Below are positions 1 through 64,000 of a stretch of 64,000 bases of DNA, in pieces. Numbering within the stretch: position 1 is the first letter of the stretch; each line of letters starts with the position of its first letter. This DNA is from Clostridia bacterium (GTDB taxonomy: Bacteria > Bacillota > Clostridia > UMGS1840 > HGM11507): contig JAFQLQ010000045.1 of assembly GCA_017414505.1 (NCBI GenBank), forward strand, positions 1 through 64,000, written 5' to 3'. A program made the translations under genes and the position numbers. The notes under the pieces were generated by a model. The model saw only the letters and a program-made list of their open reading frames with translations, had not been told where the DNA came from and made no database searches.

Positions 1-250
1 TTAAGACAATATGCCTTGAATTGGCATATTGATAGGCAAAATGCAAGTGTTGCGATGTAAGCAACATGGACGAAAGCAACGTAAGTTGCGATACATTAAT
101 CAGCTCCGCGAATGCGGTGGTGAGGTGTAGCTTTGAAAAAAGCGTAATATTTTCCACCTCATCTGAGTGCTTACGCACCCACCTTCCCCTCAAGGGGAAG
201 GCTTTCACTAAAGATACCACACTTATTCACTATTACTTATTACCTCGGTC

Positions 251-299
251 AATCCCTCAGTCTCTTCGAGACAGCTCCCTTTACACAAAGGAGCCTTAG
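251..299. repeat. Double-hairpin repeat unit, copy A
   Basis: The unit has a CCCTC lead, a small hairpin GTCTC-TTC-GAGAC (260-272), the linker AG, and a second hairpin in which CTCCCTTT pairs with AAAGGAG with one bulged base. Copies B and C share this architecture with different stem sequences. That covariation suggests the folded shape was conserved rather than the sequence. Confidence 0.55.
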
Positions 300-387
300 A
301 TCCCTCGACCTTGCTCGGGATGACGAGGGGGGAGGGATCGGGATGACAGAGAGAGGTACAACGTGCACCCATCCGTCATTCTGAGCT

Positions 388-415
388 TGTCGAAGAATCT
401 GATTTCGATAAGTTT
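388..415. repeat. Dispersed repeat, copy 1
   Basis: The 23 bases from 388 recur identically at 61437, and GTTT follows one variable base later in both. The piece contains GTCGAAGAATCT, and in this copy a GTCATTCTGAG-type sequence precedes it. Interspersed repeats of this style are common in bacterial intergenic DNA. Confidence 0.6.
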
Positions 416-460
416 ATCAACACGCTGGCAGATGCCGAAAAAGGAAGGTATATTTCGTCA

Positions 461-515
461 ACCCTCTCAGTCAGCTAACGCTGCCAGCTCTCCCGGAGGG
501 CGAGCCAAACGCAGA
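461..515. repeat. Double-hairpin repeat unit, copy B
   Basis: The unit has a CCCTC lead, the hairpin GTCAGC-TAAC-GCTGCC near 470-485 (one mismatch), then AGCTCTCCCGGAGGGCGAG, in which CTCCC faces GGAGG. It resembles copies A and C. Confidence 0.5.
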
Positions 516-570
516 CAGTACTAAGGTACGGCAAGGCTCATTTTGGCGGAAAGCAGTGGCCGTGAGTCTT

Positions 571-620
571 TCACCCTCTCCGTCACTTTGTGACACCTCT
601 CCCGGAGTGAGAGGCTTTTC
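571..620. repeat. Double-hairpin repeat unit, copy C
   Basis: The unit has a CCCTC lead, the hairpin GTCAC-TTT-GTGAC (582-594), then CCTCTC (596-601) facing GAGAGG (609-614). It has the same architecture as copies A and B. Confidence 0.55.
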
Positions 621-682
621 ACCGGCACTTTTTCATTGATAAATAATTTTTCTGCGGTAGACCGACTTTTTCGACAGTCTGG

Positions 683-709
683 AACCCCAAACCAAAAAGG
701 TTTGGGGTT
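683..709. other. Intergenic hairpin downstream of the araD operon
   Basis: A perfect 11-bp stem (AACCCCAAACC/GGTTTGGGGTT) encloses a five-A loop. There is no strong T tract on the minus-strand side, so it may stop or stabilise the minus-strand transcript ending near 760, or it may be another repeat element. Confidence 0.45.
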
Positions 710-759
710 TACTGTATAATATCAAATTTGGGAAAATAGTATGCTTTTTTTCTGTTTGT

Positions 760-2004
760 TTATATATTATTTAAAGCTCTTCTAAGTCGCATGAAGGTTA
801 GTCTGTTGCGCACAAACGGAGAATATTCAAGGATAATATCAAGTTTTTCATTGGGAACTTCAATGTCGCTAAGTTCAGATTTTACCCCGAGTGTTTCATA
901 TTTTTCAATTAATTCTTCGTATGTGGGAACAGTATCTATGATGTCACGGATTTTATCTGATTTTTCTTCTATAAGCCGTGCAGTTATGCCCGATGCACAG
1001 TCATCCGAATTTTCTGCAATAATAGCACTGCTTAATCTTTCTCCAAACATATTTTTTATATAGTCAGGACTTGCCTTGCAGTAATTTTGCCATTTTAAAT
1101 TGCTGTTTTTAAGCCGATGATATTCCCTGCAGGCAATTAATGTGCCAACCCCGACTTTTTCTCCGTGTAACGCATCGGATTTTACACCCAAACCTTCGGG
1201 TTGCATTTCTATTAAGTGGGAAATGTGATGTTCTGCACCGGAAGCACAGCGGGAGTTGCCTAACAATTGCATTGCAATGCCTGACATTAAAAGTCCATAA
1301 GTAAGCTTTTCATAAGCAGTTATATCACCGTTTTTTATTGCTTGTGCACTTTCTGTAACGGCTTTTGTTGCCTCCATAGTCATGTTGTGGATGTTATTGC
1401 AAAAATATTCATTTGTCAATGTGTGTGCTATTTTCCAGTCTGCTAATGCTATGAATTTTCCAATCATATCTCCAAAACCGGAATTTGTAAGAAACATCGG
1501 CGCTTGTGATATAATATCAAGGTCTGCTATAACAATTTTGGGTGCAACTGCTTCAAATGTCTTTTTAAACCCGTCCCATGTCATTGCGGCAACGGAGGAA
1601 CAAAATCCATCAACACTGGCTGCAGTTGGACACGATACAAAGGGGATACCTTTTTCATAAGCACAGTAACGTGTTATATCATGGATTGTACCGGAACCAA
1701 CAGCAATCATATAGTCGCAGTTTGCCGGAATTAGTTCCATAGCTAAGGCTACTCCGTGATTGTCTGCGTGAAGATTTTCAGGTGACAGGATAATTTCCTT
1801 GTCCGCTTTCGGATGAAGCATGTGTGTGGCGTTGTATGTATTTTCATCATATATTGCTGCAGAATTTCCTTTCAGTCCGCTTTTTTCTATATATTCATCA
1901 GCTTTTGACAGACATCCGGATTCAATTATACAAAAATCTGTTGTCATTTTATGCTCATGACCGCAAGAACATTTAACGTTATATTTTTGACTGTCTATTA
2001 TCAT
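760..2004 (-). CDS. egsA: sn-glycerol-1-phosphate dehydrogenase-like protein (AraM/EgsA family)
   Basis: This 414-residue protein belongs to the iron-containing alcohol dehydrogenase-like superfamily, AraM/EgsA branch, whose characterised members reduce dihydroxyacetone phosphate to sn-glycerol-1-phosphate with NAD(P)H. The nucleotide-binding motif GSGTIHD is at about 103-109. Likely metal ligands are Asp179 (in GFGDMIG), His259 or His260 (in GAEHHISH) and His280 (in DALHGE). A cysteine-rich N-terminus (CSCGHEH, 12-18) is a small extra. Its ATG overlaps the araD stop by four bases, so translation is probably coupled. Bacillus subtilis araM also sits with araD. The substrate is unproven; some relatives act on other polyol phosphates. 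Confidence 0.8.
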
Positions 2005-2699
2005 TGTTTTTCCTCCTTTTGTCCGTAATAGGCGTTTTCACCGTGTTTTCGAAGATAGTGCTTATCAAGAAGCTCTTTCTGAAGCTTTATATCGGGCTTT
2101 AGAACAATGGTGTGCCATGCCATCATTGCCACCTCTTCCAGAATAACAGCATTTTTTACCGAATCTTTTGCATCCTTTCCCCATGTAAAAGGTCCGTGAG
2201 AATGCACAAGTGCCCCCGGGATACAGTTAATATTTTTTCCGTTGAAAAGTTCTGCAATAACCTTGCCGGTTTCCAGCTCGTATTCTCCCGATATTTCTGC
2301 AGAAGTCATCTTTCGTGTGCAGGGGATATCACCGTAAAATGAATCTGCATGAGTTGTACCAAGTGCCGGAATATCCAATCCACATTGCGAAAAAATTGTT
2401 GCCCATCTTGAGTGTGTATGTGTAATTCCACCGATTTCGGGGAACTGTCTGTATAACTCCAAATGAGTAGGTGTGTCTGAAGAAGGCTGCCATTTACCTT
2501 CAACCACGTTTCCTGCGAGGTCAACCACCACCATATCTTCAGCTTTCATATTTTCATAATTTGAACCTGACGGTTTTATTACAACATAGCCGGTTTCTTT
2601 GTCAATTTCCGAAACATTTCCCCATGTCAGCGTGACAAGATTTTCTGTTTTTAAAGTAAGATTGGCGTTAAGCACCCTTTCTTTTATGTTTTCCAGCAT
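2001..2699 (-). CDS. araD: L-ribulose-5-phosphate 4-epimerase
   Basis: This 232-residue class II aldolase/AraD-family protein is of full family length. It should interconvert L-ribulose-5-phosphate and D-xylulose-5-phosphate, using a bound metal in the cytoplasm. Visible signatures are TWGNVSE near the N-terminus, the metal-binding HTHS motif near residues 95-98, the [13 protein letters not shown] segment, and HSHGPFTWG carrying the third ligand. It is first in a two-gene minus-strand operon with the AraM-like gene and diverges from a DeoR-type regulator, its likely controller. araA and araB are absent from the window, so the upstream substrate route is unknown. Related epimerases or aldolases remain possible, but the motifs fit AraD well. 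Confidence 0.88.
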
Positions 2700-2831
2700 T
2701 AAATCACCTCATATTGACTAATTATCTTTTTATGATATAATTATATAAAATGATTGTTTGTTTTCAATATTTGGCGGAAAAATAGATAAATAATCATAAA
2801 AAAACTAAAAATGGGCAAATAAGGTGATAAA

Positions 2832-3563
2832 ATGAGCATATCGAAAAGACAAGAACAAATTATGGAATTGTTGAATAAAAACGGATTTATAACAGTAGAG
2901 AAACTTTCTGAATTGACATATACTTCCGCCTCAAGTATTCGCCGTGATTTGACAAAACTGCAAAATATGTATTTTATTAAACGCACACATGGAGGAGCTA
3001 ATATATTAAATGCTAATCAGGTGGCTCCGCTTGACAACCGGTTGATGCAGAATACCGTTGCAAAAAGAAAAATTGCCAAAAAAGCAGAATCACTCATTTG
3101 TGACGGGCAGATTATAATGTTAGACGGGTCAAGCACTGCCGGATTTTTAATTCCGTACATTGCGAAACATAAAGATATAACTCTTTTTACCAATAATATG
3201 ATTACTGCAATCAACGCAATAAACTATGGCGTTAAAACACATTGTATCGGTGGAACCAGCGTTAATAACTCTGCTGTATTATCAGGACCTCAAAGCTACA
3301 AAATGATTTCTGAAATTCATCCTGATATTTTGTTTTTTTCATCCTATGCGCTGGATAAAAACGGAATTATTTCTGATCCTACAGAAGAAGAAAACTACCT
3401 TCGCATGCTTATGCTGGAAAACGCCGGACAAAGTGTTTTTTTGTGTGACTGTGATAAGTTCAACAGAAAATCACTGTATACGCTTGCATCAATAAATGAC
3501 GTTGATATTGCCGTATTTGATATAGTTTGGAAAGAATTAAATGCAAAATGCAAGATACTTTGA
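2832..3563 (+). CDS. DeoR/GlpR-family transcriptional regulator
   Basis: This 243-residue regulator has the usual DeoR layout. Residues 1-60 form a winged helix-turn-helix (starting SKRQEQIMELL, recognition helix around SASSIRRDL), followed by the sugar-phosphate-sensing DeoRC domain (LDGSSTAGFL and FTNNMITA motifs). The start is the ATG at 2832 with AAGGTG just upstream. It diverges from araD-egsA across about 130 bp and probably represses that operon until a phosphorylated sugar binds. The ligand is inferred, not visible. The C-terminal half is slightly diverged from typical members, but no domain is missing. Confidence 0.85.
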   Translation: MSISKRQEQIMELLNKNGFITVEKLSELTYTSASSIRRDLTKLQNMYFIKRTHGGANILNANQVAPLDNRLMQNTVAKRKIAKKAESLICDGQIIMLDGSSTAGFLIPYIAKHKDITLFTNNMITAINAINYGVKTHCIGGTSVNNSAVLSGPQSYKMISEIHPDILFFSSYALDKNGIISDPTEEENYLRMLMLENAGQSVFLCDCDKFNRKSLYTLASINDVDIAVFDIVWKELNAKCKIL

Positions 3564-3592
3564 GAAAAAAACCGCAAATATTTTGAAGCAAC

Positions 3593-3640
3593 AGAAAACG
3601 AACAAGAGCCTGAATGAAGCCCTTGTCCGTTTTCTTTAAT
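3593..3640 (+). terminator. Probable terminator after the DeoR gene
   Basis: Arms 3594-3609 and 3619-3634 are near-complementary (AAAACG...CGTTTT outer stem), with two imperfect pairs, followed by TTCTTTAAT. On the minus strand the imperfect pairs become G-U. Confidence 0.45.
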
Positions 3641-3753
3641 ATAATACAATCTGTAATATTTTCATAAAAATAACCAAAAATATACATAAAAAATAATTTT
3701 AATGAGTTGTTTTAACAGTTTTTAAAATAAATAAAAAAAATTTGAAAAAAGGG

Positions 3754-3782
3754 TAGAAATTTTGAAAAACATATGTTATAAT
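3754..3782 (+). promoter_or_regulatory. Promoter for tig
   Basis: An extended -10 element, TG-T-TATAAT (TATAAT at 3777-3782), has a weak TAGAAA -35 at 3754-3759 with 17-bp spacing, 44 bases before the tig start. Confidence 0.6.
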
Positions 3783-3825
3783 ATGCTAATGTAGATACAA
3801 ATGCAATTTTTAGGAGGAGAGTATA

Positions 3826-5307
3826 ATGAGTTATACTGTAAAAGAAAGCAACAAGAAAGAGGTAGTTTTTGAAATTACCGTTTCTGCTGAAGAATTTGAA
3901 AAAGGTCTTCAGAAATCGTTCGTTAAAAACTGCAAGAAATTTGCCATCCCCGGTTTCAGAAAAGGTAAGGCTCCGAGAAAAATGGTTGAACAGTATTACG
4001 GTGAGGGCGTTCTTTTCGAAGATGCAGTTAACGAATTAATTCCCGTTCACTATGATGAAACTGTTAAAAACGCTGATTTTGATATAATTTCACAGCCCGA
4101 AATCGAGCTTGTTTCTATTTCTAAAGAAGAGGGATTTGTTTTCACTGCTAAAGCTTACTTAAAACCTGAAGTTGAAATTAAAAACTACAAAGGTATAAAA
4201 GCTGAGAAAAATGTGTATACTGTAAGTGAAGACGATGTTAACAGAGAAATCGACACTATGAAAGAAAGATGCGCAAGACAGGTTGAAGTTACTGACAGAG
4301 CTGTTAAAGAAGGCGATATCACAAACATCAACTTTGAAGGCTTCTGCGATGGTGTTGCTTTTGAAGGCGGAAAAGGCGAAAACTTTGATTTAACTATCGG
4401 TTCAGGTCAGTTTATTCCCGGTTTTGAAGAACAGCTAATAGGCAAAGGCCAGGGCGATGATGTTGAAGTTAACGTAACATTCCCCGAAGAATATCATGCA
4501 GAAGAGCTTAAAGGCAAGGCTGCAATGTTCAAAGTAAAAATTAACTCTGTTACAGAAAAACAGTATCCTGAGCTTGATGATGAATTCGCAAAAGACGTAA
4601 GTGCTTTCGATACATTCAAAGAACTTAAGGAAGATGTTGAAAAGAAGCTTGCTGAACAGGCTGAAAAGAGAACTAAAGAAGAGTTTGAAAACAATGTTCT
4701 TGAAGAACTTTCAAATATTGTTGAGGTTGAAGTACCCGATTGCATGATTGAAGAAAGAATCGACGGTCTTGCAAATGATTTTGCTTACAGACTACAGGCA
4801 CAGGGTATGTCCAAAGAAATGTACTTCCAGTACACAGGCTTAACAGAAGAAGCTTTCAGAGGTCAGTTTAAGGAAAGAGCAGAAAAACAGGTTAAAATTT
4901 CTCTTGCTCTTGCAAAAATTGCTGAACTTGAAAAAATCGAAGTTACAGCTGAAGATGTTGAAGCTGAATTCAAAAATATGGCTGATGCTTACAATATGGA
5001 AATCGATAAGGTTAAACAGTTTGTAAGAGAAGAAGATTTAAAAGAACAGCTTGTTATGAATAAAACTGTTGAATTTGTAACAGAAAATGCAGTTGAAGGC
5101 AAACCTGCAAAGAAAACTGCTGCAAAGAAAACAACTACAAAGAAAGCTGCTGCAGATAAGGAAGAAAAACCTGCTGCTAAAAAAACAACAGCTAAGAAAA
5201 CAACTACAACAAAGAAAACCGCAGCTAAAGCTGAAGACGGTGAAACTAAAGCAAAAAAAGCTCCTGCTAAAAGAACAACCAAGAAAAAAGCAGAGAGTGA
5301 AGAATAA
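3826..5307 (+). CDS. tig: Trigger factor with a lysine/alanine-rich C-terminal tail
   Basis: This is the ribosome-associated chaperone and peptidyl-prolyl isomerase. The N-terminal ribosome-binding domain carries the GFRKGKAP signature (residues 44-51). An FKBP-type domain follows at about 150-240, then the helical C-terminal domain to about 425. The protein is 493 residues, some 60 longer than a typical trigger factor. The excess is a low-complexity tail of KKTTAKK and AAKK blocks resembling eukaryotic histone H1 or bacterial H1-like proteins. The tail is in frame, and the gene starts with AGGAGG-type spacing. It leads tig-clpP-clpX, a conserved order. Core function is certain; the tail's role is unknown. 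Confidence 0.96.
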   Translation: MSYTVKESNKKEVVFEITVSAEEFEKGLQKSFVKNCKKFAIPGFRKGKAPRKMVEQYYGEGVLFEDAVNELIPVHYDETVKNADFDIISQPEIELVSISKEEGFVFTAKAYLKPEVEIKNYKGIKAEKNVYTVSEDDVNREIDTMKERCARQVEVTDRAVKEGDITNINFEGFCDGVAFEGGKGENFDLTIGSGQFIPGFEEQLIGKGQGDDVEVNVTFPEEYHAEELKGKAAMFKVKINSVTEKQYPELDDEFAKDVSAFDTFKELKEDVEKKLAEQAEKRTKEEFENNVLEELSNIVEVEVPDCMIEERIDGLANDFAYRLQAQGMSKEMYFQYTGLTEEAFRGQFKERAEKQVKISLALAKIAELEKIEVTAEDVEAEFKNMADAYNMEIDKVKQFVREEDLKEQLVMNKTVEFVTENAVEGKPAKKTAAKKTTTKKAAADKEEKPAAKKTTAKKTTTTKKTAAKAEDGETKAKKAPAKRTTKKKAESEE

Positions 5308-5326
5308 TTAAAAAGGGTGATAATTT

Positions 5327-5908
5327 ATGCCGTTAGTACCTTACGTTATAGAACAGACCAGTAAAGGTGAACGTTCTTATGACATTTATTCAAGACTTTT
5401 AAAGGACAGAATTATTTTTCTTTCAGAAGAAGTTAACGATGCTACTGCAAGTTTAATTGTAGCTCAGCTTCTGTTCCTGGAAGGTGAAGATCCTGATAAG
5501 GATATTAATTTTTACATCAACAGTCCCGGCGGTTCAATTACAGCCGGCATGGCAATTTATGACACTATGCAATACATAAAGCCGGATGTTTCGACTATAT
5601 GTGTTGGTATGGCGGCAAGTATGGGAGCATTTCTGCTTTCCAGCGGTGCAAAAGGTAAACGTTTTGCGTTGCCTAACAGTGAAATTATGATTCATCAGCC
5701 TCTTGGCGGAACTCAGGGACAGGCAACTGATATTGAGATTCACGCTAAAAGAATTATCCGCATGAAAGACCACTTAAACGAAATCTTAAGTGAAAACACC
5801 GGCAAGCCTCTTGATATAATCAAGCAGGATACCGAAAGAGATAATTTCATGTCGGCTAAAGAAGCTATGGATTACGGTTTGATTGATAAGGTTATAACCC
5901 GTAAATAA
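5327..5908 (+). CDS. clpP: ATP-dependent Clp protease proteolytic subunit
   Basis: This 193-residue serine peptidase forms the double-heptamer chamber that degrades substrates fed by ClpX or ClpC. The catalytic triad is intact: Ser98 in GMAASMG, His123 in MIHQPLGG and Asp172 in TERDNF. Length and the [11 protein letters not shown] segment are canonical. It starts 19 bases after tig with a good AAGGGTGAT ribosome binding site, so both are probably on one transcript. A hairpin separates it from clpX, which may adjust the ratio of protease to unfoldase. There is no sign of an N-terminal extension beyond the usual short propeptide. Confidence 0.98.
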
Positions 5909-5917
5909 AGATTTAAA

Positions 5918-5946
5918 ATACAGGCGTTCGTTTCGGGCGCCTGTAT
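5918..5946 (+). terminator. Intercistronic hairpin between clpP and clpX
   Basis: A perfect 9-bp stem (ATACAGGCG/CGCCTGTAT) has an 11-base loop. The following sequence, AATTCTAAAT, is poor in consecutive Ts, so partial termination or mRNA stabilisation is more likely than full termination. Confidence 0.45.
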
Positions 5947-5974
5947 AATTCTAAATATTAAAAGGAATGTAAAT

Positions 5975-7237
5975 ATGAGCAAAGAAAATTTAAATAACGG
6001 AATATGTTCATTCTGCGGAAAAAGCGCTGATATGGTTGAGAAGCTTATTTCCGGTCCCGGCGCAAATATCTGTAATGAATGTATCCGCCTTTGTAACGAA
6101 ATTATTTATGATAACGAAGAATTTCATTATTCCGAGGGCGATGTTGATTTGGGCGAGCTTTTAAAGCCCAGAGAAATAAAGGATATTTTAGACCAGTATG
6201 TTGTTGGTCAGGATGCTGCAAAAAAAGCTCTTGCAGTTGCTGTTTACAATCACTATAAAAGACTTATCAATATTTCGGAAACAGACAGCGATGTAGAGCT
6301 TCAGAAAAGCAACATTCTTCTTCTCGGTCCTACCGGTTCGGGAAAAACTCTTCTTGCACAGACTCTGGCGAAAATTCTTAATGTACCTTTTGCCATTGCC
6401 GATGCTACAACACTTACCGAAGCAGGTTATGTGGGCGAAGATGTTGAAAATATTCTTTTAAGACTTATTCAGGCTGCTGATAACGACATTGAGCTGGCTG
6501 AAAAAGGAATAATTTATATAGATGAAATAGATAAAATTGCAAGAAAATCCGAGAACCCTTCAATCACCAGGGATGTAAGCGGTGAAGGTGTTCAGCAGGC
6601 ACTTCTTAAAATTCTTGAGGGAACTGTTGCTTCTGTTCCTCCTCAGGGCGGAAGAAAACATCCTCATCAGGAATTTTTGCAGATTGATACATCAAATATT
6701 CTGTTTATATGCGGTGGCGCATTTGACGGAATTGAGAAAATTATTGAACAGAGAACAGGAAATAAAACTATGGGCTTCAATTCCGAAATTATTTCCAAAA
6801 ACGATAAAAAAATGGGCGAAATTCTTAAAAACATTCAGCCTCAGGATTTGCTGAAGTTCGGTCTTATACCCGAGCTTGCAGGAAGGATTCCTGTTATAGT
6901 TACTCTGGACAATTTGGATGAAGATGCACTTGTTTCTGTTCTGTGCGAACCGAAAAATGCACTTACAAAACAGTATAAGCATCTGTTTAATTACGATAAC
7001 GTAGAGCTTGAGTTTGAACCCGATGCTTTAAGAGCTGTTGCAAAAGAAGCTCTTAAGAGAAAAACCGGGGCTCGAGGCTTAAGAGCGATTATGGAAGATA
7101 TTCTTCAGGATGTTATGTTTGAAGTTCCATCTCTTAACAATATTGAAAAGGTTGTTGTGACAAAAGAGTCTGTTCTTAAAACATCTGCACCGAAAGTTAT
7201 CGAAGCTCCAAAAAAACAAATTGATATGATTTCTTAA
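5975..7237 (+). CDS. clpX: ATP-dependent Clp protease ATP-binding subunit
   Basis: This 420-residue AAA+ unfoldase is the partner of ClpP. The N-terminal zinc-binding domain has Cys11, Cys14, Cys33 and Cys36 (CSFC...CNEC). Walker A is GPTGSGKT at 118-125, and Walker B is IIYIDEIDK near 180. Downstream are the GGAFDGIE and [12 protein letters not shown] segments (sensor 1 and RKH-loop region) and the sensor-2 motif TGARGLR. All are intact, and the length matches the family. It is the third gene of the tig-clpP-clpX block and is closed by a strong terminator at 7241-7267. Nothing unusual is seen. Confidence 0.98.
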
Positions 7238-7240
7238 TGA

Positions 7241-7267
7241 AAAGATGGAAAATTTTCCATCTTTTTT
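7241..7267 (+). terminator. Rho-independent terminator after clpX
   Basis: A self-complementary stem (AAAGATGGAAAA/TTTTCCATCTTT) is followed by TTT directly after the clpX stop. Confidence 0.8.
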
Positions 7268-7290
7268 CTGTTGAAAAAATCTCAAATATC

Positions 7291-7319
7291 TTGAAAAGTT
7301 TACCTTTTTATGGTATTAT
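7291..7319 (+). promoter_or_regulatory. Promoter for the first GH88 gene
   Basis: TTGAAA (7291-7296) and TATTAT (7314-7319) are separated by 17 bp and lie just after the clpX terminator. The GH88 gene therefore appears to be transcribed on its own. Confidence 0.6.
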
Positions 7320-7353
7320 TGTTATAACAAATTATATAAGGAGAGTAAGAGAA

Positions 7354-8511
7354 ATGGATTACATTAAAATTCTTGACAAAGTAAAAGCAAAATATGACAT
7401 TCTGATTGATAAAATTGGGGCAGACTGTCATTTTACAGGTAATTTCCTTGAAAATGGAGAACCGGAAATTATCAATGGGGATATTGACTACATAGAATGG
7501 GTTGCATCCTTCTACACCGGAACGGCTTTGCTTCTTTATTCGCATTACAAGGACGAAAAATACCTTGAATACGTAAAGAAAATGATGCCTCTTTTTGAAA
7601 AATATATGGAAATTTCCGAGGCAGTAATGCATCACGATGGAGGATTTTTATATATTCTGTATTCAGTTGCACTTTACAAGCTTACCGGGGAAAAGCAGTA
7701 TCGTGAAATGTCAATAAAAGCGGCTTACGGACTGGCGGCAAGATATATGGTTAACGCTCATTCTATTGGCGGATTCGGTAGTCCTCATTCCGAAAAGCCT
7801 ATTATGATAGTAGATGATATGATGAATATTCAGCTTCTTCTCTGGGCTTATCACGAAACAAAAAACAAATATTTCAAAAACATTTACGAGGAACATATTG
7901 GCACCGTTATAAAGAATTTTGTAAGAGATGATTACAGCGTTCGCCATGCGTGCTATGTAAGTAAGGAAACAGGGGAGCTTGTTGGCGAGAGAAACTGGTG
8001 CGGATATTCAATAGGAAGCTGGTGGTCAAGAGGAAATGCGTGGCTGATTTTTGGTTTATCCAATGCAGTTTCGGATATTTTGGATGACTACAAAAAAGAC
8101 GAGTATCTTCTTACTTTATTTGAAAACTGCAAGGCTTTTATTGGTCAGCTTGATGAAACTATGATTCCAAGATGGGATTTCAGAGCTCCGGAAGGGGATA
8201 AAAGGGTTGATACTTCGGCGGCTGCTATTGTGGCTTCTGCTTTTTACAAGTTAAACCAAGTAAGCAAGTCTAATATCGCTGTATTGAAAAGCTTTGGTAT
8301 GGACGGTGTTCTTGACGGTAAATTAGAAGAATACGCAGATACTATGATTAAGAATATCGTAGAAAAATACTGGGAAAATGAATCTGAATATTTTGTTATA
8401 AATAATGCATTTAGCAATGATTACGGCTTCAGCCTGTGGGGGGATTACTTCTTTGTTGAAGCACTTATAAGAAAAATTCACGGCGAAGATGCTGTGGATT
8501 TCTGGAGCTGA
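7354..8511 (+). CDS. Glycoside hydrolase family 88/105-type unsaturated uronyl hydrolase
   Basis: This 385-residue protein has the (alpha/alpha)6-barrel signatures of GH88/GH105. These include WWSRGNAWLIFG near the middle and WDFRAPEGDKRVDTSAAAI further on, the region that carries an active-site Asp. The family removes the 4,5-unsaturated uronyl residue left by polysaccharide lyases. There is no signal peptide, so it should act in the cytoplasm on imported oligomers. The start is the ATG at 7354 with AAGGAGAG upstream; an upstream in-frame ATG at 7237 lies across the clpX terminator and was rejected. A paralogue sits at 30475. Unsaturated glucuronyl and rhamnogalacturonyl substrates cannot be told apart here. 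Confidence 0.82.
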   Translation: MDYIKILDKVKAKYDILIDKIGADCHFTGNFLENGEPEIINGDIDYIEWVASFYTGTALLLYSHYKDEKYLEYVKKMMPLFEKYMEISEAVMHHDGGFLYILYSVALYKLTGEKQYREMSIKAAYGLAARYMVNAHSIGGFGSPHSEKPIMIVDDMMNIQLLLWAYHETKNKYFKNIYEEHIGTVIKNFVRDDYSVRHACYVSKETGELVGERNWCGYSIGSWWSRGNAWLIFGLSNAVSDILDDYKKDEYLLTLFENCKAFIGQLDETMIPRWDFRAPEGDKRVDTSAAAIVASAFYKLNQVSKSNIAVLKSFGMDGVLDGKLEEYADTMIKNIVEKYWENESEYFVINNAFSNDYGFSLWGDYFFVEALIRKIHGEDAVDFWS

Positions 8512-8526
8512 TAAAATTAAAGCTTA

Positions 8527-8565
8527 AAAATTGCCTGCCGAGAAAAAACGGCGGGCAATTTTTGT
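8527..8565 (+). terminator. Rho-independent terminator after the first GH88 gene
   Basis: A GC-rich stem (AAAATTGCCTGCCG facing CGGCGGGCAATTTT) with an A-rich loop is followed by Ts. Confidence 0.82.
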
Positions 8566-8586
8566 GTTTGTTGGAAGTAATAATTA

Positions 8587-8615
8587 TTGACAATTATACA
8601 CAATTGTGATATGCT
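8587..8615 (+). promoter_or_regulatory. Promoter for the uracil permease gene
   Basis: A consensus -35, TTGACA (8587-8592), and TATGCT (8610-8615) are separated by 17 bp. The palindrome CACAATTGTG (8600-8609) lies in the spacer and could be an operator. Confidence 0.65.
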
Positions 8616-8646
8616 GAAAACGATGGCTTACATCAGAAAAAGTGGA

Positions 8647-8667
8647 TTCCTATTATTGAAATAGGAA
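8647..8667 (+). promoter_or_regulatory. Leader hairpin near the permease start
   Basis: A perfect 8-bp stem (TTCCTATT/AATAGGAA) with a five-base loop ends just before the ribosome binding site GGGAGAAG. It does not match a recognised PyrR site or purine riboswitch. A role in translation control is inference. Confidence 0.35.
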
Positions 8668-8684
8668 GAAGGGAGAAGAAAATA

Positions 8685-10010
8685 ATGAAACAAAAAGAGG
8701 CAATTCGTGATGCTAAAAGCCTTGGTATTTATAAAATGCTAATCCTTGGCTTACAGCATATGTTTGCTATGTTCGGTGCAACTATCCTTGTTCCGATTCT
8801 GGTAAACACTTATTTTGAGGGTGAGGGGCTTTCCATTCAGGTTACACTTATCTGTGCCGGACTTGGAACATTGTTCTTCCATCTTTGTTCAAAGCTTAAG
8901 GTTCCTGCATTTTTAGGTTCGTCTTTTGCTTTTTTGGGCGGTTTCCAAACCGTTGCTCAGCTTGATTCCGGTATTTTTGCCGGTATGACTATGGGCGAAA
9001 AATTACCGTATGCGTGCGGTGGTATTGTTGTGGCAGGTATTTTATATCTTGTGCTTGCGCTTGTTATTAAGCTTGTTGGCATTAAGAGAGTTATGAAATT
9101 TCTTCCGCCTGTTGTTACCGGCCCAATTATTATTTGTATAGGTCTTTCATTGGCACCATCTGCAATTTCAAACGCTTCTGCCAACTGGCTTTTAGCGTTT
9201 ATTGCACTGGCTACCATAATTATATTTAACATCTGGGGTAAGGGAATGTTTAAAATTATTCCTATTCTGATGGGTGTTGTTATTTCCTATGTTGCGGCTG
9301 TTATTATGAACGCTGTTGGTATGACAAATGCTGACGGAAGCGCAATTCTTAATTTTGCAAGCGTAGGAGAAGCAGGCTGGGTTGGATTACCGCCTTTCCA
9401 GATTTGTAAGTTTGATATAACTGCAATACTTGTTATGGCTCCTATCGCTCTTGCAACTATGATGGAACACATTGGCGATATTTCTGCTATTTCTGCAACT
9501 GTTGGCGAAAACTTTATTAAAGATCCCGGTCTTCACAGAACATTGATTGGTGACGGCGTTGCAACAGCTCTTGCAGCTTTGTTTGGCGGACCTGCTAACA
9601 CTACTTACGGTGAAAATACAGGTGTTCTTGAACTAAGTAAGGTTTACGATCCCAAGGTTATTCGTCTTGCAGCGATTTATGCTATTGTACTTAGCTTTAT
9701 TCCTAAAATTTCAGGGGTTATCGCATCTGTACCCTCCTCTATTATCGGAGGTGTAAGCTTCATACTTTACGGTATGATTTCTGCTGTCGGAGTAAGAAAC
9801 GTTGTTGAAAATAAGGTTGATTTCACAAAATCCAGAAACCTTATTATTGCGGCGGTTATTCTTGTTTGCGGACTTGGATTTTCAAGCGGTATAACATTCA
9901 GTATTGCCGGTGTTCCCGTTACTCTTACAGGTCTTGCAGTTGCTGCTCTTGCCGGAATTATTTTAAATGCAATTCTTCCCGGAAAAGATTACGAATTTGA
10001 TGCTGAATAA
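8685..10010 (+). CDS. uraA: Uracil permease (nucleobase:cation symporter-2 family)
   Basis: This 441-residue integral membrane protein should take up uracil with protons. It has the NCS2 pattern of about 14 hydrophobic segments. UraA-type residues include MFGATILVP in the first membrane helix, MMEHIGDISA in the middle (the conserved Glu-His region) and NTTYGENTGVLELSKVY in the signature segment. The UraA/PyrP branch fits better than xanthine or urate carriers because of the GENTGV context. It is monocistronic, with its own promoter, a leader hairpin and a strong shared terminator with the convergent response regulator. The pyrimidine biosynthesis genes are not nearby. Confidence 0.88.
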   Translation: MKQKEAIRDAKSLGIYKMLILGLQHMFAMFGATILVPILVNTYFEGEGLSIQVTLICAGLGTLFFHLCSKLKVPAFLGSSFAFLGGFQTVAQLDSGIFAGMTMGEKLPYACGGIVVAGILYLVLALVIKLVGIKRVMKFLPPVVTGPIIICIGLSLAPSAISNASANWLLAFIALATIIIFNIWGKGMFKIIPILMGVVISYVAAVIMNAVGMTNADGSAILNFASVGEAGWVGLPPFQICKFDITAILVMAPIALATMMEHIGDISAISATVGENFIKDPGLHRTLIGDGVATALAALFGGPANTTYGENTGVLELSKVYDPKVIRLAAIYAIVLSFIPKISGVIASVPSSIIGGVSFILYGMISAVGVRNVVENKVDFTKSRNLIIAAVILVCGLGFSSGITFSIAGVPVTLTGLAVAALAGIILNAILPGKDYEFDAE

Positions 10011-10018
10011 TTAAAGTT

Positions 10019-10053
10019 AAAGGTGCAGAACCAAGCGTTCTGCACCTTTCTTA
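10019..10053. terminator. Bidirectional terminator between uraA and the response regulator
   Basis: A 13-bp stem (AAAGGTGCAGAAC/GTTCTGCACCTTT) has a five-base loop and sits between the two converging genes. Confidence 0.85.
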
Positions 10054-11502
10054 TTCTTTTCTTACACTGCTTGCTGTAAAACCGTAGTATTTTTTAAATA
10101 CTCTGCTGAAATGATGGGGATCTATAAAGCCTACCTCTTCGGCTATTTCGTGTATTTTTTTATCACTGTGTTCCAGTTCTTCCATTGCTTTTTCCATACG
10201 GACTCTCAGCACATAGTCCTTGAAATTTTCATTGGTGTATTTTTTGAAAAAAGTGCTGAAATAATAAGTGTTTTTATACGCCATTTTTGCAACCGATTCC
10301 ACAGTTAAATTTTCGTTGAGATGACTGTGTATATATTCGGTTATAAGCTTTATTTCAAAACTGTTTCTCACACTTTTACTGTCGCTGTTCTGATTCGTTA
10401 TATCGTTTATCATTTCATAAAGAAATTCTTTTATTCTGATATTTCTTTTACATTCTTTTATAAATCCCAGCGTTGCCTCGGGTGAATATTTATCCATAAG
10501 TGATGTATCCGAGATAAGCTTTCTTAGTTTATCTACCACCGAATAAAACTGAATTACAGCAATATCACGCACACCGCCGCTTGCATTTAGAATCATTTTC
10601 GTAAAATTTTCAAGCTCTTCAAAGGCAGATTTTGTATCTCCGCGATGCACTTCTGAGAAAATTCGCTCGGAAACAGCGCTTGCATCATATGTACCGGATG
10701 GACATAAGTGATTTCTGTCCTCTTCGGAATATACTTTGTTTTCATCAAAAAAGAACGACATTTCAAGTGCACGGCAGGCTGAATTGTAGGAATGTACTAT
10801 TCCGTTAAAGCCTCTGTATGGCTCGCCAACTGCATAATCAGCGGATATTCCTGCTTTTTCCAGAAGGAGTTTTGCATAATTAAGCGCTTTTGCAAAGTTG
10901 TTTTCCGAACCGGAAAACGGGAAAACTATGCAGATATGTGCCTTGTACCTTAAAAGCATACAGGATTCGGGCATTGTATTATTAACAAATGCTTCAAGAG
11001 TGGGAACATCGGAGGTGTTTTCGCATTCGGCAATCACAACTCTGTAATGAGTGCTGGAAGCATTATCCTCTTCAACAGGAAAATCCATATTATAGAGAGC
11101 ATTACTGCTTTTTTTAGTAATTATTTCGTTGTGAAGCTTTTTAACAAGGGAAATGAGTGCAGAAGGATCCACCGGCTTTATAAGATATTCGGAAACTCCG
11201 TAGGTCATTGCTTCTCGTGCGTATTCAAAATCCTTGTAACCGCTTATAAGCACAAAAAGAGGCTTGTTCGGCATATTGCTGCATTGCTTTATAATTTCAA
11301 GACCGGAAAGCTTCGGCATACAAATATCGGTTATAACAAGGTTAGGCTGCTCGGTTTCTATGATTCTTTTTAGTTCTTCACCATCACTTGCTGTTCCGCA
11401 GATTTCTGTTTTATCCTTAAGCTCGCCTAAAATTTTGCAAAAGCTTCTTAAAATAATTTTTTCATCATCAGCAATGGCAATTTTTATTTTCATTCCTTTC
11501 AT
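10051..11502 (-). CDS. Response regulator with AraC-type DNA-binding domain (YesN-like)
   Basis: This 483-residue regulator has an N-terminal receiver domain (IADDEK at 10-15; phosphoacceptor Asp59 in VITDICMPK; KPVD near residue 112). A long middle region of unassigned fold follows, then a C-terminal AraC/XylS double helix-turn-helix (about 385-483, ending IDPHHFSRVFKKYYG). This YesN architecture usually pairs with YesM-type kinases and controls nearby carbohydrate genes. It starts one base after the kinase stop, so the pair is one operon. The first ATG is preferred because AGGAGAGG precedes it at proper spacing. Likely targets are the divergent surface glycan genes from 13500 on. Confidence 0.9.
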   Translation of the reverse strand: MKGMKIKIAIADDEKIILRSFCKILGELKDKTEICGTASDGEELKRIIETEQPNLVITDICMPKLSGLEIIKQCSNMPNKPLFVLISGYKDFEYAREAMTYGVSEYLIKPVDPSALISLVKKLHNEIITKKSSNALYNMDFPVEEDNASSTHYRVVIAECENTSDVPTLEAFVNNTMPESCMLLRYKAHICIVFPFSGSENNFAKALNYAKLLLEKAGISADYAVGEPYRGFNGIVHSYNSACRALEMSFFFDENKVYSEEDRNHLCPSGTYDASAVSERIFSEVHRGDTKSAFEELENFTKMILNASGGVRDIAVIQFYSVVDKLRKLISDTSLMDKYSPEATLGFIKECKRNIRIKEFLYEMINDITNQNSDSKSVRNSFEIKLITEYIHSHLNENLTVESVAKMAYKNTYYFSTFFKKYTNENFKDYVLRVRMEKAMEELEHSDKKIHEIAEEVGFIDPHHFSRVFKKYYGFTASSVRKE

Positions 11503-11503
11503 A

Positions 11504-13273
11504 TTACTTCGCCTCTCCTTTTTCCGACATAGGTATTTTTAATCTTATGCTTGTTCCCAGCTCCTTAAAGCTTTCGATTTCTGCGTTAAACTGCGGACCG
11601 TAAAAGAATTGCAGTCTTCTGCATACATTTTTAAGACCTATATTTTCGGATTTTGTATCTTTTTCTTCGCTTTCAAGCTGTTTGCGCAGTTTTAACAGAT
11701 GTTCCTCGTCCATTCCGTTTCCGTTATCCACTATGTCAATTATAAGAATTTTATCGGAGGAAAGCATAATATTTACGCTTATAACAAGCTTTCTTTCCGG
11801 ATTGTATCCGTGTTTTACGGCGTTTTCTATAAGCGGCTGAAGAACAAATTTCATAATTTTGTATTCCTTTAAGGAATCCGCAATATTTATATTTAAAAGT
11901 ATGTTTTCTTCATAGCGCATATTTACAAACGTAAAATAGTGGTGTACTATATCTATTTCTTCGCGGATAGTTACAAAATCGTTGTTGTCCGAAAGCATAT
12001 ACCGAAGCTGTGATGCAAGGGATATAATCATTGAGCTTACCTGACTTGCATTCTGCTCTATGGCAGTTGCGTTAATGAGCTCCAGCATATTATAAAGAAA
12101 ATGCGGATTAATCTGCATTTTAAGAGCGTTCAGCTCGGCTTCCTTCTGCTTGATTCTGGCACTGTAGGTCTGGCGGATATGCATATCAAGGTCGTCTAAC
12201 ATTTCGTTTACTCCGGATGCAATCTGTGAAAGTTCGGTTACCTTTTCTTCCGTCAGACGAATGTTTAATTTTCCGTTTCTTATGGTGTGCATCTGTTTAA
12301 CCATACGTGTTACGGGTGCTGAAAGCAATTTTGAATAAAAAAGTGAAAGCAGAATAAGTATGGCAGCTATAAAGAGTAAAGTAATGTAGAAAATCTGCTG
12401 TATCATATCTGTTTCAGAGGTAAGGTCGCTTCGGTTAACTCTCATTAACAGTTTCCAGACATTGCAGATATCTGTTTCTATATAAAAAGTATCCGGTCGT
12501 GGAAGACTGTTGGAAAAATCGTGCTCCAGTGTATAAACAGGTGCACCGTTTGTATCTATGTAGGTATCAATATCCCTTGCATGGCTTGAGTATATACAGA
12601 AGTTATTTTTATCCGTCATGGTAATATGAACATTTTTTTCACCGTTTTGCAGAAGCTTGCTGAAGTAGGTGGGGTTGATATCGACTATAATTGAGCCGGC
12701 ATATTCATTTTCGTTGTAGAAATTTTTAGCTACACTTATAACGTATTCGTTCATATTGTTGAAATACCCCTGCGAATGATGCAAGGGAAGTGCCGATGCA
12801 TCTGCTCCGAGAGCCTTTATTTCGTTTATCAGTTCACCGTTTGAAAACTCGTATTCCAGATAGGGATATTTTTTGTATCTGGACATATGCTCCCATGCTC
12901 CGGAGGCGTTTACTGCAATTACATTTTCTGTGTTTACGTTGGTTTGCAGAAGTATGTTCATAAGCATCTGCAGACTTTCGTTGCTTTTTTCGTCCTCGAT
13001 AGAAGAAAGTAAATCGGGAATTCTTGCAGACGGCATATAGTTTTGCAGAGAATCCAACTGTGCAGTCATCGCAGTTATATCATTGGTGACAGTTTCACGG
13101 AAATTTTGCTGAGTATTTCTCAGATATTCAATTGTACGGGTTTGAATAAATCCGGAAAAATAGCTGAATCCGAACATACCAAGAAGTAATATGGGAATAA
13201 GCCCAATGGTGATGTAGGACAGGATAATTCTTCCGGACATACTGTATCTTAAATCGGAAAATCTTTTTTTCAT
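11504..13273 (-). CDS. Sensor histidine kinase, YesM-like (HAMP, His_kinase, HATPase)
   Basis: This 589-residue membrane kinase has a first membrane helix at about 16-38, an extracellular sensor region to about 295, a second helix at about 297-318, a HAMP domain to about 375, the His_kinase domain with the phosphoacceptor motif INPHFLYN near 395, and a C-terminal ATPase domain (ENAVKHGY, DNGNGM, GLKNVCRRL). This is the LytS/YesM class, whose members often sense extracellular sugars either directly or through a solute-binding protein. No solute-binding protein is nearby, so direct sensing is possible. It shares an operon with the response regulator and is read divergently from the DUF6259-like gene. 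Confidence 0.92.
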   Translation of the reverse strand: MKKRFSDLRYSMSGRIILSYITIGLIPILLLGMFGFSYFSGFIQTRTIEYLRNTQQNFRETVTNDITAMTAQLDSLQNYMPSARIPDLLSSIEDEKSNESLQMLMNILLQTNVNTENVIAVNASGAWEHMSRYKKYPYLEYEFSNGELINEIKALGADASALPLHHSQGYFNNMNEYVISVAKNFYNENEYAGSIIVDINPTYFSKLLQNGEKNVHITMTDKNNFCIYSSHARDIDTYIDTNGAPVYTLEHDFSNSLPRPDTFYIETDICNVWKLLMRVNRSDLTSETDMIQQIFYITLLFIAAILILLSLFYSKLLSAPVTRMVKQMHTIRNGKLNIRLTEEKVTELSQIASGVNEMLDDLDMHIRQTYSARIKQKEAELNALKMQINPHFLYNMLELINATAIEQNASQVSSMIISLASQLRYMLSDNNDFVTIREEIDIVHHYFTFVNMRYEENILLNINIADSLKEYKIMKFVLQPLIENAVKHGYNPERKLVISVNIMLSSDKILIIDIVDNGNGMDEEHLLKLRKQLESEEKDTKSENIGLKNVCRRLQFFYGPQFNAEIESFKELGTSIRLKIPMSEKGEAK

Positions 13274-13387
13274 ATTTTTTCTCCTGATATAAATAAATCC
13301 AGGTTAATTATAGCACCCTTTTTTAAATAAAACAATGGATATTTTTAAAAAAAGTGGATATTTTTAAGATTTTTATTTTGATTTGGC

Positions 13388-13443
13388 AAACACAGTATTT
13401 TACTTGTGTTTAAACAACAAAAAATGTCAATGGACAATTTGTC
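13388..13443 (+). promoter_or_regulatory. Candidate operator region between the two-component system and the surface glycan genes
   Basis: Two inverted repeats lie here: AAACACA/TGTGTTT (13388-13394 and 13405-13411, 10-base spacer) and GACAA-T-TTGTC (13433-13443). TGTC at 13425-13428 also faces GACA at 13433-13436. They are 57-112 bases before the DUF6259-like gene and upstream of the divergent kinase gene. The usual -35/-10 match here is weak, which would suit activator control. Confidence 0.4.
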
Positions 13444-13499
13444 TGCAAGGTTGTAAAATGATATATAGTAGGTAAGTTGTATAAAATGGAGAGTTTACA

Positions 13500-15626
13500 A
13501 TGAAATTAAGTTATAAAGATGTGTCTTTGATTTTTGATGCGGATAAAGGTAAAATTATTTCTCTTAATGACGGAAAAAAAGAATATATTTCAACACCTGT
13601 TTCTCTTTTTAAAATATCTCTGCGTAACGAGAACGGTGAACAGCTTTTTGAAGAGTCGGAAACTATGAAAATGACGGCTTCTTCAGAAACAGAAAATCAG
13701 ATTACTGCCCGTTATGACGGTGATTTTTGCACTGCAGAAATAAAAATAGAAACAGACGATAAAATTTCGTGGTTTATAAAGATAAAGCCAAGGAAGGATT
13801 TAATTGCTGAATGGGTGAATTATCCTCAGATTGCTGTTCCTGATGATTTATCGGAGGATGGATATAATATCCTCTGGGGCTTTAATGAAGGTGTGCTTGT
13901 AGACAGTATGGAGGAAAGGGAGCTTAATTTTGCTTACATAGAGCCCGAATACCCTTCAAAGGGGCTTATGGGACTTTATCCTGCTGTTGTTGAAACACAG
14001 TTTATGGCATATTTCAGCAAAGAATCGGGACTTTATATTGGTGCTCATGATATCGAAGATTGCCTTAAAGGTGTTGATTTTTACAGAACTGATAAAGGCG
14101 GTATTTTACTGGAAATACGTAATTTCTGCGGATGCCGTACAGGAGAAGAATACTGTATGCCTTATCCGGTTGTTGTTCAGTTTTTTAAAGGACAATGGCA
14201 GGATGCTGCGGAAATTTACCGTAAATGGTTTGACGAAAATAAAAAAGATGATTATGTGCCGATTCTTAAAAATAAAAAATTACCGGAATGGTACGGAGAA
14301 TCCCCGGTTGTTATAACATATCCTGTGCGCGGAACTCATGATATGGATATTATGACTCCAAACGCAATGTTTCCTTATATAAATGCAATGAAGCACGTTG
14401 AACGACTTGAGAAGGAGCTGGAGAGCAGAATTCTGGTGCTTCTGATGCACTGGGAAGGTACTGCGCCTTGGGCACCGCCTTATGTGTGGCCTCCGTTTGG
14501 CGGAGAGGACGAACTTAAAAAGTTTATAGATGCGCTTCATGAAAGAGGCGACGTTCTTGGTGTGTATTGCAGCGGAATTGGCTGGACTGTTAAAAGTAAT
14601 GTTGATGATTATGAAACATCAGAGCAGTTTGAAAGGGAAAATTTAAAAGAGGAAATGTGTTTATCGCCTAAGCAAACACTTCCGTATTCAAATATATGTA
14701 CAAATCAGAGGGTTGGTTATGATTTATGTCCTTCCCGTAAATTTACGGTGGACACTTTAACAGACCAGGTTGAAAAAATGGTTGGCGCAGGAATTGATTA
14801 TATCCAGCTGCTCGACCAGAATCACGGAGGAACTCCTTATTTTTGCTACAGCAAAAATCACGGACATCCTCCTGTTCCCGGAAAATGGCAGGTAGATGCT
14901 ATGAAAGAAATTTTATCCGGTATTACCGCAAAGTCGGGAAAAGTTTTATTCGGATGCGAGTCTGCTGCTGCCGAGGCGTATGCGCCTTATCTGCTTTTCA
15001 GCGACAACAGATTTGAGCTTAATTATGTTGTAGGAAAACAGGTTCCTGTATATGCATATATTCTGCATGAATATCTTAATAATTTTATGGGAAATCAGGT
15101 TTGCGCAGGCATCTGGCTTGACCATGATAACGCACCCGGCAATATTTACGAAAGAATAGCTTATTCTTTCTCTGCCGGTGATATGCTTACACTTGTTCTT
15201 GACCAGTTTGGCGAAATTACGTGGAACTGGGGTGAGCTTACAACAACCACAATGCCGTCTCAGGAAAATGTGAAAATTCTTGTGCGTAATCTTAACAGCT
15301 GGAGAAGAGGTTACGGTAAAAAATATCTGCACACAGGACGTATGACAAAGGGCTTTGAAATTGAGTGCGGTGTGAATGAATTTGCAAGAGTTGATTTGCC
15401 GTCCCTTAAGCGGAGCGCTCTTCACACTTCTTCCTGGATTTCGCACGAAAATACTTTCGGGCAGTTTGTAATTAATTATAATGACAGGGCAGAAAAATTC
15501 AGTGTAACACTTCCTGACGATGGATATAAGCTTGTTTTTGCCAACGGAACCCGCAAAGAGCTTAATGCAGGAGTAAATACAATAAGCATAGAGGCTTTTT
15601 CAGCAGTTTTTATTGAAAGGAAATAA
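13500..15626 (+). CDS. Putative glycosidase, DUF6259-like TIM-barrel protein
   Basis: This 708-residue protein has no signal peptide. An N-terminal beta-sandwich-like region (about 1-240) is followed by a TIM-barrel-like segment (LVLLMHWEGTAPWAPP, GVYCSGIGW, GIDYIQLLDQNHGG, VLFGCESAAA, NQVCAGIWLDHD) and a C-terminal beta domain (about 620-708). That arrangement resembles alpha-galactosidase or GH101-like clans and matches what I recall of DUF6259 proteins. The acidic residues in the LLDQN and GCESAA strands are candidate catalytic groups. It starts with GGAGAG before the ATG and heads the surface glycan run, so it is probably regulated with it. Substrate and reaction are unknown; the family assignment is from memory. 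Confidence 0.6.
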   Translation: MKLSYKDVSLIFDADKGKIISLNDGKKEYISTPVSLFKISLRNENGEQLFEESETMKMTASSETENQITARYDGDFCTAEIKIETDDKISWFIKIKPRKDLIAEWVNYPQIAVPDDLSEDGYNILWGFNEGVLVDSMEERELNFAYIEPEYPSKGLMGLYPAVVETQFMAYFSKESGLYIGAHDIEDCLKGVDFYRTDKGGILLEIRNFCGCRTGEEYCMPYPVVVQFFKGQWQDAAEIYRKWFDENKKDDYVPILKNKKLPEWYGESPVVITYPVRGTHDMDIMTPNAMFPYINAMKHVERLEKELESRILVLLMHWEGTAPWAPPYVWPPFGGEDELKKFIDALHERGDVLGVYCSGIGWTVKSNVDDYETSEQFERENLKEEMCLSPKQTLPYSNICTNQRVGYDLCPSRKFTVDTLTDQVEKMVGAGIDYIQLLDQNHGGTPYFCYSKNHGHPPVPGKWQVDAMKEILSGITAKSGKVLFGCESAAAEAYAPYLLFSDNRFELNYVVGKQVPVYAYILHEYLNNFMGNQVCAGIWLDHDNAPGNIYERIAYSFSAGDMLTLVLDQFGEITWNWGELTTTTMPSQENVKILVRNLNSWRRGYGKKYLHTGRMTKGFEIECGVNEFARVDLPSLKRSALHTSSWISHENTFGQFVINYNDRAEKFSVTLPDDGYKLVFANGTRKELNAGVNTISIEAFSAVFIERK

Positions 15627-15673
15627 AACAGTTAAATGTTTTTATATAAATATATTTTGTAGGAGGATTTCAG

Positions 15674-18343
15674 ATGAAATTAAAATTTATGGCAATAATG
15701 CTCGCTGTTTTGATGATTATATCACAAACTCAGGCATTTGCGGCAACTGAGTTATCGGATAAGGTGACGGGTGAGCTTAAGGCTTTCGGCATCTTAAAAG
15801 GTGATGAAAACGGAGAGCTGAATCTTGAAGAAAATATCACACGTGCGGAATTTACTGCAATGGCGGTTCGCACACTTGGCATAGACGACTGGTCTTATTC
15901 GGTTTTTTCATTTAATGATGTTGCATCCGATGCATGGTACTATGAGGATGTTATGCGGCTTGTTATGACCGGTTCTATTGCAGGTGTAGGCAACGGTATG
16001 TTCGGGCCTGATGAGCCTATCACAAGAGATCAGGCGGCTAAAATAATTGTTGCATCACTTGGATATACTTACCTTGCAGATGAAAGAGGCGGTTATCCTA
16101 CCGGCTATCTTGCTACGGCAGGTCAGCTTGGAATTTTTGACAAAACATCAATCGACAATGAAAATCTTACAAGAGGCGATGTAGCAAGAATGCTTTACAA
16201 CAGTCTTGATGTTCCTCTTATGGAAAAATTGCATTCCGGCAATGACGATAAATTTGTAGTTGGCGAGTCAACTCTTCGTGATGTGCATATTTATTCTGAT
16301 TCGGACGGTCTTTTTGTAAAACAGAGAGGTATTGTAACTGCAACTCCCGAAGCATGGCTTATAAAACCGTATCCGGGAATTGAAAACAATCAGGTTGTTA
16401 TTGACGATGTTCTGATGAATGCAGGAAACACCAATGCCGGTATGTATCTTGGTATGGAAGTTGATTATTATGTATCGGCTGACGACCAGACCGGCCCTTA
16501 TACCTTACAGCACGTTGTTCCTACCGACCACAACAAGATTTACACATTTACAGAAAAAGATTACGAGGGAAAAAACAGCTCCGGTATAATGTACGAAACA
16601 GAAACCGGTACAAAAACAATTAAGCTGGACGGCTTCTGCAGTCTTGTACGTAACTTCAGACCAATTCCGAGCCCGTCAGATTCTGACTACGCTCTTGACA
16701 GAGGTTCTGTAAAAATTATAGATAACAATGCAGACGGAAGCTTCGACTATGTGTTTATAGAAGAATTTGAAAGTGTAATGGTTGACAGTATTACAGAAAA
16801 CGGAATTCGTCTTGACAGCACAACTCCTTTTATGGGTGTTAACTACATAAATCTTGAAGAAAACGACAACATAAGCTATTTCCTTACCGACAGTGATGGA
16901 AATGCAATCGGAATTGACCAGCTTTCTGAGGGTGATGTGTTAAGTATTGTTTCGGATGATGCAACCGTTGTGAAAATGATAAAGGGAAGCAAGCCTTCTG
17001 TTACCGGTACGGTTAATGCACTTTCCGAAAGTGATAATATTATTACAATAGACGATGAAAATTATTACCTTGAAAATAACGTTCCTTTTGATATTTCAAT
17101 TGGCGATATCAGTAAGTTTTCTTTCAACTTCAGAGGTGAAATTGCTTTTGTTGACATTGCTCAGTATGTAGATTTATACGGACGTATTTTAGGAGCAAAG
17201 GAATCTTTTTCAGAGGATGCAAAAGTAAGAATGGTTATTCCCGGAAGCTTCAGCTACGATATCAAGGTTGATGATTCTGAAGAGGACAACACAACAGAAA
17301 CCCCCATTCTTAAAGGTGCAAATTCGGCAGTTAAAACAATAAAGCTTGCTCCTAAGGTTAACGTTTACGGAACAAGAATGGAATCAGCCGCCGCTGTAAG
17401 ACAGCTTGCAGAAGGCGAAATAGTTCGATACAGTATTAATTCGGCAGGTGAAATAACAGATATTGAAGCTCCCGAAATTACCGGAAGCGATGTAATGGTT
17501 AAATCGCAGAAACGTTACTACAACGGATATGAACAGATTTTCGGAGGTATAAATGCAGGTGCTTTTGCGGTAGAGAGTACAACCAGCGTTCTTTGTATTC
17601 CCGATGATTCCGGAATAGAAAAAGAAGATGACTATCTTGCATCGGTTGAAATCTTAAACGGCAGTGCGTACATAGTTAACGGATACGACCTTATTTCTGA
17701 AAACGAAGTTGCCCGCCTTATTGTTATAAAGGTTCCTTTAAGATACGAAACTGCAACCGGTTCGGAGGAACAGGCAGAAGCGATTTTGGAAAAAGCAGTT
17801 GAGGTTCTTGATGAAAACGGAGATGCCGTAAGCAAGCTTATCTACTGGCAGGACGGCGTAAGAAAGGAAACGGAAACAGAAGCCGGATGCAATCATCAGA
17901 GTCTTCAGCCGGGGGATGTATTCCTGATGTCCATAGGTGTAACAAGCGGAAAAATAGCTAATATTCAGCGTCTTGCACGTCTTAAAAATCTTCAGCCGGG
18001 TGTTATAAGTCTTGGAAACAACAATGTAAGCAATATTCTTGGCGGTTATCTTAACATGGGATATCCGGTTTCGGTTGAATACGGCAAAATAAATGACCTT
18101 AATTACCGCCGTACCGATGTTATAACTCTTGGTATGGATAAGGATAATGTTTCGCAGAAAACATTTGATATCAATGTTCGTAACACGCCGGATATATATG
18201 TATATTATAAAAATTCAAACCGTATTGCTCCCGGGGATACGGGAATGATTTCTCCGAGAAGTTTCGGCTCGGAAAACAACGAAATGGTGCTTGTTTATGA
18301 AAAATATTTAAGTCCCCGTTTGGTTGTTATAGTTAAGGAATAA
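15674..18343 (+). CDS. N-terminal SLH-domain surface protein of unknown function
   Basis: This 889-residue protein has a signal peptide (residues 1-23, ending QAFA). About three SLH repeats follow at 30-200 (ITRAEFTAMAVR, ITRDQAAKIIV, LTRGDVARML), which bind secondary wall polymers. The remaining 690 residues form a beta-rich region without a domain I can name. The N-terminal position of the SLH block differs from the two downstream genes, where it is C-terminal, and resembles true S-layer or outer-structural proteins. It starts with TAGGAGG, 47 bases after the putative glycosidase gene and 25 bases before the next gene, so the three are probably co-transcribed. A scaffold or glycan-binding role is inference. 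Confidence 0.85.
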   Translation: MKLKFMAIMLAVLMIISQTQAFAATELSDKVTGELKAFGILKGDENGELNLEENITRAEFTAMAVRTLGIDDWSYSVFSFNDVASDAWYYEDVMRLVMTGSIAGVGNGMFGPDEPITRDQAAKIIVASLGYTYLADERGGYPTGYLATAGQLGIFDKTSIDNENLTRGDVARMLYNSLDVPLMEKLHSGNDDKFVVGESTLRDVHIYSDSDGLFVKQRGIVTATPEAWLIKPYPGIENNQVVIDDVLMNAGNTNAGMYLGMEVDYYVSADDQTGPYTLQHVVPTDHNKIYTFTEKDYEGKNSSGIMYETETGTKTIKLDGFCSLVRNFRPIPSPSDSDYALDRGSVKIIDNNADGSFDYVFIEEFESVMVDSITENGIRLDSTTPFMGVNYINLEENDNISYFLTDSDGNAIGIDQLSEGDVLSIVSDDATVVKMIKGSKPSVTGTVNALSESDNIITIDDENYYLENNVPFDISIGDISKFSFNFRGEIAFVDIAQYVDLYGRILGAKESFSEDAKVRMVIPGSFSYDIKVDDSEEDNTTETPILKGANSAVKTIKLAPKVNVYGTRMESAAAVRQLAEGEIVRYSINSAGEITDIEAPEITGSDVMVKSQKRYYNGYEQIFGGINAGAFAVESTTSVLCIPDDSGIEKEDDYLASVEILNGSAYIVNGYDLISENEVARLIVIKVPLRYETATGSEEQAEAILEKAVEVLDENGDAVSKLIYWQDGVRKETETEAGCNHQSLQPGDVFLMSIGVTSGKIANIQRLARLKNLQPGVISLGNNNVSNILGGYLNMGYPVSVEYGKINDLNYRRTDVITLGMDKDNVSQKTFDINVRNTPDIYVYYKNSNRIAPGDTGMISPRSFGSENNEMVLVYEKYLSPRLVVIVKE

Positions 18344-18368
18344 GAAAATTTTAAAAGGAGAAATTTAT

Positions 18369-21300
18369 ATGTTTAACAGACATTTTACAGTAAAATCCAT
18401 AATTTCGGTTTTACTTATCTGCACTTTTGCCGTTTCTTCGGTTGGTGCAGCTGTTTTGCCGGAAAAAAATGAAGATCTGGAATTTACTTATAATATAGAT
18501 ATGAGCACATACGAAGACGGACCTGTTACAGATGAACATGTAACAGATTTTACCAATCTTAATTTGAGTGTTATTACCGATATATACGATGTATATTTTG
18601 AGGATGGTGCTCTGGTTCAGAAAATAACGAAAAATATGCCGTCAGGAAGTCAGTGCGGTAATATAAACAGTTATTACAATCTGATTAAGGACGGAAAAAG
18701 AAAATATTATGAGATTTGTTTTTCATCTAATCTGAAAAAACAGATTAAATTCGCTTTTGCGTGTCCCACAGGTGCATACAACAGCTTTATGGCAATTGAC
18801 TTAAACACAGGCGGAAATTTCAATATGTACGGAAACGCCAATAAAAAAACCGGCACACTTCCTGCAACAGTACTTAACTTCAATCCCTTCAGTGAGCCTG
18901 TTAAACCGGGAGAAATATGTGTTATAAGAATGCTTTTTGATACAGAAAATGATGAAATAGATGGTATCTGGTGGGCAAAAGAATCCGAAAATTATACTTT
19001 TATAAAGTATAATCCATTTGGCGATGTTGATTCTCCTATTGGATATGCAACTTATTATGAAACGGAAAGTAATAACCGTTTCAGTAAGCTGGAGATTTAT
19101 TCCACAGGAGTGGGTGCTTACGCAGCAGGCGACGAGGCACTGCGTTTTTACTATTTAAGAACATGGGAAGATATAACCAGTAAATACGAGCTTGCAGGCA
19201 ACGAACTTACTGCAGAATTTGAAAATCTTCTTGACGTCAGCGGAACTGTAACAGGTGACCTTGAGCTTCCAACGGTTTGCGCTTCTTATCCGGAGCTTGA
19301 AATAAACTGGGTATCGGATAATCCTGATATTATTGCAGACGACGGAACAGTTACTCTTCCATCGGATAATACCGAGGTTACGCTTAATGCGTATATTGTT
19401 CACGCAGACGGTTCCTATGCGGATATTGAATGGAAAATTCCCTATAAGGTTACTGTTGCCGGAACAGACTGCGAAGATTATATTGTTTCGCACGATACAT
19501 TTATCGGGGATGCAGGTCTTGCAAAATGGGATGTAAGTTCAACGGGCGGAACCGCATATATAGATGAAAACGGTCTTAATATTGAAAAAACTGAAGCAGG
19601 AACTCTGTTTACCGAAAGAAAATTCGGAAAAGGCGATGTTGATTTTGTTCTTAAAGGAAAAGTAACCTTTGAAGCGACTATGGCTTCATCGGGAGAAAAT
19701 TCTCAGTCAAGCATAAAAAGCTCAGACGGTACGGAGCTTCTTAAAATCTGCTTTGAGAATAATGGCGATAACTCTATGTTTAAATATATCTGGAAGGACG
19801 GAGAATACAGTAATTACAGCAATGGTGATATCAAAGTAAAGGCTGTTTTTGATGTTGATTCAGGTACAATGGATTTATACTATAAAGGAAGAAGAATTAA
19901 AAAGGCAGTTCCGTTTTACGGAGAAGCTTCTGACATAGCAAGCTTTTACAGTCTGGTTGAGGGTGGAACGCTTTATATCAAAAAGCTTACAGTATCCATA
20001 CCTAATGAAAACCGTATCAGTATGATTGAAAAACAGCTTGAATGGGATAAAATTTCTCCCGATCCGATGGAAAACGTAACCTATGCTAATCTGTTTACCG
20101 AAGCGATAGCAGGAGTTGGTATTGAATGGAATTCCGATATTCCTCAGATTATTTCTCCCGATGGAGAGGTAATTCGCGGAGAGAAAAGCGAAACAGTAAA
20201 CCTTACTGCAAAAATATTCAGAAAAGAAAATCCCGATATTTTTGTTGAAAAAGCTTTTGTTGCAACAGTACCGGGCATAGACAGCGGAAATCTTGCATAC
20301 CGCAAACCGATAATGACCGACCTTATTTCTGAAAACGATACAGCTAATCTTACAGATGGAAGCATAAATTCCGTTTTTGCAAGTGAAGGACGTGAAAAAA
20401 TCGGAACAATAACTGTCGACCTTGGCGAAGAATTACCTGTGTCATCAGTTGTTCTTAACGAAATTGCCACCGACGGTGTTTATGCAATAGAAGGATTTGA
20501 CGTTCAGATTTCTTCTGATAAAACAACCTGGAAAACAGTATATACAGGTTCTGCAATAGGGGAGCTTACAACATTTGCATTTAATCCTGAAATTGCACGT
20601 TACGTTCGTGTTAATATAACCGATAAAGCGACCAGAGCATCTGTTAAGCTGGCTGAATTTGAAGTTCGGTTTGATGCTTCGGACAGCGAAATTGCAGCTG
20701 CGGATGCTGAAAGAATTTCTTACGACGCAGAATATGAACTGACATCTGATATCATTCTTCCCACGAGCGGAATTTTTGGTTCTGCAATAACCTGGGAATC
20801 AAGCAATCCGAATATTATTGATAACAATGGAAAAATTGTTGAAAAGCCTTTAAGAGATACGGTGGTAACTCTTGTTGCAACCGTAACCAAAAATGATGCT
20901 AAAGCAACAAAATCATTCCGCCACGTTGTGACAGGTCAGGCAATCGGACTTCTGCCAATTGTCGGAGGCGGTTCCGGCGGCGGAGGCGGTGGCGGAGGAG
21001 GAAGCTCTTCCGGCGGAAGTAATGTAGTTATTCCCGTTACTACACCTTCTGTTGAATCCGTTATTCCTGCAGTGAATAATAACACAGATGCGTTTTCGGA
21101 TCTTGATTCTGTTTCCTGGGCAAAGGAAAGCATTGCAGAGCTTAAAAAGCTTGGAATTGTATCCGGAAGCGGAGATAACAAATATGAGCCTCTGCGTGAG
21201 GTTGCCCGTGAAGAATTTGTAAAAATGCTTCTTGTTACAGTAAACGGTGAAGTTGAGGATTCTGATTCCGAACTGCCCTTTGCAGACTGTGTTTCCGGCG

Positions 21301-21722
21301 AGTGGTATCAGAAATACATTTCAGAAGCTTTTGAAAGCGGTCTGATAATGGGTATGACAAATGACAGCTTTGGTATAGGTATGAACATAACCCGTCAGGA
21401 TATGGCTGTTATGATTGCACGAATTCTTGAAAAATCCGAAATAGATATCGCTACAGAAAATTCTCCCAAAGAATTTTCTGACGGCAGTAATATAGCAGGC
21501 TATGCAGTTTCGGCTGTAAACAAGCTTAGCGCTCTTGGCATTTTAAACGGTGATGAAAATTTAAGATTTAATCCTGAAGCTGCCGCAAACCGTGCGGAAG
21601 CGGCACAGGTTATGTATAAGCTTTTAAATGTAATTGAAGAAAGTAAAAAAGAGATTGCCGAAACAGAAGAAAACGTACAGAACGAAGATGGTCAGGAGGC
21701 AGAAAATGAAGATATTTCATAA
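18369..21722 (+). CDS. SLH-anchored multidomain protein with Ig-like and discoidin modules
   Basis: This 1117-residue secreted protein has a signal peptide (about 1-28) and a jelly-roll-like region (30-270). An atrophied bacterial Ig-like module (about 290-375, INWVSDNPDII) and a second jelly-roll-like region follow. A second Ig-like module (about 550-640), an F5/8 discoidin-type domain (about 642-770, starting NLAYRKP and ending with the RYVRVNITD strand) and a third Ig-like module (ITWESSNPNII) come next. A glycine-rich linker near 866-885 leads to three C-terminal SLH repeats (about 900-1085). No catalytic domain is recognised, so it is probably a surface glycan-binding protein. The final 17 bases overlap the following lyase gene. 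Confidence 0.87.
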   Translation: MFNRHFTVKSIISVLLICTFAVSSVGAAVLPEKNEDLEFTYNIDMSTYEDGPVTDEHVTDFTNLNLSVITDIYDVYFEDGALVQKITKNMPSGSQCGNINSYYNLIKDGKRKYYEICFSSNLKKQIKFAFACPTGAYNSFMAIDLNTGGNFNMYGNANKKTGTLPATVLNFNPFSEPVKPGEICVIRMLFDTENDEIDGIWWAKESENYTFIKYNPFGDVDSPIGYATYYETESNNRFSKLEIYSTGVGAYAAGDEALRFYYLRTWEDITSKYELAGNELTAEFENLLDVSGTVTGDLELPTVCASYPELEINWVSDNPDIIADDGTVTLPSDNTEVTLNAYIVHADGSYADIEWKIPYKVTVAGTDCEDYIVSHDTFIGDAGLAKWDVSSTGGTAYIDENGLNIEKTEAGTLFTERKFGKGDVDFVLKGKVTFEATMASSGENSQSSIKSSDGTELLKICFENNGDNSMFKYIWKDGEYSNYSNGDIKVKAVFDVDSGTMDLYYKGRRIKKAVPFYGEASDIASFYSLVEGGTLYIKKLTVSIPNENRISMIEKQLEWDKISPDPMENVTYANLFTEAIAGVGIEWNSDIPQIISPDGEVIRGEKSETVNLTAKIFRKENPDIFVEKAFVATVPGIDSGNLAYRKPIMTDLISENDTANLTDGSINSVFASEGREKIGTITVDLGEELPVSSVVLNEIATDGVYAIEGFDVQISSDKTTWKTVYTGSAIGELTTFAFNPEIARYVRVNITDKATRASVKLAEFEVRFDASDSEIAAADAERISYDAEYELTSDIILPTSGIFGSAITWESSNPNIIDNNGKIVEKPLRDTVVTLVATVTKNDAKATKSFRHVVTGQAIGLLPIVGGGSGGGGGGGGGSSSGGSNVVIPVTTPSVESVIPAVNNNTDAFSDLDSVSWAKESIAELKKLGIVSGSGDNKYEPLREVAREEFVKMLLVTVNGEVEDSDSELPFADCVSGEWYQKYISEAFESGLIMGMTNDSFGIGMNITRQDMAVMIARILEKSEIDIATENSPKEFSDGSNIAGYAVSAVNKLSALGILNGDENLRFNPEAAANRAEAAQVMYKLLNVIEESKKEIAETEENVQNEDGQEAENEDIS

Positions 21723-24700
21723 ATTAACCGCAGCAGTTGCCGCTTTTACCGTATCTGTATCGGCAGGAGCTTTATTGCCTCTTAGTGCTTATGCTGATGA
21801 ATATGAAGGCTGGGATGAGCTGGATTTAGCCAATGAACAGCGTGTGCTTGCCTTTGTAGATGACGGTCAGACTATTTATTCTGATGAAGAATTTTACGGT
21901 CAGTTCGATACCGTTGCAGGCGAATGGGTTAAGCCCGGTTTGCTGGATTATGTGGAATATCCCGGGCTTGCCGCAGTTCAGGAAGCGGCTAAAAAGAGCG
22001 ACTACGAAACTGCAAAATATGAGCTTCTGGAGTTCTATCGTGATTTGTACGACACATTTCAGCCGGTTTACAACAATGTAAGCCCCAATGCAAATCTTAT
22101 TTATCAGGCTTACGCTATAAAGAATAACTTTCAGCTAAACTCGGCTATGGTACCGACAGTGCTTGGTATTCCCGTTATGGGTAATGAGGACGGATATGTA
22201 GAAATAAACATTACCGACAGAATGAGCTCTATTCTTGCACAGCCGTCTCCTGTTTATTCTGTTGAGCTTTTCGGCCTTAAAAAAGACGGAACCTGTATTT
22301 CGATAGAAAGTCTCGATGCGGGTTCGGGTCATCCTCCGGTGGTAGAGGTAAGGTCAAAGGGTGTTGTTCAGAAATTTGTTGCAACCGATGACTCCTATAT
22401 TTCACCGCAGGCAAATTACGACAAAAATTACGGTCACGAGCCGGAAATACTTGCGGAGGAAAGCATTTCTTCCATTGGTCTTGAACGTCTGGCAGACAGT
22501 AATACAAAAAGAGGTCTTATAAAATTTGACTTTACCGAGCTTGATGCCGCAACAGCGGTTGATTCTGCTTACCTAAAGCTTTACGGCAGAAATGCCAGCG
22601 GACTGGGCAGCGGCGAGCTTTTGGTAATAGAATATTCCAACAATACCTGGAACGAAGACGAAGTAACCTATTATGAAGGGCAGGAGGGTTCAACTCTTGA
22701 GCACGGAACCTTCTCCAACTACGGAATGGACAGCTACCGCTTTGACGGCGGTGTTGCTCCTGTAAGAGACGGTATTTACAATGTTTTTGCTTACCGTTAT
22801 CCCGAAGAACTTCTTCGTTTTGCGTGGGCTACTGTTTTTTCACAGCTTTATCATTACGACCAGGATGAACGTCAGGCTCTTGCATTTTTCAATCAGTGGA
22901 TAGGATACCTCAATCAGAGAGGTAAAGAGCCAAGATACGATAAAACTCTTGACGGACATTGCCGTGACAAAAATATTTGCGAAGCAATGTACGAAATGAT
23001 AAACAGTAAATATATGTCGGCAGAAATTTTCTCGGCAACTTTAAAATATATGTATATGGAATGCCGTGCACAGATAGACGGGCCTTATGAACCCGGTAAC
23101 TGGGGTGTTTATCAGCTAACCGGTATGACAACTATGGCGGCTTATCTTCCTACTCTTACCCTTAACGAAGAGCTTATTGAATGTATTCAGCAAAAAGCGG
23201 CAGATAAAATTGCCGAAGCTTATTATGATGACGGAAGTGCTTACGAAATTGCGTGGAGTTATTCCTTTACCGGAACATTTATGGGTGTTGTTGAAGCAGA
23301 AGGTATTTTAAGACGCTGTAACAATTTTGAAGATTCCATTTTCCCCGGTGATATTCAGGAAAAATGCTACGAAATTCTTAAATATTTCGCATCATTGTTA
23401 ATGCCCGGCGGCGGTAACCCGCAGGTGGGTGACGAAGCCGGATATACGGGACGAAGCTATCACAACGAAAACCGTAATCAGCTTATTTACAAAGTTGTTG
23501 ATGTTCCTTTCTGGAGATGGCTTGCAACAGACGGTGCCGAGGGTGAAGCTCCCGACTGGACTACTGTTCGCTACACCGCTACAACAGATCCCAATGAGTT
23601 TAAAAGCGGTGTATACACAATGCGTGATAACTGGACTCCCGAGGGTGTTTACCTTTATACCGATGTGGACGGAAACATTCCTCCCGGACATGGACATCAG
23701 GATGATAACCATATAATAGTAAAGGCATACGGACAGTATCTTCTTACCGACCAGAGCTTCTCATCGTATGCTACAAACTCCGTAAAGCTTGCTCAGACAT
23801 TATATCACAATACAGTTACTATTGATAACACAACGCAGAGCTTCGGAAAAACTGCATATGAAGGTCTTAATCCCGTAAAAAAAGAAAAACGCTACGAAAC
23901 AAACAGTCTTTATGTTAACACAACACTTACAACTCCGCAGAACGGTGACCATCACGGACTTCACACAAGAAATATTCTGTTTAACAAAATTGGTGCACCA
24001 TTCTGGATTGTAAACGATTATCTTGAGCCCCTCAGCATGACAAGAGAGCATAACTATCAGCAGAACTGGCATATGCTTCCTGCGGCAAATCCTACAATGG
24101 ATGAGGATATGGTCGGAAAAAGTAATTTCTCCGAAACCGCAAACATATGGATTGCTCAGGCTAATACCGATGATATGACCGAAGCGGTTGTTCACGACGG
24201 ATATTTCGGTCAGGGAAATTCAAGATTGTATGATTCTCATTATCTTAATTATGTAAAGGATGCAAAGGGAAATGTTCTTTATGATACTGTAATTTACCCG
24301 GAACGTCCCGGTGTCACCTCTGATGTAAGCAGTTATGCGCTTCCCATTGGAGATGTAGAAAATAACGGTGCAACTGCAATGAGGGTTAACATTGAAAGTG
24401 ACGACGGAACCTATGTGGATGCGGATTACTATCTTGTTCACGATCCTCTGCAGCAGAGGCCAAGAAAATTCGGAGCTTATCAGACAGACGGTCGTTCCAC
24501 TTATATAGGCAGAGATGCAACCGGAAAGATATCACAGGTATTCCTGCAGGATACTGCGGAGATTTCCGATTCCAATACGGGCAAAATTCTTTTCAAAGCC
24601 GAAGCACCTGTTTCTGAGCTTGGCTACACAAAAGAATCTTACCGTCTTGCAATGGCATCTTCTGCAGAGGTTGACCTTGATACCATAACAATTTATCTGG

Positions 24701-25548
24701 AAAATGCCGGTGAAATTACCGAAATTATTTTAAACGGTGAAAATGTTGACTTCAAAAAATCGGGAAATTACATTTACTTTGGTTCAGAGCCGATAATCAC
24801 GGATGATAAAACAGATGATGTGGTTACACCTCCTGCTTCATCCGATCCATCCGGTAATCATGGCACAGGAGGAGTACTGATACCTATTATTCCTTCCGGC
24901 GGCGGTTCCGGTGGCGGAGGTTCGTCCGGTGGGGGTGGAGGCTCGTCCGGTGGTTCGGCAGTTGTGGTTCCTGTTACACCGTCAGAGCCTGCAATTCCGG
25001 AAGCTTTCTTAAACGAGCTTGAAACTCACTGGGGTAAGGAGGAGCTTACCGATGCTCTTAAAAACGGTATATTAAAAGGTCTTAACGAAGAAACATTGGG
25101 TCTTTTTGAAACTACCACAAGAGCTCAGTTTGTAACTCTTATTCTTCGTGCAATGGGGATAGAAGCTGAAAAACATGAAAATGTATTTACAGATGTTCCC
25201 GAAAATGAATGGTACAGAGATTATGTGCTTACAGCGTATAATAAAGGTCTTGTAAACGGCGTGGGAGAGGGAAGCTTCCTGCCCGATGCTGAAATAACCC
25301 GTGAGGAAATGGCAAAAATTATTACTCTTGCTTATGCTATGGTTAAAAATGAAGAGATTTCCGTTTCCGATACAGAAAATTTTGCCGACGATTTATCCAT
25401 TTCCGACTGGGCAAAGGAATATGTATATTACGCAAGAAAATGCGGACTTTTAAAGGGTGATGAAAACAATGATTTTCGTCCCCATGACAATGTAACCCGA
25501 GATGAGGCAGCCGTTTCAGCTGTCAGACTTAAAAATCTTATAAAATAA
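21706..25548 (+). CDS. SLH-anchored heparinase II/III-type polysaccharide lyase
   Basis: This 1280-residue secreted enzyme has a signal peptide (1-30, ending AYA) and an N-terminal lyase-associated segment. A DNRLRE/CBM-like beta domain is inserted at about 214-326 (KFVATDDSYISP, RGLIKFD), and an alpha-helical toroid-like region follows (about 350-560). The heparinase II/III C-terminal beta domain carries GHGHQDDNHIIVKAYG near 659-674. A glycine-rich linker lies at about 1064-1087, then three SLH repeats to the end. Such lyases cleave acidic polysaccharides by beta-elimination and give the unsaturated ends that GH88 enzymes remove. The start is the ATG at 21706 with CAGGAGGC upstream; the overlap with the previous gene suggests coupling. 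The substrate is unknown. Confidence 0.85.
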   Translation: MKIFHKLTAAVAAFTVSVSAGALLPLSAYADEYEGWDELDLANEQRVLAFVDDGQTIYSDEEFYGQFDTVAGEWVKPGLLDYVEYPGLAAVQEAAKKSDYETAKYELLEFYRDLYDTFQPVYNNVSPNANLIYQAYAIKNNFQLNSAMVPTVLGIPVMGNEDGYVEINITDRMSSILAQPSPVYSVELFGLKKDGTCISIESLDAGSGHPPVVEVRSKGVVQKFVATDDSYISPQANYDKNYGHEPEILAEESISSIGLERLADSNTKRGLIKFDFTELDAATAVDSAYLKLYGRNASGLGSGELLVIEYSNNTWNEDEVTYYEGQEGSTLEHGTFSNYGMDSYRFDGGVAPVRDGIYNVFAYRYPEELLRFAWATVFSQLYHYDQDERQALAFFNQWIGYLNQRGKEPRYDKTLDGHCRDKNICEAMYEMINSKYMSAEIFSATLKYMYMECRAQIDGPYEPGNWGVYQLTGMTTMAAYLPTLTLNEELIECIQQKAADKIAEAYYDDGSAYEIAWSYSFTGTFMGVVEAEGILRRCNNFEDSIFPGDIQEKCYEILKYFASLLMPGGGNPQVGDEAGYTGRSYHNENRNQLIYKVVDVPFWRWLATDGAEGEAPDWTTVRYTATTDPNEFKSGVYTMRDNWTPEGVYLYTDVDGNIPPGHGHQDDNHIIVKAYGQYLLTDQSFSSYATNSVKLAQTLYHNTVTIDNTTQSFGKTAYEGLNPVKKEKRYETNSLYVNTTLTTPQNGDHHGLHTRNILFNKIGAPFWIVNDYLEPLSMTREHNYQQNWHMLPAANPTMDEDMVGKSNFSETANIWIAQANTDDMTEAVVHDGYFGQGNSRLYDSHYLNYVKDAKGNVLYDTVIYPERPGVTSDVSSYALPIGDVENNGATAMRVNIESDDGTYVDADYYLVHDPLQQRPRKFGAYQTDGRSTYIGRDATGKISQVFLQDTAEISDSNTGKILFKAEAPVSELGYTKESYRLAMASSAEVDLDTITIYLENAGEITEIILNGENVDFKKSGNYIYFGSEPIITDDKTDDVVTPPASSDPSGNHGTGGVLIPIIPSGGGSGGGGSSGGGGGSSGGSAVVVPVTPSEPAIPEAFLNELETHWGKEELTDALKNGILKGLNEETLGLFETTTRAQFVTLILRAMGIEAEKHENVFTDVPENEWYRDYVLTAYNKGLVNGVGEGSFLPDAEITREEMAKIITLAYAMVKNEEISVSDTENFADDLSISDWAKEYVYYARKCGLLKGDENNDFRPHDNVTRDEAAVSAVRLKNLIK

Positions 25549-25572
25549 TAATATTATTAAGGAGGAACAAAA

Positions 25573-28500
25573 ATGAAACAAAGAAAACTAATTGCACTTC
25601 TGTGTGTTTTAAGTATGCTTTTTACTTTTATTACACCTGTTAGTGCAGAAACAACCATTTTAGCCGGTGCTCAGGAAGACGGCAGCTTTTTAATCGGTGA
25701 TTTTACCGATGCAACAACTGCTTCCGCATTTCATGCAAGCGGCGAAGAGGATCGTGACGGTAACGGTTATAACGCTGCCGGTGGATATCTTACTCTTAAC
25801 GAATCCGAAATTTACGGTTCGCAGGGTGAAAACTATTTTATACAGAATCCTGCTGTTTTTTCAGAACTTGATTTTTCCGATTACGGTATTTTCAGAATGA
25901 AATACGCTATCGAAAAGAATAACTGGGAAACAACCGGAAGTATTAAAAATTATTTCACCGTTGTACTTTCCACAGCAGAATCTAATGCAAATTCTGTAAC
26001 TTATTGCGAAAACGAATGTTTGTATTACGAATATGATTTAAGCAATGTAAATCTTACTTCTGCTCTTACAAAGGGTGAAATCGCTGTTCCGTTAAGCGAA
26101 TTTAAAACCGCTTTCGATGGTATGGTAAACGGTTCTGAGGTTGCTGATAAAAAGGATGGAACAACTGATTTAAGCGATATTAAATCTATTTCAATTCTTG
26201 GTTCTTCTTTTGGTGTTGACCCCGAAGATGATATGAATGGTGTAGTTGAAGGTCCCGGTACCGAATGGAAAGCGTGGACATTTATCAACGGCACTATCGA
26301 AGATGATTTAAGCTGCGGTTTTGGCGTTTATGAAATGAGACTGCTTAAGCTTGTATCCCTTGCTGCAGAAGAGCTGGATTTGGTTATGGCAGACCAGTTA
26401 AAAGTTGCTAAAAATACAACTCTTAATCTTCCTCTGGCAGTTTCCGGTGCAACAGTTGCATGGAGCTCCGCTAACGAAAGCATTATTACAAATGCAGGTG
26501 TTGTTACAATGCCCGCAAATGATACAGATGTAGTATTAACTGCTACTGTTACCGCAACAGACGGTTCCACCGCAACAAAAACCTATACTGTAAAAGTTTA
26601 TGGTACAAATTATACAAAACTTAAAGCAGGAAAACAGGCAGACGGAAGCTACTTAATCGGTGATTTTTCGGATAAAACTACCGGTAATGCTTTGATTGCC
26701 GGTTGTACTGCAACAAATTCTAACTATGATACTATCAGTAACTTTGTTCCGTTAACATGGCACACAGACCCAATAGGAAGCAGATTTGAAAATTATATTT
26801 ATAATAACCCCGTTGTATTTGATGATCTTGATTTTTCAGAATACGGAATATTAAATATAGATTTTGTAATTGTGAAAGACTACTATCAAAATCAGTTGAA
26901 CAACTGTTTTTCTATTGTCCTTTCCACAGCTGAAAGAGATGCAACAGCACTTACATATTATCAGAATGAATGTTTGTTCTATGAGGTTGATTTCAACGAA
27001 CGTACCTTAACGGGACAAAAAACCAGATTTAACTTATCAATTCCTTTGAACGACTTTACGCTTGCTTTTGACGGTATGAAAGATAACGTTCAGGGTGTTG
27101 CTGACGGCAAAATTGATTTAAGCGAAATTAAATCTGTTTCTATTATGGGACAGGGCTTTAAAGGTGCTGTTAACTCAACATTAGGAACCAGAAGTTCAAC
27201 TCAGATGTTTAAAAGACCATCTGATAATGACAACACAACTTGTGGCGGTGGTCTTTACAGCATAAGCTTGTTTAAGCAGGCTAATGTTGTAGGAGCAGAG
27301 CTTGATACATTAATGGCAGACTACGAAAGATTTATTGAAAATACAACAATCACATTACCCACAGAGCTTACAGGTGCAACAGTAACATGGAGCTCTGACA
27401 ACGAAAGTATTATCAGCACAAGCGGAGTTGTTACACTTCCTGAAAAAGATACAGTTGTTACATTAACAGCTTCTATTACAGCTGACGACGGAACAACAGC
27501 AACAAAAACATATTCATATACTGTTTTTGGTACAACTTCTACTCTTAAAGCCGGCAAACAGGCAGACGGAAGCTACTTAATCGGTGATTTCACAACTCAG
27601 GAAATGGCAACAATATTCAAATCAAGCGGTGCAGAAAACACCACCGGCGGATGGGATAGTGTAAATAAATTCTTTTCAATGAACTGGACTGTTAACACAG
27701 GTTCCAGAGGTGAAAATTACATCTACAATCATCCCAATGTGTTTAAAGACCTTGATTTCTCCGAATACGGTATGTTCAACATAAGATTTTCAATTGACAG
27801 AACAAATTTCAAGGATTTCCCGACAGTTGAAAACTATATGACAGTTGTTCTTACAACTGCAGAAAAAGGTGCTGTACCGAATACATTCTATGAAGATGAA
27901 TGTTTGTATTACGAAATTGATTTAAGAGATTATCCTTTCACTAACAGTTCAAAACAGGATATTAACCTTACAATTCCTTTCAATGAATTCAAGGTTGCAT
28001 TCGATGGAATGGCAAACGGTACTCAGGGCGAAGCAGACGGAAAAGTTGATTTGGCAGATATCAAGTCATTCTCACTTGTTGCAGGTCCTTTCGGAAGCCG
28101 TATTAAAAACGGTCCCGGTGCTACAGATTCTCCATACTGGGCATTTACAAATTCCGGTGCTGCAAAATATAATAATAGCGGAGTTGCAACAGAAGTTGAA
28201 AGATGTGGTGCAGGTTTATACAGCATAAGCTTATTTAAGCAGGCTAACTTCGCAGGCGAAGAGCTTGATACCTTAATGGCAGGCTACGAAAGATTTTACG
28301 AAAATACAACAATTACACTTCCCGCTAAGCTTACAGGTGCAACAGTAACATGGAGCTCTGATAACGAAGCTGTTATCAGCAAAGACGGTGTTGTTACACT
28401 TCCTGAAAATGATACAACTGTTACATTAACTGCTGCTATTACAGCAAGTGACGGAACAACAGCAACAAAAACATATTCATATAAAGTTTTTGGTTCTGTT

Positions 28501-30417
28501 ATTTCAATTAAAGCAGGTGCTCAGGCAGACGGAAGCTACTTAATCGGTGATTTTTCAGATGCGGCAACCGGTACTGCTATGTTTAATGGAAGTGCTGGTC
28601 AGGCTTCTAAATATGATAGTGTTTATAAATGGTATACTTTAGGATGGCTAAGTGATAACATTAATCTTTCCAGAGGTGAAAACTATATTTACAACAATCC
28701 TGTTGCATTTAAAGACCTTGATTTTTCAGAATACGGTCTGTTCAGCATGGATTTTGCAATAGTTAAAAATGATTATGTAACATATCCTAAGATTGACAAC
28801 TACTTTACAATAGTTCTTTCTACTGCGGAAAAGGATGCTGTTCACACTAACTATTATCAGAATGAATGCTTGTATTACGAAATTGATTTGAATGAATATC
28901 CTCTTACATCTAACATAACTAAATTTAACTTAACTGTTCCGTTTAGTGAATTTACAGTAGCTTTCGACGGTATGAAGAATGGTGTTAAAGGTACTGCTGA
29001 CGGTAAGGTTGATTTAAGTGAAATTAAATCTATATCTATTTTCGGAAAAGGTTTTGCAGCAGTAGCAAATTCAGAGGGCGGTCATGTCAGTGCAGACTAC
29101 ACCTTTAAGAATTCCGGTCAGGCTTCAGATAAAAACTGCGGCGGTGGTCTTTACAACATAAAACTTCTTAAACAGGCTACTCTGGCAGGCGAAGAGCTTG
29201 ATACTTTAATGCCTGCTGCAGACAGATTTACTGAAAATACAACAATTACATTACCCACAGAGCTTACAGGTGCAACAGTTAGCTGGAGCTCTGATGATGA
29301 AAGTGTAATAAGCACAAGCGGAGTTGTTACACTTCCTGCATTGGATAAGGTTGTTAAATTAACTGCTTCAATTACTGCCGACGACGGAACAACAGCAGCA
29401 AAAACATATTCATATATTGTTTTAGGTGTTAAATCTCCCTTAAAAGCAGGAAAACAGGCAGATGGAAGCTACTTAATAGGTGACTTTAGCGACAGAACTA
29501 CAGGTAATGCTTTAATTGCAGGTTGTACTGCAACAAATTCAAATTATGATACTATCAGCAACTTTGTTCCGCTTTCATGGCATACAGATGCAATAGGAAG
29601 CAGATTTGAAAACTACATTTCCAATCATCCCAATGCATTTAATGAGCTTGATTTCTCCGAATACGGAATATTCAATATGGATTTTGCAATTGTTAAAAAT
29701 CTTTGGGAAAAATATCCCAATATCAGCAACTGGATTACAATTGTTCTTTCCACAGCAGAAAAAGATGCAACAAGGCTTAACTATTATCAGAATGAATGCT
29801 TGTTCTACGAAATTGATTTAAGCAAATATACGCTTACAAGCCAAATCAGCGATTTTAGTCTTTCTGTTCCGCTTTCTCAGTTTACCGTTGCATTTGATGG
29901 AATGAAAAACGGTGTTCAGGGCGAAGCAGACGGCAAGATTGATTTAAAAGATATTAAATCAATCTCCATTATGGGCCAGGGCTTCAAAGGTGCTGTAAAC
30001 GCAGGGGAATTAGGCAATTTATCTTCAACTCAGGCTTTGAAGAGCTCCGGTGAGGATAAAATTGATACATGTGCAGGCGGACTTCGCAAAATATATTTAA
30101 GCAACTACACAGTTTCCAAACCCGTTATTTACTCCGGTGATGCCGAATTTACAGATATGACTTTAGCTTCTGATGTTTACGGTAAAGCTGAGTGCGTTGT
30201 TGCTGAGGGTGTTACCAAAAAGGTTAACGCAATTATCGCTCTTTACAACGGCGGAGAGCTTAAAGCTGTTGACTCTAAAGAAGTAACACTTGCAAACGGT
30301 GCAATTTCAACAAATTCACTTTCCTATAATCCTACCGATTACGATAAAGTTTCGGTTTATTTGTGGGATAGTGCAACTATGGCACCAATAACTGTAAAAG
30401 CAACACTTTCTAAATAA
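25573..30417 (+). CDS. Giant secreted protein with five tandem beta-rich modules and Ig-like spacers
   Basis: This 1614-residue protein has a signal peptide (1-25, ending VSA). It is built from five repeats starting near residues 31, 352, 660, 980 and 1292, each opening with AGxQxDGSxLIGDF. Shared marks are LDFSEYG, IVLSTAE, an AFDGM loop, ADGKIDLxxIKS and a closing GLYSISLFKQ. Repeats 1-4 each end in an atrophied Ig-like module (WSSDNESIIS type); the fifth passes into a distinct C-terminal beta domain (about 1510-1614). There is no SLH, sortase or dockerin signal. The repeats look like carbohydrate-binding jelly rolls, but I cannot name the family. It lies 25 bases after the lyase gene with AGGAGG, so it probably shares the operon. 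Confidence 0.85.
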   Translation: MKQRKLIALLCVLSMLFTFITPVSAETTILAGAQEDGSFLIGDFTDATTASAFHASGEEDRDGNGYNAAGGYLTLNESEIYGSQGENYFIQNPAVFSELDFSDYGIFRMKYAIEKNNWETTGSIKNYFTVVLSTAESNANSVTYCENECLYYEYDLSNVNLTSALTKGEIAVPLSEFKTAFDGMVNGSEVADKKDGTTDLSDIKSISILGSSFGVDPEDDMNGVVEGPGTEWKAWTFINGTIEDDLSCGFGVYEMRLLKLVSLAAEELDLVMADQLKVAKNTTLNLPLAVSGATVAWSSANESIITNAGVVTMPANDTDVVLTATVTATDGSTATKTYTVKVYGTNYTKLKAGKQADGSYLIGDFSDKTTGNALIAGCTATNSNYDTISNFVPLTWHTDPIGSRFENYIYNNPVVFDDLDFSEYGILNIDFVIVKDYYQNQLNNCFSIVLSTAERDATALTYYQNECLFYEVDFNERTLTGQKTRFNLSIPLNDFTLAFDGMKDNVQGVADGKIDLSEIKSVSIMGQGFKGAVNSTLGTRSSTQMFKRPSDNDNTTCGGGLYSISLFKQANVVGAELDTLMADYERFIENTTITLPTELTGATVTWSSDNESIISTSGVVTLPEKDTVVTLTASITADDGTTATKTYSYTVFGTTSTLKAGKQADGSYLIGDFTTQEMATIFKSSGAENTTGGWDSVNKFFSMNWTVNTGSRGENYIYNHPNVFKDLDFSEYGMFNIRFSIDRTNFKDFPTVENYMTVVLTTAEKGAVPNTFYEDECLYYEIDLRDYPFTNSSKQDINLTIPFNEFKVAFDGMANGTQGEADGKVDLADIKSFSLVAGPFGSRIKNGPGATDSPYWAFTNSGAAKYNNSGVATEVERCGAGLYSISLFKQANFAGEELDTLMAGYERFYENTTITLPAKLTGATVTWSSDNEAVISKDGVVTLPENDTTVTLTAAITASDGTTATKTYSYKVFGSVISIKAGAQADGSYLIGDFSDAATGTAMFNGSAGQASKYDSVYKWYTLGWLSDNINLSRGENYIYNNPVAFKDLDFSEYGLFSMDFAIVKNDYVTYPKIDNYFTIVLSTAEKDAVHTNYYQNECLYYEIDLNEYPLTSNITKFNLTVPFSEFTVAFDGMKNGVKGTADGKVDLSEIKSISIFGKGFAAVANSEGGHVSADYTFKNSGQASDKNCGGGLYNIKLLKQATLAGEELDTLMPAADRFTENTTITLPTELTGATVSWSSDDESVISTSGVVTLPALDKVVKLTASITADDGTTAAKTYSYIVLGVKSPLKAGKQADGSYLIGDFSDRTTGNALIAGCTATNSNYDTISNFVPLSWHTDAIGSRFENYISNHPNAFNELDFSEYGIFNMDFAIVKNLWEKYPNISNWITIVLSTAEKDATRLNYYQNECLFYEIDLSKYTLTSQISDFSLSVPLSQFTVAFDGMKNGVQGEADGKIDLKDIKSISIMGQGFKGAVNAGELGNLSSTQALKSSGEDKIDTCAGGLRKIYLSNYTVSKPVIYSGDAEFTDMTLASDVYGKAECVVAEGVTKKVNAIIALYNGGELKAVDSKEVTLANGAISTNSLSYNPTDYDKVSVYLWDSATMAPITVKATLSK

Positions 30418-30425
30418 TAATTTTA

Positions 30426-30455
30426 ATTTGCCTCCTCCTTGGTGGGGAGGCAAAT
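30426..30455 (+). other. Intercistronic hairpin before the second GH88 gene
   Basis: A perfect 10-bp stem (ATTTGCCTCC/GGAGGCAAAT) encloses a 10-base loop and has no T tract after it. Partial termination or a processing and stabilising role is likely. Confidence 0.5.
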
Positions 30456-30474
30456 CTATACGGAGAAGATTACT

Positions 30475-31605
30475 ATGAATTTTGAAGAACTTATAAAAAA
30501 AGAACTTGACGGAATACTTGCAAAAATTGATAAAAATATGCTTCTTTATAAGGATAAAACTCCGCATATAAACGGCAATCTTAAATACAGCGAAAATCTT
30601 ACCGAGGACGGCAACTGGACAGGAAGCTTCTGGTTCGGAATGGTTGTTCTTGCTGTAATAATCACGCAGAATGAGCATAAATACAAACCGTATCTTGATT
30701 CCTTTAAGGAATTTTATTTTAAAAGAGTAAGAAACGGTTATAAAGACCACGATTTAGGCTTTCTTTATCAGCTTTATGCGGTTGATGCATACCGTGTAAC
30801 CTGCGATATGGATTATCTTGATATGGCAGATATGGCGGCAAGATGTTTGTATTCCAGATACAATCCAAACGGTGGATTTATAAGAGCGTGGAGTATGCTT
30901 GGCTTCCCTCAGAGAGAAGGAAAAACTATTATCGACTGTATGATGAATCTGCCTCTTTTATTTTCCGTTGCAAAATCCGGCGGAGATGCAAGATATTATG
31001 AAGCGGCGAAAAATCACGCTTTTGCGGCTCTTAATAATATTCGTGAAGACGGAACTGTTTATCATACCTTTGATTTTGATGTTCTTACCGGCAAACCCAT
31101 AAAAGGTGAAAACGAGGGTGGATATTCCGATGAATCCTGCTGGTCCAGAGGACTGGCGTGGGCTGTTTACGGTTTTTATCTTGCCTGGATGCACACAAAA
31201 GAGCAGGCGTTTCTTGATGCAAGCATAAAAACTGCCGATTGTTTTATGGCAAACGTTAAAAAAGGCGAAATGCCCTTATGGGATTTCCGTCTTGATGATG
31301 AAAATGATAAAAATATTGATACCTCTGCGGCTGCAATTGCTGCCTGCGGAATGTATCAGCTTGCTGAAGCTGTTGGTGAAAACAAATACAGAGAATTTGC
31401 AGATGATATGCTCTATACATTAATAACAAAGGAATCTCATGTTTTCGACGATGATTCTGAAGCACTTTTAGGAAACGGAATGTGCGGAAGCTGGATTGAC
31501 GGAAAACGCAGAACAAACCAGTGGGCTACCATTTGGGGCGATTATTTCTATATGGAGGCACTCACATTAAGAAGCGGACTTAAGGTTCGTATGTGGGATA
31601 TGTAA
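30475..31605 (+). CDS. Glycoside hydrolase family 88-type unsaturated glucuronyl hydrolase
   Basis: This 376-residue cytoplasmic enzyme has the GH88 signatures ESCWSRGLAWAVYGF and MPLWDFRLDDENDKNIDTSAAAIA, with the conserved Trp-Asp-Phe and Asp-Thr-Ser-Ala-Ala runs. It hydrolyses the unsaturated uronyl end of lyase products through hydration of the double bond. The start is the ATG at 30475 preceded by CGGAGAAG; an upstream ATG at 30439 lies in the hairpin and was rejected. It follows the SLH lyase and repeat protein on the same strand, which supports one degradative route. It is a paralogue of the gene at 7354, clearly diverged. No signal peptide is present, so oligomers must be imported. 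Confidence 0.85.
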   Translation: MNFEELIKKELDGILAKIDKNMLLYKDKTPHINGNLKYSENLTEDGNWTGSFWFGMVVLAVIITQNEHKYKPYLDSFKEFYFKRVRNGYKDHDLGFLYQLYAVDAYRVTCDMDYLDMADMAARCLYSRYNPNGGFIRAWSMLGFPQREGKTIIDCMMNLPLLFSVAKSGGDARYYEAAKNHAFAALNNIREDGTVYHTFDFDVLTGKPIKGENEGGYSDESCWSRGLAWAVYGFYLAWMHTKEQAFLDASIKTADCFMANVKKGEMPLWDFRLDDENDKNIDTSAAAIAACGMYQLAEAVGENKYREFADDMLYTLITKESHVFDDDSEALLGNGMCGSWIDGKRRTNQWATIWGDYFYMEALTLRSGLKVRMWDM

Positions 31606-31608
31606 AAT

Positions 31609-31646
31609 AAAAAGCGAATTACCTTCCACGGTATTCGCTTTTTAAT
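31609..31646. terminator. Bidirectional terminator between the GH88 and TetR genes
   Basis: An 11-bp stem (AAAAAGCGAAT/ATTCGCTTTTT) lies between converging genes, with A and T tracts on either side. Confidence 0.82.
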
Positions 31647-32125
31647 ATTTCTGCCATTTCTTCGGGCGATTCTGCACAATTGCCGTTCAGCCACATTTTT
31701 ATAATGGAATTAAGTCCGTTTCGGAAAAATTCTATGTGATATTTTATATATTTCCCGTCAAAATCGCTTTCGGCACGGGAAATATCATAAACATAAGTCT
31801 GATGCTGTTCGTCGTATCCTAATTTGAAATAAATTCTGTAAAGAAACTGATTTTCATATATATGTCTGAACATTGTTACGGCATCCTGATTGCTGTTTTT
31901 GCCAAACTGCTCATCAAAATCCTTTTCAAGCTTGCTTCTGAGCTTATCTGCAAGGTCGTAAACATCCATATAATTTGCATAAAATGTGCTTCGGTTTAAC
32001 CCTGTTTTTTTGCAGATATCGGTTACTGAAATTTCGTTTAATTCTTTTGTAAGCAGCATATTTACAAAAACATTTTCAATTTTTTCCATAGATTCTCTTT
32101 TTCTTTTATTGTTTTTTACATTCAT
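31619..32125 (-). CDS. TetR-family transcriptional regulator
   Basis: This 168-residue regulator has an N-terminal TetR helix-turn-helix (ISVTDICKKTGLNRSTFYANY, about residues 37-57) and a C-terminal TetR ligand domain of the type found in Firmicutes regulators. It is divergent from a gene set ending in a heterodimeric ABC exporter. Two copies of an AACAnnTGTT palindrome flank the promoter region and are good candidates for its operators. It probably represses both its own gene and the exporter set until an inducer binds. Several in-frame ATGs exist near the start; the first, at the longest frame, is kept, though the MEKIENVF start 12 residues in is possible. Confidence 0.88.
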   Translation of the reverse strand: MNVKNNKRKRESMEKIENVFVNMLLTKELNEISVTDICKKTGLNRSTFYANYMDVYDLADKLRSKLEKDFDEQFGKNSNQDAVTMFRHIYENQFLYRIYFKLGYDEQHQTYVYDISRAESDFDGKYIKYHIEFFRNGLNSIIKMWLNGNCAESPEEMAEILKSEYRGR

Positions 32126-32150
32126 AAAATTACCTTCTTTTTATTATTCC

Positions 32151-32160
32151 AACACTTGTT
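32151..32160. promoter_or_regulatory. Candidate TetR operator, site 1
   Basis: AACACTTGTT is an AACAnnTGTT palindrome close to the TetR start codon. The mirror-image site AACAAGTGTT is at 32219-32228. Confidence 0.6.
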
Positions 32161-32173
32161 GTTAAATTGATGG

Positions 32174-32202
32174 TTGAATTTAGATTTTAAATTTATTATA
32201 CT
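32174..32202 (+). promoter_or_regulatory. Promoter for the exporter set
   Basis: TTGAAT (32174-32179) and TATACT (32197-32202) are separated by 17 bp and lie between the two palindromic operator candidates. Confidence 0.6.
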
Positions 32203-32218
32203 ATAATTACATTAACAA

Positions 32219-32228
32219 AACAAGTGTT
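32219..32228. promoter_or_regulatory. Candidate TetR operator, site 2
   Basis: AACAAGTGTT is the inverted counterpart of the site at 32151-32160. It lies just downstream of the rightward promoter and 30 bases before the first gene. Confidence 0.6.
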
Positions 32229-32257
32229 TGGTTAATAAAAATATGGAGGTATTTATT

Positions 32258-32626
32258 ATGAAAAAAAGTAGTTTTACAGCAATGATGCTTGGAACCGTTG
32301 CGGGAGTATTGTTTTCTCTTGGAATGTGTATGGCGCTTCTGCCCGAATGGAATGCTTTTGGGCCGGGAATCGTTTTTGGGGCTGTTGGAATTCTGTTTGG
32401 AATTATAACCGTAATTATATGGAGAAAAATGGAAAACAAAGCCCCCATAAGACCTGACCGCAAATTAGTTGCGCTTACTGTGTTTGGCATAGTTGGTGCG
32501 CTTACACTGGGAATTGGTTTGTGCTTTTGTCTGGTGTGGGAGAAAATGATTATTGGCACAATTATTGGTCTGGCGGGGATTTTACTGTTGCTTTGTCTTG
32601 TTCCTCTTACAAAAGGAATTAAATAA
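32258..32626 (+). CDS. Small four-helix membrane protein, unknown function
   Basis: This 122-residue protein has four hydrophobic segments (about residues 4-27, 37-57, 71-95 and 98-117) separated by short charged turns, such as WRKMENKAPIRPDRK. I do not recognise a family. The ATG at 32258 is chosen because TATGGAGGT lies just upstream; an in-frame ATG ten codons earlier has no such site. It is the first gene after the TetR operator region and is followed 13 bases later by another small gene. A role with the downstream ABC exporter, or as a separate TetR-controlled membrane factor, is inference from position only. Confidence 0.75.
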   Translation: MKKSSFTAMMLGTVAGVLFSLGMCMALLPEWNAFGPGIVFGAVGILFGIITVIIWRKMENKAPIRPDRKLVALTVFGIVGALTLGIGLCFCLVWEKMIIGTIIGLAGILLLLCLVPLTKGIK

Positions 32627-32639
32627 CGGAGGTGTAAAA

Positions 32640-32831
32640 ATGGCAAAATCCAAAATAGTTGACATAAGTAATAAAATCGAGGATGCAGTTGTAGAAAGTT
32701 ATAAAAAAATTGAAAAGAATGTTACAGATGCTTATACTGCGGTAGAAGATAAGTTTGTTGAACGGTATTTATTGCACGAAGACGAAACCATTGAGCAGGC
32801 AAAGGAAAGGTTAAAAAATAATATAAAATAA
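32640..32831 (+). CDS. Small charged helical protein, unknown function
   Basis: This 63-residue protein is almost certainly one long amphipathic helix with a heptad-like pattern (ISNKIEDAVVESYKKIEKNV, then a similar EDKFVERYLL stretch). I recall similar short proteins next to TetR/ABC exporter genes in Clostridia, but know no function. The start is the ATG at 32640 with GGAGGTG upstream. It shares an operon with the membrane protein before it and is followed by a terminator at 32838-32863, so it is at the end of the first transcription unit. The exporter has its own promoter. Confidence 0.75.
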   Translation: MAKSKIVDISNKIEDAVVESYKKIEKNVTDAYTAVEDKFVERYLLHEDETIEQAKERLKNNIK

Positions 32832-32837
32832 CAGGAT

Positions 32838-32863
32838 GACAGAGAATTTTCTCTGTCGTTTTT
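32838..32863 (+). terminator. Terminator after the small accessory genes
   Basis: The stem GACAGAGA/TCTCTGTC with an ATTT-type loop is followed by GTTTTT. It separates the two small genes from the ABC exporter pair. Confidence 0.7.
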
Positions 32864-32902
32864 GCGTTCATAAATAATTAACAAAACTTTTTTACAAAAC
32901 TG

Positions 32903-32932
32903 TTGAAATTTTCCTTTTCAGAATGGTATAAT
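32903..32932 (+). promoter_or_regulatory. Promoter for the ABC exporter pair
   Basis: TTGAAA (32903-32908) and a consensus TATAAT (32927-32932) are separated by 18 bp, 39 bases before the exporter start. Confidence 0.7.
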
Positions 32933-32970
32933 AAAAATTAAGAGATTTTTGACAGAAAGGAAGTTTTTTT

Positions 32971-34713
32971 ATGCTTAAACGGATGATTTCCTGCATAAGA
33001 GAATACAAATTGCCCACGATTCTTACGCTTATATTCATTGTGGGCGAAGCGATAATTGAAACTTTTATTCCGTTTATTACCGCTGACCTTGTTAACGGTA
33101 TAAAGGGCGGAATTGAAATGGATACCATTTTAAAAACCGGCTTGCTGCTTGCCCTGATGGCTTGCTTGTCTCTTGCCTGCGGTGCGATTGCGGCACTTAC
33201 CTGTGCTAAAGCTTCTACCGGCTTTGCAAAGAATTTAAGAAAGGATATTCTTCATAAAATTCAGAGCTTCAGTTTTGAAAATATTGATAAATTTTCCTCA
33301 TCTTCTCTTGTAACAAGAATGACAACGGATGTTTCAAATGTTCAGATGTCTTTTATGATGATTATAAGAACTGCAATCCGCAGTCCGCTTATGCTTATAT
33401 TTTCCATTGTTATGGCTTATGTTATGGGCGGTGCGCTTGCTACTGCATTTGTTGTTATAATTCCTATTCTCGGAATAGGGCTTTATCTGGTAAGCAGAAA
33501 GGCTATGCCCGCTTTTCGCCGTGTGTTTAAGAAATACGACCGTCTTAACGAATCCATTGAGGAAAATGTTCAGGCAATGCGTGTTGTAAAGGGCTTTTCC
33601 AGAGAGGATTATGAAAAGGAAAAATTCGGTGTTGCGGCAGAGGATATAAGAAACGATTTTACAAAAGCGGAAAGAATTGTTGCTTTAAACACACCGCTTA
33701 TGAACATCTGCATAAATATCAATATGGTTTTTGTTCTTTTTATAGGTTCAAAAATGTCCATAGAATCTATGGGACAGACTGTCGATGTAGGGCAGATTTC
33801 TGCAATGCTTACTTACGGAATGCAGATTTTAATGTCGCTTATGATGTTATCTATGATTTATGTTATGCTTACAATGTCGGCAGAATCAATCAAGCGTATC
33901 TGTGAGGTTTTAGACGAAGAGCCTGCTCTTAAAAATCCTGAAAATCCCGTTTTTGAGGTTAAAGACGGTTCCGTTTTATTTGACAATGTTAATTTTAAAT
34001 ATTCTCTTAATGCCAAGAAAAATGCACTTTCCAATATTAATATAAACATAAAATCCGGTATGACTGTTGGCATTATTGGCGGAACAGGTTCGGGAAAATC
34101 TTCGCTTGTTCAGCTTATTTCACGGCTTTACGATACCACCGAGGGAAGTGTAAAGGTTGGCGGAATTGATGTTAAAAACTACGATGTAGAAGCCCTTCGT
34201 GATGCAGTTTCTGTTGTTCTTCAGAAAAACGTTTTGTTTTCGGGAACAATTAAAGAAAATCTGCGTTGGGGTAACAAAAACGCAACTGATGAGGAAATTA
34301 CCGAAGCCTGCCGTCTTGCTCAGGCAGATGATTTTGTGCGTTCTTTCCCGGAGGGTTACGATACTAAAATTGAGCAGGGCGGTACAAATGTTTCGGGCGG
34401 TCAGCGCCAGAGACTTTGTATTGCAAGAGCACTTCTAAAAAAACCGAAAATTCTTATTCTTGACGATTCTACAAGCGCTGTTGACACCAAAACCGATTCG
34501 CTTATAAGAGAGGGCTTTAAAAAGTTTATTCCCACAACAACAAAGATTATTATTGCTCAGCGAATTTCTTCGGTTATGGATGCAGATATGATTATCGTTA
34601 TGGAAAACGGCTATGTTTCGGCTGTGGGAACTCACAGTCAGCTTCTTTCTGAAAGTGAAATTTACCGTGAAGTTTACGAACAACAGACAAATGGAGGTGA
34701 CAGCGATGAATAA
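32971..34713 (+). CDS. ABC exporter half-transporter, degenerate nucleotide site
   Basis: This 580-residue half-transporter has six membrane helices (about 15-310) and a nucleotide-binding domain. Walker A is GGTGSGKSS near 370, and the signature is VSGGQRQRL. Walker B reads LILDDSTSAVD, with Asp in place of the catalytic Glu, and the H-loop reads IIIAQRISS, with Gln in place of His. These two substitutions mark the non-hydrolysing partner of a heterodimeric type IV exporter (BmrCD/EfrAB-like). Its stop overlaps the start of the second half-transporter by eight bases. Drug, lipid or peptide export is possible; the substrate is not visible. Confidence 0.93.
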   Translation: MLKRMISCIREYKLPTILTLIFIVGEAIIETFIPFITADLVNGIKGGIEMDTILKTGLLLALMACLSLACGAIAALTCAKASTGFAKNLRKDILHKIQSFSFENIDKFSSSSLVTRMTTDVSNVQMSFMMIIRTAIRSPLMLIFSIVMAYVMGGALATAFVVIIPILGIGLYLVSRKAMPAFRRVFKKYDRLNESIEENVQAMRVVKGFSREDYEKEKFGVAAEDIRNDFTKAERIVALNTPLMNICININMVFVLFIGSKMSIESMGQTVDVGQISAMLTYGMQILMSLMMLSMIYVMLTMSAESIKRICEVLDEEPALKNPENPVFEVKDGSVLFDNVNFKYSLNAKKNALSNININIKSGMTVGIIGGTGSGKSSLVQLISRLYDTTEGSVKVGGIDVKNYDVEALRDAVSVVLQKNVLFSGTIKENLRWGNKNATDEEITEACRLAQADDFVRSFPEGYDTKIEQGGTNVSGGQRQRLCIARALLKKPKILILDDSTSAVDTKTDSLIREGFKKFIPTTTKIIIAQRISSVMDADMIIVMENGYVSAVGTHSQLLSESEIYREVYEQQTNGGDSDE

Positions 34714-36610
34714 AATGCCGGGAAAACCAAGAGCGAAAAAAGGCACATTTAAAAGAATTATGAAAACTCTTATAGGATATTATCCCGTTCTTGTGCCTGT
34801 TACAGCTTTCTGTATTCTGTTTTCAGCGGTTGCGGCAGCTGTTCCCGACCTTGTTATACAGAAAATTGTTGCAATTATTGATAAATGGTATAAAACGGGC
34901 GACTGGGCTTCGGCTTATCCCGAGGTTTTAAAACAGATTATATTTCTTATAATTCTTTATGCTATTGCTCTTGCGGCAACCGTTTTGTACACGCAGCTTA
35001 TGGCGTTCATTACGCAGGGATTTTTAAGCAAGCTTCGCTGTTCTATGTTTGACGGAATGCAGAATCTGCCTGTAAAATATTTTGATACTCACAAGCACGG
35101 CGATATTATGAGCCATTACACCAATGATATTGATACTCTTCGTCAGCTTGTTTCCCAGGCTCTTCCGTCTTTAATACGTGCCGGAACTGTTGTTGTATGT
35201 GTTTTTGGAATAATGCTTTATTTCAGTGTTTGGATGACACTTGTTTTGCTTATCGGTGTTGCTGTTATGTATGTTGTTTCCAAAAAAGTTGGGGGCGGCT
35301 CTGCTAAGTTTTTCATCCGTCAGCAGAAATCAATGGGACGTGCCGAGGGCTTCGTTCAGGAAATTATGAACGGTCAGAAGGTTGTTAAGGTATTTAACCA
35401 CGAGGATGAATGCAAGGCGGATTTTGATAAAATAAACGAAGAACTGTTTGAAGACAGCAGACGTGCTCACGCTTATGCCAATATTTTAGGGCCTGTAATT
35501 CAGAACATAGGTAATCTTGTTTACGTTGTAGTTGCTATGGCAGGAGGACTTTTCCTCACCTTTAATATTCCCAACATCAGTCTTTCGGGAATGGCTTTCG
35601 GAATAAGCATAGTTGTTCCGTTCCTTAATATGACAAAACAGTTTACGGGTAATGTTAATCAGCTTTCTCAGCAGATAAATGCAATTGTTATGGCGCTTGC
35701 AGGTGCGGACAGAATTTTCACTCTTATGGATGAATGTGCCGAGGAGGATAAGGGCTATGTAACACTTGTTAATGCCAATATTGATGAAAACGGCAACATT
35801 ACAGAAGCAGAAAAACACACAGGTCACTGGGCGTGGAAACATCCTCACAGCGACGGAAGCCTTACTTACACACTGCTTAAAGGCGATGTAAGAATGAATG
35901 AGGTTGATTTTGGTTATGAGGAGAACAAGCCGGTTTTAAAAAATGTTTCTGTTTATGCCGAACCGGGACAAAAGGTTGCTTTTGTTGGTGCAACCGGTGC
36001 AGGTAAAACAACAATTACAAATCTTATAAACCGTTTTTATGATATAGCAGACGGAAAAATCCGTTATGACGGAATTAACATTAATAAAATAAAAAAATCA
36101 GATTTACGCCGTTCTTTAGGCATAGTTCTGCAGGAAACAAATCTGTTTACCGGAACTGTTATGGAAAACATCCGTTACGGAAATCTTGAAGCAACCGATG
36201 AGGAATGTATTAACGCTGCAAAGCTTGCCGGTGCAGACGATTTTATTACAAGACTTCCCGGCGGATATAATACGGAGCTTTCAAATAACGGCTCCAATCT
36301 TTCTCAGGGACAAAGACAGCTTATTGCCATAGCAAGAGCTGCAGTTGCCGATCCTCCGGTTATGATTCTTGATGAAGCTACTTCTTCCATTGATACACGT
36401 ACCGAAGCAATTGTTCAAAGAGGTATGGATAAGCTTATGGAGGGAAGAACTGTTTTTGTTATTGCACACAGGCTTTCAACTGTTAAAAATTCCGATGTTA
36501 TAATGGTTCTTGACCACGGTGAAATTATAGAAAGAGGCACTCACGATGACCTTATAAAAGAAAAAGGCGTTTATTATCAGCTTTATACCGGTGCGTTTGA
36601 ACTGGAATAA
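34706..36610 (+). CDS. ABC exporter half-transporter, canonical nucleotide site
   Basis: This 634-residue partner of the preceding gene has a basic N-terminus (KMPGKPRAKKGTFKR), six membrane helices to about 330, and a nucleotide-binding domain. Walker A is GATGAGKTT, the signature is LSQGQRQLI, Walker B is MILDEATSSID with the catalytic Glu, and the H-loop is VIAHRLSTV. It supplies the hydrolysing chemistry that the first subunit lacks. The 30-60 residue linker before the nucleotide domain (around VTLVNANIDENG) is longer than usual, as in EfrB/BmrD-like subunits. The start is the ATG at 34706, inside GGAGGTGACAGCG, overlapping the upstream stop. Confidence 0.93.
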   Translation: MNKMPGKPRAKKGTFKRIMKTLIGYYPVLVPVTAFCILFSAVAAAVPDLVIQKIVAIIDKWYKTGDWASAYPEVLKQIIFLIILYAIALAATVLYTQLMAFITQGFLSKLRCSMFDGMQNLPVKYFDTHKHGDIMSHYTNDIDTLRQLVSQALPSLIRAGTVVVCVFGIMLYFSVWMTLVLLIGVAVMYVVSKKVGGGSAKFFIRQQKSMGRAEGFVQEIMNGQKVVKVFNHEDECKADFDKINEELFEDSRRAHAYANILGPVIQNIGNLVYVVVAMAGGLFLTFNIPNISLSGMAFGISIVVPFLNMTKQFTGNVNQLSQQINAIVMALAGADRIFTLMDECAEEDKGYVTLVNANIDENGNITEAEKHTGHWAWKHPHSDGSLTYTLLKGDVRMNEVDFGYEENKPVLKNVSVYAEPGQKVAFVGATGAGKTTITNLINRFYDIADGKIRYDGININKIKKSDLRRSLGIVLQETNLFTGTVMENIRYGNLEATDEECINAAKLAGADDFITRLPGGYNTELSNNGSNLSQGQRQLIAIARAAVADPPVMILDEATSSIDTRTEAIVQRGMDKLMEGRTVFVIAHRLSTVKNSDVIMVLDHGEIIERGTHDDLIKEKGVYYQLYTGAFELE

Positions 36611-36613
36611 AAA

Positions 36614-36645
36614 TTATCCCCTTTCGTTAGACGAAGGGGGATTTG
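36614..36645. terminator. Terminator between the ABC exporter and PHP genes
   Basis: Stem ATCCCCTTTCG facing CGAAGGGGGAT with one imperfect pair lies between converging genes. Confidence 0.65.
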
Positions 36646-36648
36646 CTT

Positions 36649-37461
36649 TTACAAATCATATGCAATTGCTTTTCTGTTTTTATAATAATAGCATTTTTTA
36701 AAGCCTGTTTCCTTTAAAAAGGCTATTGCTTCGTTAAAACCGTTACCAATATTTTCAGAAATATGGGCATCTGAACCAAGAGTTATAAGATATCCGCCCA
36801 TTTCGTAATATTTTTTAATAATCCATTCATCCGGCATAAGGGTATTGAACGCAGTGCCAATTCCCGATGTATTTATTTCCATAGCAATTGAATTTTTTAT
36901 TATATATTCAAGAATTTTTGTAATTTGTTCTTCGTAATCCCTGCTTGAAATGCTGCGGTTATATTTTCCGTTTATATAGCGGAGAGGACAGGTAAGATGT
37001 GCCATTATATCGCAGGGGAGTGTTGTAAGAGTTGTAAATACATCGTCAAAATATGTATGCATAAATTCATTTAACTCTTCAGAGGAAAAATCAGAAAAAT
37101 CAATCAACGAATAAGGTCGGTCGCTTTTTTTGTGCTTTACTTCGTGCACTGAGCCAATTATAACATCATAGTTGTGGTTTAGCAGAATATCATTTGTATA
37201 TTCCATGTTAAAAATGCTTTCACCGATTTCTATTCCTTTTAAAACTTCGGGAGTTCCGCTTGAAAGCTTGTTGACTTTTTCCGCTTCTTTTAAGGAATTT
37301 GCAATACGTTTTTTTACATTGTGTTCAATATAATACTGAATGTCGCAATGGTCAGTTACTGCAATGGCAGATATGCCTTTGGTTTTTGCAGATTTTGCAG
37401 AATCTACCGCAAAACCGCTTCCATCGTGTGAATTGTGGGTGTGGGTGTGCATATCAAACAT
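36649..37461 (-). CDS. PHP-domain phosphoesterase, histidinol-phosphatase (HisJ/HisK) type
   Basis: This 270-residue metallo-phosphoesterase has PHP motifs in order: MHTHTHNSHDG (first metal ligands), AVTDHCD, GIEIGE, GSVHEV, and LGSDAHI near the C-terminus. HisJ-like enzymes dephosphorylate histidinol phosphate in histidine synthesis. No other his genes are near, so another phosphate ester is possible. It stands alone on the minus strand between the ABC exporter and the polymerase gene, starting with GGAGGTTAAC-type spacing before the ATG. All metal ligands look intact. Confidence 0.78.
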   Translation of the reverse strand: MFDMHTHTHNSHDGSGFAVDSAKSAKTKGISAIAVTDHCDIQYYIEHNVKKRIANSLKEAEKVNKLSSGTPEVLKGIEIGESIFNMEYTNDILLNHNYDVIIGSVHEVKHKKSDRPYSLIDFSDFSSEELNEFMHTYFDDVFTTLTTLPCDIMAHLTCPLRYINGKYNRSISSRDYEEQITKILEYIIKNSIAMEINTSGIGTAFNTLMPDEWIIKKYYEMGGYLITLGSDAHISENIGNGFNEAIAFLKETGFKKCYYYKNRKAIAYDL

Positions 37462-37543
37462 AGTTAACCTCCGAAAAACATTATACAGATACTATAATAC
37501 CAAAAATAAAAATTGTCAATATCGTTTCAATTTTATTTTTTTG

Positions 37544-37573
37544 TTGCAATAACACCGCATATTGTGGTAAAAT
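37544..37573 (+). promoter_or_regulatory. Promoter for the Y-family polymerase gene
   Basis: TTGCAA (37544-37549) and TAAAAT (37568-37573) are separated by 18 bp. No LexA-type box was seen near it. Confidence 0.5.
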
Positions 37574-37583
37574 ATATTGGGAG

Positions 37584-38858
37584 GTGAGAAAACTGCAAAA
37601 AATTTATATGTGTATTGATTTAAAATCCTTTTACGCATCGGTTGAATGTGTTGAGAGGGGACTTGATCCCATGAAGGTAAATCTTGTTGTTGCCGATCCC
37701 GAAAGGTCGGAAAAAACCATATGTCTTGCTGTTTCTCCTGCCCTTAAAGCGCTCGGTGTAAAAAACCGGTGCAGAATTTTTGAAATTCCGAAAAATATAG
37801 AATACATTGTTGCTGAGCCCCGAATGCAGCTTTATATAGATTATTCTGCTAAAATTTATGGGATTTATCTTAAATATATTTCCAAGGATGATATCCATGT
37901 TTATTCCATAGACGAGGTTTTTATTGATGCCACAAATTATCTTGAATTTTATCATACAACGGCAAGAGATTTAAGCAAAATGATTACCGATGAAATTTAT
38001 AACACTCTCGGAATACGTTCAACCTGCGGAATAGGCACAAATATGTATCTTGCAAAGGTGGCTCTTGATATAACTGCAAAGCACGCCGATGATTTTATTG
38101 GTTTTTTAAGCGAGGAGACCTACAAAAAAACATTATGGGACCATCGTCCTCTTACAGATTTCTGGCGTGTGGGTAATGGTACTGCAAACAGACTTGCCCG
38201 TTACGGAATATTTACCATGAGGGATATTGCCGGGGCAGATGAGGATTTTTTATACAGAATTTTCGGCATAGATGCCGAGCTTCTTATTGACCATGCTTAT
38301 GGAATTGAACCCACCACTATTGCTGATATAAAAAGTTACAAGGCGAAAGCAAACTGTCTTACAAGCGGTCAGGTGCTTATGCGTGACTATAATTTTGAGG
38401 AAGGCCGTCTTATTGTTAAGGAAATGATGGATTTATTATGTCTTGATTTGTCGGATAAGGATTTGGTTACAAATTCCATAACGCTTCACGTTGGATATTC
38501 CAATAAGCTGGATTTAAAGCCGGCTCACGGAACAACTTCTTTAAGAAGTGAAACCAATAATGCTGAGGTTATGGTGGATGCTGTTTCTTATTTGTATGAA
38601 AAAATTGTTAATCCTAAGTTTCCTATACGGCGTGTTAACATAACCTGCAATCACGTTGTGGAGGAGCAATTCCGTCAGTTTTCTATGTTTGATGAGGAAG
38701 AACACACAGATAAAAACCGCCGTATTCAGAAAACGGTTGTTAATATAAAGAAAAAATACGGCAGAAATTCCATTGTAAAGGGTATGAATTTACAGGATGC
38801 CGCCACTACAATGGATCGGAACCGTCAGATTGGAGGGCATAAAAGTGGAGAAAAATAG
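37584..38858 (+). CDS. Y-family DNA polymerase (UmuC/DinB/UvrX-like)
   Basis: This 424-residue translesion polymerase has the Y-family catalytic motifs MCIDLKSFYASVE (first Asp) and YSIDEVFIDAT (Asp-Glu pair), then the thumb (FWRVGNGTANRLARYGI) and a little-finger domain. It copies past damaged bases. It resembles Bacillus UvrX/YqjW more than DinB. The ribosome binding site GGGAGGTG spans the GTG at 37584, so that start is doubtful. A CTG at 37593 has ideal spacing, and the first in-frame ATG (37608) is over 20 bases away. A YolD-like gene overlaps the 3' end, the typical Firmicutes pairing. The boundary at the N-terminus is uncertain; function is secure. Confidence 0.9.
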   Translation: MRKLQKIYMCIDLKSFYASVECVERGLDPMKVNLVVADPERSEKTICLAVSPALKALGVKNRCRIFEIPKNIEYIVAEPRMQLYIDYSAKIYGIYLKYISKDDIHVYSIDEVFIDATNYLEFYHTTARDLSKMITDEIYNTLGIRSTCGIGTNMYLAKVALDITAKHADDFIGFLSEETYKKTLWDHRPLTDFWRVGNGTANRLARYGIFTMRDIAGADEDFLYRIFGIDAELLIDHAYGIEPTTIADIKSYKAKANCLTSGQVLMRDYNFEEGRLIVKEMMDLLCLDLSDKDLVTNSITLHVGYSNKLDLKPAHGTTSLRSETNNAEVMVDAVSYLYEKIVNPKFPIRRVNITCNHVVEEQFRQFSMFDEEEHTDKNRRIQKTVVNIKKKYGRNSIVKGMNLQDAATTMDRNRQIGGHKSGEK

Positions 38859-39003
38859 CCGTCCTAAAATGAGCAGGGCAGACCGTGCAAAGCAGTTTGC
38901 ACCATTTTCTGCACTGCGAGGCTTGTATGAAGCTCTTGAAGCCAAGGAAAAGGAAATAGAACTGGAAAAGGAACAGAAAACAGAGCCGTTTACGGAATGT
39001 TGA
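38845..39003 (+). CDS. YolD-like small protein, partner of the Y-family polymerase
   Basis: This 52-residue protein has the core MSRADRAKQFAPFSALRGLYEAL followed by a charged, Glu/Lys-rich helix. This pattern is typical of small proteins encoded right after UmuC-like polymerases in Clostridia and related to YolD, a proposed UmuD functional substitute. The GTG at 38845 is chosen because GGAGGG lies seven bases upstream. An ATG at 38869 is the alternative. It overlaps the polymerase stop by 14 bases, which implies coupling. The role in translesion synthesis is inferred from context and similarity, not proven. Confidence 0.75.
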   Translation: MEKNSRPKMSRADRAKQFAPFSALRGLYEALEAKEKEIELEKEQKTEPFTEC

Positions 39004-39013
39004 GAGGATTTTT

Positions 39014-40240
39014 ATGGAAAAAGTTGTTTTAATAGGTGCGGCATTGCCCGATGATAAAAATGCCGAAAAAAGTATGGCGGAGCTTGAAATGCTTGCCGAA
39101 ACTGCAGATTGTGAAACTGCCGCATATTTTCTTCAGAATGTGAAGGCATATGATTGCCGTACTTATGTTGGAAGCGGAAAGGTAGAAGAAATAAAGGAAT
39201 TTATTGATGTAAATGATGTTACAATGGCGATTGTAGATGCGGAGCTTTCCGGCTCGGTAACACGAAATTTGGAGGATGAACTGGGTGTTACGGTAATAGA
39301 CCGCAGCCGTCTTATTCTGGATATTTTTGCGGCACGTGCAACCTCCAAAGAGGGAAAATGTCAGGTTGAGCTTGCTCAGCTTAAATACATTCTGCCACGT
39401 CTTTCGGGAATTGGCAGAAGCTTATCACGTTTGGGCGGAGGTATAGGTACAAGAGGCCCCGGTGAAACCAAGCTTGAAACCGATAGACGTCATATAAGGG
39501 CACGCATTGAGCATCTTACCGAGGAGCTTAAGGATATAGAAAAACACAGAAGCAATATAAGAAAAAAACGTCAGAGAGAGGAAATACCGGTTGTGGCACT
39601 TGTCGGATACACAAATGTTGGTAAATCCTCCCTTATGAACTGCCTTACCGATGCAGATGCTTATGTTGAAAACAAGCTTTTTGCAACTCTTGATCCTCTT
39701 ATGAGAAAGCTTCGTGTAAGTGATACTCTGGAGGTTGTTTTAAGCGATACGGTAGGTTTTGTAAGCAAGCTTCCTCATCACCTTGTAGAGGCGTTTAAAT
39801 CCACTCTGGAGGAAACGAAATATGCCGACCTTATTCTGCACGTTGTGGATTCCTCCTCGGAAGAAATTGAAATGCAGATGCAGGTGGTTGATAAAATTTT
39901 AAACGAGCTTGAGGTAACTGATAAGCCGGTGATTACGGTGTTTAACAAAACAGATATAAAAGAACCGCCTTCTTACCTTTGCACCAGAGATACGGTTAAT
40001 ATTTCGGTAAAAAACAAAGAAAACATATCCGCACTTCTGGAGCTTATCGAGAAAAAGTTAAACGACGGAAAAATTAATCTTACTCTTATGATACCCTACA
40101 CAGAGGGAAAAATTTTAGGCGAGCTTTACAAAAACAATCTTATTTTAGAGGAAGAATGTACCGATAAGGGAACAAAGGTAAAGGTTTTTGTAGAGGAAGC
40201 ACGATATAACAGTTTAAAGGAATATATTTACGATGAATGA
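39014..40240 (+). CDS. hflX: GTPase HflX
   Basis: This 408-residue ribosome-associated GTPase has the HflX N-terminal domain (TYVGSGKVEEI, IDRSRLILDIFAARA), the glycine-rich linker GRSLSRLGGGIGTRGPGE, and a G domain with P-loop GYTNVGKS, switch DTVGFVSKLPH and NKTD. It binds stalled or stressed 50S/70S ribosomes and splits them. The length is normal. It begins ten bases after the YolD-like gene, with GAGAGG just upstream, and its stop overlaps the next gene by eight bases, so transcription may run polymerase-YolD-hflX-yigZ. Confidence 0.96.
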   Translation: MEKVVLIGAALPDDKNAEKSMAELEMLAETADCETAAYFLQNVKAYDCRTYVGSGKVEEIKEFIDVNDVTMAIVDAELSGSVTRNLEDELGVTVIDRSRLILDIFAARATSKEGKCQVELAQLKYILPRLSGIGRSLSRLGGGIGTRGPGETKLETDRRHIRARIEHLTEELKDIEKHRSNIRKKRQREEIPVVALVGYTNVGKSSLMNCLTDADAYVENKLFATLDPLMRKLRVSDTLEVVLSDTVGFVSKLPHHLVEAFKSTLEETKYADLILHVVDSSSEEIEMQMQVVDKILNELEVTDKPVITVFNKTDIKEPPSYLCTRDTVNISVKNKENISALLELIEKKLNDGKINLTLMIPYTEGKILGELYKNNLILEEECTDKGTKVKVFVEEARYNSLKEYIYDE

Positions 40241-40856
40241 TAAATTTCTTGTTCCGCTTAAGGAAGCAAAGGCGGAAATAACCGAAAAAAAATCTGTTTT
40301 TATAGGAAGAATTAAAAATGTTGAAACCGAAGAGGAGGCTCTTTCCTATCTTGAGGAAATTAGAAAGCTTCACAGAGATGCAACTCATAATGTTTACGCT
40401 TATCAGATAAGAGAAAACAATATTGCACGTTTTTCGGATGACGGTGAGCCTGCAAAAACTGCAGGAGCACCCATTATGGAGCTTATTAAAAACGAAAACA
40501 TAACCAATGTTATAATAGTTGTAACACGTTATTTTGGCGGCACACTGCTTGGCACAGGCGGACTTGTAAAGGCTTATCAGCGTTCTGCAAAGGAAGCTGT
40601 AAATGCCGCAGGCATAGGCGAGCAGACAAAGTGCACAGAGTTTGTTATAACTGCTGATTATACCCTCTGGGGCAAGGTGGAATATGAGCTTAATAATTCA
40701 GGTGTTCTTGTTCTGGATTCTGAATATACCGATTCGGTAAGCGTTGCGGCTCTTTGCCCGAATGAGGATTTTGATGCCTTTGTAAAACGTATTACCGATG
40801 TTACAAACGGAAAATGTCAGCCGGTTGTTACAGGCGAGCGTTTTCATGTGTTTTAG
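40233..40856 (+). CDS. YigZ/IMPACT-family protein
   Basis: This 207-residue protein belongs to UPF0029/IMPACT. The conserved core KSVFIGRIKNV, HNVYAYQIRE, RFSDDGEPAKTAGAPI and VTRYFGGTLLGTGGLVKAY is complete, and a C-terminal DUF1949-type domain is present (about 137-207). Bacterial YigZ has been linked to nucleic-acid or ribosome binding, but its reaction is not established. Translation is coupled to hflX by the overlap ATGAATGA. Nothing is missing compared with the family. Confidence 0.92.
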   Translation: MNDKFLVPLKEAKAEITEKKSVFIGRIKNVETEEEALSYLEEIRKLHRDATHNVYAYQIRENNIARFSDDGEPAKTAGAPIMELIKNENITNVIIVVTRYFGGTLLGTGGLVKAYQRSAKEAVNAAGIGEQTKCTEFVITADYTLWGKVEYELNNSGVLVLDSEYTDSVSVAALCPNEDFDAFVKRITDVTNGKCQPVVTGERFHVF

Positions 40857-40942
40857 TAACCTGTTGAGAGTAAATTTTTCTTTTAATTACAAAATTTAAA
40901 AAAAATTCATTAAAAAGTCTTTTCTTTTTTGTGAATATGTGA

Positions 40943-40948
40943 TATAAT
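40943..40948 (+). promoter_or_regulatory. Extended -10 promoter for the LCP gene
   Basis: TATAAT is preceded by TGA in the TGn position, 58 bases before the gene start. No good -35 is seen. Confidence 0.5.
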
Positions 40949-41005
40949 TAATCCAAATTGTCTACTAAGCATTAAATCAAAAGAAAAATTTTTGGAGATG
41001 TTCGG

Positions 41006-41968
41006 ATGAATTTTAAGAAATATATAAAAATAGTAAGTATGACAATGCTTATACTTATAGCAGTTTTTGCAGGTATGTATGCAGCTAACTACAGTATGGA
41101 TGTTCACAGCCTTTTCAACGGCGTTTTTGTGGATGAGGATGCCGGTGTTTCTAAAATTGAAGGCGGCAGGGTAAATGTTCTTCTGCTTGCCACCGATAAG
41201 GGTGGATTCCTTACAGATACCATTATGGTTGCTTCTTTTGATAAGGAAAGAAATGTTGTTAATCTGCTTTCTATTCCCAGAGATACAAGAGTTAAGGTTA
41301 ATAACCGAAACTATAAAATCAACTCCCTTTACGGAATGGGAAAAGAGGGTAAGCGCCAGGAGCTTGTTATTGAAAAAATAACAGAGATTACCGGGCTTCC
41401 CATAAACTACTATGCTGTTGTTGATCCTGACGGATTTGGTGATATTATTGATATTTTAGGCGGCGTTGAAATTGATGTTCCGCAGAGAATGTATTATGTG
41501 GATCCAACTCAGGATTTGTATATTGACCTTTATCCCGGTCTTCAGGTTTTAGATGGGGACAAGGCGGAACAGTTCTGCCGTTTCCGTTCCGGTTATGCAA
41601 ATGCGGATTTAGGAAGAATTGAGGCTCAGCAGATGTTCATAAGCGAGCTTGTTAAGCAGAAGCTTAAACCCAAATATCTGCTTAAAGCAAGACCTCTGTT
41701 TAAGGAAATTCAGGAAAATCTTAAAACCAATATCGGTTTGGGTGATATGACAACATTTTTACCGTTAATTAAGCTTCTTGATCCTGAATGTCTTGATTCC
41801 TATCAGCTTCCCGGTTATCCGAATATGATTGGCGGAGCTTCCTATTTCATTTGTGACGATGAAGAAACTGCTGAACTTATTGATACTGTGTTCTTAGGCA
41901 ACGTACCCGAGGAAGAAACACTTGAGGGAGAAGACGGCAAAGAAACAGGTAAAAAATCGGAGGAATAG
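41006..41968 (+). CDS. LytR-CpsA-Psr family wall-polymer ligase
   Basis: This 320-residue protein has a short cytoplasmic start, one membrane helix (about 8-30) and an extracellular LCP domain (LLATDKGGFLTDTIMVASFD, the Arg-rich SIPRDTRV strand, and FCRFR near the middle). LCP enzymes transfer undecaprenyl-phosphate-linked glycopolymers such as wall teichoic acid or capsule to peptidoglycan. Attachment of secondary wall polymers matters for SLH proteins, which bind them. The gene is followed three bases later by the phosphohexomutase, whose product feeds sugar-nucleotide synthesis, and both likely share a transcript. Confidence 0.93.
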   Translation: MNFKKYIKIVSMTMLILIAVFAGMYAANYSMDVHSLFNGVFVDEDAGVSKIEGGRVNVLLLATDKGGFLTDTIMVASFDKERNVVNLLSIPRDTRVKVNNRNYKINSLYGMGKEGKRQELVIEKITEITGLPINYYAVVDPDGFGDIIDILGGVEIDVPQRMYYVDPTQDLYIDLYPGLQVLDGDKAEQFCRFRSGYANADLGRIEAQQMFISELVKQKLKPKYLLKARPLFKEIQENLKTNIGLGDMTTFLPLIKLLDPECLDSYQLPGYPNMIGGASYFICDDEETAELIDTVFLGNVPEEETLEGEDGKETGKKSEE

Positions 41969-41971
41969 AAA

Positions 41972-43297
41972 ATGTCTGCTTTTAAGGCATATGATATAAG
42001 AGGAATTTATAATAAGGATTTTGATAAAGATACAGCTTACAGAATTGGTTTTTTCTTAAAGGATTTATTTGGAGCAAAATCAATTGCCGTTGGCCGTGAT
42101 TGCCGTTTAAGCTCGGATGAAATTTTTGAATATCTCACAAAAGGTATAACCGATTCCGGCTGCGATGTGGTGGATTTAGGCTTAACTACCACTCCAATGA
42201 CTTATTTTGCGGCTTTTGAAAAGGGCTTTGAAACTGCAGTTATGATAACTGCATCCCACAATCCTAAAAATTACAACGGATTTAAAATTTCCGGTCCGAA
42301 TGCTGTTCCTGTGGGAAAAGAAAGCGGACTTGCCGACCTTGAAAAATGGGTTAACGAAAAGGATGTTTCTGTTTCCGTAAATAAAGGAAAGATAACTTCT
42401 CTTGATATAAAAAATGAATACATAAAATTTATGAAAGAAAAAATTGCCGATATTTCCAGTCTTAATTTTGCTGTGGACTGTTCAAACGGTTCTTCGGCGG
42501 TTATTTCAAAAGAAATTTTCGGGGATAAGGCAATTTATTTAAACGATGTGCCGGACGGGAATTTTCCCGGTCACAGTCCTAATCCGATGATGGAATCGGC
42601 ACGAAAGGATTTAAAAGCCTGCGTTAAGGAAAATGCTCTTGATATCGGTATTATTTTTGACGGTGACGCCGACAGGGTAATGTTTCTTGATAATAAAGGA
42701 AAATACATCTCTCCCGACCTTATTCTGTGCGTACTTGCAAATGCACTTATTGAAGAAGAGGGCGAATGTGTTGTAATGGATATACGAAGCTCAAAGGCGG
42801 TGTATTATTACGTTAAGGAGCTTCTGGCTGAGCCTATTATCTGGAAGGTTGGGCACGCATATGCTAAAGCGAAAATCCGTGAAACGGGCGCGCTTTTTGG
42901 CGGAGAGCTTGCAGGGCACTATTATTTTAAAGATTTCGGCTGCTGCGATTCCGGCGTTCTTGCCGCAATTTATGTTCTTAATACTCTTGCGGAGTTTAAA
43001 GAGGACGGATACGAAATAGCAGATATTATCAAGGAATTTTCGGTTTTTGCATCTTCGGGAGAGCTTAATTTTAAAACAGATAATAAAGACGAAATAATTA
43101 AAAAGGTAACCAGGCATTATAAGAAAAAAGATTATATCAAATTTTATGATTTTGACGGTATCCGCTACGAGTTTGATGAATGGTGGTTCAATATGCGTAA
43201 ATCCAATACAGAACCCTATTTAAGACTGGTGGTTGAGGCTAAAGATAAAAAAATGCTTGAGGAAAAAATTGAAGAACTTAAAAAATTTATAATATAA
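41972..43297 (+). CDS. Phosphomannomutase/phosphoglucomutase
   Basis: This 441-residue alpha-D-phosphohexomutase has the phosphoserine loop TASHNPKNYNG (Ser95), the metal loop FDGDADRVMF, the sugar-binding GGELAGHYYFKD and the phosphate-binding RKSNTEPYLRL near the C-terminus. It interconverts hexose 6- and 1-phosphates for cell-envelope glycans. Both glucose and mannose specificity are possible. The GGELAGH form fits ManB/AlgC-type mutases. It starts right after the LCP gene with CGGAGGAATAG as ribosome binding site, so the pair may supply and attach wall polymers. Confidence 0.93.
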   Translation: MSAFKAYDIRGIYNKDFDKDTAYRIGFFLKDLFGAKSIAVGRDCRLSSDEIFEYLTKGITDSGCDVVDLGLTTTPMTYFAAFEKGFETAVMITASHNPKNYNGFKISGPNAVPVGKESGLADLEKWVNEKDVSVSVNKGKITSLDIKNEYIKFMKEKIADISSLNFAVDCSNGSSAVISKEIFGDKAIYLNDVPDGNFPGHSPNPMMESARKDLKACVKENALDIGIIFDGDADRVMFLDNKGKYISPDLILCVLANALIEEEGECVVMDIRSSKAVYYYVKELLAEPIIWKVGHAYAKAKIRETGALFGGELAGHYYFKDFGCCDSGVLAAIYVLNTLAEFKEDGYEIADIIKEFSVFASSGELNFKTDNKDEIIKKVTRHYKKKDYIKFYDFDGIRYEFDEWWFNMRKSNTEPYLRLVVEAKDKKMLEEKIEELKKFII

Positions 43298-43350
43298 TTC
43301 AGAAAATTATCCATAATATTAGTAATTCACAAAGAAAGGAATACAATATT

Positions 43351-43566
43351 ATGGATAATCTTGCTTTAATTCTAACAATCATCGGTGCAATCAACTGGGG
43401 TTCAATAGGATTTTTTGGCTTCGACATTGTAGGAACAATCTTCGGTGGCCAGGGCTCCTTGCTTGCAAGAATTATTTTTGCCGTTGTCGGTCTTGCTGGA
43501 CTGTGGGCAATTACGATTCTTTTTAAAGATAAAACTCCTCAGAATGTAACTCACGTGCACCGCTAA
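43351..43566 (+). CDS. DUF378-family small membrane protein
   Basis: This 71-residue protein has two membrane helices (about 5-27 and 38-60) and the pattern IIGAINWGSIGFFGFDIV, typical of DUF378 (YuzA-like). The function is unknown. It has its own AAGGAATAC-type ribosome binding site and lies between the phosphomutase and a cation transporter, with no clear functional tie to either. The C-terminal tail ends in a His-rich VTHVHR, which could bind metal, but this may be coincidental. Confidence 0.88.
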   Translation: MDNLALILTIIGAINWGSIGFFGFDIVGTIFGGQGSLLARIIFAVVGLAGLWAITILFKDKTPQNVTHVHR

Positions 43567-43580
43567 AAAGGATGGTTTTT

Positions 43581-44741
43581 GTGACAAATTTAATTGTCAG
43601 ACTTTTTGTTAAAAATTATGAAAATACTACCGACATGAAGGTAAGGGAAGCTTACGGCAAAACTGCAGGTGCGGTGGGTATTTTCTGCAACCTTTTACTA
43701 AGCGTAATAAAAATTATAATCGGTTATCTGTCTGCCACAATTTCCATTGTGGCAGACGGATTCAACAACGTTTCCGATGCGGCATCTTCCATTGTAACTT
43801 TGCTTGGTTTCAAGCTTTCGGGTAAGCCTGCCGATAAGGAACACCCCTTTGGTCACGCAAGATATGAATACATATCGGGACTGATTGTAGCTTTCCTTAT
43901 TATTTTTATCGGGTTTTCACTTTTTAAAACCTCGGTGGAAAAAATAATCACTCCTGAGCAGGCAAAAACGGGAATATGGTCGGTTGTAGTGCTTCTTTTT
44001 TCGGTTGTGTTAAAGTTGTGGATGACTGTTTTTAACAGAAAAATTGCCGAAAAAATCAATTCAAAAACACTTGTTGCTACTGCACAGGATTGCATTAATG
44101 ACGTTTATGCAACCCTTGCGGTGCTTGTTTGCGTTTTTATTTCACGATTTACTGATTTTAACATTAACCCGATAGCAGGTCTTGGCGTGGCTGTTTTCAT
44201 TATTATAAGCGGAATAAAGCTTGTTAAGGAAACGCTTGATCCTTTGCTTGGTCAGATGCCTGATGAGGAGCTATGCAAGGAAATTACCGATAAGGTAAAA
44301 GCTTATGAGGGAGTTATCGGTGTGCACGATCTTGTTGTGCACGATTACGGGCCGGGCAGACGCTTTGCAAGTATTCACGCTGAAGTTGACTACAAGCAGG
44401 ATATTATGAAAAGTCACGAAATATGTGATAATATTGAAAGAGAACTGGGCGAAGAGCTCGGTATTGAAATCGTTGTTCATTTAGACCCGATTGTTACCGA
44501 CGATGCACAGACAAATGTTCTTAAAGCCATAACGGAAAAATGTGTGAGGGAAATAGATGAATCGCTGCACATTCACGATTTTCGTATTGTTAAGGCTATA
44601 AATTTTACCAACCTTATTTTTGATGTGGTTGTGCCTTTTGAATTTCCTTATTCCGAAGCGGAAACAAAGGCGCTTGTGGAGAAAAAAATAAAGGAGGTTG
44701 ACACCTCCTATTTTGCAGTAATTTCCATTGACAGAGCTTAG
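43581..44741 (+). CDS. Cation diffusion facilitator (CDF) family metal transporter
   Basis: This 386-residue exporter of divalent metals (zinc, iron, manganese or similar) has six membrane helices (about 30-210). The metal-binding motif is ADGFNNVSDAASS near 58, with HPFGHARYEY and a second intramembrane site around QDCINDVYA. A cytoplasmic dimerisation domain follows (GVHDLVVHDYGPG, HAEVD), with a C-terminal extension beyond the usual length. A GTG at 43581 is preferred over the ATG at 43572 because AAAAGGATGG lies at the right distance and relatives start MxNLIVRLFVKNYEN. It converges on the AraC gene with stop codons overlapping by four bases. Confidence 0.9.
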   Translation: MTNLIVRLFVKNYENTTDMKVREAYGKTAGAVGIFCNLLLSVIKIIIGYLSATISIVADGFNNVSDAASSIVTLLGFKLSGKPADKEHPFGHARYEYISGLIVAFLIIFIGFSLFKTSVEKIITPEQAKTGIWSVVVLLFSVVLKLWMTVFNRKIAEKINSKTLVATAQDCINDVYATLAVLVCVFISRFTDFNINPIAGLGVAVFIIISGIKLVKETLDPLLGQMPDEELCKEITDKVKAYEGVIGVHDLVVHDYGPGRRFASIHAEVDYKQDIMKSHEICDNIERELGEELGIEIVVHLDPIVTDDAQTNVLKAITEKCVREIDESLHIHDFRIVKAINFTNLIFDVVVPFEFPYSEAETKALVEKKIKEVDTSYFAVISIDRA

Positions 44742-45562
44742 TTTTTATATAACTTTCTCGGCGAAATTCCTGTTTCCGAAACAAAGGATTTATAAAAATT
44801 TGAATAATCGCCGAAACCGGCAATCAGGGCGGACTCGTTAAGGGTTCGCCCTTCTTTGTATAACTGCTGAACCCGTATTATACGTTTTTTTGTTATGTAT
44901 TTGTTTACGGTAAAACCGGTGTGCTCCTTGAAAACCCGGCAAAGATGATATTTTGAAACAAAAAACTTTTCCGAAAGCTTGTCTAAGGACAAATCATCTT
45001 CAAGATGTTGATTTATATAGTCAACCATATTCCTTACAAGCTTATTGGGCGCAATTCCGGCAAAACTGCTGTCCTTAAGCTTGTTTAAGGTGTATAAAAA
45101 TTCAATTATGGAGCACTTTATAATAATTTCGTCGCTGTTTTCCATAATACGCTTTTCAAGCTTGCTCAAAACCGGAATAAGCTCCGAATCAAGCACCGCT
45201 TCTGATGGAATAATGTTTTTGTGACCTGTTTTTCTGTCGGTAAAAATTTCCATATAATTTTCACATTCATATTTTCTGAAAAAATCTTCCCTTATACGCA
45301 GAACAGAACGCTCATATTTGGCAGGGGAATTATGCAGAATACGATGCATTTCGTTTTCGCGGGTTATAACAATATCGTAGGGATTGAGGTGGTAAACTGT
45401 TCCCTCTGCAATAAAATCCGCATCACCGCTGAAAAATATAAGCACTTCAAAAAAATCGTGGTTATGCAGAAAATAGTCCTTCTGTTCGGGATGCTTGTTG
45501 TTTTTGTTCATATAATAGTAATCGTTATTGTCACTGCCGTGCTGAAAGATTATGTTTTCCAT
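44738..45562 (-). CDS. AraC-family regulator with N-terminal cupin domain
   Basis: This 274-residue regulator has a cupin sensing domain (KDYFLHNHDFFEVLIFFSGD, about residues 28-48) and a C-terminal AraC double helix-turn-helix (DLSLDKLSEKFFVSKYHLCR and DYSNFYKSFVSETG). The start is the ATG at 45562 with AGGTGAT just upstream; a longer upstream frame has no ribosome binding site. It diverges from the uxuA operon and is the natural candidate to control it. The conserved block between the two genes recurs before the isomerase/oxidoreductase operon at 61583. The effector is probably a uronate-derived sugar, by inference. Confidence 0.9.
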   Translation of the reverse strand: MENIIFQHGSDNNDYYYMNKNNKHPEQKDYFLHNHDFFEVLIFFSGDADFIAEGTVYHLNPYDIVITRENEMHRILHNSPAKYERSVLRIREDFFRKYECENYMEIFTDRKTGHKNIIPSEAVLDSELIPVLSKLEKRIMENSDEIIIKCSIIEFLYTLNKLKDSSFAGIAPNKLVRNMVDYINQHLEDDLSLDKLSEKFFVSKYHLCRVFKEHTGFTVNKYITKKRIIRVQQLYKEGRTLNESALIAGFGDYSNFYKSFVSETGISPRKLYKN

Positions 45563-45601
45563 AAAATCACCTCTTGATTTTATTTTATCACATAATGGCA
45601 A

Positions 45602-45659
45602 TTTTTGCAATGTTTTTCGCAATATATGAATTGTAATTATGAAAAAATTGTTGTATAAT
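45602..45659 (+). promoter_or_regulatory. uxuA promoter and candidate AraC operator (shared motif copy 1)
   Basis: TTGTAA (45631-45636) and TATAAT (45654-45659) are separated by 17 bp. Overlapping the -35 is a conserved block: 45604-45638 matches 61496-61530 at 29 of 35 positions without gaps. It holds two GCAAT direct repeats (45607-45611 and 45619-45623), 12 bp apart, as AraC-type sites often do. Confidence 0.6.
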
Positions 45660-45678
45660 GTATTTTGAGGTGATTTAT

Positions 45679-46722
45679 ATGGAAATGACATTCAGATGGT
45701 ATGGGGACAGTGACCCCGTAACTCTTGAAAAAATAAGACAAATTCCGGGCGTAACCGGTATTGTTTCGGCAATTTATGATATTCCCGTAGGCGAGGCGTG
45801 GCCCTACGAAAAAATTGTTGAGCTAAAAGAAAAAATTGAAAAATCGGGACTTAAACTGATGGTTATAGAAAGTGTTCCCGTTCATGAAGATATTAAAACA
45901 GGCGATGGAAACAGAGATTTATACATAGAAAACTACTGCACAACTTTAAGAAATCTTGCAAAAGCAGGAATTGATTGTGTTTGTTATAATTTTATGCCGG
46001 TGTTTGACTGGACACGTTCCGACCTTGCATATGAGCTTCCGGACGGTTCAAATGCTCTTATCTATAAGGAAGAAACAGTTGAAAAAATGAATCCGCTTAC
46101 CGGTGATTTATCTCTTCCCGGCTGGGATTCAAGCTATACAAAGGATGGCATGAAAGCTCTTCTTGAAAAATATTCGCATATTTCCGAGGAAGATTTATGG
46201 AACAACCTGAAATACTTCTTAGACAGAGTAATTAAGGTTGCCGAGGAAGTTAAAGTAAAAATGGCAATTCATCCTGACGATCCGCCCTGGGGAATTTTTG
46301 GTCTGCCCAGAATTATTACAAACAAGGCGAATGTTGAACGTTTCTTAAAGCTTTACGACAGCGTTTACAACGGTCTTACTCTGTGCAGCGGTTCTCTTGG
46401 TGTTTCTAAGGATAACGATATTGTTGATATGATTTATTCTTTCCCCGAAAGAATCCATTTTGCTCATATCAGAAATGTTAAAATAACCGGTGAAAAATCC
46501 TTTGAGGAATCTGCTCACAAATCAGAATGCGGTTCTCTTGACATTTTCAAAATTGTTAAAGCATACCACGACACCGGCTTTAAAGGATACATCCGTCCCG
46601 ATCACGGAAGAATGATATGGGGCGAAACCGGCAGACCGGGTTACGGCTTGTATGACAGAGCTTTAGGTGCTGTTTACATAAACGGTTTGTGGGAAGCTGT
46701 TGATAAAATGCAGAATTCTTAA
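45679..46722 (+). CDS. uxuA: D-mannonate dehydratase
   Basis: This 347-residue TIM-barrel enzyme dehydrates D-mannonate to 2-keto-3-deoxygluconate in the cytoplasm. Characteristic stretches are [14 protein letters not shown] at the start, [42 protein letters not shown] and [12 protein letters not shown], all UxuA-specific, with metal ligands in HPDDPP, LCSGSLG, HIRN and DHGR. The start is the ATG at 45679 with GAGGTGAT upstream. It leads a five-gene operon with the isomerase-like, reductase and glycosidase-like genes. KdgK and Eda, the next enzymes, are 5 kb away. Confidence 0.96.
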
Positions 46723-46741
46723 TAAAGAAAGGAAAACGGCT

Positions 46742-47503
46742 ATGGACAGACGTATAGGTGCACAATATTATACAATACGTGATTACTGTAAAACTGAAAA
46801 TGATTTTGATGAATCCTGCAGAAAAGTAAAGGAAATGGGCTACAAAATAGTTCAGTTGTCCGGAATAGGCGATTTTGACGGCAATTTTATAAAATCCGTT
46901 CTTGATAAATACGGCTTAAAGTGTGTTTGCACACACCGTCCGGCAGATAACTATTTAAACAATATTGAAAAAGAAATTGAATTTCATAAAACTATTGACT
47001 GCAAGGTTTGCGGACTTGGCGCTATGCCCGGTTTTAACACAAAGCAGGAGACAATTGATGAATTTGTAAATAACTTTAAAAAAGTGGCTGAAAGACTTAA
47101 CGAGGAAGGGCTTATTTTTGCATATCACAATCACGCTTTTGAATTTGAAAAACGTGACGGAAAATATTGCTTTGATATTATTACCGATGCGCTTCAGTGC
47201 GAAAATTTCAAGTTTATTCTTGATGTTTACTGGCTTTCTTATGCCGGAGTGAATCCTGCAAAATTTATTCGTGAAAGAAAAGGTAAAATTGCCTGTGTTC
47301 ACTTTAAAGACCTGCAAATTTCAGAAGGTCACCCGAAATTTGCGGAAATCGGTAAAGGCAATGTGGACTGGGATGATGTAATTGCGGCTTGCGACGAAGC
47401 AGGTGTTGAGTATGCGCTTGTTGAGCAGGATTCCTGCGATGGAAATCCCTTCGACTCGCTTAAAATCAGTTATGATTATTTAAGTAAAAAAGGCTTTAAT
47501 TAG
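46742..47503 (+). CDS. Sugar phosphate isomerase/epimerase-family TIM-barrel protein
   Basis: This 253-residue protein has the xylose-isomerase-like barrel (IGAQYYTIRDYC, AYHNHAFEFEK, FILDVYWLSYAGVNP, VHFKDL, EQDSCDG), with metal ligands expected in HNHAFEF, DVYW, HFKD and EQD. Reactions in this superfamily vary widely: isomerisation, epimerisation or dehydration of sugars and inositols. Its place between uxuA and the SDR gene suggests a uronate-linked step, but the exact substrate is unknown. It starts 19 bases after uxuA with AAAGGA upstream. A related protein is at 61583. Confidence 0.85.
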   Translation: MDRRIGAQYYTIRDYCKTENDFDESCRKVKEMGYKIVQLSGIGDFDGNFIKSVLDKYGLKCVCTHRPADNYLNNIEKEIEFHKTIDCKVCGLGAMPGFNTKQETIDEFVNNFKKVAERLNEEGLIFAYHNHAFEFEKRDGKYCFDIITDALQCENFKFILDVYWLSYAGVNPAKFIRERKGKIACVHFKDLQISEGHPKFAEIGKGNVDWDDVIAACDEAGVEYALVEQDSCDGNPFDSLKISYDYLSKKGFN

Positions 47504-47515
47504 GAGATGAAAAAT

Positions 47516-48364
47516 ATGAAATTACCATTAAATATTGACTTAAAAGGCAAAACCGCCGTTGTAACCGGTGGCGGCGGAGTTCTTTGCAGTACCTTTGCAA
47601 AAGCCATTGCGGCTTGCGGTGCAAAGGTTGCAATTCTTGATTTAAGGGAAGATGTTGCAAATAAGGTTGCAGAAGAAATTGTTGCTGACGGCGGTATTGC
47701 AATCGGTGTTGGGGCAAATGTTCTTGACAAGGCAGTTCTTGAAAATGCAAAGAAAATTGTTAACGAAAAATTCGGTTCCTGCGATATTTTAATAAACGGT
47801 GCAGGCGGAAATCATCCCAAGGGAACTACCACTAACGAATATTACTTTGAGGGAGATATTAAAAAAGATATTACAAGCTTTTTTGATCTTGATCCTCAGG
47901 GGGTTGAATTTGTTTTTAATCTTAATTTTCTTGGAACTTTGCTTCCTACGCAGGTTTTTGCGGCAGATATGCTTGACAAGGAGGATTCGGTTATTATTAA
48001 TGTATCTTCTATGAATGCGTTTTCTCCTCTTACCAAAATTCCTGCTTACAGCGGTGCGAAAGCGGCTGTTTCCAACTTTACTCAGTGGCTTGCCGTTCAC
48101 TTCTCCAAGGTGGGAATAAGAGTTAACGCAATTGCTCCGGGCTTTTTCTTAACTGACCAGAACAGAGCGCTTTTAATTGATGAAAAAGGCGAATATACAG
48201 AGCGTTCCAAAAAGATTATTTCACAAACTCCTATGGGAAGATTTGGTGAAAAAGAAGAACTTATCGGTACACTTCTGTGGCTTCTTTGCAAGGAAGCTTC
48301 CGGATTTGTAAACGGTGTTGTAATTCCCGTTGATGGTGGATTTTCAGCGTATAGCGGGGTGTAA
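47516..48364 (+). CDS. SDR-family oxidoreductase, probable fructuronate reductase
   Basis: This 282-residue short-chain dehydrogenase has the cofactor motif TGGGGVLCS, the NGAGG strand, and the catalytic Ser-Tyr-Lys set (ISS or NVSSMNAF, then YSGAKAAV). Some operons encode an SDR D-mannonate oxidoreductase (fructuronate reductase) in place of UxuB, and the long insertion around PKGTTTNEYYFEGDI fits that group. It would reduce fructuronate to mannonate, the UxuA substrate. The ATG at 47516 is chosen over the one at 47507, because AGGAG overlaps the latter. Assignment to fructuronate is inferred from the operon. Confidence 0.82.
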   Translation: MKLPLNIDLKGKTAVVTGGGGVLCSTFAKAIAACGAKVAILDLREDVANKVAEEIVADGGIAIGVGANVLDKAVLENAKKIVNEKFGSCDILINGAGGNHPKGTTTNEYYFEGDIKKDITSFFDLDPQGVEFVFNLNFLGTLLPTQVFAADMLDKEDSVIINVSSMNAFSPLTKIPAYSGAKAAVSNFTQWLAVHFSKVGIRVNAIAPGFFLTDQNRALLIDEKGEYTERSKKIISQTPMGRFGEKEELIGTLLWLLCKEASGFVNGVVIPVDGGFSAYSGV

Positions 48365-48366
48365 AG

Positions 48367-49269
48367 ATGCTTTTTACAAATACTGAAAAATTTAATTTTG
48401 CAAAAGATCCTGCAGTTGTAAATTTTAAAGGTACATATTATCTTTACTACACCATTAAAATAAGAGAAAAAGACGATGATGGGTGGGATAAAATCGGCGT
48501 TGGAATTGCGGTTTCAAAGGATATGGAAAACTGGGAAAATGTTTCTGAGGTTTCTATGGATATGCCCTATGAGGAAAAGGGGATAGGTGCTCCTGCGGCG
48601 ATTGTTCTTAAGGATAAGGTTCATTTGTTTTATCAGACCTACGGAAACGGTAAGCTTGATGCAATTTGTCATGCGGTTTCCGATGATGGAATAAATTTCA
48701 TAAAAAATTCTGATAATCCGGTGTACAGACCAACTGATGACTGGTGTTGCGGAAGGGCGATAGACGCCGATGTGTGCGAATTCAACGGCAAGCTGTTTTT
48801 ATACATTGCAACCCGTGACCATGAAATGAAAATTCAGAAAATTGGCGGTGCATGGGCTGATATTGATTCGGATTTCTCAAAAAAATCCTGGACTCAGCTT
48901 ACAAACGGTTCTGTTCTTGCTCCTGAATTGAAATGGGAGGGTAAATGTATCGAGGCTGCCGCAACTATTGTGAATAACGGAAAAATGTTTATGTTTTACG
49001 GCGGTTCCTACAATTGCACTCCTCAGCAGATTGGATGTGCTGTTTCCGATGATGGCGTGTTCTTTAAAAGGGTGTTTAGTGAGCCTTTTATAAAATGCGG
49101 AAAAGCAGGGGAGTGGAACAGTTCGGAATCCGGTCATCCATATGCTTTTCGTGATGATGACGGACGTGCTTACATTTTCTATCAGGGAAGCTCCGATATG
49201 GGTGAAACCTGGTATTTGAGCAAAACAGAAATTATCTTTGATGAAAATAATATACCACATTTGGTATAA
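48367..49269 (+). CDS. GH43-like five-bladed propeller glycosidase
   Basis: This 300-residue protein shows repeating blades (FAKDPAVVNFKGTYYLYYT, GAPAAIVLKDKVHLFYQ, DADVCEFNGKLFLYIA, EAAATIVNNGKMFMFYGG, HPYAFRDDDGRAYIFYQG), typical of the GH43/GH32/GH117/GH130 clan. DPA at the start and DADV are candidate catalytic Asp sites, and CIEAAA could hold the acid. There is no signal peptide, so it should act on imported oligosaccharides. It begins three bases after the SDR gene and closes the uxuA operon before a strong terminator. The exact family and sugar are uncertain. Confidence 0.72.
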   Translation: MLFTNTEKFNFAKDPAVVNFKGTYYLYYTIKIREKDDDGWDKIGVGIAVSKDMENWENVSEVSMDMPYEEKGIGAPAAIVLKDKVHLFYQTYGNGKLDAICHAVSDDGINFIKNSDNPVYRPTDDWCCGRAIDADVCEFNGKLFLYIATRDHEMKIQKIGGAWADIDSDFSKKSWTQLTNGSVLAPELKWEGKCIEAAATIVNNGKMFMFYGGSYNCTPQQIGCAVSDDGVFFKRVFSEPFIKCGKAGEWNSSESGHPYAFRDDDGRAYIFYQGSSDMGETWYLSKTEIIFDENNIPHLV

Positions 49270-49280
49270 GTAAAAAACTC

Positions 49281-49319
49281 AAAATAAGAGGTATCGTCTA
49301 AGTCGATACCTCTTATTTT
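49281..49319. terminator. Bidirectional terminator between the uxuA operon and RNase H
   Basis: A perfect 16-bp stem starting AAAATAAGAG (49281-49296 with 49304-49319) has a seven-base loop, with T and A tracts on either side. Confidence 0.88.
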
Positions 49320-49924
49320 GCATTTATTCCCAGTGCTTCCTTTGCCAGTTTATCCGCTTCCTCGTTATAGGCAACACCTGTATGTGCCGCAACCTTAACA
49401 AAGCTTACTTTGAGCTTTGTTTTTATTTTTTTATAATATTCCTTATACTGTTTAGTGGAGGTAAGATTTGCTTTCCATTCGTCCTGCGCCCATTTTCCTA
49501 TTCCCTCGTAATCGTGGTAGATAGTAAGAGTTTCGTAGCCGTTATCAACGGCATATTTCATAGCTGTCATAGCGCCTTTTAACTCACCGGCAACATTACG
49601 CATTTTTGCCGCATCCTCGTTTTCTCCCACTCCGTTCAAACGCTCTTTTACCTCTCCGTTATAAAGTAATACTGCTCCGAAACTGTATTTTCCCGTTTCT
49701 GAATTATAGCTTCCGTCAACATATGCCTCAAGTCCGGCTAAAGAGGGGATTTCAAATTCCTGCTGTTTTGCACCGTACATATATTCTTCTGCTTCGGGGA
49801 GAGTTGCAAAGCCTTTGTATTCCGCTTTCGGAAAACCGTCTATCTGAACTTTTGCTTCTTCCCATGTTTTATATATTCCGGGTGTTAAGCCTTTTTTTAC
49901 TGCATAAAAATTTTTCTTCGCCAT
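49313..49924 (-). CDS. rnhA: Ribonuclease H with N-terminal RNA/DNA-hybrid-binding domain
   Basis: This 203-residue enzyme cleaves RNA in RNA-DNA hybrids. Residues 1-50 are the viroplasmin-like hybrid-binding domain (NFYAVKKGLTPGIYKTWEEAK). The catalytic RNase HI domain follows from about 68, with Asp in AYVDGSYN, Glu in VAGELKG, Asp in IYHDYEG and Asp in EEADKLAKEA. All four catalytic acids are present. The start is the ATG at 49924; AAAGGATG sits eight bases ahead, and the two ATGs further upstream lie inside that site. It diverges from pyrH and shares a bidirectional terminator with the uxuA operon. Confidence 0.93.
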   Translation of the reverse strand: MAKKNFYAVKKGLTPGIYKTWEEAKVQIDGFPKAEYKGFATLPEAEEYMYGAKQQEFEIPSLAGLEAYVDGSYNSETGKYSFGAVLLYNGEVKERLNGVGENEDAAKMRNVAGELKGAMTAMKYAVDNGYETLTIYHDYEGIGKWAQDEWKANLTSTKQYKEYYKKIKTKLKVSFVKVAAHTGVAYNEEADKLAKEALGINAK

Positions 49925-50002
49925 TTTCATCATCCTTTAATTTAAGTATATCAGCAAAATAAAAAAAATTCAACTTAATTATCAAAAAAAACAGATTTGC
50001 TA

Positions 50003-50031
50003 TTGATAAATTGATTTTATTATGATACAAT
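50003..50031 (+). promoter_or_regulatory. Promoter for pyrH-frr
   Basis: TTGATA (50003-50008) and TACAAT (50026-50031) are separated by 17 bp, 46 bases before pyrH. The usual rpsB-tsf genes are not upstream. Confidence 0.55.
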
Positions 50032-50076
50032 ATACTATGAAAAAGTTTGAAAATTAAATATACAGGGGTGGTAAAA

Positions 50077-50784
50077 ATGGATTGTAAGTACAAGAGAGTG
50101 CTTCTTAAACTAAGCGGCGAAGCACTTGCTTTGGAAAACGGCTTCGGACTTGACTTTGATAAAATCAAAAAAGTCTGCGAGCAAATTAAAATTCTAACAG
50201 AAATGGGTGTTCAGACTGCAGTTGTTGTTGGCGGCGGAAACTTCTGGAGAGGAAGAAGCGGCGGTTCTATGGACAGAACAAGAGCAGACCATATGGGTAT
50301 GCTTGCTACTTCCATAAACGCACTTGCTATTGCCGATACGCTTGAAGCTGTGGGTGTTACCGCAAGAGTTCAGACAGCCATTGAAATGAAACAGATTGCC
50401 GAGCCTTACATAAGAAGCAGGGCGATTCGTCATCTGGAAAAGGACAGAGTTGTTGTTTTCGGCTGTGGAACAGGAAATCCGTTTTTCTCCACCGATACTG
50501 CGGCTGCACTTCGTGCCGCTGAAATTGATGCAGATGTTATTCTGCTTGCAAAAAATGTTGATGCGGTTTACAGTGCCGATCCCAAACTTGATAAAAATGC
50601 TGTAAGATATGATTCAATTAAGTATCTTGACGTGCTTAATCAGGGACTTAAGGTTATGGATACCACCGCAATTTCTATCTGTATGGATAATAATATTCCG
50701 ATTGAGGTTTTCGGTCTTGACACTCCCGAAAATATCATAAGAGTTGTTAAAGGCGAAAGCATCGGAACTCATATTAATAATTAG
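50077..50784 (+). CDS. pyrH: UMP kinase (uridylate kinase)
   Basis: This 235-residue hexameric kinase phosphorylates UMP to UDP. It has the amino acid kinase fold with [20 protein letters not shown], the UMP-binding [14 protein letters not shown], and [20 protein letters not shown], followed by [13 protein letters not shown]. Length and motifs are canonical. The ATG at 50077 is chosen, with AGGGGTGG upstream. It precedes frr in the usual order, but tsf is missing upstream and uppS-cdsA are missing downstream. Confidence 0.97.
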
Positions 50785-50796
50785 GAGGATAAGAAA

Positions 50797-51351
50797 ATGA
50801 AAGAAATTATGTCGAATCTTGAATCCAAAATGGAAAAATCAATTGACTCCCTAAAAGGAGAATTTGCAACAGTAAGAGCCGGCAGAGCTAATCCTGCAAT
50901 TTTAGATAAAATTACTGTTGATTATTACGGAAATCCCACTCCCCTTAATCAGGTTGGAACAATTGCTGTTCCCGACCCAAGAATGATTACTATTCAGCCC
51001 TGGGACGGAAGCCTTCTTCCTCTTATTGAAAAGGCTATTCAGAAATCCGATTTGGGTATTAACCCCACTAACGACGGTAAAATGGTTCGTCTTTCTTTCC
51101 CGGCGCCAACAGAGGAAAGAAGAAAAGAGCTTGTTAAAGATGTTCACAAAATAGCAGAAAACGCTAAGGTTGCTGTAAGAAACTTAAGACGTGATGCTAT
51201 TGATAAATTAAAGGCTAAGAAAAAAGCTAATGAAATCACTGAGGATGATGTTAAATCGGGTGAAGAGCAGATTCAGAAAATTACCGATAAATATATTAAG
51301 GTAGTTGATTCTGTTCTTAAGGAAAAAGAAGCTGAAATTCTTACAATCTAA
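50797..51351 (+). CDS. frr: Ribosome recycling factor
   Basis: This 184-residue factor splits the post-termination ribosome with EF-G. It is almost exactly family length, with the signatures VRAGRANPAILDKI, VDYYGNPTPLNQVG, KSDLGINP and VRNLRRDAIDKLK in the expected places. It starts 13 bases after pyrH with TAGGAGG, so the pair is co-transcribed. The following eda gene is only 31 bases away and could be read through from the pyrH promoter, as I see no terminator between them. Confidence 0.98.
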   Translation: MKEIMSNLESKMEKSIDSLKGEFATVRAGRANPAILDKITVDYYGNPTPLNQVGTIAVPDPRMITIQPWDGSLLPLIEKAIQKSDLGINPTNDGKMVRLSFPAPTEERRKELVKDVHKIAENAKVAVRNLRRDAIDKLKAKKKANEITEDDVKSGEEQIQKITDKYIKVVDSVLKEKEAEILTI

Positions 51352-51381
51352 AGATTATATTTATAAAGGAGATATATTAAA

Positions 51382-52032
51382 ATGGCAATTGAAAAAGAAC
51401 AGGTTATAACAAGAATAACCGACACAGGCGTTGTTGCTGTTGTTCGTGCTGAAAATGCAGACATGGCAAAGAAAATTTCCGCAGCTTGCTTAGAAGGCGG
51501 AGTTAACGCAATTGAACTAACATTTACAGTTCCCGGAGCTCACAAGGTTATTGAAGAGCTTGCAAAAGAATATCAGAATGGCGAAATGATTCTTGGTGCA
51601 GGTACAGTTTTAGACCCCGAAACAGCAAGAACAGCTATTCTTTCCGGTGCTCAGTATATTGTAAGCCCTTGCTTTAATGCTGAAACCGTAAGACTTTGCA
51701 ACCGTTACAGAATTCCCTGTATGCCAGGTGCTATGACCATTAAAGAAGTTGTTGAAGCTATGGAATCCGGTGCTGACATTGTTAAAGTTTTCCCCGGAGA
51801 ATTATTTGGTCCCAAGATTATAAAATCTATAAAAGGTCCGCTTCCTCACGCTAAAATTATGCCTACCGGCGGTGTTGACGTTGATAACGTTGGCGAATGG
51901 ATTAAAGCAGGTGCTGTTGCAGTTGGCTGTGGTGGTGCTTTAACTGCAGGTGCTAAAACAGGCGATTTCGGTAAAATTACCGAAACAGGTAAGCTTTTAG
52001 TTGCAAGAGTTAAAGAAGCAAGAGGTCTGTAA
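51382..52032 (+). CDS. eda: KDPG/KHG aldolase
   Basis: This 216-residue class I aldolase cleaves 2-keto-3-deoxy-6-phosphogluconate to pyruvate and glyceraldehyde-3-phosphate. The Schiff-base lysine is Lys135 in ADIVKVFPGE. The acid/base Glu is in ELTFTVP near residue 45, and the phosphate-binding GGV and CGG motifs follow at PTGGVD and GCGGAL. It is the last step of the Entner-Doudoroff-type uronate route that UxuA starts. It begins 31 bases after frr with AAAGGAGAT and is followed by kdgK 28 bases later. The location after frr is unusual. Confidence 0.94.
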   Translation: MAIEKEQVITRITDTGVVAVVRAENADMAKKISAACLEGGVNAIELTFTVPGAHKVIEELAKEYQNGEMILGAGTVLDPETARTAILSGAQYIVSPCFNAETVRLCNRYRIPCMPGAMTIKEVVEAMESGADIVKVFPGELFGPKIIKSIKGPLPHAKIMPTGGVDVDNVGEWIKAGAVAVGCGGALTAGAKTGDFGKITETGKLLVARVKEARGL

Positions 52033-52059
52033 TTTAAAATATGAAAGGTTGAATATAAA

Positions 52060-53088
52060 ATGAGTAAAGTTGTTACACTTGGCGAAATTATGCTAAGACT
52101 TAAATCTCCCGGTCTTGAGAGATTTTTCCAGTCTCCCACATTGGAGGCTACATTCGGCGGCGGCGAAGCTAACGTTGCTGTTTCCTTAAGAAACTACGGT
52201 ATGGAAGCTGCTTTTGTTACAGTTCTTCCGGATAACGATATCACAAAAAATTGCTTATATCAGTTAAACGGTTTTGGTGTTGATACCTCAAATGTTGTTC
52301 TTGGCGAAGGAAGATTTGGTATCTATTTCTTGGAATCCGGTACCAACCAGAGACCTTCCAAGGTTATTTACGACAGAGCTTATTCTGCTCTATCCCTTGC
52401 TAAACCTGATGCAATTGATTTTGCAAAAGCTTTCAATGGTGCTACATGGTTCCACATTACAGGTATTACTCCTGCTGTTTCCGCTTCCTGTGCAGAGCTT
52501 TCTTTAAACGCTGTTAAAGCTGCTAAGGATATGGGCTTAACCGTTTCCTGCGACCTTAACTACAGAAAGAACCTTTGGAAATACGGCAAGGACGCAAAAG
52601 AAATTATGTGCGAACTTGTAAAATATGTTGACGTTGTTATTGCTAACGAAGAAGACTGTCAGAAATCTCTTGGAATTGAAAACAATTCTGAGGTTGAAGC
52701 AGGCGTTCTTGATACAAAGAAATATGAAGAACTTGCTAAAAACGTTATGAATACATATAAAAACGTTAAGAAAATTGCTATCACTTTAAGAGAAAGTAAG
52801 AGTGCTACTCATAACGACTGGTCTGCTTGCATCTACGACGGTAAAGAGTTTTATGTTTCCAAGAAATACGAAATCAAAAACATTCTTGACCGTGTTGGCG
52901 GCGGCGACAGCTTTGCAGGCGGTTTGATTTACGGTCTTAACAACTACGATAACAATGCAGATGCACTTGAATTCGCAGTTGCAGCAAGCTGCTTGAAGCA
53001 TTCCATCTCCGGCGACTTTAACAGAGTTTCACTATCCGAAGTTAAAGCTCTTATGGGCGGCGACGGTTCCGGACGTGTTCAGAGATAA
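52060..53088 (+). CDS. kdgK: 2-Keto-3-deoxygluconate kinase (PfkB family)
   Basis: This 342-residue sugar kinase phosphorylates 2-keto-3-deoxygluconate to KDPG for the adjacent aldolase. PfkB motifs are present: [11 protein letters not shown] near residue 31 and [11 protein letters not shown] near 275 with the catalytic Asp. [12 protein letters not shown] and VIANEEDC are typical of KdgK. It is about 25-30 residues longer than the shortest members, mainly from an insertion around [18 protein letters not shown]. With eda it completes the conversion of UxuA product to central metabolites, although the two sit apart from uxuA. Confidence 0.92.
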
Positions 53089-53100
53089 TTTTTAAATGCG

Positions 53101-53130
53101 GGCGCTCTCGTTGAGGGCGCTCGGTGCTTT
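53101..53130 (+). terminator. Weak terminator after kdgK
   Basis: GCGCTCT pairs with AGGGCGC through one G-U, followed by TCGGTGCTTTTTA. The overlapping direct repeat GGGCGCTC makes the fold ambiguous. Confidence 0.4.
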
Positions 53131-53193
53131 TTAAATGATATACTGCTGTTTGCAGAATTTTAGGATGTACATTTTTTTGAACATAACATTTGT

Positions 53194-53199
53194 TATAAT
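53194..53199 (+). promoter_or_regulatory. Extended -10 promoter for dgt-dnaG-rpoD
   Basis: TATAAT preceded by TGT in the TGn position lies 22 bases before dgt. The nearest TTGAAC is only 11 bp upstream, so extended -10 recognition is likely. Confidence 0.5.
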
Positions 53200-53220
53200 A
53201 CTCAGAAAAGAGGTAAATTT

Positions 53221-54207
53221 ATGAATTACAGAGAAATTCAGGAGCAAAGAGAGCTTGACACACTTTCTCCATTTGCAACTAAATCAGCTGATTCAAAGGG
53301 ACGTTTAACCAATGAGCCAAAATGTGATCAGAGAACCGACTTTCAGCGTGACAGAGACAGGGTAATTCATTCCAAAGCCTTCAGACGTTTAAGCCACAAA
53401 ACTCAGGTGTTTTTATCTCCCACAACCGACCATTTCAGAACCCGTCTTACTCACACTCTTGAGGTTTCTCAAATTGGCAGAGCTATAGCAAGAGGTCTTT
53501 TGTTAAACGAGGATTTAGAGGAGGCACTTGCACTTTCTCACGATTTAGGTCACACGCCTTTCGGACATACGGGGGAAAGGGCGCTTAACGAAATCTGCCC
53601 TCTCGGATTTACTCATTATGAGCAGAGTTTAAGAGTTGTGGATACTATTGAAAAGCTTAATCTGACATTTGAGGTGCGTGATGGAATTGTTAACCACGCA
53701 GGGAATAATCTTGCTGAAACTCCGGAGGGGATAATTCTTAAATTTGCCGACCGTATTGCCTATATTAATCATGATATTGACGATGCTATCCGTGCAGGTG
53801 TTTTTACGGAGGCGGATTTACCGCAAAGTCTTACCGATATTCTGGGAAAAAGTCACAGAATGCGTATTAACACTATGATTAAGGATATTGTTGAAAATTC
53901 AGGTGACGGATCCGAAATAAGGATGAGCGAACAGGTATATGAGGCGATGCTGGGACTGCGAAGCTTTATGTTTGATTATGTGTATACTTCTAAATTCGTA
54001 AAAAAAGAAGACGAAAAGGCGGAAAATCTTATTTTTAAATTATATGAATATTTTAGCTACAATAAGGATAAAATGCCTTTAGAATACGTTGAAATGTTAA
54101 ACGATTTTGAAACTGCAAGAGTTGTTACCGATTATATTGCCGGCATGACAGACCGTTATGCTATCAATTTATTTGAAGAATTATTTGTTCCAAAATCTTT
54201 TTCCTGA
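53221..54207 (+). CDS. dgt: Deoxyguanosinetriphosphate triphosphohydrolase-like protein
   Basis: This 328-residue HD-domain enzyme cleaves dNTPs to nucleoside and triphosphate. It carries KAFRRLSHKTQVF, the first HD-motif histidine in RLTHTLEVSQIGR, the His-Asp pair in ALSHDLGHTPFGH, and a later Asp in DRIAYINHDIDDA. The short form lacks the C-terminal extension of the Escherichia coli enzyme and matches the Firmicutes type. It leads dgt-dnaG-rpoD, a conserved order in Clostridia that ties nucleotide pool control to replication priming. Confidence 0.93.
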   Translation: MNYREIQEQRELDTLSPFATKSADSKGRLTNEPKCDQRTDFQRDRDRVIHSKAFRRLSHKTQVFLSPTTDHFRTRLTHTLEVSQIGRAIARGLLLNEDLEEALALSHDLGHTPFGHTGERALNEICPLGFTHYEQSLRVVDTIEKLNLTFEVRDGIVNHAGNNLAETPEGIILKFADRIAYINHDIDDAIRAGVFTEADLPQSLTDILGKSHRMRINTMIKDIVENSGDGSEIRMSEQVYEAMLGLRSFMFDYVYTSKFVKKEDEKAENLIFKLYEYFSYNKDKMPLEYVEMLNDFETARVVTDYIAGMTDRYAINLFEELFVPKSFS

Positions 54208-54272
54208 TTTTTTTGAAAATAAAAAGGGTTTTTAATAATAAATGTCGAAATTATAATCAGGAGTAATTAATT

Positions 54273-56027
54273 ATGTTTTTTGATGATATTTTTTTACAGG
54301 AACTGCGTGACCGTAACGACATTGTTGATGTAATTTCAATGGATGTTGATTTAAAACAGTCGGGCAACAGATTCCTGGGACTTTGCCCTTTTCATGGGGA
54401 AAAAACTCCGTCCTTTCACGTTTCAAGAGACCAGCAGTTGTATTACTGCTTTGGATGTCATCAGGGCGGAAACGTTATAAATTACATACAGAAAGCTAAA
54501 AATCTTGATTTTAAAGAAGCAGTTGTTTTTCTTGCAGAGCGTGTTAATATGCCCGTTGCCGAAGACGACGGTGTTGTTTCCAAGGAATACGAGCTTAAAA
54601 TGCGTATTTATGAAATGAACCGTGCAGCGGCAAGATTTTTCTATAACAATCTTAAAACCGAGCAGGGGAAAATTGCGGTTTCATATCTTAAAAACCGAGG
54701 TCTTTCCGAAAAAACTATCAATACCTACGGTTTAGGATACGCTCTCAACAGCTGGAATGCTCTCTATAAGCATCTTTCTTCGATGGGTTACAGCGAATAC
54801 GAAATGTTAAAAGCAGGACTTATTGTTAAAAAGGAAAAGGGTGCTTTCGATTTCTTCCGTAACCGTGTTATGTTTCCTGTTATTGATCTTAGAGGAAATG
54901 TTATCGCCTTTGGCGGACGTGTTTTCGGCGATGAAAAGCCAAAATATTTAAATACAGGTGAAACTCCTGCTTTTAAAAAGAGAATGAATCTGTTTTCATT
55001 AAACAAGGCAAAAAATACGAACAAGGATTACATTATTCTTGCCGAGGGCTATATGGATGTTATAAGTCTTTATCAGCACGGATTTACCAATGCTGTGGCA
55101 TCTTTAGGAACTGCTTTTTGCGAAGACCACGCAAAGCTTCTTAAAAAGCATACTGCCAATGTTTATATTTGCTACGATAACGACCGGGCAGGGCAGGATG
55201 CGCTTCATAAGGCGGCTAATATTCTTGTTAAGGAGGATGTATCTGTTAAGGTTTTAAAACTTACCGGCGGAAAGGATCCCGATGAGATTTTAAAACGGTT
55301 TGGTGAGGATTATTTTTCAAATATAATAAAAAATGCCAAGCCTTACACAGAATATGTTCTTGAGCAGGAGAAAAAAGATGTGGATTTAACCTCTTTTGAG
55401 GGCAAGCTTAAATATGCCAGACAAGCTGTTAAAGCACTTCTTAAGGTGTCGGATAATTTAGAACGGGCTCTTTATATAAAACAGCTTTCAAATGAGCTTG
55501 ATTTATCTGAGGATATGATTCGCTCTGAATATGAAAAACAGTATAAAAGTTCCCGTAATGCTGTTATAAAAAAGACAGAACAGAAAGAATTTTACCGCAG
55601 AAACAGTGTCACTACCGAAGACAGACTTCAGAGTAATTTAGCATCTTGCGAGGCTGAGCTTATCAGCATTATAATTAATGATATTGACAATTTAAATAAA
55701 ATAAAATCAATGATAAATGAAGAATTTTTCACGGTTGAGCTTTACCGTAAAATTTTCGGAATAATTTCGGAAATAAAGGAAGCAAACCGTGGATTTGATA
55801 CAAATCTTATTGTGGACAAGCTGAATGATGCCGAGAAAAGTGAATTTATAAAAATAATAATGTGTGATGTAAAATATGATGACTTCAGATCGGCGTTTAA
55901 CAGTCTTGTATCAAGAATAGGAATGTTGAAAAATCAATTGGGGATTAAAACTGCGGCTTCTGCCGAAGACCTTAACCGGCAGCTGAAAAATTTAAGAGCC
56001 AGAAAAGGTATTAATCCCGCTGAATAA
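54273..56027 (+). CDS. dnaG: DNA primase
   Basis: This 584-residue primase lays down RNA primers at the fork. The zinc-binding CHC2 domain has Cys38, His41, Cys59 and Cys62 (CPFH...CFGC). The catalytic TOPRIM core carries [11 protein letters not shown] near residue 257 and [10 protein letters not shown] near 307, with the conserved acids. A helicase-binding helical region fills the C-terminus (about 440-584). It starts with GGAGTAATTA before the ATG, 65 bases after dgt, and is followed 41 bases later by rpoD. Length is typical. Confidence 0.97.
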
Positions 56028-56068
56028 TGGGGAATGAAGCTTGCTTCATTGAAAGGAGTATTGTTTAT

Positions 56069-57145
56069 ATGTCGGAAACAATCAGCAAAAGAGCTGCCAT
56101 AAAAGGCTTGCTTGAAACTGCAAAGAAAAACGGAAAAATTACATTGGAGGAGCTTAACGACAGATTAAGCGAGGTCGATATCAGCGTTGACGATATTGAA
56201 AAAATATACGAGCGTCTGGAAAAAATGGGAATTGAAATTATCGGCAGTGATGATGATTCTTCTCATCTTGAATATCACGAAAATGAAATTGAGGAGATAA
56301 TCAGCAAGGAAGGTATAGGAATTGACGACCATGTAAGAATGTATCTTAAGGAAATTGGTAAGGTTCCGCTTCTTTCTACCGAAGATGAAATAGAATATGC
56401 AAGAAAAATGGCAGAGGGGGATGAAGAAGCTCAGAAAACCCTTGCCGAAGCCAATTTAAGACTTGTTGTTTCCATAGCAAAAAGATATGTTGGAAGAGGA
56501 ATGCTTTTCCTTGACCTTATTCAGGAGGGAAATTTAGGTCTTATCAAGGCAGTTGAAAAATTTGACTATACCAAAGGTTATAAATTTTCCACTTATGCTA
56601 CATGGTGGATTCGTCAGGCTATTACAAGAGCTATTGCTGACCAGGCAAGAACTATAAGAATTCCCGTTCATATGGTTGAAACAATCAATAAGTTACTTAG
56701 AGTTTCTCGTCAGTTACTGCAGGAAAAGGGAAGAGAACCCACTCCCGAAGAGCTTGCTAAAGAGCTTAATATGACTGTTGAAAAAGTAAGAGAAATTCAG
56801 AAAATAAGTCAGGATCCCGTATCCCTTGAAACTCCTATCGGTGAAGAGGAAGACAGTCACCTTGGTGATTTTATTCAGGATAATGATGCTCCGGCTCCTG
56901 CTGATGCCGCTGCTTATACTCTTCTTAAAGAGCAGTTCAGAGAGGTTCTTGACACTCTTACTCCAAGAGAAGCAAGAGTTCTTAAACTTCGTTTCGGTCT
57001 TGAAGACGGTCAGATGAGAACTCTTGAAGAGGTTGGCAAGGAATTTAACGTTACCAGAGAAAGAATAAGACAGATAGAGGCAAAGGCATTAAGAAAATTA
57101 AGACATCCCAGCAGAAGTAAAAAATTAAGAGATTTCCTTAATTAA
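56069..57145 (+). CDS. rpoD: RNA polymerase primary sigma factor (SigA/RpoD)
   Basis: This 358-residue sigma-70 factor directs most transcription. Region 1.1 is short. Regions 1.2-2 contain [59 protein letters not shown] (-10 recognition), region 3 [12 protein letters not shown], and region 4 [36 protein letters not shown] (-35 helix-turn-helix). The start is the ATG at 56069 with AAAGGAG upstream; an earlier in-frame ATG overlaps the dnaG stop and lacks a site. A small hairpin, AATGAAGC-TT-GCTTCATT, lies just before it. A strong terminator follows. Confidence 0.97.
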
Positions 57146-57152
57146 TATAAGG

Positions 57153-57183
57153 CTCAGACGGTTTTCTCCGTCTGAGTTTTTTA
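57153..57183 (+). terminator. Rho-independent terminator after rpoD
   Basis: A 9-bp stem (CTCAGACGG/CCGTCTGAG) is followed by TTTTTT. Confidence 0.88.
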
Positions 57184-57219
57184 TTAAACACGAAAAAATG
57201 AACTGTTGGTTAATTTTTA

Positions 57220-57272
57220 TTGACAAATTGATATTAATGTGATATTATAATCTTGTAACAGAATTGTTACAA
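57220..57272 (+). promoter_or_regulatory. Promoter and perfect inverted repeat before the dockerin gene
   Basis: TTGACA (57220-57225) pairs with TATTAT (57243-57248) at 17 bp, or with TATAAT (57246-57251) at 20 bp. Immediately downstream, at the expected transcription start, is a perfect inverted repeat, TTGTAACA-GAAT-TGTTACAA (57253-57272). It could be a repressor operator or a 5' mRNA hairpin. Confidence 0.6.
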
Positions 57273-57331
57273 AAGTTAATTATATATGTTTATAAAAAAA
57301 TAAAAATAAAAACAAAAAGAGGTAAGAAAAA

Positions 57332-60300
57332 ATGAAAAAAATTCTTTCCATTATGCTTACAATCGCAATGATTTTAAGTACAGTAAGTGTTGTAGCTTTT
57401 GCGGAAACAGAGGATACAGCAGCTGTGCTTCTTTCTGAGATTGAAAGCGTGTTAAGCAGTGAGGAAATCACTGTTACAGAAGATGGTTTAGTCAGTGAAA
57501 TTAACACTGATGAAACAGTCTCAATTAGCGAGACAATTACTTTAGCAGACGGTGCAGTTGTTTACGCACCTAATTTAACTGCTTCGTTCACCAGTGAAGC
57601 AGGTGCAACTGTTACTGTAAATGCTCCCAATGCATCGCTTACAGCAGGCGGAGATTTAACATTTGCAGGTACAAATGCGTTAAAATCTTTCAGTGCAAGT
57701 TATTATAACAACACCATCAACATAGGTGCTGATGCTTCTCTGGAAATTACCGGTACAGGTCGTGTTACAATTGGATGGGGAAATACCTTTAATATTACAG
57801 GTAGCATTGAAAATGCAAAAACAACAGATAAAACTACTGTAACACCTTCATTAATTGTTCCTGCCGGAGTTTCCATAACAGGCTCGGGTGCGAATGTTAA
57901 TGTAACAAACGCTTACATTGTATCCGGCAAAGATGATACAAGTAAAAACAGTGCAGCAAACGGTGTGTTTAATTTTAACTTTATAAACAGTATTTATGAT
58001 GTGGCCGGCAAATTCTGCTTGAGCGTACCCACAAGCGGCTGCAATCCTACATTTAATATGAATTTTGAAAACAGTGTTATGAATGTAAAAAGTCATGCTG
58101 TATTTGCCGCTCCTATAAGCAATGTTATTTTTGACAATTCAGATCTTAATGTAGGAAGTTCTATGCGTAATAGCGGTACAATGACAGTTAAAAATGGTTC
58201 TGCTGTGTCTGTGTCCGGTATGATTCAGGCCGGAGAAAACGGCGGCAACGATGGAACAATCATAGTTGATAATGCAACTCTTGATATAGAATGTTCTTCA
58301 GAAGGACACGCTATGGACGGGTTGGGCAACGGTAAGCTTATCGTTAAAAATGGCGGTTCGGCTGATGTTGATTACATTAAAGATTCATCAATAACAGTTG
58401 ATACTTCTGCTACACTTACATCAGAAAATGTTCTTGGCGAGTCCGAAATTTTAATTGATTTAGGAAATGTTCCGGCAGGAACAGGTAATGTTACTGCACC
58501 CAATCTGAATATCACAAATACAGACGTTATCTCAAATATGGTAAAACCTGCTGACGGAAGTTCTGATATTGTAATTAAAGATGACGGAACAATTGATTAT
58601 AAAGTTTATAATTTTGCAATAGCAGGCCAGGGCGGATTTGAAACACTTCAGCAGGCTGTTGATGCAGCAACAGGGAATGCAGTAATCAATGTTAATGTTG
58701 GTAAAATTACCGGAGATGTAACAATTGTGCAAAAAGATGGCGTTAACATTACTATCAATGGTAACGGTGCTGAATACAGAGATACAATGTATATTCACGG
58801 TCAGGCACGTTTTGATGGTGCGGAAACTCTTACAATAAGCGGAATTAACTTTAACTCTGATGTAACTCACGATTTCATCAGTTCCAACACAACAGCTTCC
58901 AAAGAACGTTATGCTCATAATGTAACAATCAAGGATTGTACATTTACTTCCGAAAACACTGAAGCTGACGTTGTTGCAACACGTTTCCGTCAGGCTTATA
59001 ACATCAAAATTGAAAATTGTACATTCACAGATCTTCATTCCGCAATGTGGGCTACCGGCGGTGACAGAATTACTGTTGATGAAATAACAACAACAGGATG
59101 TAAAAACGGTCTTTCTGTTGGTACAGCTGACAATGTTGTAGTTAAAAATTCTGTAATTAATGCAGAAAATGGCTACGGAATCCGTGCAGATGGTAGTGGT
59201 GATTACTCTCTTGTAATTGAAGATACTACAGTTGAAGCCGACTACCCTGTTATCATCCGTAAAGCAACAAACTCTGATTACAGCCTGGAGCTTAAGGGTG
59301 AAAGCACTTTTGCAGGAACAAATGATGAAGGCTACGGTGTAGTTATAACCTCCGGTGATGATGACGAAGCGTTTGTTGAACCCGAAAACGATATTCAGCT
59401 AAAGGTGGAGAATGATGTTACTGTTGGAATCTTCTCTTCTCATGAGGCGTCAGTAGACGGAGTTTATTTTAAAACAATTGCGGATGCAGTTGCAGCTGCA
59501 AGCAATGACGATGTAGTTATTGTTAAACCCGGAACATATGATAATCTTCCTGCAATTGCAAAATCCATTGTAATCACAGGTGATCCTAACTACGGTAAAG
59601 CATCCTTGTTTGCAGGTTCTTCTTCAATAGAAAAACCCGTAATTAATATTTCTGATGTTTCTGATGGCGGTGTTAAATATCAGGCTCTTGATGTTACATT
59701 TGATAATATCGTATTCAATGTAAAATCTGATGCTGTTGCAAACGCTGAATATTATAATTGTGCGTTAGGTCATCATGTTGAAGATCAGAAAACGAGAGAA
59801 AAACTAACAGTTACAAATTGTGATTTTATCAATAACAGTAACCTGGGCTTAATAGCTATTATGGCTCACATTCCGGATTATACTGTAACCGGATGTACTT
59901 TCAAAAATTTTGACATAGTTATCTATACAGCCCTTGATAAGAGTAAGCTTGGCACAGTAAATGTATCTGATAATACATTTGAAAATGTAAGAGAATTCTA
60001 CACAGGCTACTGGGGTAAAGAAAATGCAGCAGCATCTCTTGTAATTGATAACAATAAATCAACAGACGGAACATCCACAATCATTGGCGTATATGACTAT
60101 GCAAAGGAAACAATCGGTGCAGATGCTACCGCATTTGATGATGTTACAGTAACAGATAACAATGCAACTGTTATATTTACCAACTACGAAGATGGCGCTT
60201 TTGATGCAACAGTAAGCGGTAATGACAATGTGATTTATACATATAAATCAGAAGATATGCTGAGAGCACTTTCCGATAATTTACCGGAAGGCGAGGTTTA

Positions 60301-61378
60301 TGTAGGCTACGGAACAAACAACGAAGTTAAATATGTTGTTGAAGACGGTGTTATCAGCACTGTATCAGGCGTAGAGTTAATATTTGTTAAAAATACAGAT
60401 GCAGAATATGCAAACGAGCTTCCAAACACTGTATGGGATATCGTTCTAAAATCCTACGATGATGAATTCATTAACAGATTAAACTCTGCTGATTTCACTT
60501 TTGCTCTTGATTCCGATAAAGATATGAAATACGAAATCATTGCAACAAATGATGAAGTTACAATCAACAATGTTGATAATGATGCTAACCGTTATGAATT
60601 CCATTATAAAGGAAAAACAGGTACTGCAACTGATACAGCAACAAGAATCAAGCTTGGTACAGTTAAATTTACAGGTTACGGTGAGTTTACTTTCGGTGTA
60701 GAAGCTGTAGATACAAACGCTGCTCACGCTACAACTAAATTTGATAACGTTGTTGACAGTTATACAGTAGCTAATACAAAGCTTGTTATAAACACAGATA
60801 ACGATACTGATGAAGATGGTGTTATTGAATCTGAGGTTAAAGTTCCCACAAAAGCTTTAACAATCAATATTGACTTCCCGAATGCAGTTGAGAAAAACAT
60901 TGCTTCTTATCAGATGATGACTGTAACAGTTACAGGTGACGATATCGAACCCTTAACATACAACCTTGGCGAAGAAATGACAAATGACGGTAAATATGTA
61001 ATTGAAATTGAAAATAAATTAACACTTAACAATGCATATACTGTTGAAGTTTCAGGTGAAGGTTACAGAACAGCACGTTACACAGTAACAATGACAGATG
61101 CAAAAGAGCTTAACTTTTGGAACAACGTTAAGGATGTAGCAATTGAAGTAGAAGAAGGAAAATCCTCCTCCGCTAAAAACGTAACATTCCTGGCAGGCGA
61201 TATCGTAAAAGACAGCAATATCAATATTTACGATTTATCCGCAGTAGTATCCTACTTCGGAACAATAGACCTTAAAAACAACGGCGAAGCAGAAAAATAC
61301 ATCAAATACGATTTAAACCGTGACGGCAAAATTGATTCTAAAGATGTAGCTTATGTACTTGTTTCCTGGGGTAAATAA
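57332..61378 (+). CDS. Secreted beta-helix protein with C-terminal dockerin
   Basis: This 1348-residue protein has a signal peptide (1-24, ending AFA). Long beta-solenoid-like stretches follow (about 60-400 and 480-960, with turns such as VTIKDCTFTSEN and IKIENCTFTDLH) resembling right-handed parallel beta-helix polysaccharide-binding or lyase folds. A cohesin-like beta domain lies around 1020-1160, with a carboxypeptidase-regulatory-like region after it. A type I dockerin is at about 1286-1348 (INIYDLSAVVSYFG and DLNRDGKIDSKDVAYV, two calcium loops). Dockerins dock to cohesins on scaffoldins. I see no firm catalytic motif. It has its own promoter with an inverted repeat and a terminator, so it stands alone. 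Confidence 0.85.
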   Translation: MKKILSIMLTIAMILSTVSVVAFAETEDTAAVLLSEIESVLSSEEITVTEDGLVSEINTDETVSISETITLADGAVVYAPNLTASFTSEAGATVTVNAPNASLTAGGDLTFAGTNALKSFSASYYNNTINIGADASLEITGTGRVTIGWGNTFNITGSIENAKTTDKTTVTPSLIVPAGVSITGSGANVNVTNAYIVSGKDDTSKNSAANGVFNFNFINSIYDVAGKFCLSVPTSGCNPTFNMNFENSVMNVKSHAVFAAPISNVIFDNSDLNVGSSMRNSGTMTVKNGSAVSVSGMIQAGENGGNDGTIIVDNATLDIECSSEGHAMDGLGNGKLIVKNGGSADVDYIKDSSITVDTSATLTSENVLGESEILIDLGNVPAGTGNVTAPNLNITNTDVISNMVKPADGSSDIVIKDDGTIDYKVYNFAIAGQGGFETLQQAVDAATGNAVINVNVGKITGDVTIVQKDGVNITINGNGAEYRDTMYIHGQARFDGAETLTISGINFNSDVTHDFISSNTTASKERYAHNVTIKDCTFTSENTEADVVATRFRQAYNIKIENCTFTDLHSAMWATGGDRITVDEITTTGCKNGLSVGTADNVVVKNSVINAENGYGIRADGSGDYSLVIEDTTVEADYPVIIRKATNSDYSLELKGESTFAGTNDEGYGVVITSGDDDEAFVEPENDIQLKVENDVTVGIFSSHEASVDGVYFKTIADAVAAASNDDVVIVKPGTYDNLPAIAKSIVITGDPNYGKASLFAGSSSIEKPVINISDVSDGGVKYQALDVTFDNIVFNVKSDAVANAEYYNCALGHHVEDQKTREKLTVTNCDFINNSNLGLIAIMAHIPDYTVTGCTFKNFDIVIYTALDKSKLGTVNVSDNTFENVREFYTGYWGKENAAASLVIDNNKSTDGTSTIIGVYDYAKETIGADATAFDDVTVTDNNATVIFTNYEDGAFDATVSGNDNVIYTYKSEDMLRALSDNLPEGEVYVGYGTNNEVKYVVEDGVISTVSGVELIFVKNTDAEYANELPNTVWDIVLKSYDDEFINRLNSADFTFALDSDKDMKYEIIATNDEVTINNVDNDANRYEFHYKGKTGTATDTATRIKLGTVKFTGYGEFTFGVEAVDTNAAHATTKFDNVVDSYTVANTKLVINTDNDTDEDGVIESEVKVPTKALTINIDFPNAVEKNIASYQMMTVTVTGDDIEPLTYNLGEEMTNDGKYVIEIENKLTLNNAYTVEVSGEGYRTARYTVTMTDAKELNFWNNVKDVAIEVEEGKSSSAKNVTFLAGDIVKDSNINIYDLSAVVSYFGTIDLKNNGEAEKYIKYDLNRDGKIDSKDVAYVLVSWGK

Positions 61379-61383
61379 GATAA

Positions 61384-61411
61384 TAAAAACCGGCTTTCGA
61401 GCCGGTTTTTT
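61384..61411 (+). terminator. Rho-independent terminator after the dockerin gene
   Basis: A perfect 11-bp stem (AAAAACCGGCT/AGCCGGTTTTT) with a TTCG tetraloop is followed by Ts. Confidence 0.88.
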
Positions 61412-61436
61412 TAAATGCAAAATTCAAAATGCAGAG

Positions 61437-61465
61437 TGTCGAAGAATCTGATTTCGATAGGTTTT
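61437..61465. repeat. Dispersed repeat, copy 2
   Basis: The first 23 bases are identical to 388-410, followed by one changed base and GTTT. The upstream GTCATTCTGAG part of copy 1 is missing, so this copy is truncated. Confidence 0.6.
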
Positions 61466-61493
61466 TATAGCATAAAATTGGTTCACAACGCAA

Positions 61494-61551
61494 GATTTGC
61501 AATGTTTATGACAATATTTGAAAAGTAATTTGAAAATATATATGTTAAAAT
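61494..61551 (+). promoter_or_regulatory. Promoter and candidate operator of the isomerase/oxidoreductase operon (shared motif copy 2)
   Basis: 61496-61530 matches 45604-45638 before uxuA at 29 of 35 positions without gaps. A TAAAAT -10 lies at 61546-61551, 15 bases after the block. The -35 position is poor, which suits activation by a bound regulator. Confidence 0.6.
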
Positions 61552-61582
61552 TAGATTACTAAATTCGAAAGGAATGACTTTT

Positions 61583-62422
61583 ATGTTTACATATTCAGCT
61601 TTTGCCGATGAAATTGCATCGGATTTAAGTATTCAGATTACTGAACTCAAAAAACACGGAATGAATCATATTGAAGCAAGGGGAATAAACGGAAAAAACA
61701 TTTCCTCTTATACTGTTGCTGAAATAAAAGAAGTGAAAAAAATTCTTGACGACAATAATTTTAAAATATCAGCACTTGGTTCTCCCATAGGAAAAATACA
61801 GATAACAGATGACTTTGTTCCTGAGCTTGAAAAGTTCAAAAACACTCTGGAGCTTGCAAAAGCTCTTGATACCAAATACTTAAGGATGTTCAGCTTTTTT
61901 ATGGATACCTCAAAGGCTGAGGAATACAGAGATGAAGTTATGGAACGTCTTTCAAAGTATGTTGAGGAAGCAAAGGGCAGCGGAATAATGCTTCTGCACG
62001 AAAATGAGAAAGATATTTACGGAGATACTGCGGAAAGATGTCTGGATATTTTCAAAACACTTAACAGTGATATCCTTCGTGCTACTTTTGATCCGGCAAA
62101 TTTCGTTCAGTGTAAGGAGGACACCATAAAAGCTTACGGGCTTTTGAAACCGTACATTGAATATATGCATATAAAGGATGCAAAGTGGGAAAACGGAGAG
62201 GTTGTTCCTGCAGGTATGGGTGACGGCAATGTGGCTCAGATACTCTCTTTGTTAAAAGCGGATAATTTCAGCGGATTTTTATCCCTGGAGCCACATCTTG
62301 GCAATTTTGAAGGCTTTGCCGATTTAGAGGGCGGAGTTACCGTTAAAAAAGAGGCAAGCGGGCCCGATAAATTTGATATTGCATATAAAGCGCTTGATAA
62401 AATAGTGAAAGGGTTGAATTAA
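61583..62422 (+). CDS. Sugar phosphate isomerase/epimerase-family TIM-barrel protein
   Basis: This 279-residue protein has the xylose-isomerase-like barrel (YSAFADEIASDL, NHIEARGINGKN, LLHENEKDIYGDT, ATFDPANFVQ, YMHIKDAKW, SLEPHLGN), with metal ligands expected in the HENE, DPAN, HIKD and EPH strands. The reaction is not identifiable from sequence; related proteins isomerise, epimerise or dehydrate sugars. The ATG at 61583 is preferred, as AAAGGA sits nine bases ahead, while the ATG at 61574 is directly against that site. It forms a two-gene operon with an oxidoreductase, and its upstream block matches that of uxuA. Confidence 0.85.
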   Translation: MFTYSAFADEIASDLSIQITELKKHGMNHIEARGINGKNISSYTVAEIKEVKKILDDNNFKISALGSPIGKIQITDDFVPELEKFKNTLELAKALDTKYLRMFSFFMDTSKAEEYRDEVMERLSKYVEEAKGSGIMLLHENEKDIYGDTAERCLDIFKTLNSDILRATFDPANFVQCKEDTIKAYGLLKPYIEYMHIKDAKWENGEVVPAGMGDGNVAQILSLLKADNFSGFLSLEPHLGNFEGFADLEGGVTVKKEASGPDKFDIAYKALDKIVKGLN

Positions 62423-62423
62423 A

Positions 62424-63584
62424 ATGATAAGAGTTGGAATTATAGGTTACGGAAATATGGGTTCTTCCCATGTGCGGAAAATTCTTGACGGAGAAGTTCC
62501 GGGAATGACTGTTACAGCGGTTTGCGATAATAATCCTGCAAAACTGGAAAAAGCCAAATCTTTGCATGGTGATAAGCTTAAATATTTTGCAACTACTGAC
62601 GAATTTTATGAAAATTCCGAAGTAATGGATCTGGTTGTTGTTGCAACTCCTCACTACGATCATCCCGCACTTGCAATTGAAGGCTTTAAACATAATCTGC
62701 ACGTTATAACCGAAAAGCCTGCCGGTGTTTACACAAAACAGGTTCGTGAGATGAACGAAGCGGCTGAAAAATCTGATAAGCTTTTTGGAATTATGTATAA
62801 TCAGAGAACAAACTGTGTTTACAGAAAGCTTAAGGATTTGATTGAAAGCGGTGAGCTTGGTGAACTTAAGAGAATGGTTTGGATTATAACCAACTGGTAC
62901 AGACCTCAAAGCTATCACGACAGTTCAAACTGGAGAAGTACATGGGTTGGCGAAGGCGGAGGAGTTTTACTTAATCAGGATCCTCATCAGCTTGATTTAT
63001 GGCAATGGCTTGTTGGTATGCCCAAAAGAATAAGAGCTTTTGCAAGCTTTGGAAAATACTACAACATTGAGGTTGAAGATGATGTTACTGCTTATGCCGA
63101 ATACGAAAACGGTATGACTGCCACATTTATAACCACAACCGGCGAAACTCCCGGAACAAACCGTCTGGAAATTTCGGGAACAATGGGTAAAGTAGTTGTT
63201 GAAAACGATGTTATAACATTTTTCAGAAACCGTATCGACGAAAGAGAGTTTAACCGTACCTGGAAAGGTGGATTCGGCAATCCTGAGGTATGGAAATGTG
63301 AAGTTCCAACTGATGGAAAGAATGAGGCTCACGTAGGAATTTTCAAGAATTTTGTAAGTGCTGTTGAAAACGGAACACCGTTACTTGCTCCCGGTGAAGA
63401 GGGAATCAAAGGTCTTACCATTTCAAATGCTATTCATATGTCGGCATGGAAGGATGACTGGGTAGAGCTTGATAAGCTTGATGAGGATGAATTTTACAAT
63501 ATGCTTCAAGATAAAATTAAAAATTCAACCTTTAAGAAGCAAGCGGTTGAAGATAAAATATTAGGTGTTGGCGGAACGCATTAA
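62424..63584 (+). CDS. Gfo/Idh/MocA-family NAD(P)-dependent oxidoreductase
   Basis: This 386-residue dehydrogenase has the Rossmann motif GIIGYGNMGSSH at 5-16, the active-site TEKPAGVYTKQ (Lys of the EKP motif near residue 95), and the second domain with GGGVLLNQDPHQLD, where the His is the usual catalytic acid/base. Members oxidise or reduce sugars, inositols and uronates. It starts one base after the isomerase stop, so the two work together, probably in turning an unusual sugar into one that enters a known pathway. The substrate is unknown. A terminator follows. Confidence 0.9.
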   Translation: MIRVGIIGYGNMGSSHVRKILDGEVPGMTVTAVCDNNPAKLEKAKSLHGDKLKYFATTDEFYENSEVMDLVVVATPHYDHPALAIEGFKHNLHVITEKPAGVYTKQVREMNEAAEKSDKLFGIMYNQRTNCVYRKLKDLIESGELGELKRMVWIITNWYRPQSYHDSSNWRSTWVGEGGGVLLNQDPHQLDLWQWLVGMPKRIRAFASFGKYYNIEVEDDVTAYAEYENGMTATFITTTGETPGTNRLEISGTMGKVVVENDVITFFRNRIDEREFNRTWKGGFGNPEVWKCEVPTDGKNEAHVGIFKNFVSAVENGTPLLAPGEEGIKGLTISNAIHMSAWKDDWVELDKLDEDEFYNMLQDKIKNSTFKKQAVEDKILGVGGTH

Positions 63585-63607
63585 AAAAAGCCCTTCGGGG
63601 CTTTTTT
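63584..63607. terminator. Bidirectional terminator before the AEC transporter
   Basis: AAAAAAGCCC-TTCG-GGGCTTTTTT lies between the oxidoreductase stop and the convergent transporter gene. Confidence 0.88.
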
Positions 63608-64000
63608 TATATGAAAATACTGATGCATATGGGAATTGTAATACACGCAAGCGTGCTTGAAATGCAGGCAAGACGTGCACCGATTTCGCAGTTTTCGTCA
63701 ATAAGTCTTGGAAATACAACGGTGTTTAATCCGCAGGGCATAGCAAAAAGCAGAATTGCTGATAGCAGATATTCTTCTTTTCCGATAAGCATAAGCACAA
63801 GTGCTACTCCGCAGGGAATAACTATAAGTCTTAAAAATACTATGAGATAACCTTTTATATCAGAAAGCAGTTTTCTTAAATTAAATTCCGAAATAACCAT
63901 TCCGGTAAGAAGCATACTTACAGGCGCCATACAATTGCTTGACGAGTTCAAAATATTGTTTACAAGACCGGGGATTTTAACACCTGAAAGCCCCACGATT
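63607..64000 (-). CDS. AEC (auxin efflux carrier) family transporter, C-terminal part
   Basis: Only the last 131 residues or so are in the window; the frame stays open at 64000. They contain about four membrane helices: APVSMLLTGMVISEF, YLIVFLRLIVIPCGVALVLM, LLSAILLFAMPCGLNTVVF and ACISSTLACITIPICISIF. The MPCGLNTVVFPRL stretch is typical of the fifth-to-sixth helix turn in AEC carriers, which move malonate, malate or other organic anions. It converges on the Gfo/Idh operon across a bidirectional terminator. The substrate cannot be assigned from this part. Confidence 0.8.
   Translation of the reverse strand, partial: IVGLSGVKIPGLVNNILNSSSNCMAPVSMLLTGMVISEFNLRKLLSDIKGYLIVFLRLIVIPCGVALVLMLIGKEEYLLSAILLFAMPCGLNTVVFPRLIDENCEIGARLACISSTLACITIPICISIFI

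Follow-up and report, generated by a model that had tools for sequence, protein, structure and literature searches.

A six-gene operon facing a divergent YesM/YesN pair, by which it is putatively regulated, probably serves to bind and cleave, at the cell wall of a Clostridia bacterium, an acidic polysaccharide that contains uronate and is probably for the most part non-sulfated, a reading to which we assign a probability of about 0.6. In the proposed scheme, YesM would sense an outside ligand and YesN would switch on the divergent operon, perhaps via a direct repeat in the intervening gap, and SLH domains would anchor three products to the secondary wall polymer (the N-SLH and Ig/discoidin-SLH proteins and the SLH-lyase), with the secreted five-module protein contributing carbohydrate-binding modules. 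The PL12-like lyase would then cleave the polymer by β-elimination, the unsaturated oligosaccharides would be taken up via an ABC importer encoded elsewhere, and a cytoplasmic GH88 would strip the unsaturated uronate, the remainder being probably trimmed by the DUF6259 protein. By analogy with SusD and surface glycan-binding proteins, the N-SLH protein may bind the substrate of its own locus.

Organisation of the locus and its divergent promoter

The window is the whole stretch of DNA analysed, i.e. positions 1 to 64,000 of contig JAFQLQ010000045.1 (assembly GCA_017414505.1). ORF calls and Pfam matches delineate six tightly packed plus-strand genes facing yesM and yesN, where a preliminary description of this DNA had counted seven; the divergence of YesM/YesN from the same-strand run is confirmed, with a gap of 226 bp between yesM and the DUF6259 gene, and the domains initially called for all six products and for YesM/YesN are all recovered by Pfam.

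10019..10049, no strand: bidirectional terminator-like hairpin with a 13-bp stem, between a permease gene and yesN
10051..11502, minus: YesN-type response regulator (receiver, GGDEF-like and AraC HTH domains)
11504..13273, minus: YesM-type histidine kinase (transmembrane, HAMP, His_kinase and HATPase)
13336..13367, plus: direct repeat of two TGGATATTTTTAA copies in the divergent promoter gap, candidate YesN operator
13500..15626, plus: DUF6259 protein, signal peptide not seen (Pfam E 2e-28)
15674..18343, plus: N-SLH protein with signal peptide, degenerate SLH repeats and a domain of about 650 aa (SLH E 3e-17)
18369..21722, plus: secreted Ig/discoidin/3xSLH protein (Pfam aBig_2, F5/8)
21706..25548, plus: secreted lyase with CBM96, Hepar_II_III_N/C and SLH (Pfam)
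25573..30417, plus: secreted five-module protein without SLH, with repeated modules of about 230 aa and aBig_2
30439..31605, plus: GH88, UGL-type unsaturated glucuronyl hydrolase (Pfam E 2e-12)
31609..31643, no strand: terminator-like inverted repeat AAAAAGCGAATTACC...GGTATTCGCTTTTT with a T-run, between the GH88 gene and a convergent TetR gene

Down the six-gene run, the intergenic gaps are 47, 25, -17, 24 and 21 bp, the negative value assuming that the lyase starts at ATG 21706. The open frame of the lyase begins at TTG 21634 but the ATG, just ahead of the signal peptide, is the more likely start; the GH88 start at 30439 is also a TTG, for which ATG 30475 is a possible and perhaps the likelier substitute. 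The inverted repeat at 31609-31643 was read straight from the sequence, as the automatic scan did not list it. A terminator-like hairpin thus delimits the unit on either side.

Regarding regulation, the two copies of the direct repeat (13336 and 13355) are spaced 19 bp apart, and no other occurrence of the pair was found in the 2.38-Mb genome when up to 3 mismatches were allowed; it is unique to the locus and a candidate YesN operator. Only three kinases of the His_kinase family are found in the genome, YesM included. The second YesM kinase, divergent from an ABC importer, is encoded about 4 kb away from a heparinase-fold lyase paralogue (L058, G000:C44:10614-12350; L058:3266-6808). The third YesM is not near any lyase paralogue, which counts against the reading preferred here.

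Besides the N-SLH protein and the lyase, two large secreted proteins are encoded. The Ig/discoidin protein combines aBig_2 modules, an F5/8-type C module, a Gly-rich linker and a C-terminal 3xSLH, and the five-module protein consists of five repeats of about 230 aa with aBig_2 domains between them. The five-module model (pTM 0.74) hints at a jelly-roll or CBM11-like fold, through a weak CBM11 match (E 5e-3, TM 0.34-0.44) found among many jelly-roll capsid matches.

The N-SLH family and its enzyme neighbours

The N-SLH protein belongs to a family without a name, in which SLH repeats accompany the domain of about 650 aa and of which iterated searches recovered about 28 members encoded within the 2.4 Mb of this genome. 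Starting from the window protein, a single-sequence search reached 7 paralogues and iterated searches over the first set of stretches reached 17 proteins besides itself; its match to the family profile A1 (E 1.7e-166) is that of a protein among the seed rows of A1. The paralogues are about 20% identical to each other, and the large domain has no match in Pfam, in specific NCBIfam models (outside SLH) or in the PDB, S-layer structures included. A single-sequence AlphaFold model of the domain was unusable (pLDDT 31), the search for an internal duplication within it gave nothing convincing, and a scan of viral contigs with the window protein returned no matches. Of 291 genomes sampled evenly across the class, 83 encode family members; counted by genus, 49 of 180 do. 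The literature searched, the main Monoglobus genome paper aside, yielded no description of the family or of the tandem pair.

This tandem pair associates an N-SLH gene with a gene for a protein bearing SLH repeats at its C-terminus. In the window genome, 24 of the 29 N-SLH genes examined stand directly downstream of such a gene (gaps from -98 to +36), two directly upstream (window and C2) and three in neither arrangement. The short form of the partner has about 500-580 aa, with an Ig-like and a helical-looking region, a Gly-rich linker and 3xSLH. The order is thus reversed in the window, where the N-SLH gene comes first and the 3xSLH protein follows, and the canonical helical partner adjoining many other copies is missing, which speaks against the preferred reading. 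In other genomes, N-SLH spacing ranges from -17 to +17 bp in all 11 paired loci, which were picked because pairing was seen or likely and are not a random sample. Monoglobus pectinilyticus is a pectin specialist, in which two N-SLH genes overlap the ends of genes encoding Ig-like, 3xSLH-tailed proteins of 2068 and 2090 aa.

The own-genome neighbours of N-SLH genes include PL8, heparinase, GH88, GH20C, GH3, GH38, GH94 and GH127 genes as well as ABC importer permeases and solute-binding proteins. PL8 is the most conspicuous, with 18 genes in the genome, several of them in tandem pairs (G000:C16, C53, C2, C8, C1, C11, C14 and C29). For seventeen of these 18 genes, an N-SLH gene is found no more than 15 kb away, against an expected fraction of 0.32 (p ~4e-8), and only 3 of 18 have one within 5 kb (p 0.36, not significant), so that the proximity emerges only over distances comparable to entire loci (8-15 kb). 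Across the 291 genomes, 52 hold both N-SLH and GH88, 31 and 28 only one of them and 180 neither (odds ratio 10.8, p 2e-16), a statistic that ignores shared descent.

Phylogeny points in the same direction. In a tree of 44 N-SLH domains, which has long branches and modest backbone support, the three domains encoded beside PL12-like lyases (window, C2 and L049) form a clade (99/93), where the window domain and that of L049, from another Clostridia MAG, are sisters (99/89); when any one of the three is dropped, the others stay together. A second clade (100/100) comprises eight domains, six of which are encoded beside PL8 genes. Overall, enzyme labels change 8 times on the tree against 13.5 upon shuffling, and none of 200 shuffles was as low. 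The 'PL12' label of L145 was not counted, the match being weak (E 6e-9). From these sequence comparisons, the N-SLH family appears to have evolved together with the neighbouring enzymes.

It is tentatively proposed, at somewhat less than even odds, that the N-SLH protein and its C-terminal-SLH partner constitute a Clostridial marker of the SusD/SGBP type, i.e. a two-protein, wall-anchored glycan-capture module of which some genomes would hold dozens of divergent copies, each dedicated to a locus and co-evolving with its enzymes. A conserved stand-alone N-SLH copy, with enzyme neighbours absent, occurs in several genomes (L138, L139, L140, L141 and L149), near the ribosomal protein operon in Monoglobus, from which the basal role of the domain may be structural. 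Such a copy is one of the reasons for considering N-SLH proteins as alternative S-layer or wall-coat proteins swapped in per locus, with no binding of the substrate; the SLH domains followed by a long domain rich in predicted β strands, which is S-layer-like, and the extreme divergence within the family also speak for this explanation. It is nonetheless judged somewhat unlikely, since about 28 divergent copies tied to enzyme types, with a phylogeny tracking the enzyme, exceed the needs of a coat and since the large domain resembles no solved S-layer protein in sequence.

Lyase, GH88 and the probable substrate

A profile built from the lyase and seven relatives matches the catalytic region of the PL12 heparinase III 4MMH with an E-value of 3e-61, far ahead of other heparinase-fold families (PL35 2e-6, PL17 2e-5 and PL15 4e-4). 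In the profile alignment, Asn489, Tyr543 and His725 of the lyase (numbered from the TTG), invariant in the eight homologues (alignment A5), fall on the positions of the 4MMH catalytic triad Asn240/Tyr294/His424 (PMC12088678). With a similarity to PL12 exceeding that to the other families and the catalytic Asn, Tyr and His kept, the enzyme is PL12-like and likely cleaves an acidic polysaccharide. Compared with 4MMH, the catalytic domain and residues are alike, but identity is low and CBM96 and SLH have been added. The protein also has the features of an SLH-anchored surface enzyme, with a hydrophobic N-terminal leader (judged by eye) and, after a Gly-rich linker, C-terminal SLH repeats (residues 1130-1294 of the protein, alignable with the SLH trimer of Sap). 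A scan of the genome collection with the lyase returned one relative only.

The GH88 protein aligns with the unsaturated glucuronyl hydrolase 2ZZR (E 1.4e-55) over both the HDLGFL and IIDCMMN motifs, the two conserved Asp of which we take to be catalytic in GH88. Similarity over the catalytic domain and the lyase-then-hydrolase chemistry are common to the two systems, yet identity is low. Together with the PL12 residues, this UGL-type GH88 supports the sequence of a lyase and then a GH88 acting on an acidic polysaccharide, as initially suggested for the locus. No signal peptide was seen on GH88 or on the DUF6259 protein; the latter is probably cytoplasmic and perhaps a glycosidase, and sequence search found no solved relative of it. 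Consequently, the view that most steps are SLH-anchored stands for display and lysis but not for the steps attributed to these two proteins, and an importer must come from elsewhere.

Additional genes of the window may take part in the pathway. A second GH88 gene (7237..8511, plus), which shares 29% identity with the first, overlaps clpX by its last base and closes a tig-clpP-clpX housekeeping run; lying outside the operon, it is possibly accessory. Two further groups could possibly supply downstream catabolism and the end of the uronate pathway, respectively:

45658..49269, plus: uronate cluster with UxuA, TIM-barrel, SDR and GH43/32 proteins, and an AraC regulator on the opposite strand
51382..53088, plus: KDPG aldolase and PfkB kinase

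Regarding the substrate, the nearest solved lyases are PL12 heparinase III, the solved GH88 proteins closest to that of the window include an unsaturated chondroitin disaccharide hydrolase, and GH20C neighbours one sister locus, all of which would suit a locus for heparan sulfate or another sulfated glycosaminoglycan in a forager of host glycans. Taking a heparinase-type domain to imply a sulfated glycosaminoglycan would be an overstatement, as lyases of the heparinase fold vary widely in substrate (PMC12088678) and only two matches to the sulfatase family were found genome-wide, none of them in the locus; this explanation is unlikely. With two sulfatase matches, 18 PL8 genes and at least six GH88 matches, the genome suggests instead an organism that forages on acidic polysaccharides, most of them non-sulfated.

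That the locus would degrade or remodel the acidic wall polymer or capsule of the cell itself, rather than an external nutrient, could be envisaged from a wall-anchored lyase, an importer absent from the locus and a LytR-CpsA-Psr gene 10 kb away. The dedicated YesMN sensor, the multiple modules of carbohydrate-binding type and the cytoplasmic GH88 fit foraging, as do sister loci with ABC importers and the many PL8 lyases, which makes a role in the own wall very improbable.

Sister loci and relation to known systems

Evidence that the genes work together comes from related loci, where products encoded separately in the window are fused. One ORF at C8:12865-18201 combines a lyase sharing 58% identity with that of the window and modules of the five-module type; at C2:144660-151073, a single ORF combines modules of the Ig/discoidin protein, the lyase and 3xSLH. 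In genome G001, ORFs of more than 3300 aa (L147:96-10118 and L148:1335-11273) similarly join Ig/discoidin-like modules, a PL12-like lyase and a 3xSLH tail. Since the fused products are those of adjacent window genes and keep their order, the genes likely constitute a single functional unit. Recurrence of the combination is seen in the sister locus at C2:138-156 kb, which repeats N-SLH, lyase/SLH and GH88, and on contig L049, which carries on one strand two heparinase-fold lyases, one of them SLH-tailed, together with an α-L-fucosidase (L049:3783-5162) encoded between them and an N-SLH gene downstream of the fucosidase.

GH88 is absent from the other searched genomes of the order, hence conservation does not extend to all six genes together. 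The preliminary description had regarded homologous clusters lacking the lyase and GH88 genes as evidence against a single system; most sister SLH loci do carry other enzymes, so that this evidence applies to the SLH part, but it does not extend to the lyase-bearing ones, namely C2:138-156 kb and the locus of the other organism with its SLH-lyase, second lyase and N-SLH gene. Its reading of the genes as one unit is likely right, as suggested by the flanking hairpins, the unique promoter repeat and the colinear fusions. Chance neighbourhood of the six genes, for which it can be argued that the exact set was not found elsewhere and that neither GH88 nor DUF6259 was found fused to partners, is the least probable explanation of all given the small gaps, the flanking hairpins, the same-order fusions and the renewed combination of lyase, SLH and N-SLH in a sister locus and a distant contig.

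In Gram-positive bacteria, the polysaccharide utilisation locus (gpPUL) is defined by a minimum of at least one polysaccharide-degrading enzyme, a transcriptional regulator and a carbohydrate transport system (Sheridan et al. 2016, PMC5320581). The PL12-like lyase and GH88 provide the first and YesM/YesN the second, but no transporter is encoded between 10.0 and 31.7 kb, the nearest ones being a xanthine/uracil-type permease and exporter-type ABC proteins (ABC_membrane) at 32971-36610. Like gpPULs, the locus clusters enzymes with a dedicated regulator in a Firmicute, but it differs by the missing transporter and by SLH display and is therefore gpPUL-like rather than a member under the published definition. 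The absence of an ABC importer noted at the outset is accurate within the locus but not for sister loci, where importer permeases and binding proteins are present.

Regarding Bacteroidota PULs, Pfam found no SusC/SusD match in the operon, as had been stated from the start. The resemblance to SusC/SusD and surface glycan-binding proteins lies in a divergent family of surface proteins that serve as a marker of each glycan locus and differ according to its substrate enzymes; N-SLH proteins share neither homology, nor a TonB transporter, nor an outer membrane with that system, they are anchored by SLH and their function is proposed by analogy. In Bacteroidota, SusCD marks each locus, and the recognition and retention of complex glycans are far better understood than in Gram-positive gut bacteria. 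If N-SLH proteins were capture proteins, loci and substrates could be predicted from a sequence marker in many uncultured Clostridia without SusCD, an idea open to test in cultured Monoglobus pectinilyticus. The N-SLH family is common to the window and to the SLH proteins of this species, but no PL12-like lyase was found beside the Monoglobus copies. Besides, the lyase operon is a compact, expressible candidate for a new acidic-polysaccharide specificity.

SLH-anchored CAZymes of Paenibacillus sp. JDR-2, Ruminiclostridium cellulolyticum (Cel5I) and Caldicellulosiruptor likewise associate an enzyme with binding modules and terminal SLH repeats, but the enzyme of the window is a lyase and is adjoined by a locus-specific N-SLH protein. 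The SLH arrangement, first thought unusual, is not peculiar to this locus as the genome contains 150 SLH-domain matches. While the genome otherwise displays enzymes by SLH, a secreted protein of 1348 aa encoded at 57332-61378 of the window bears a C-terminal type I dockerin.
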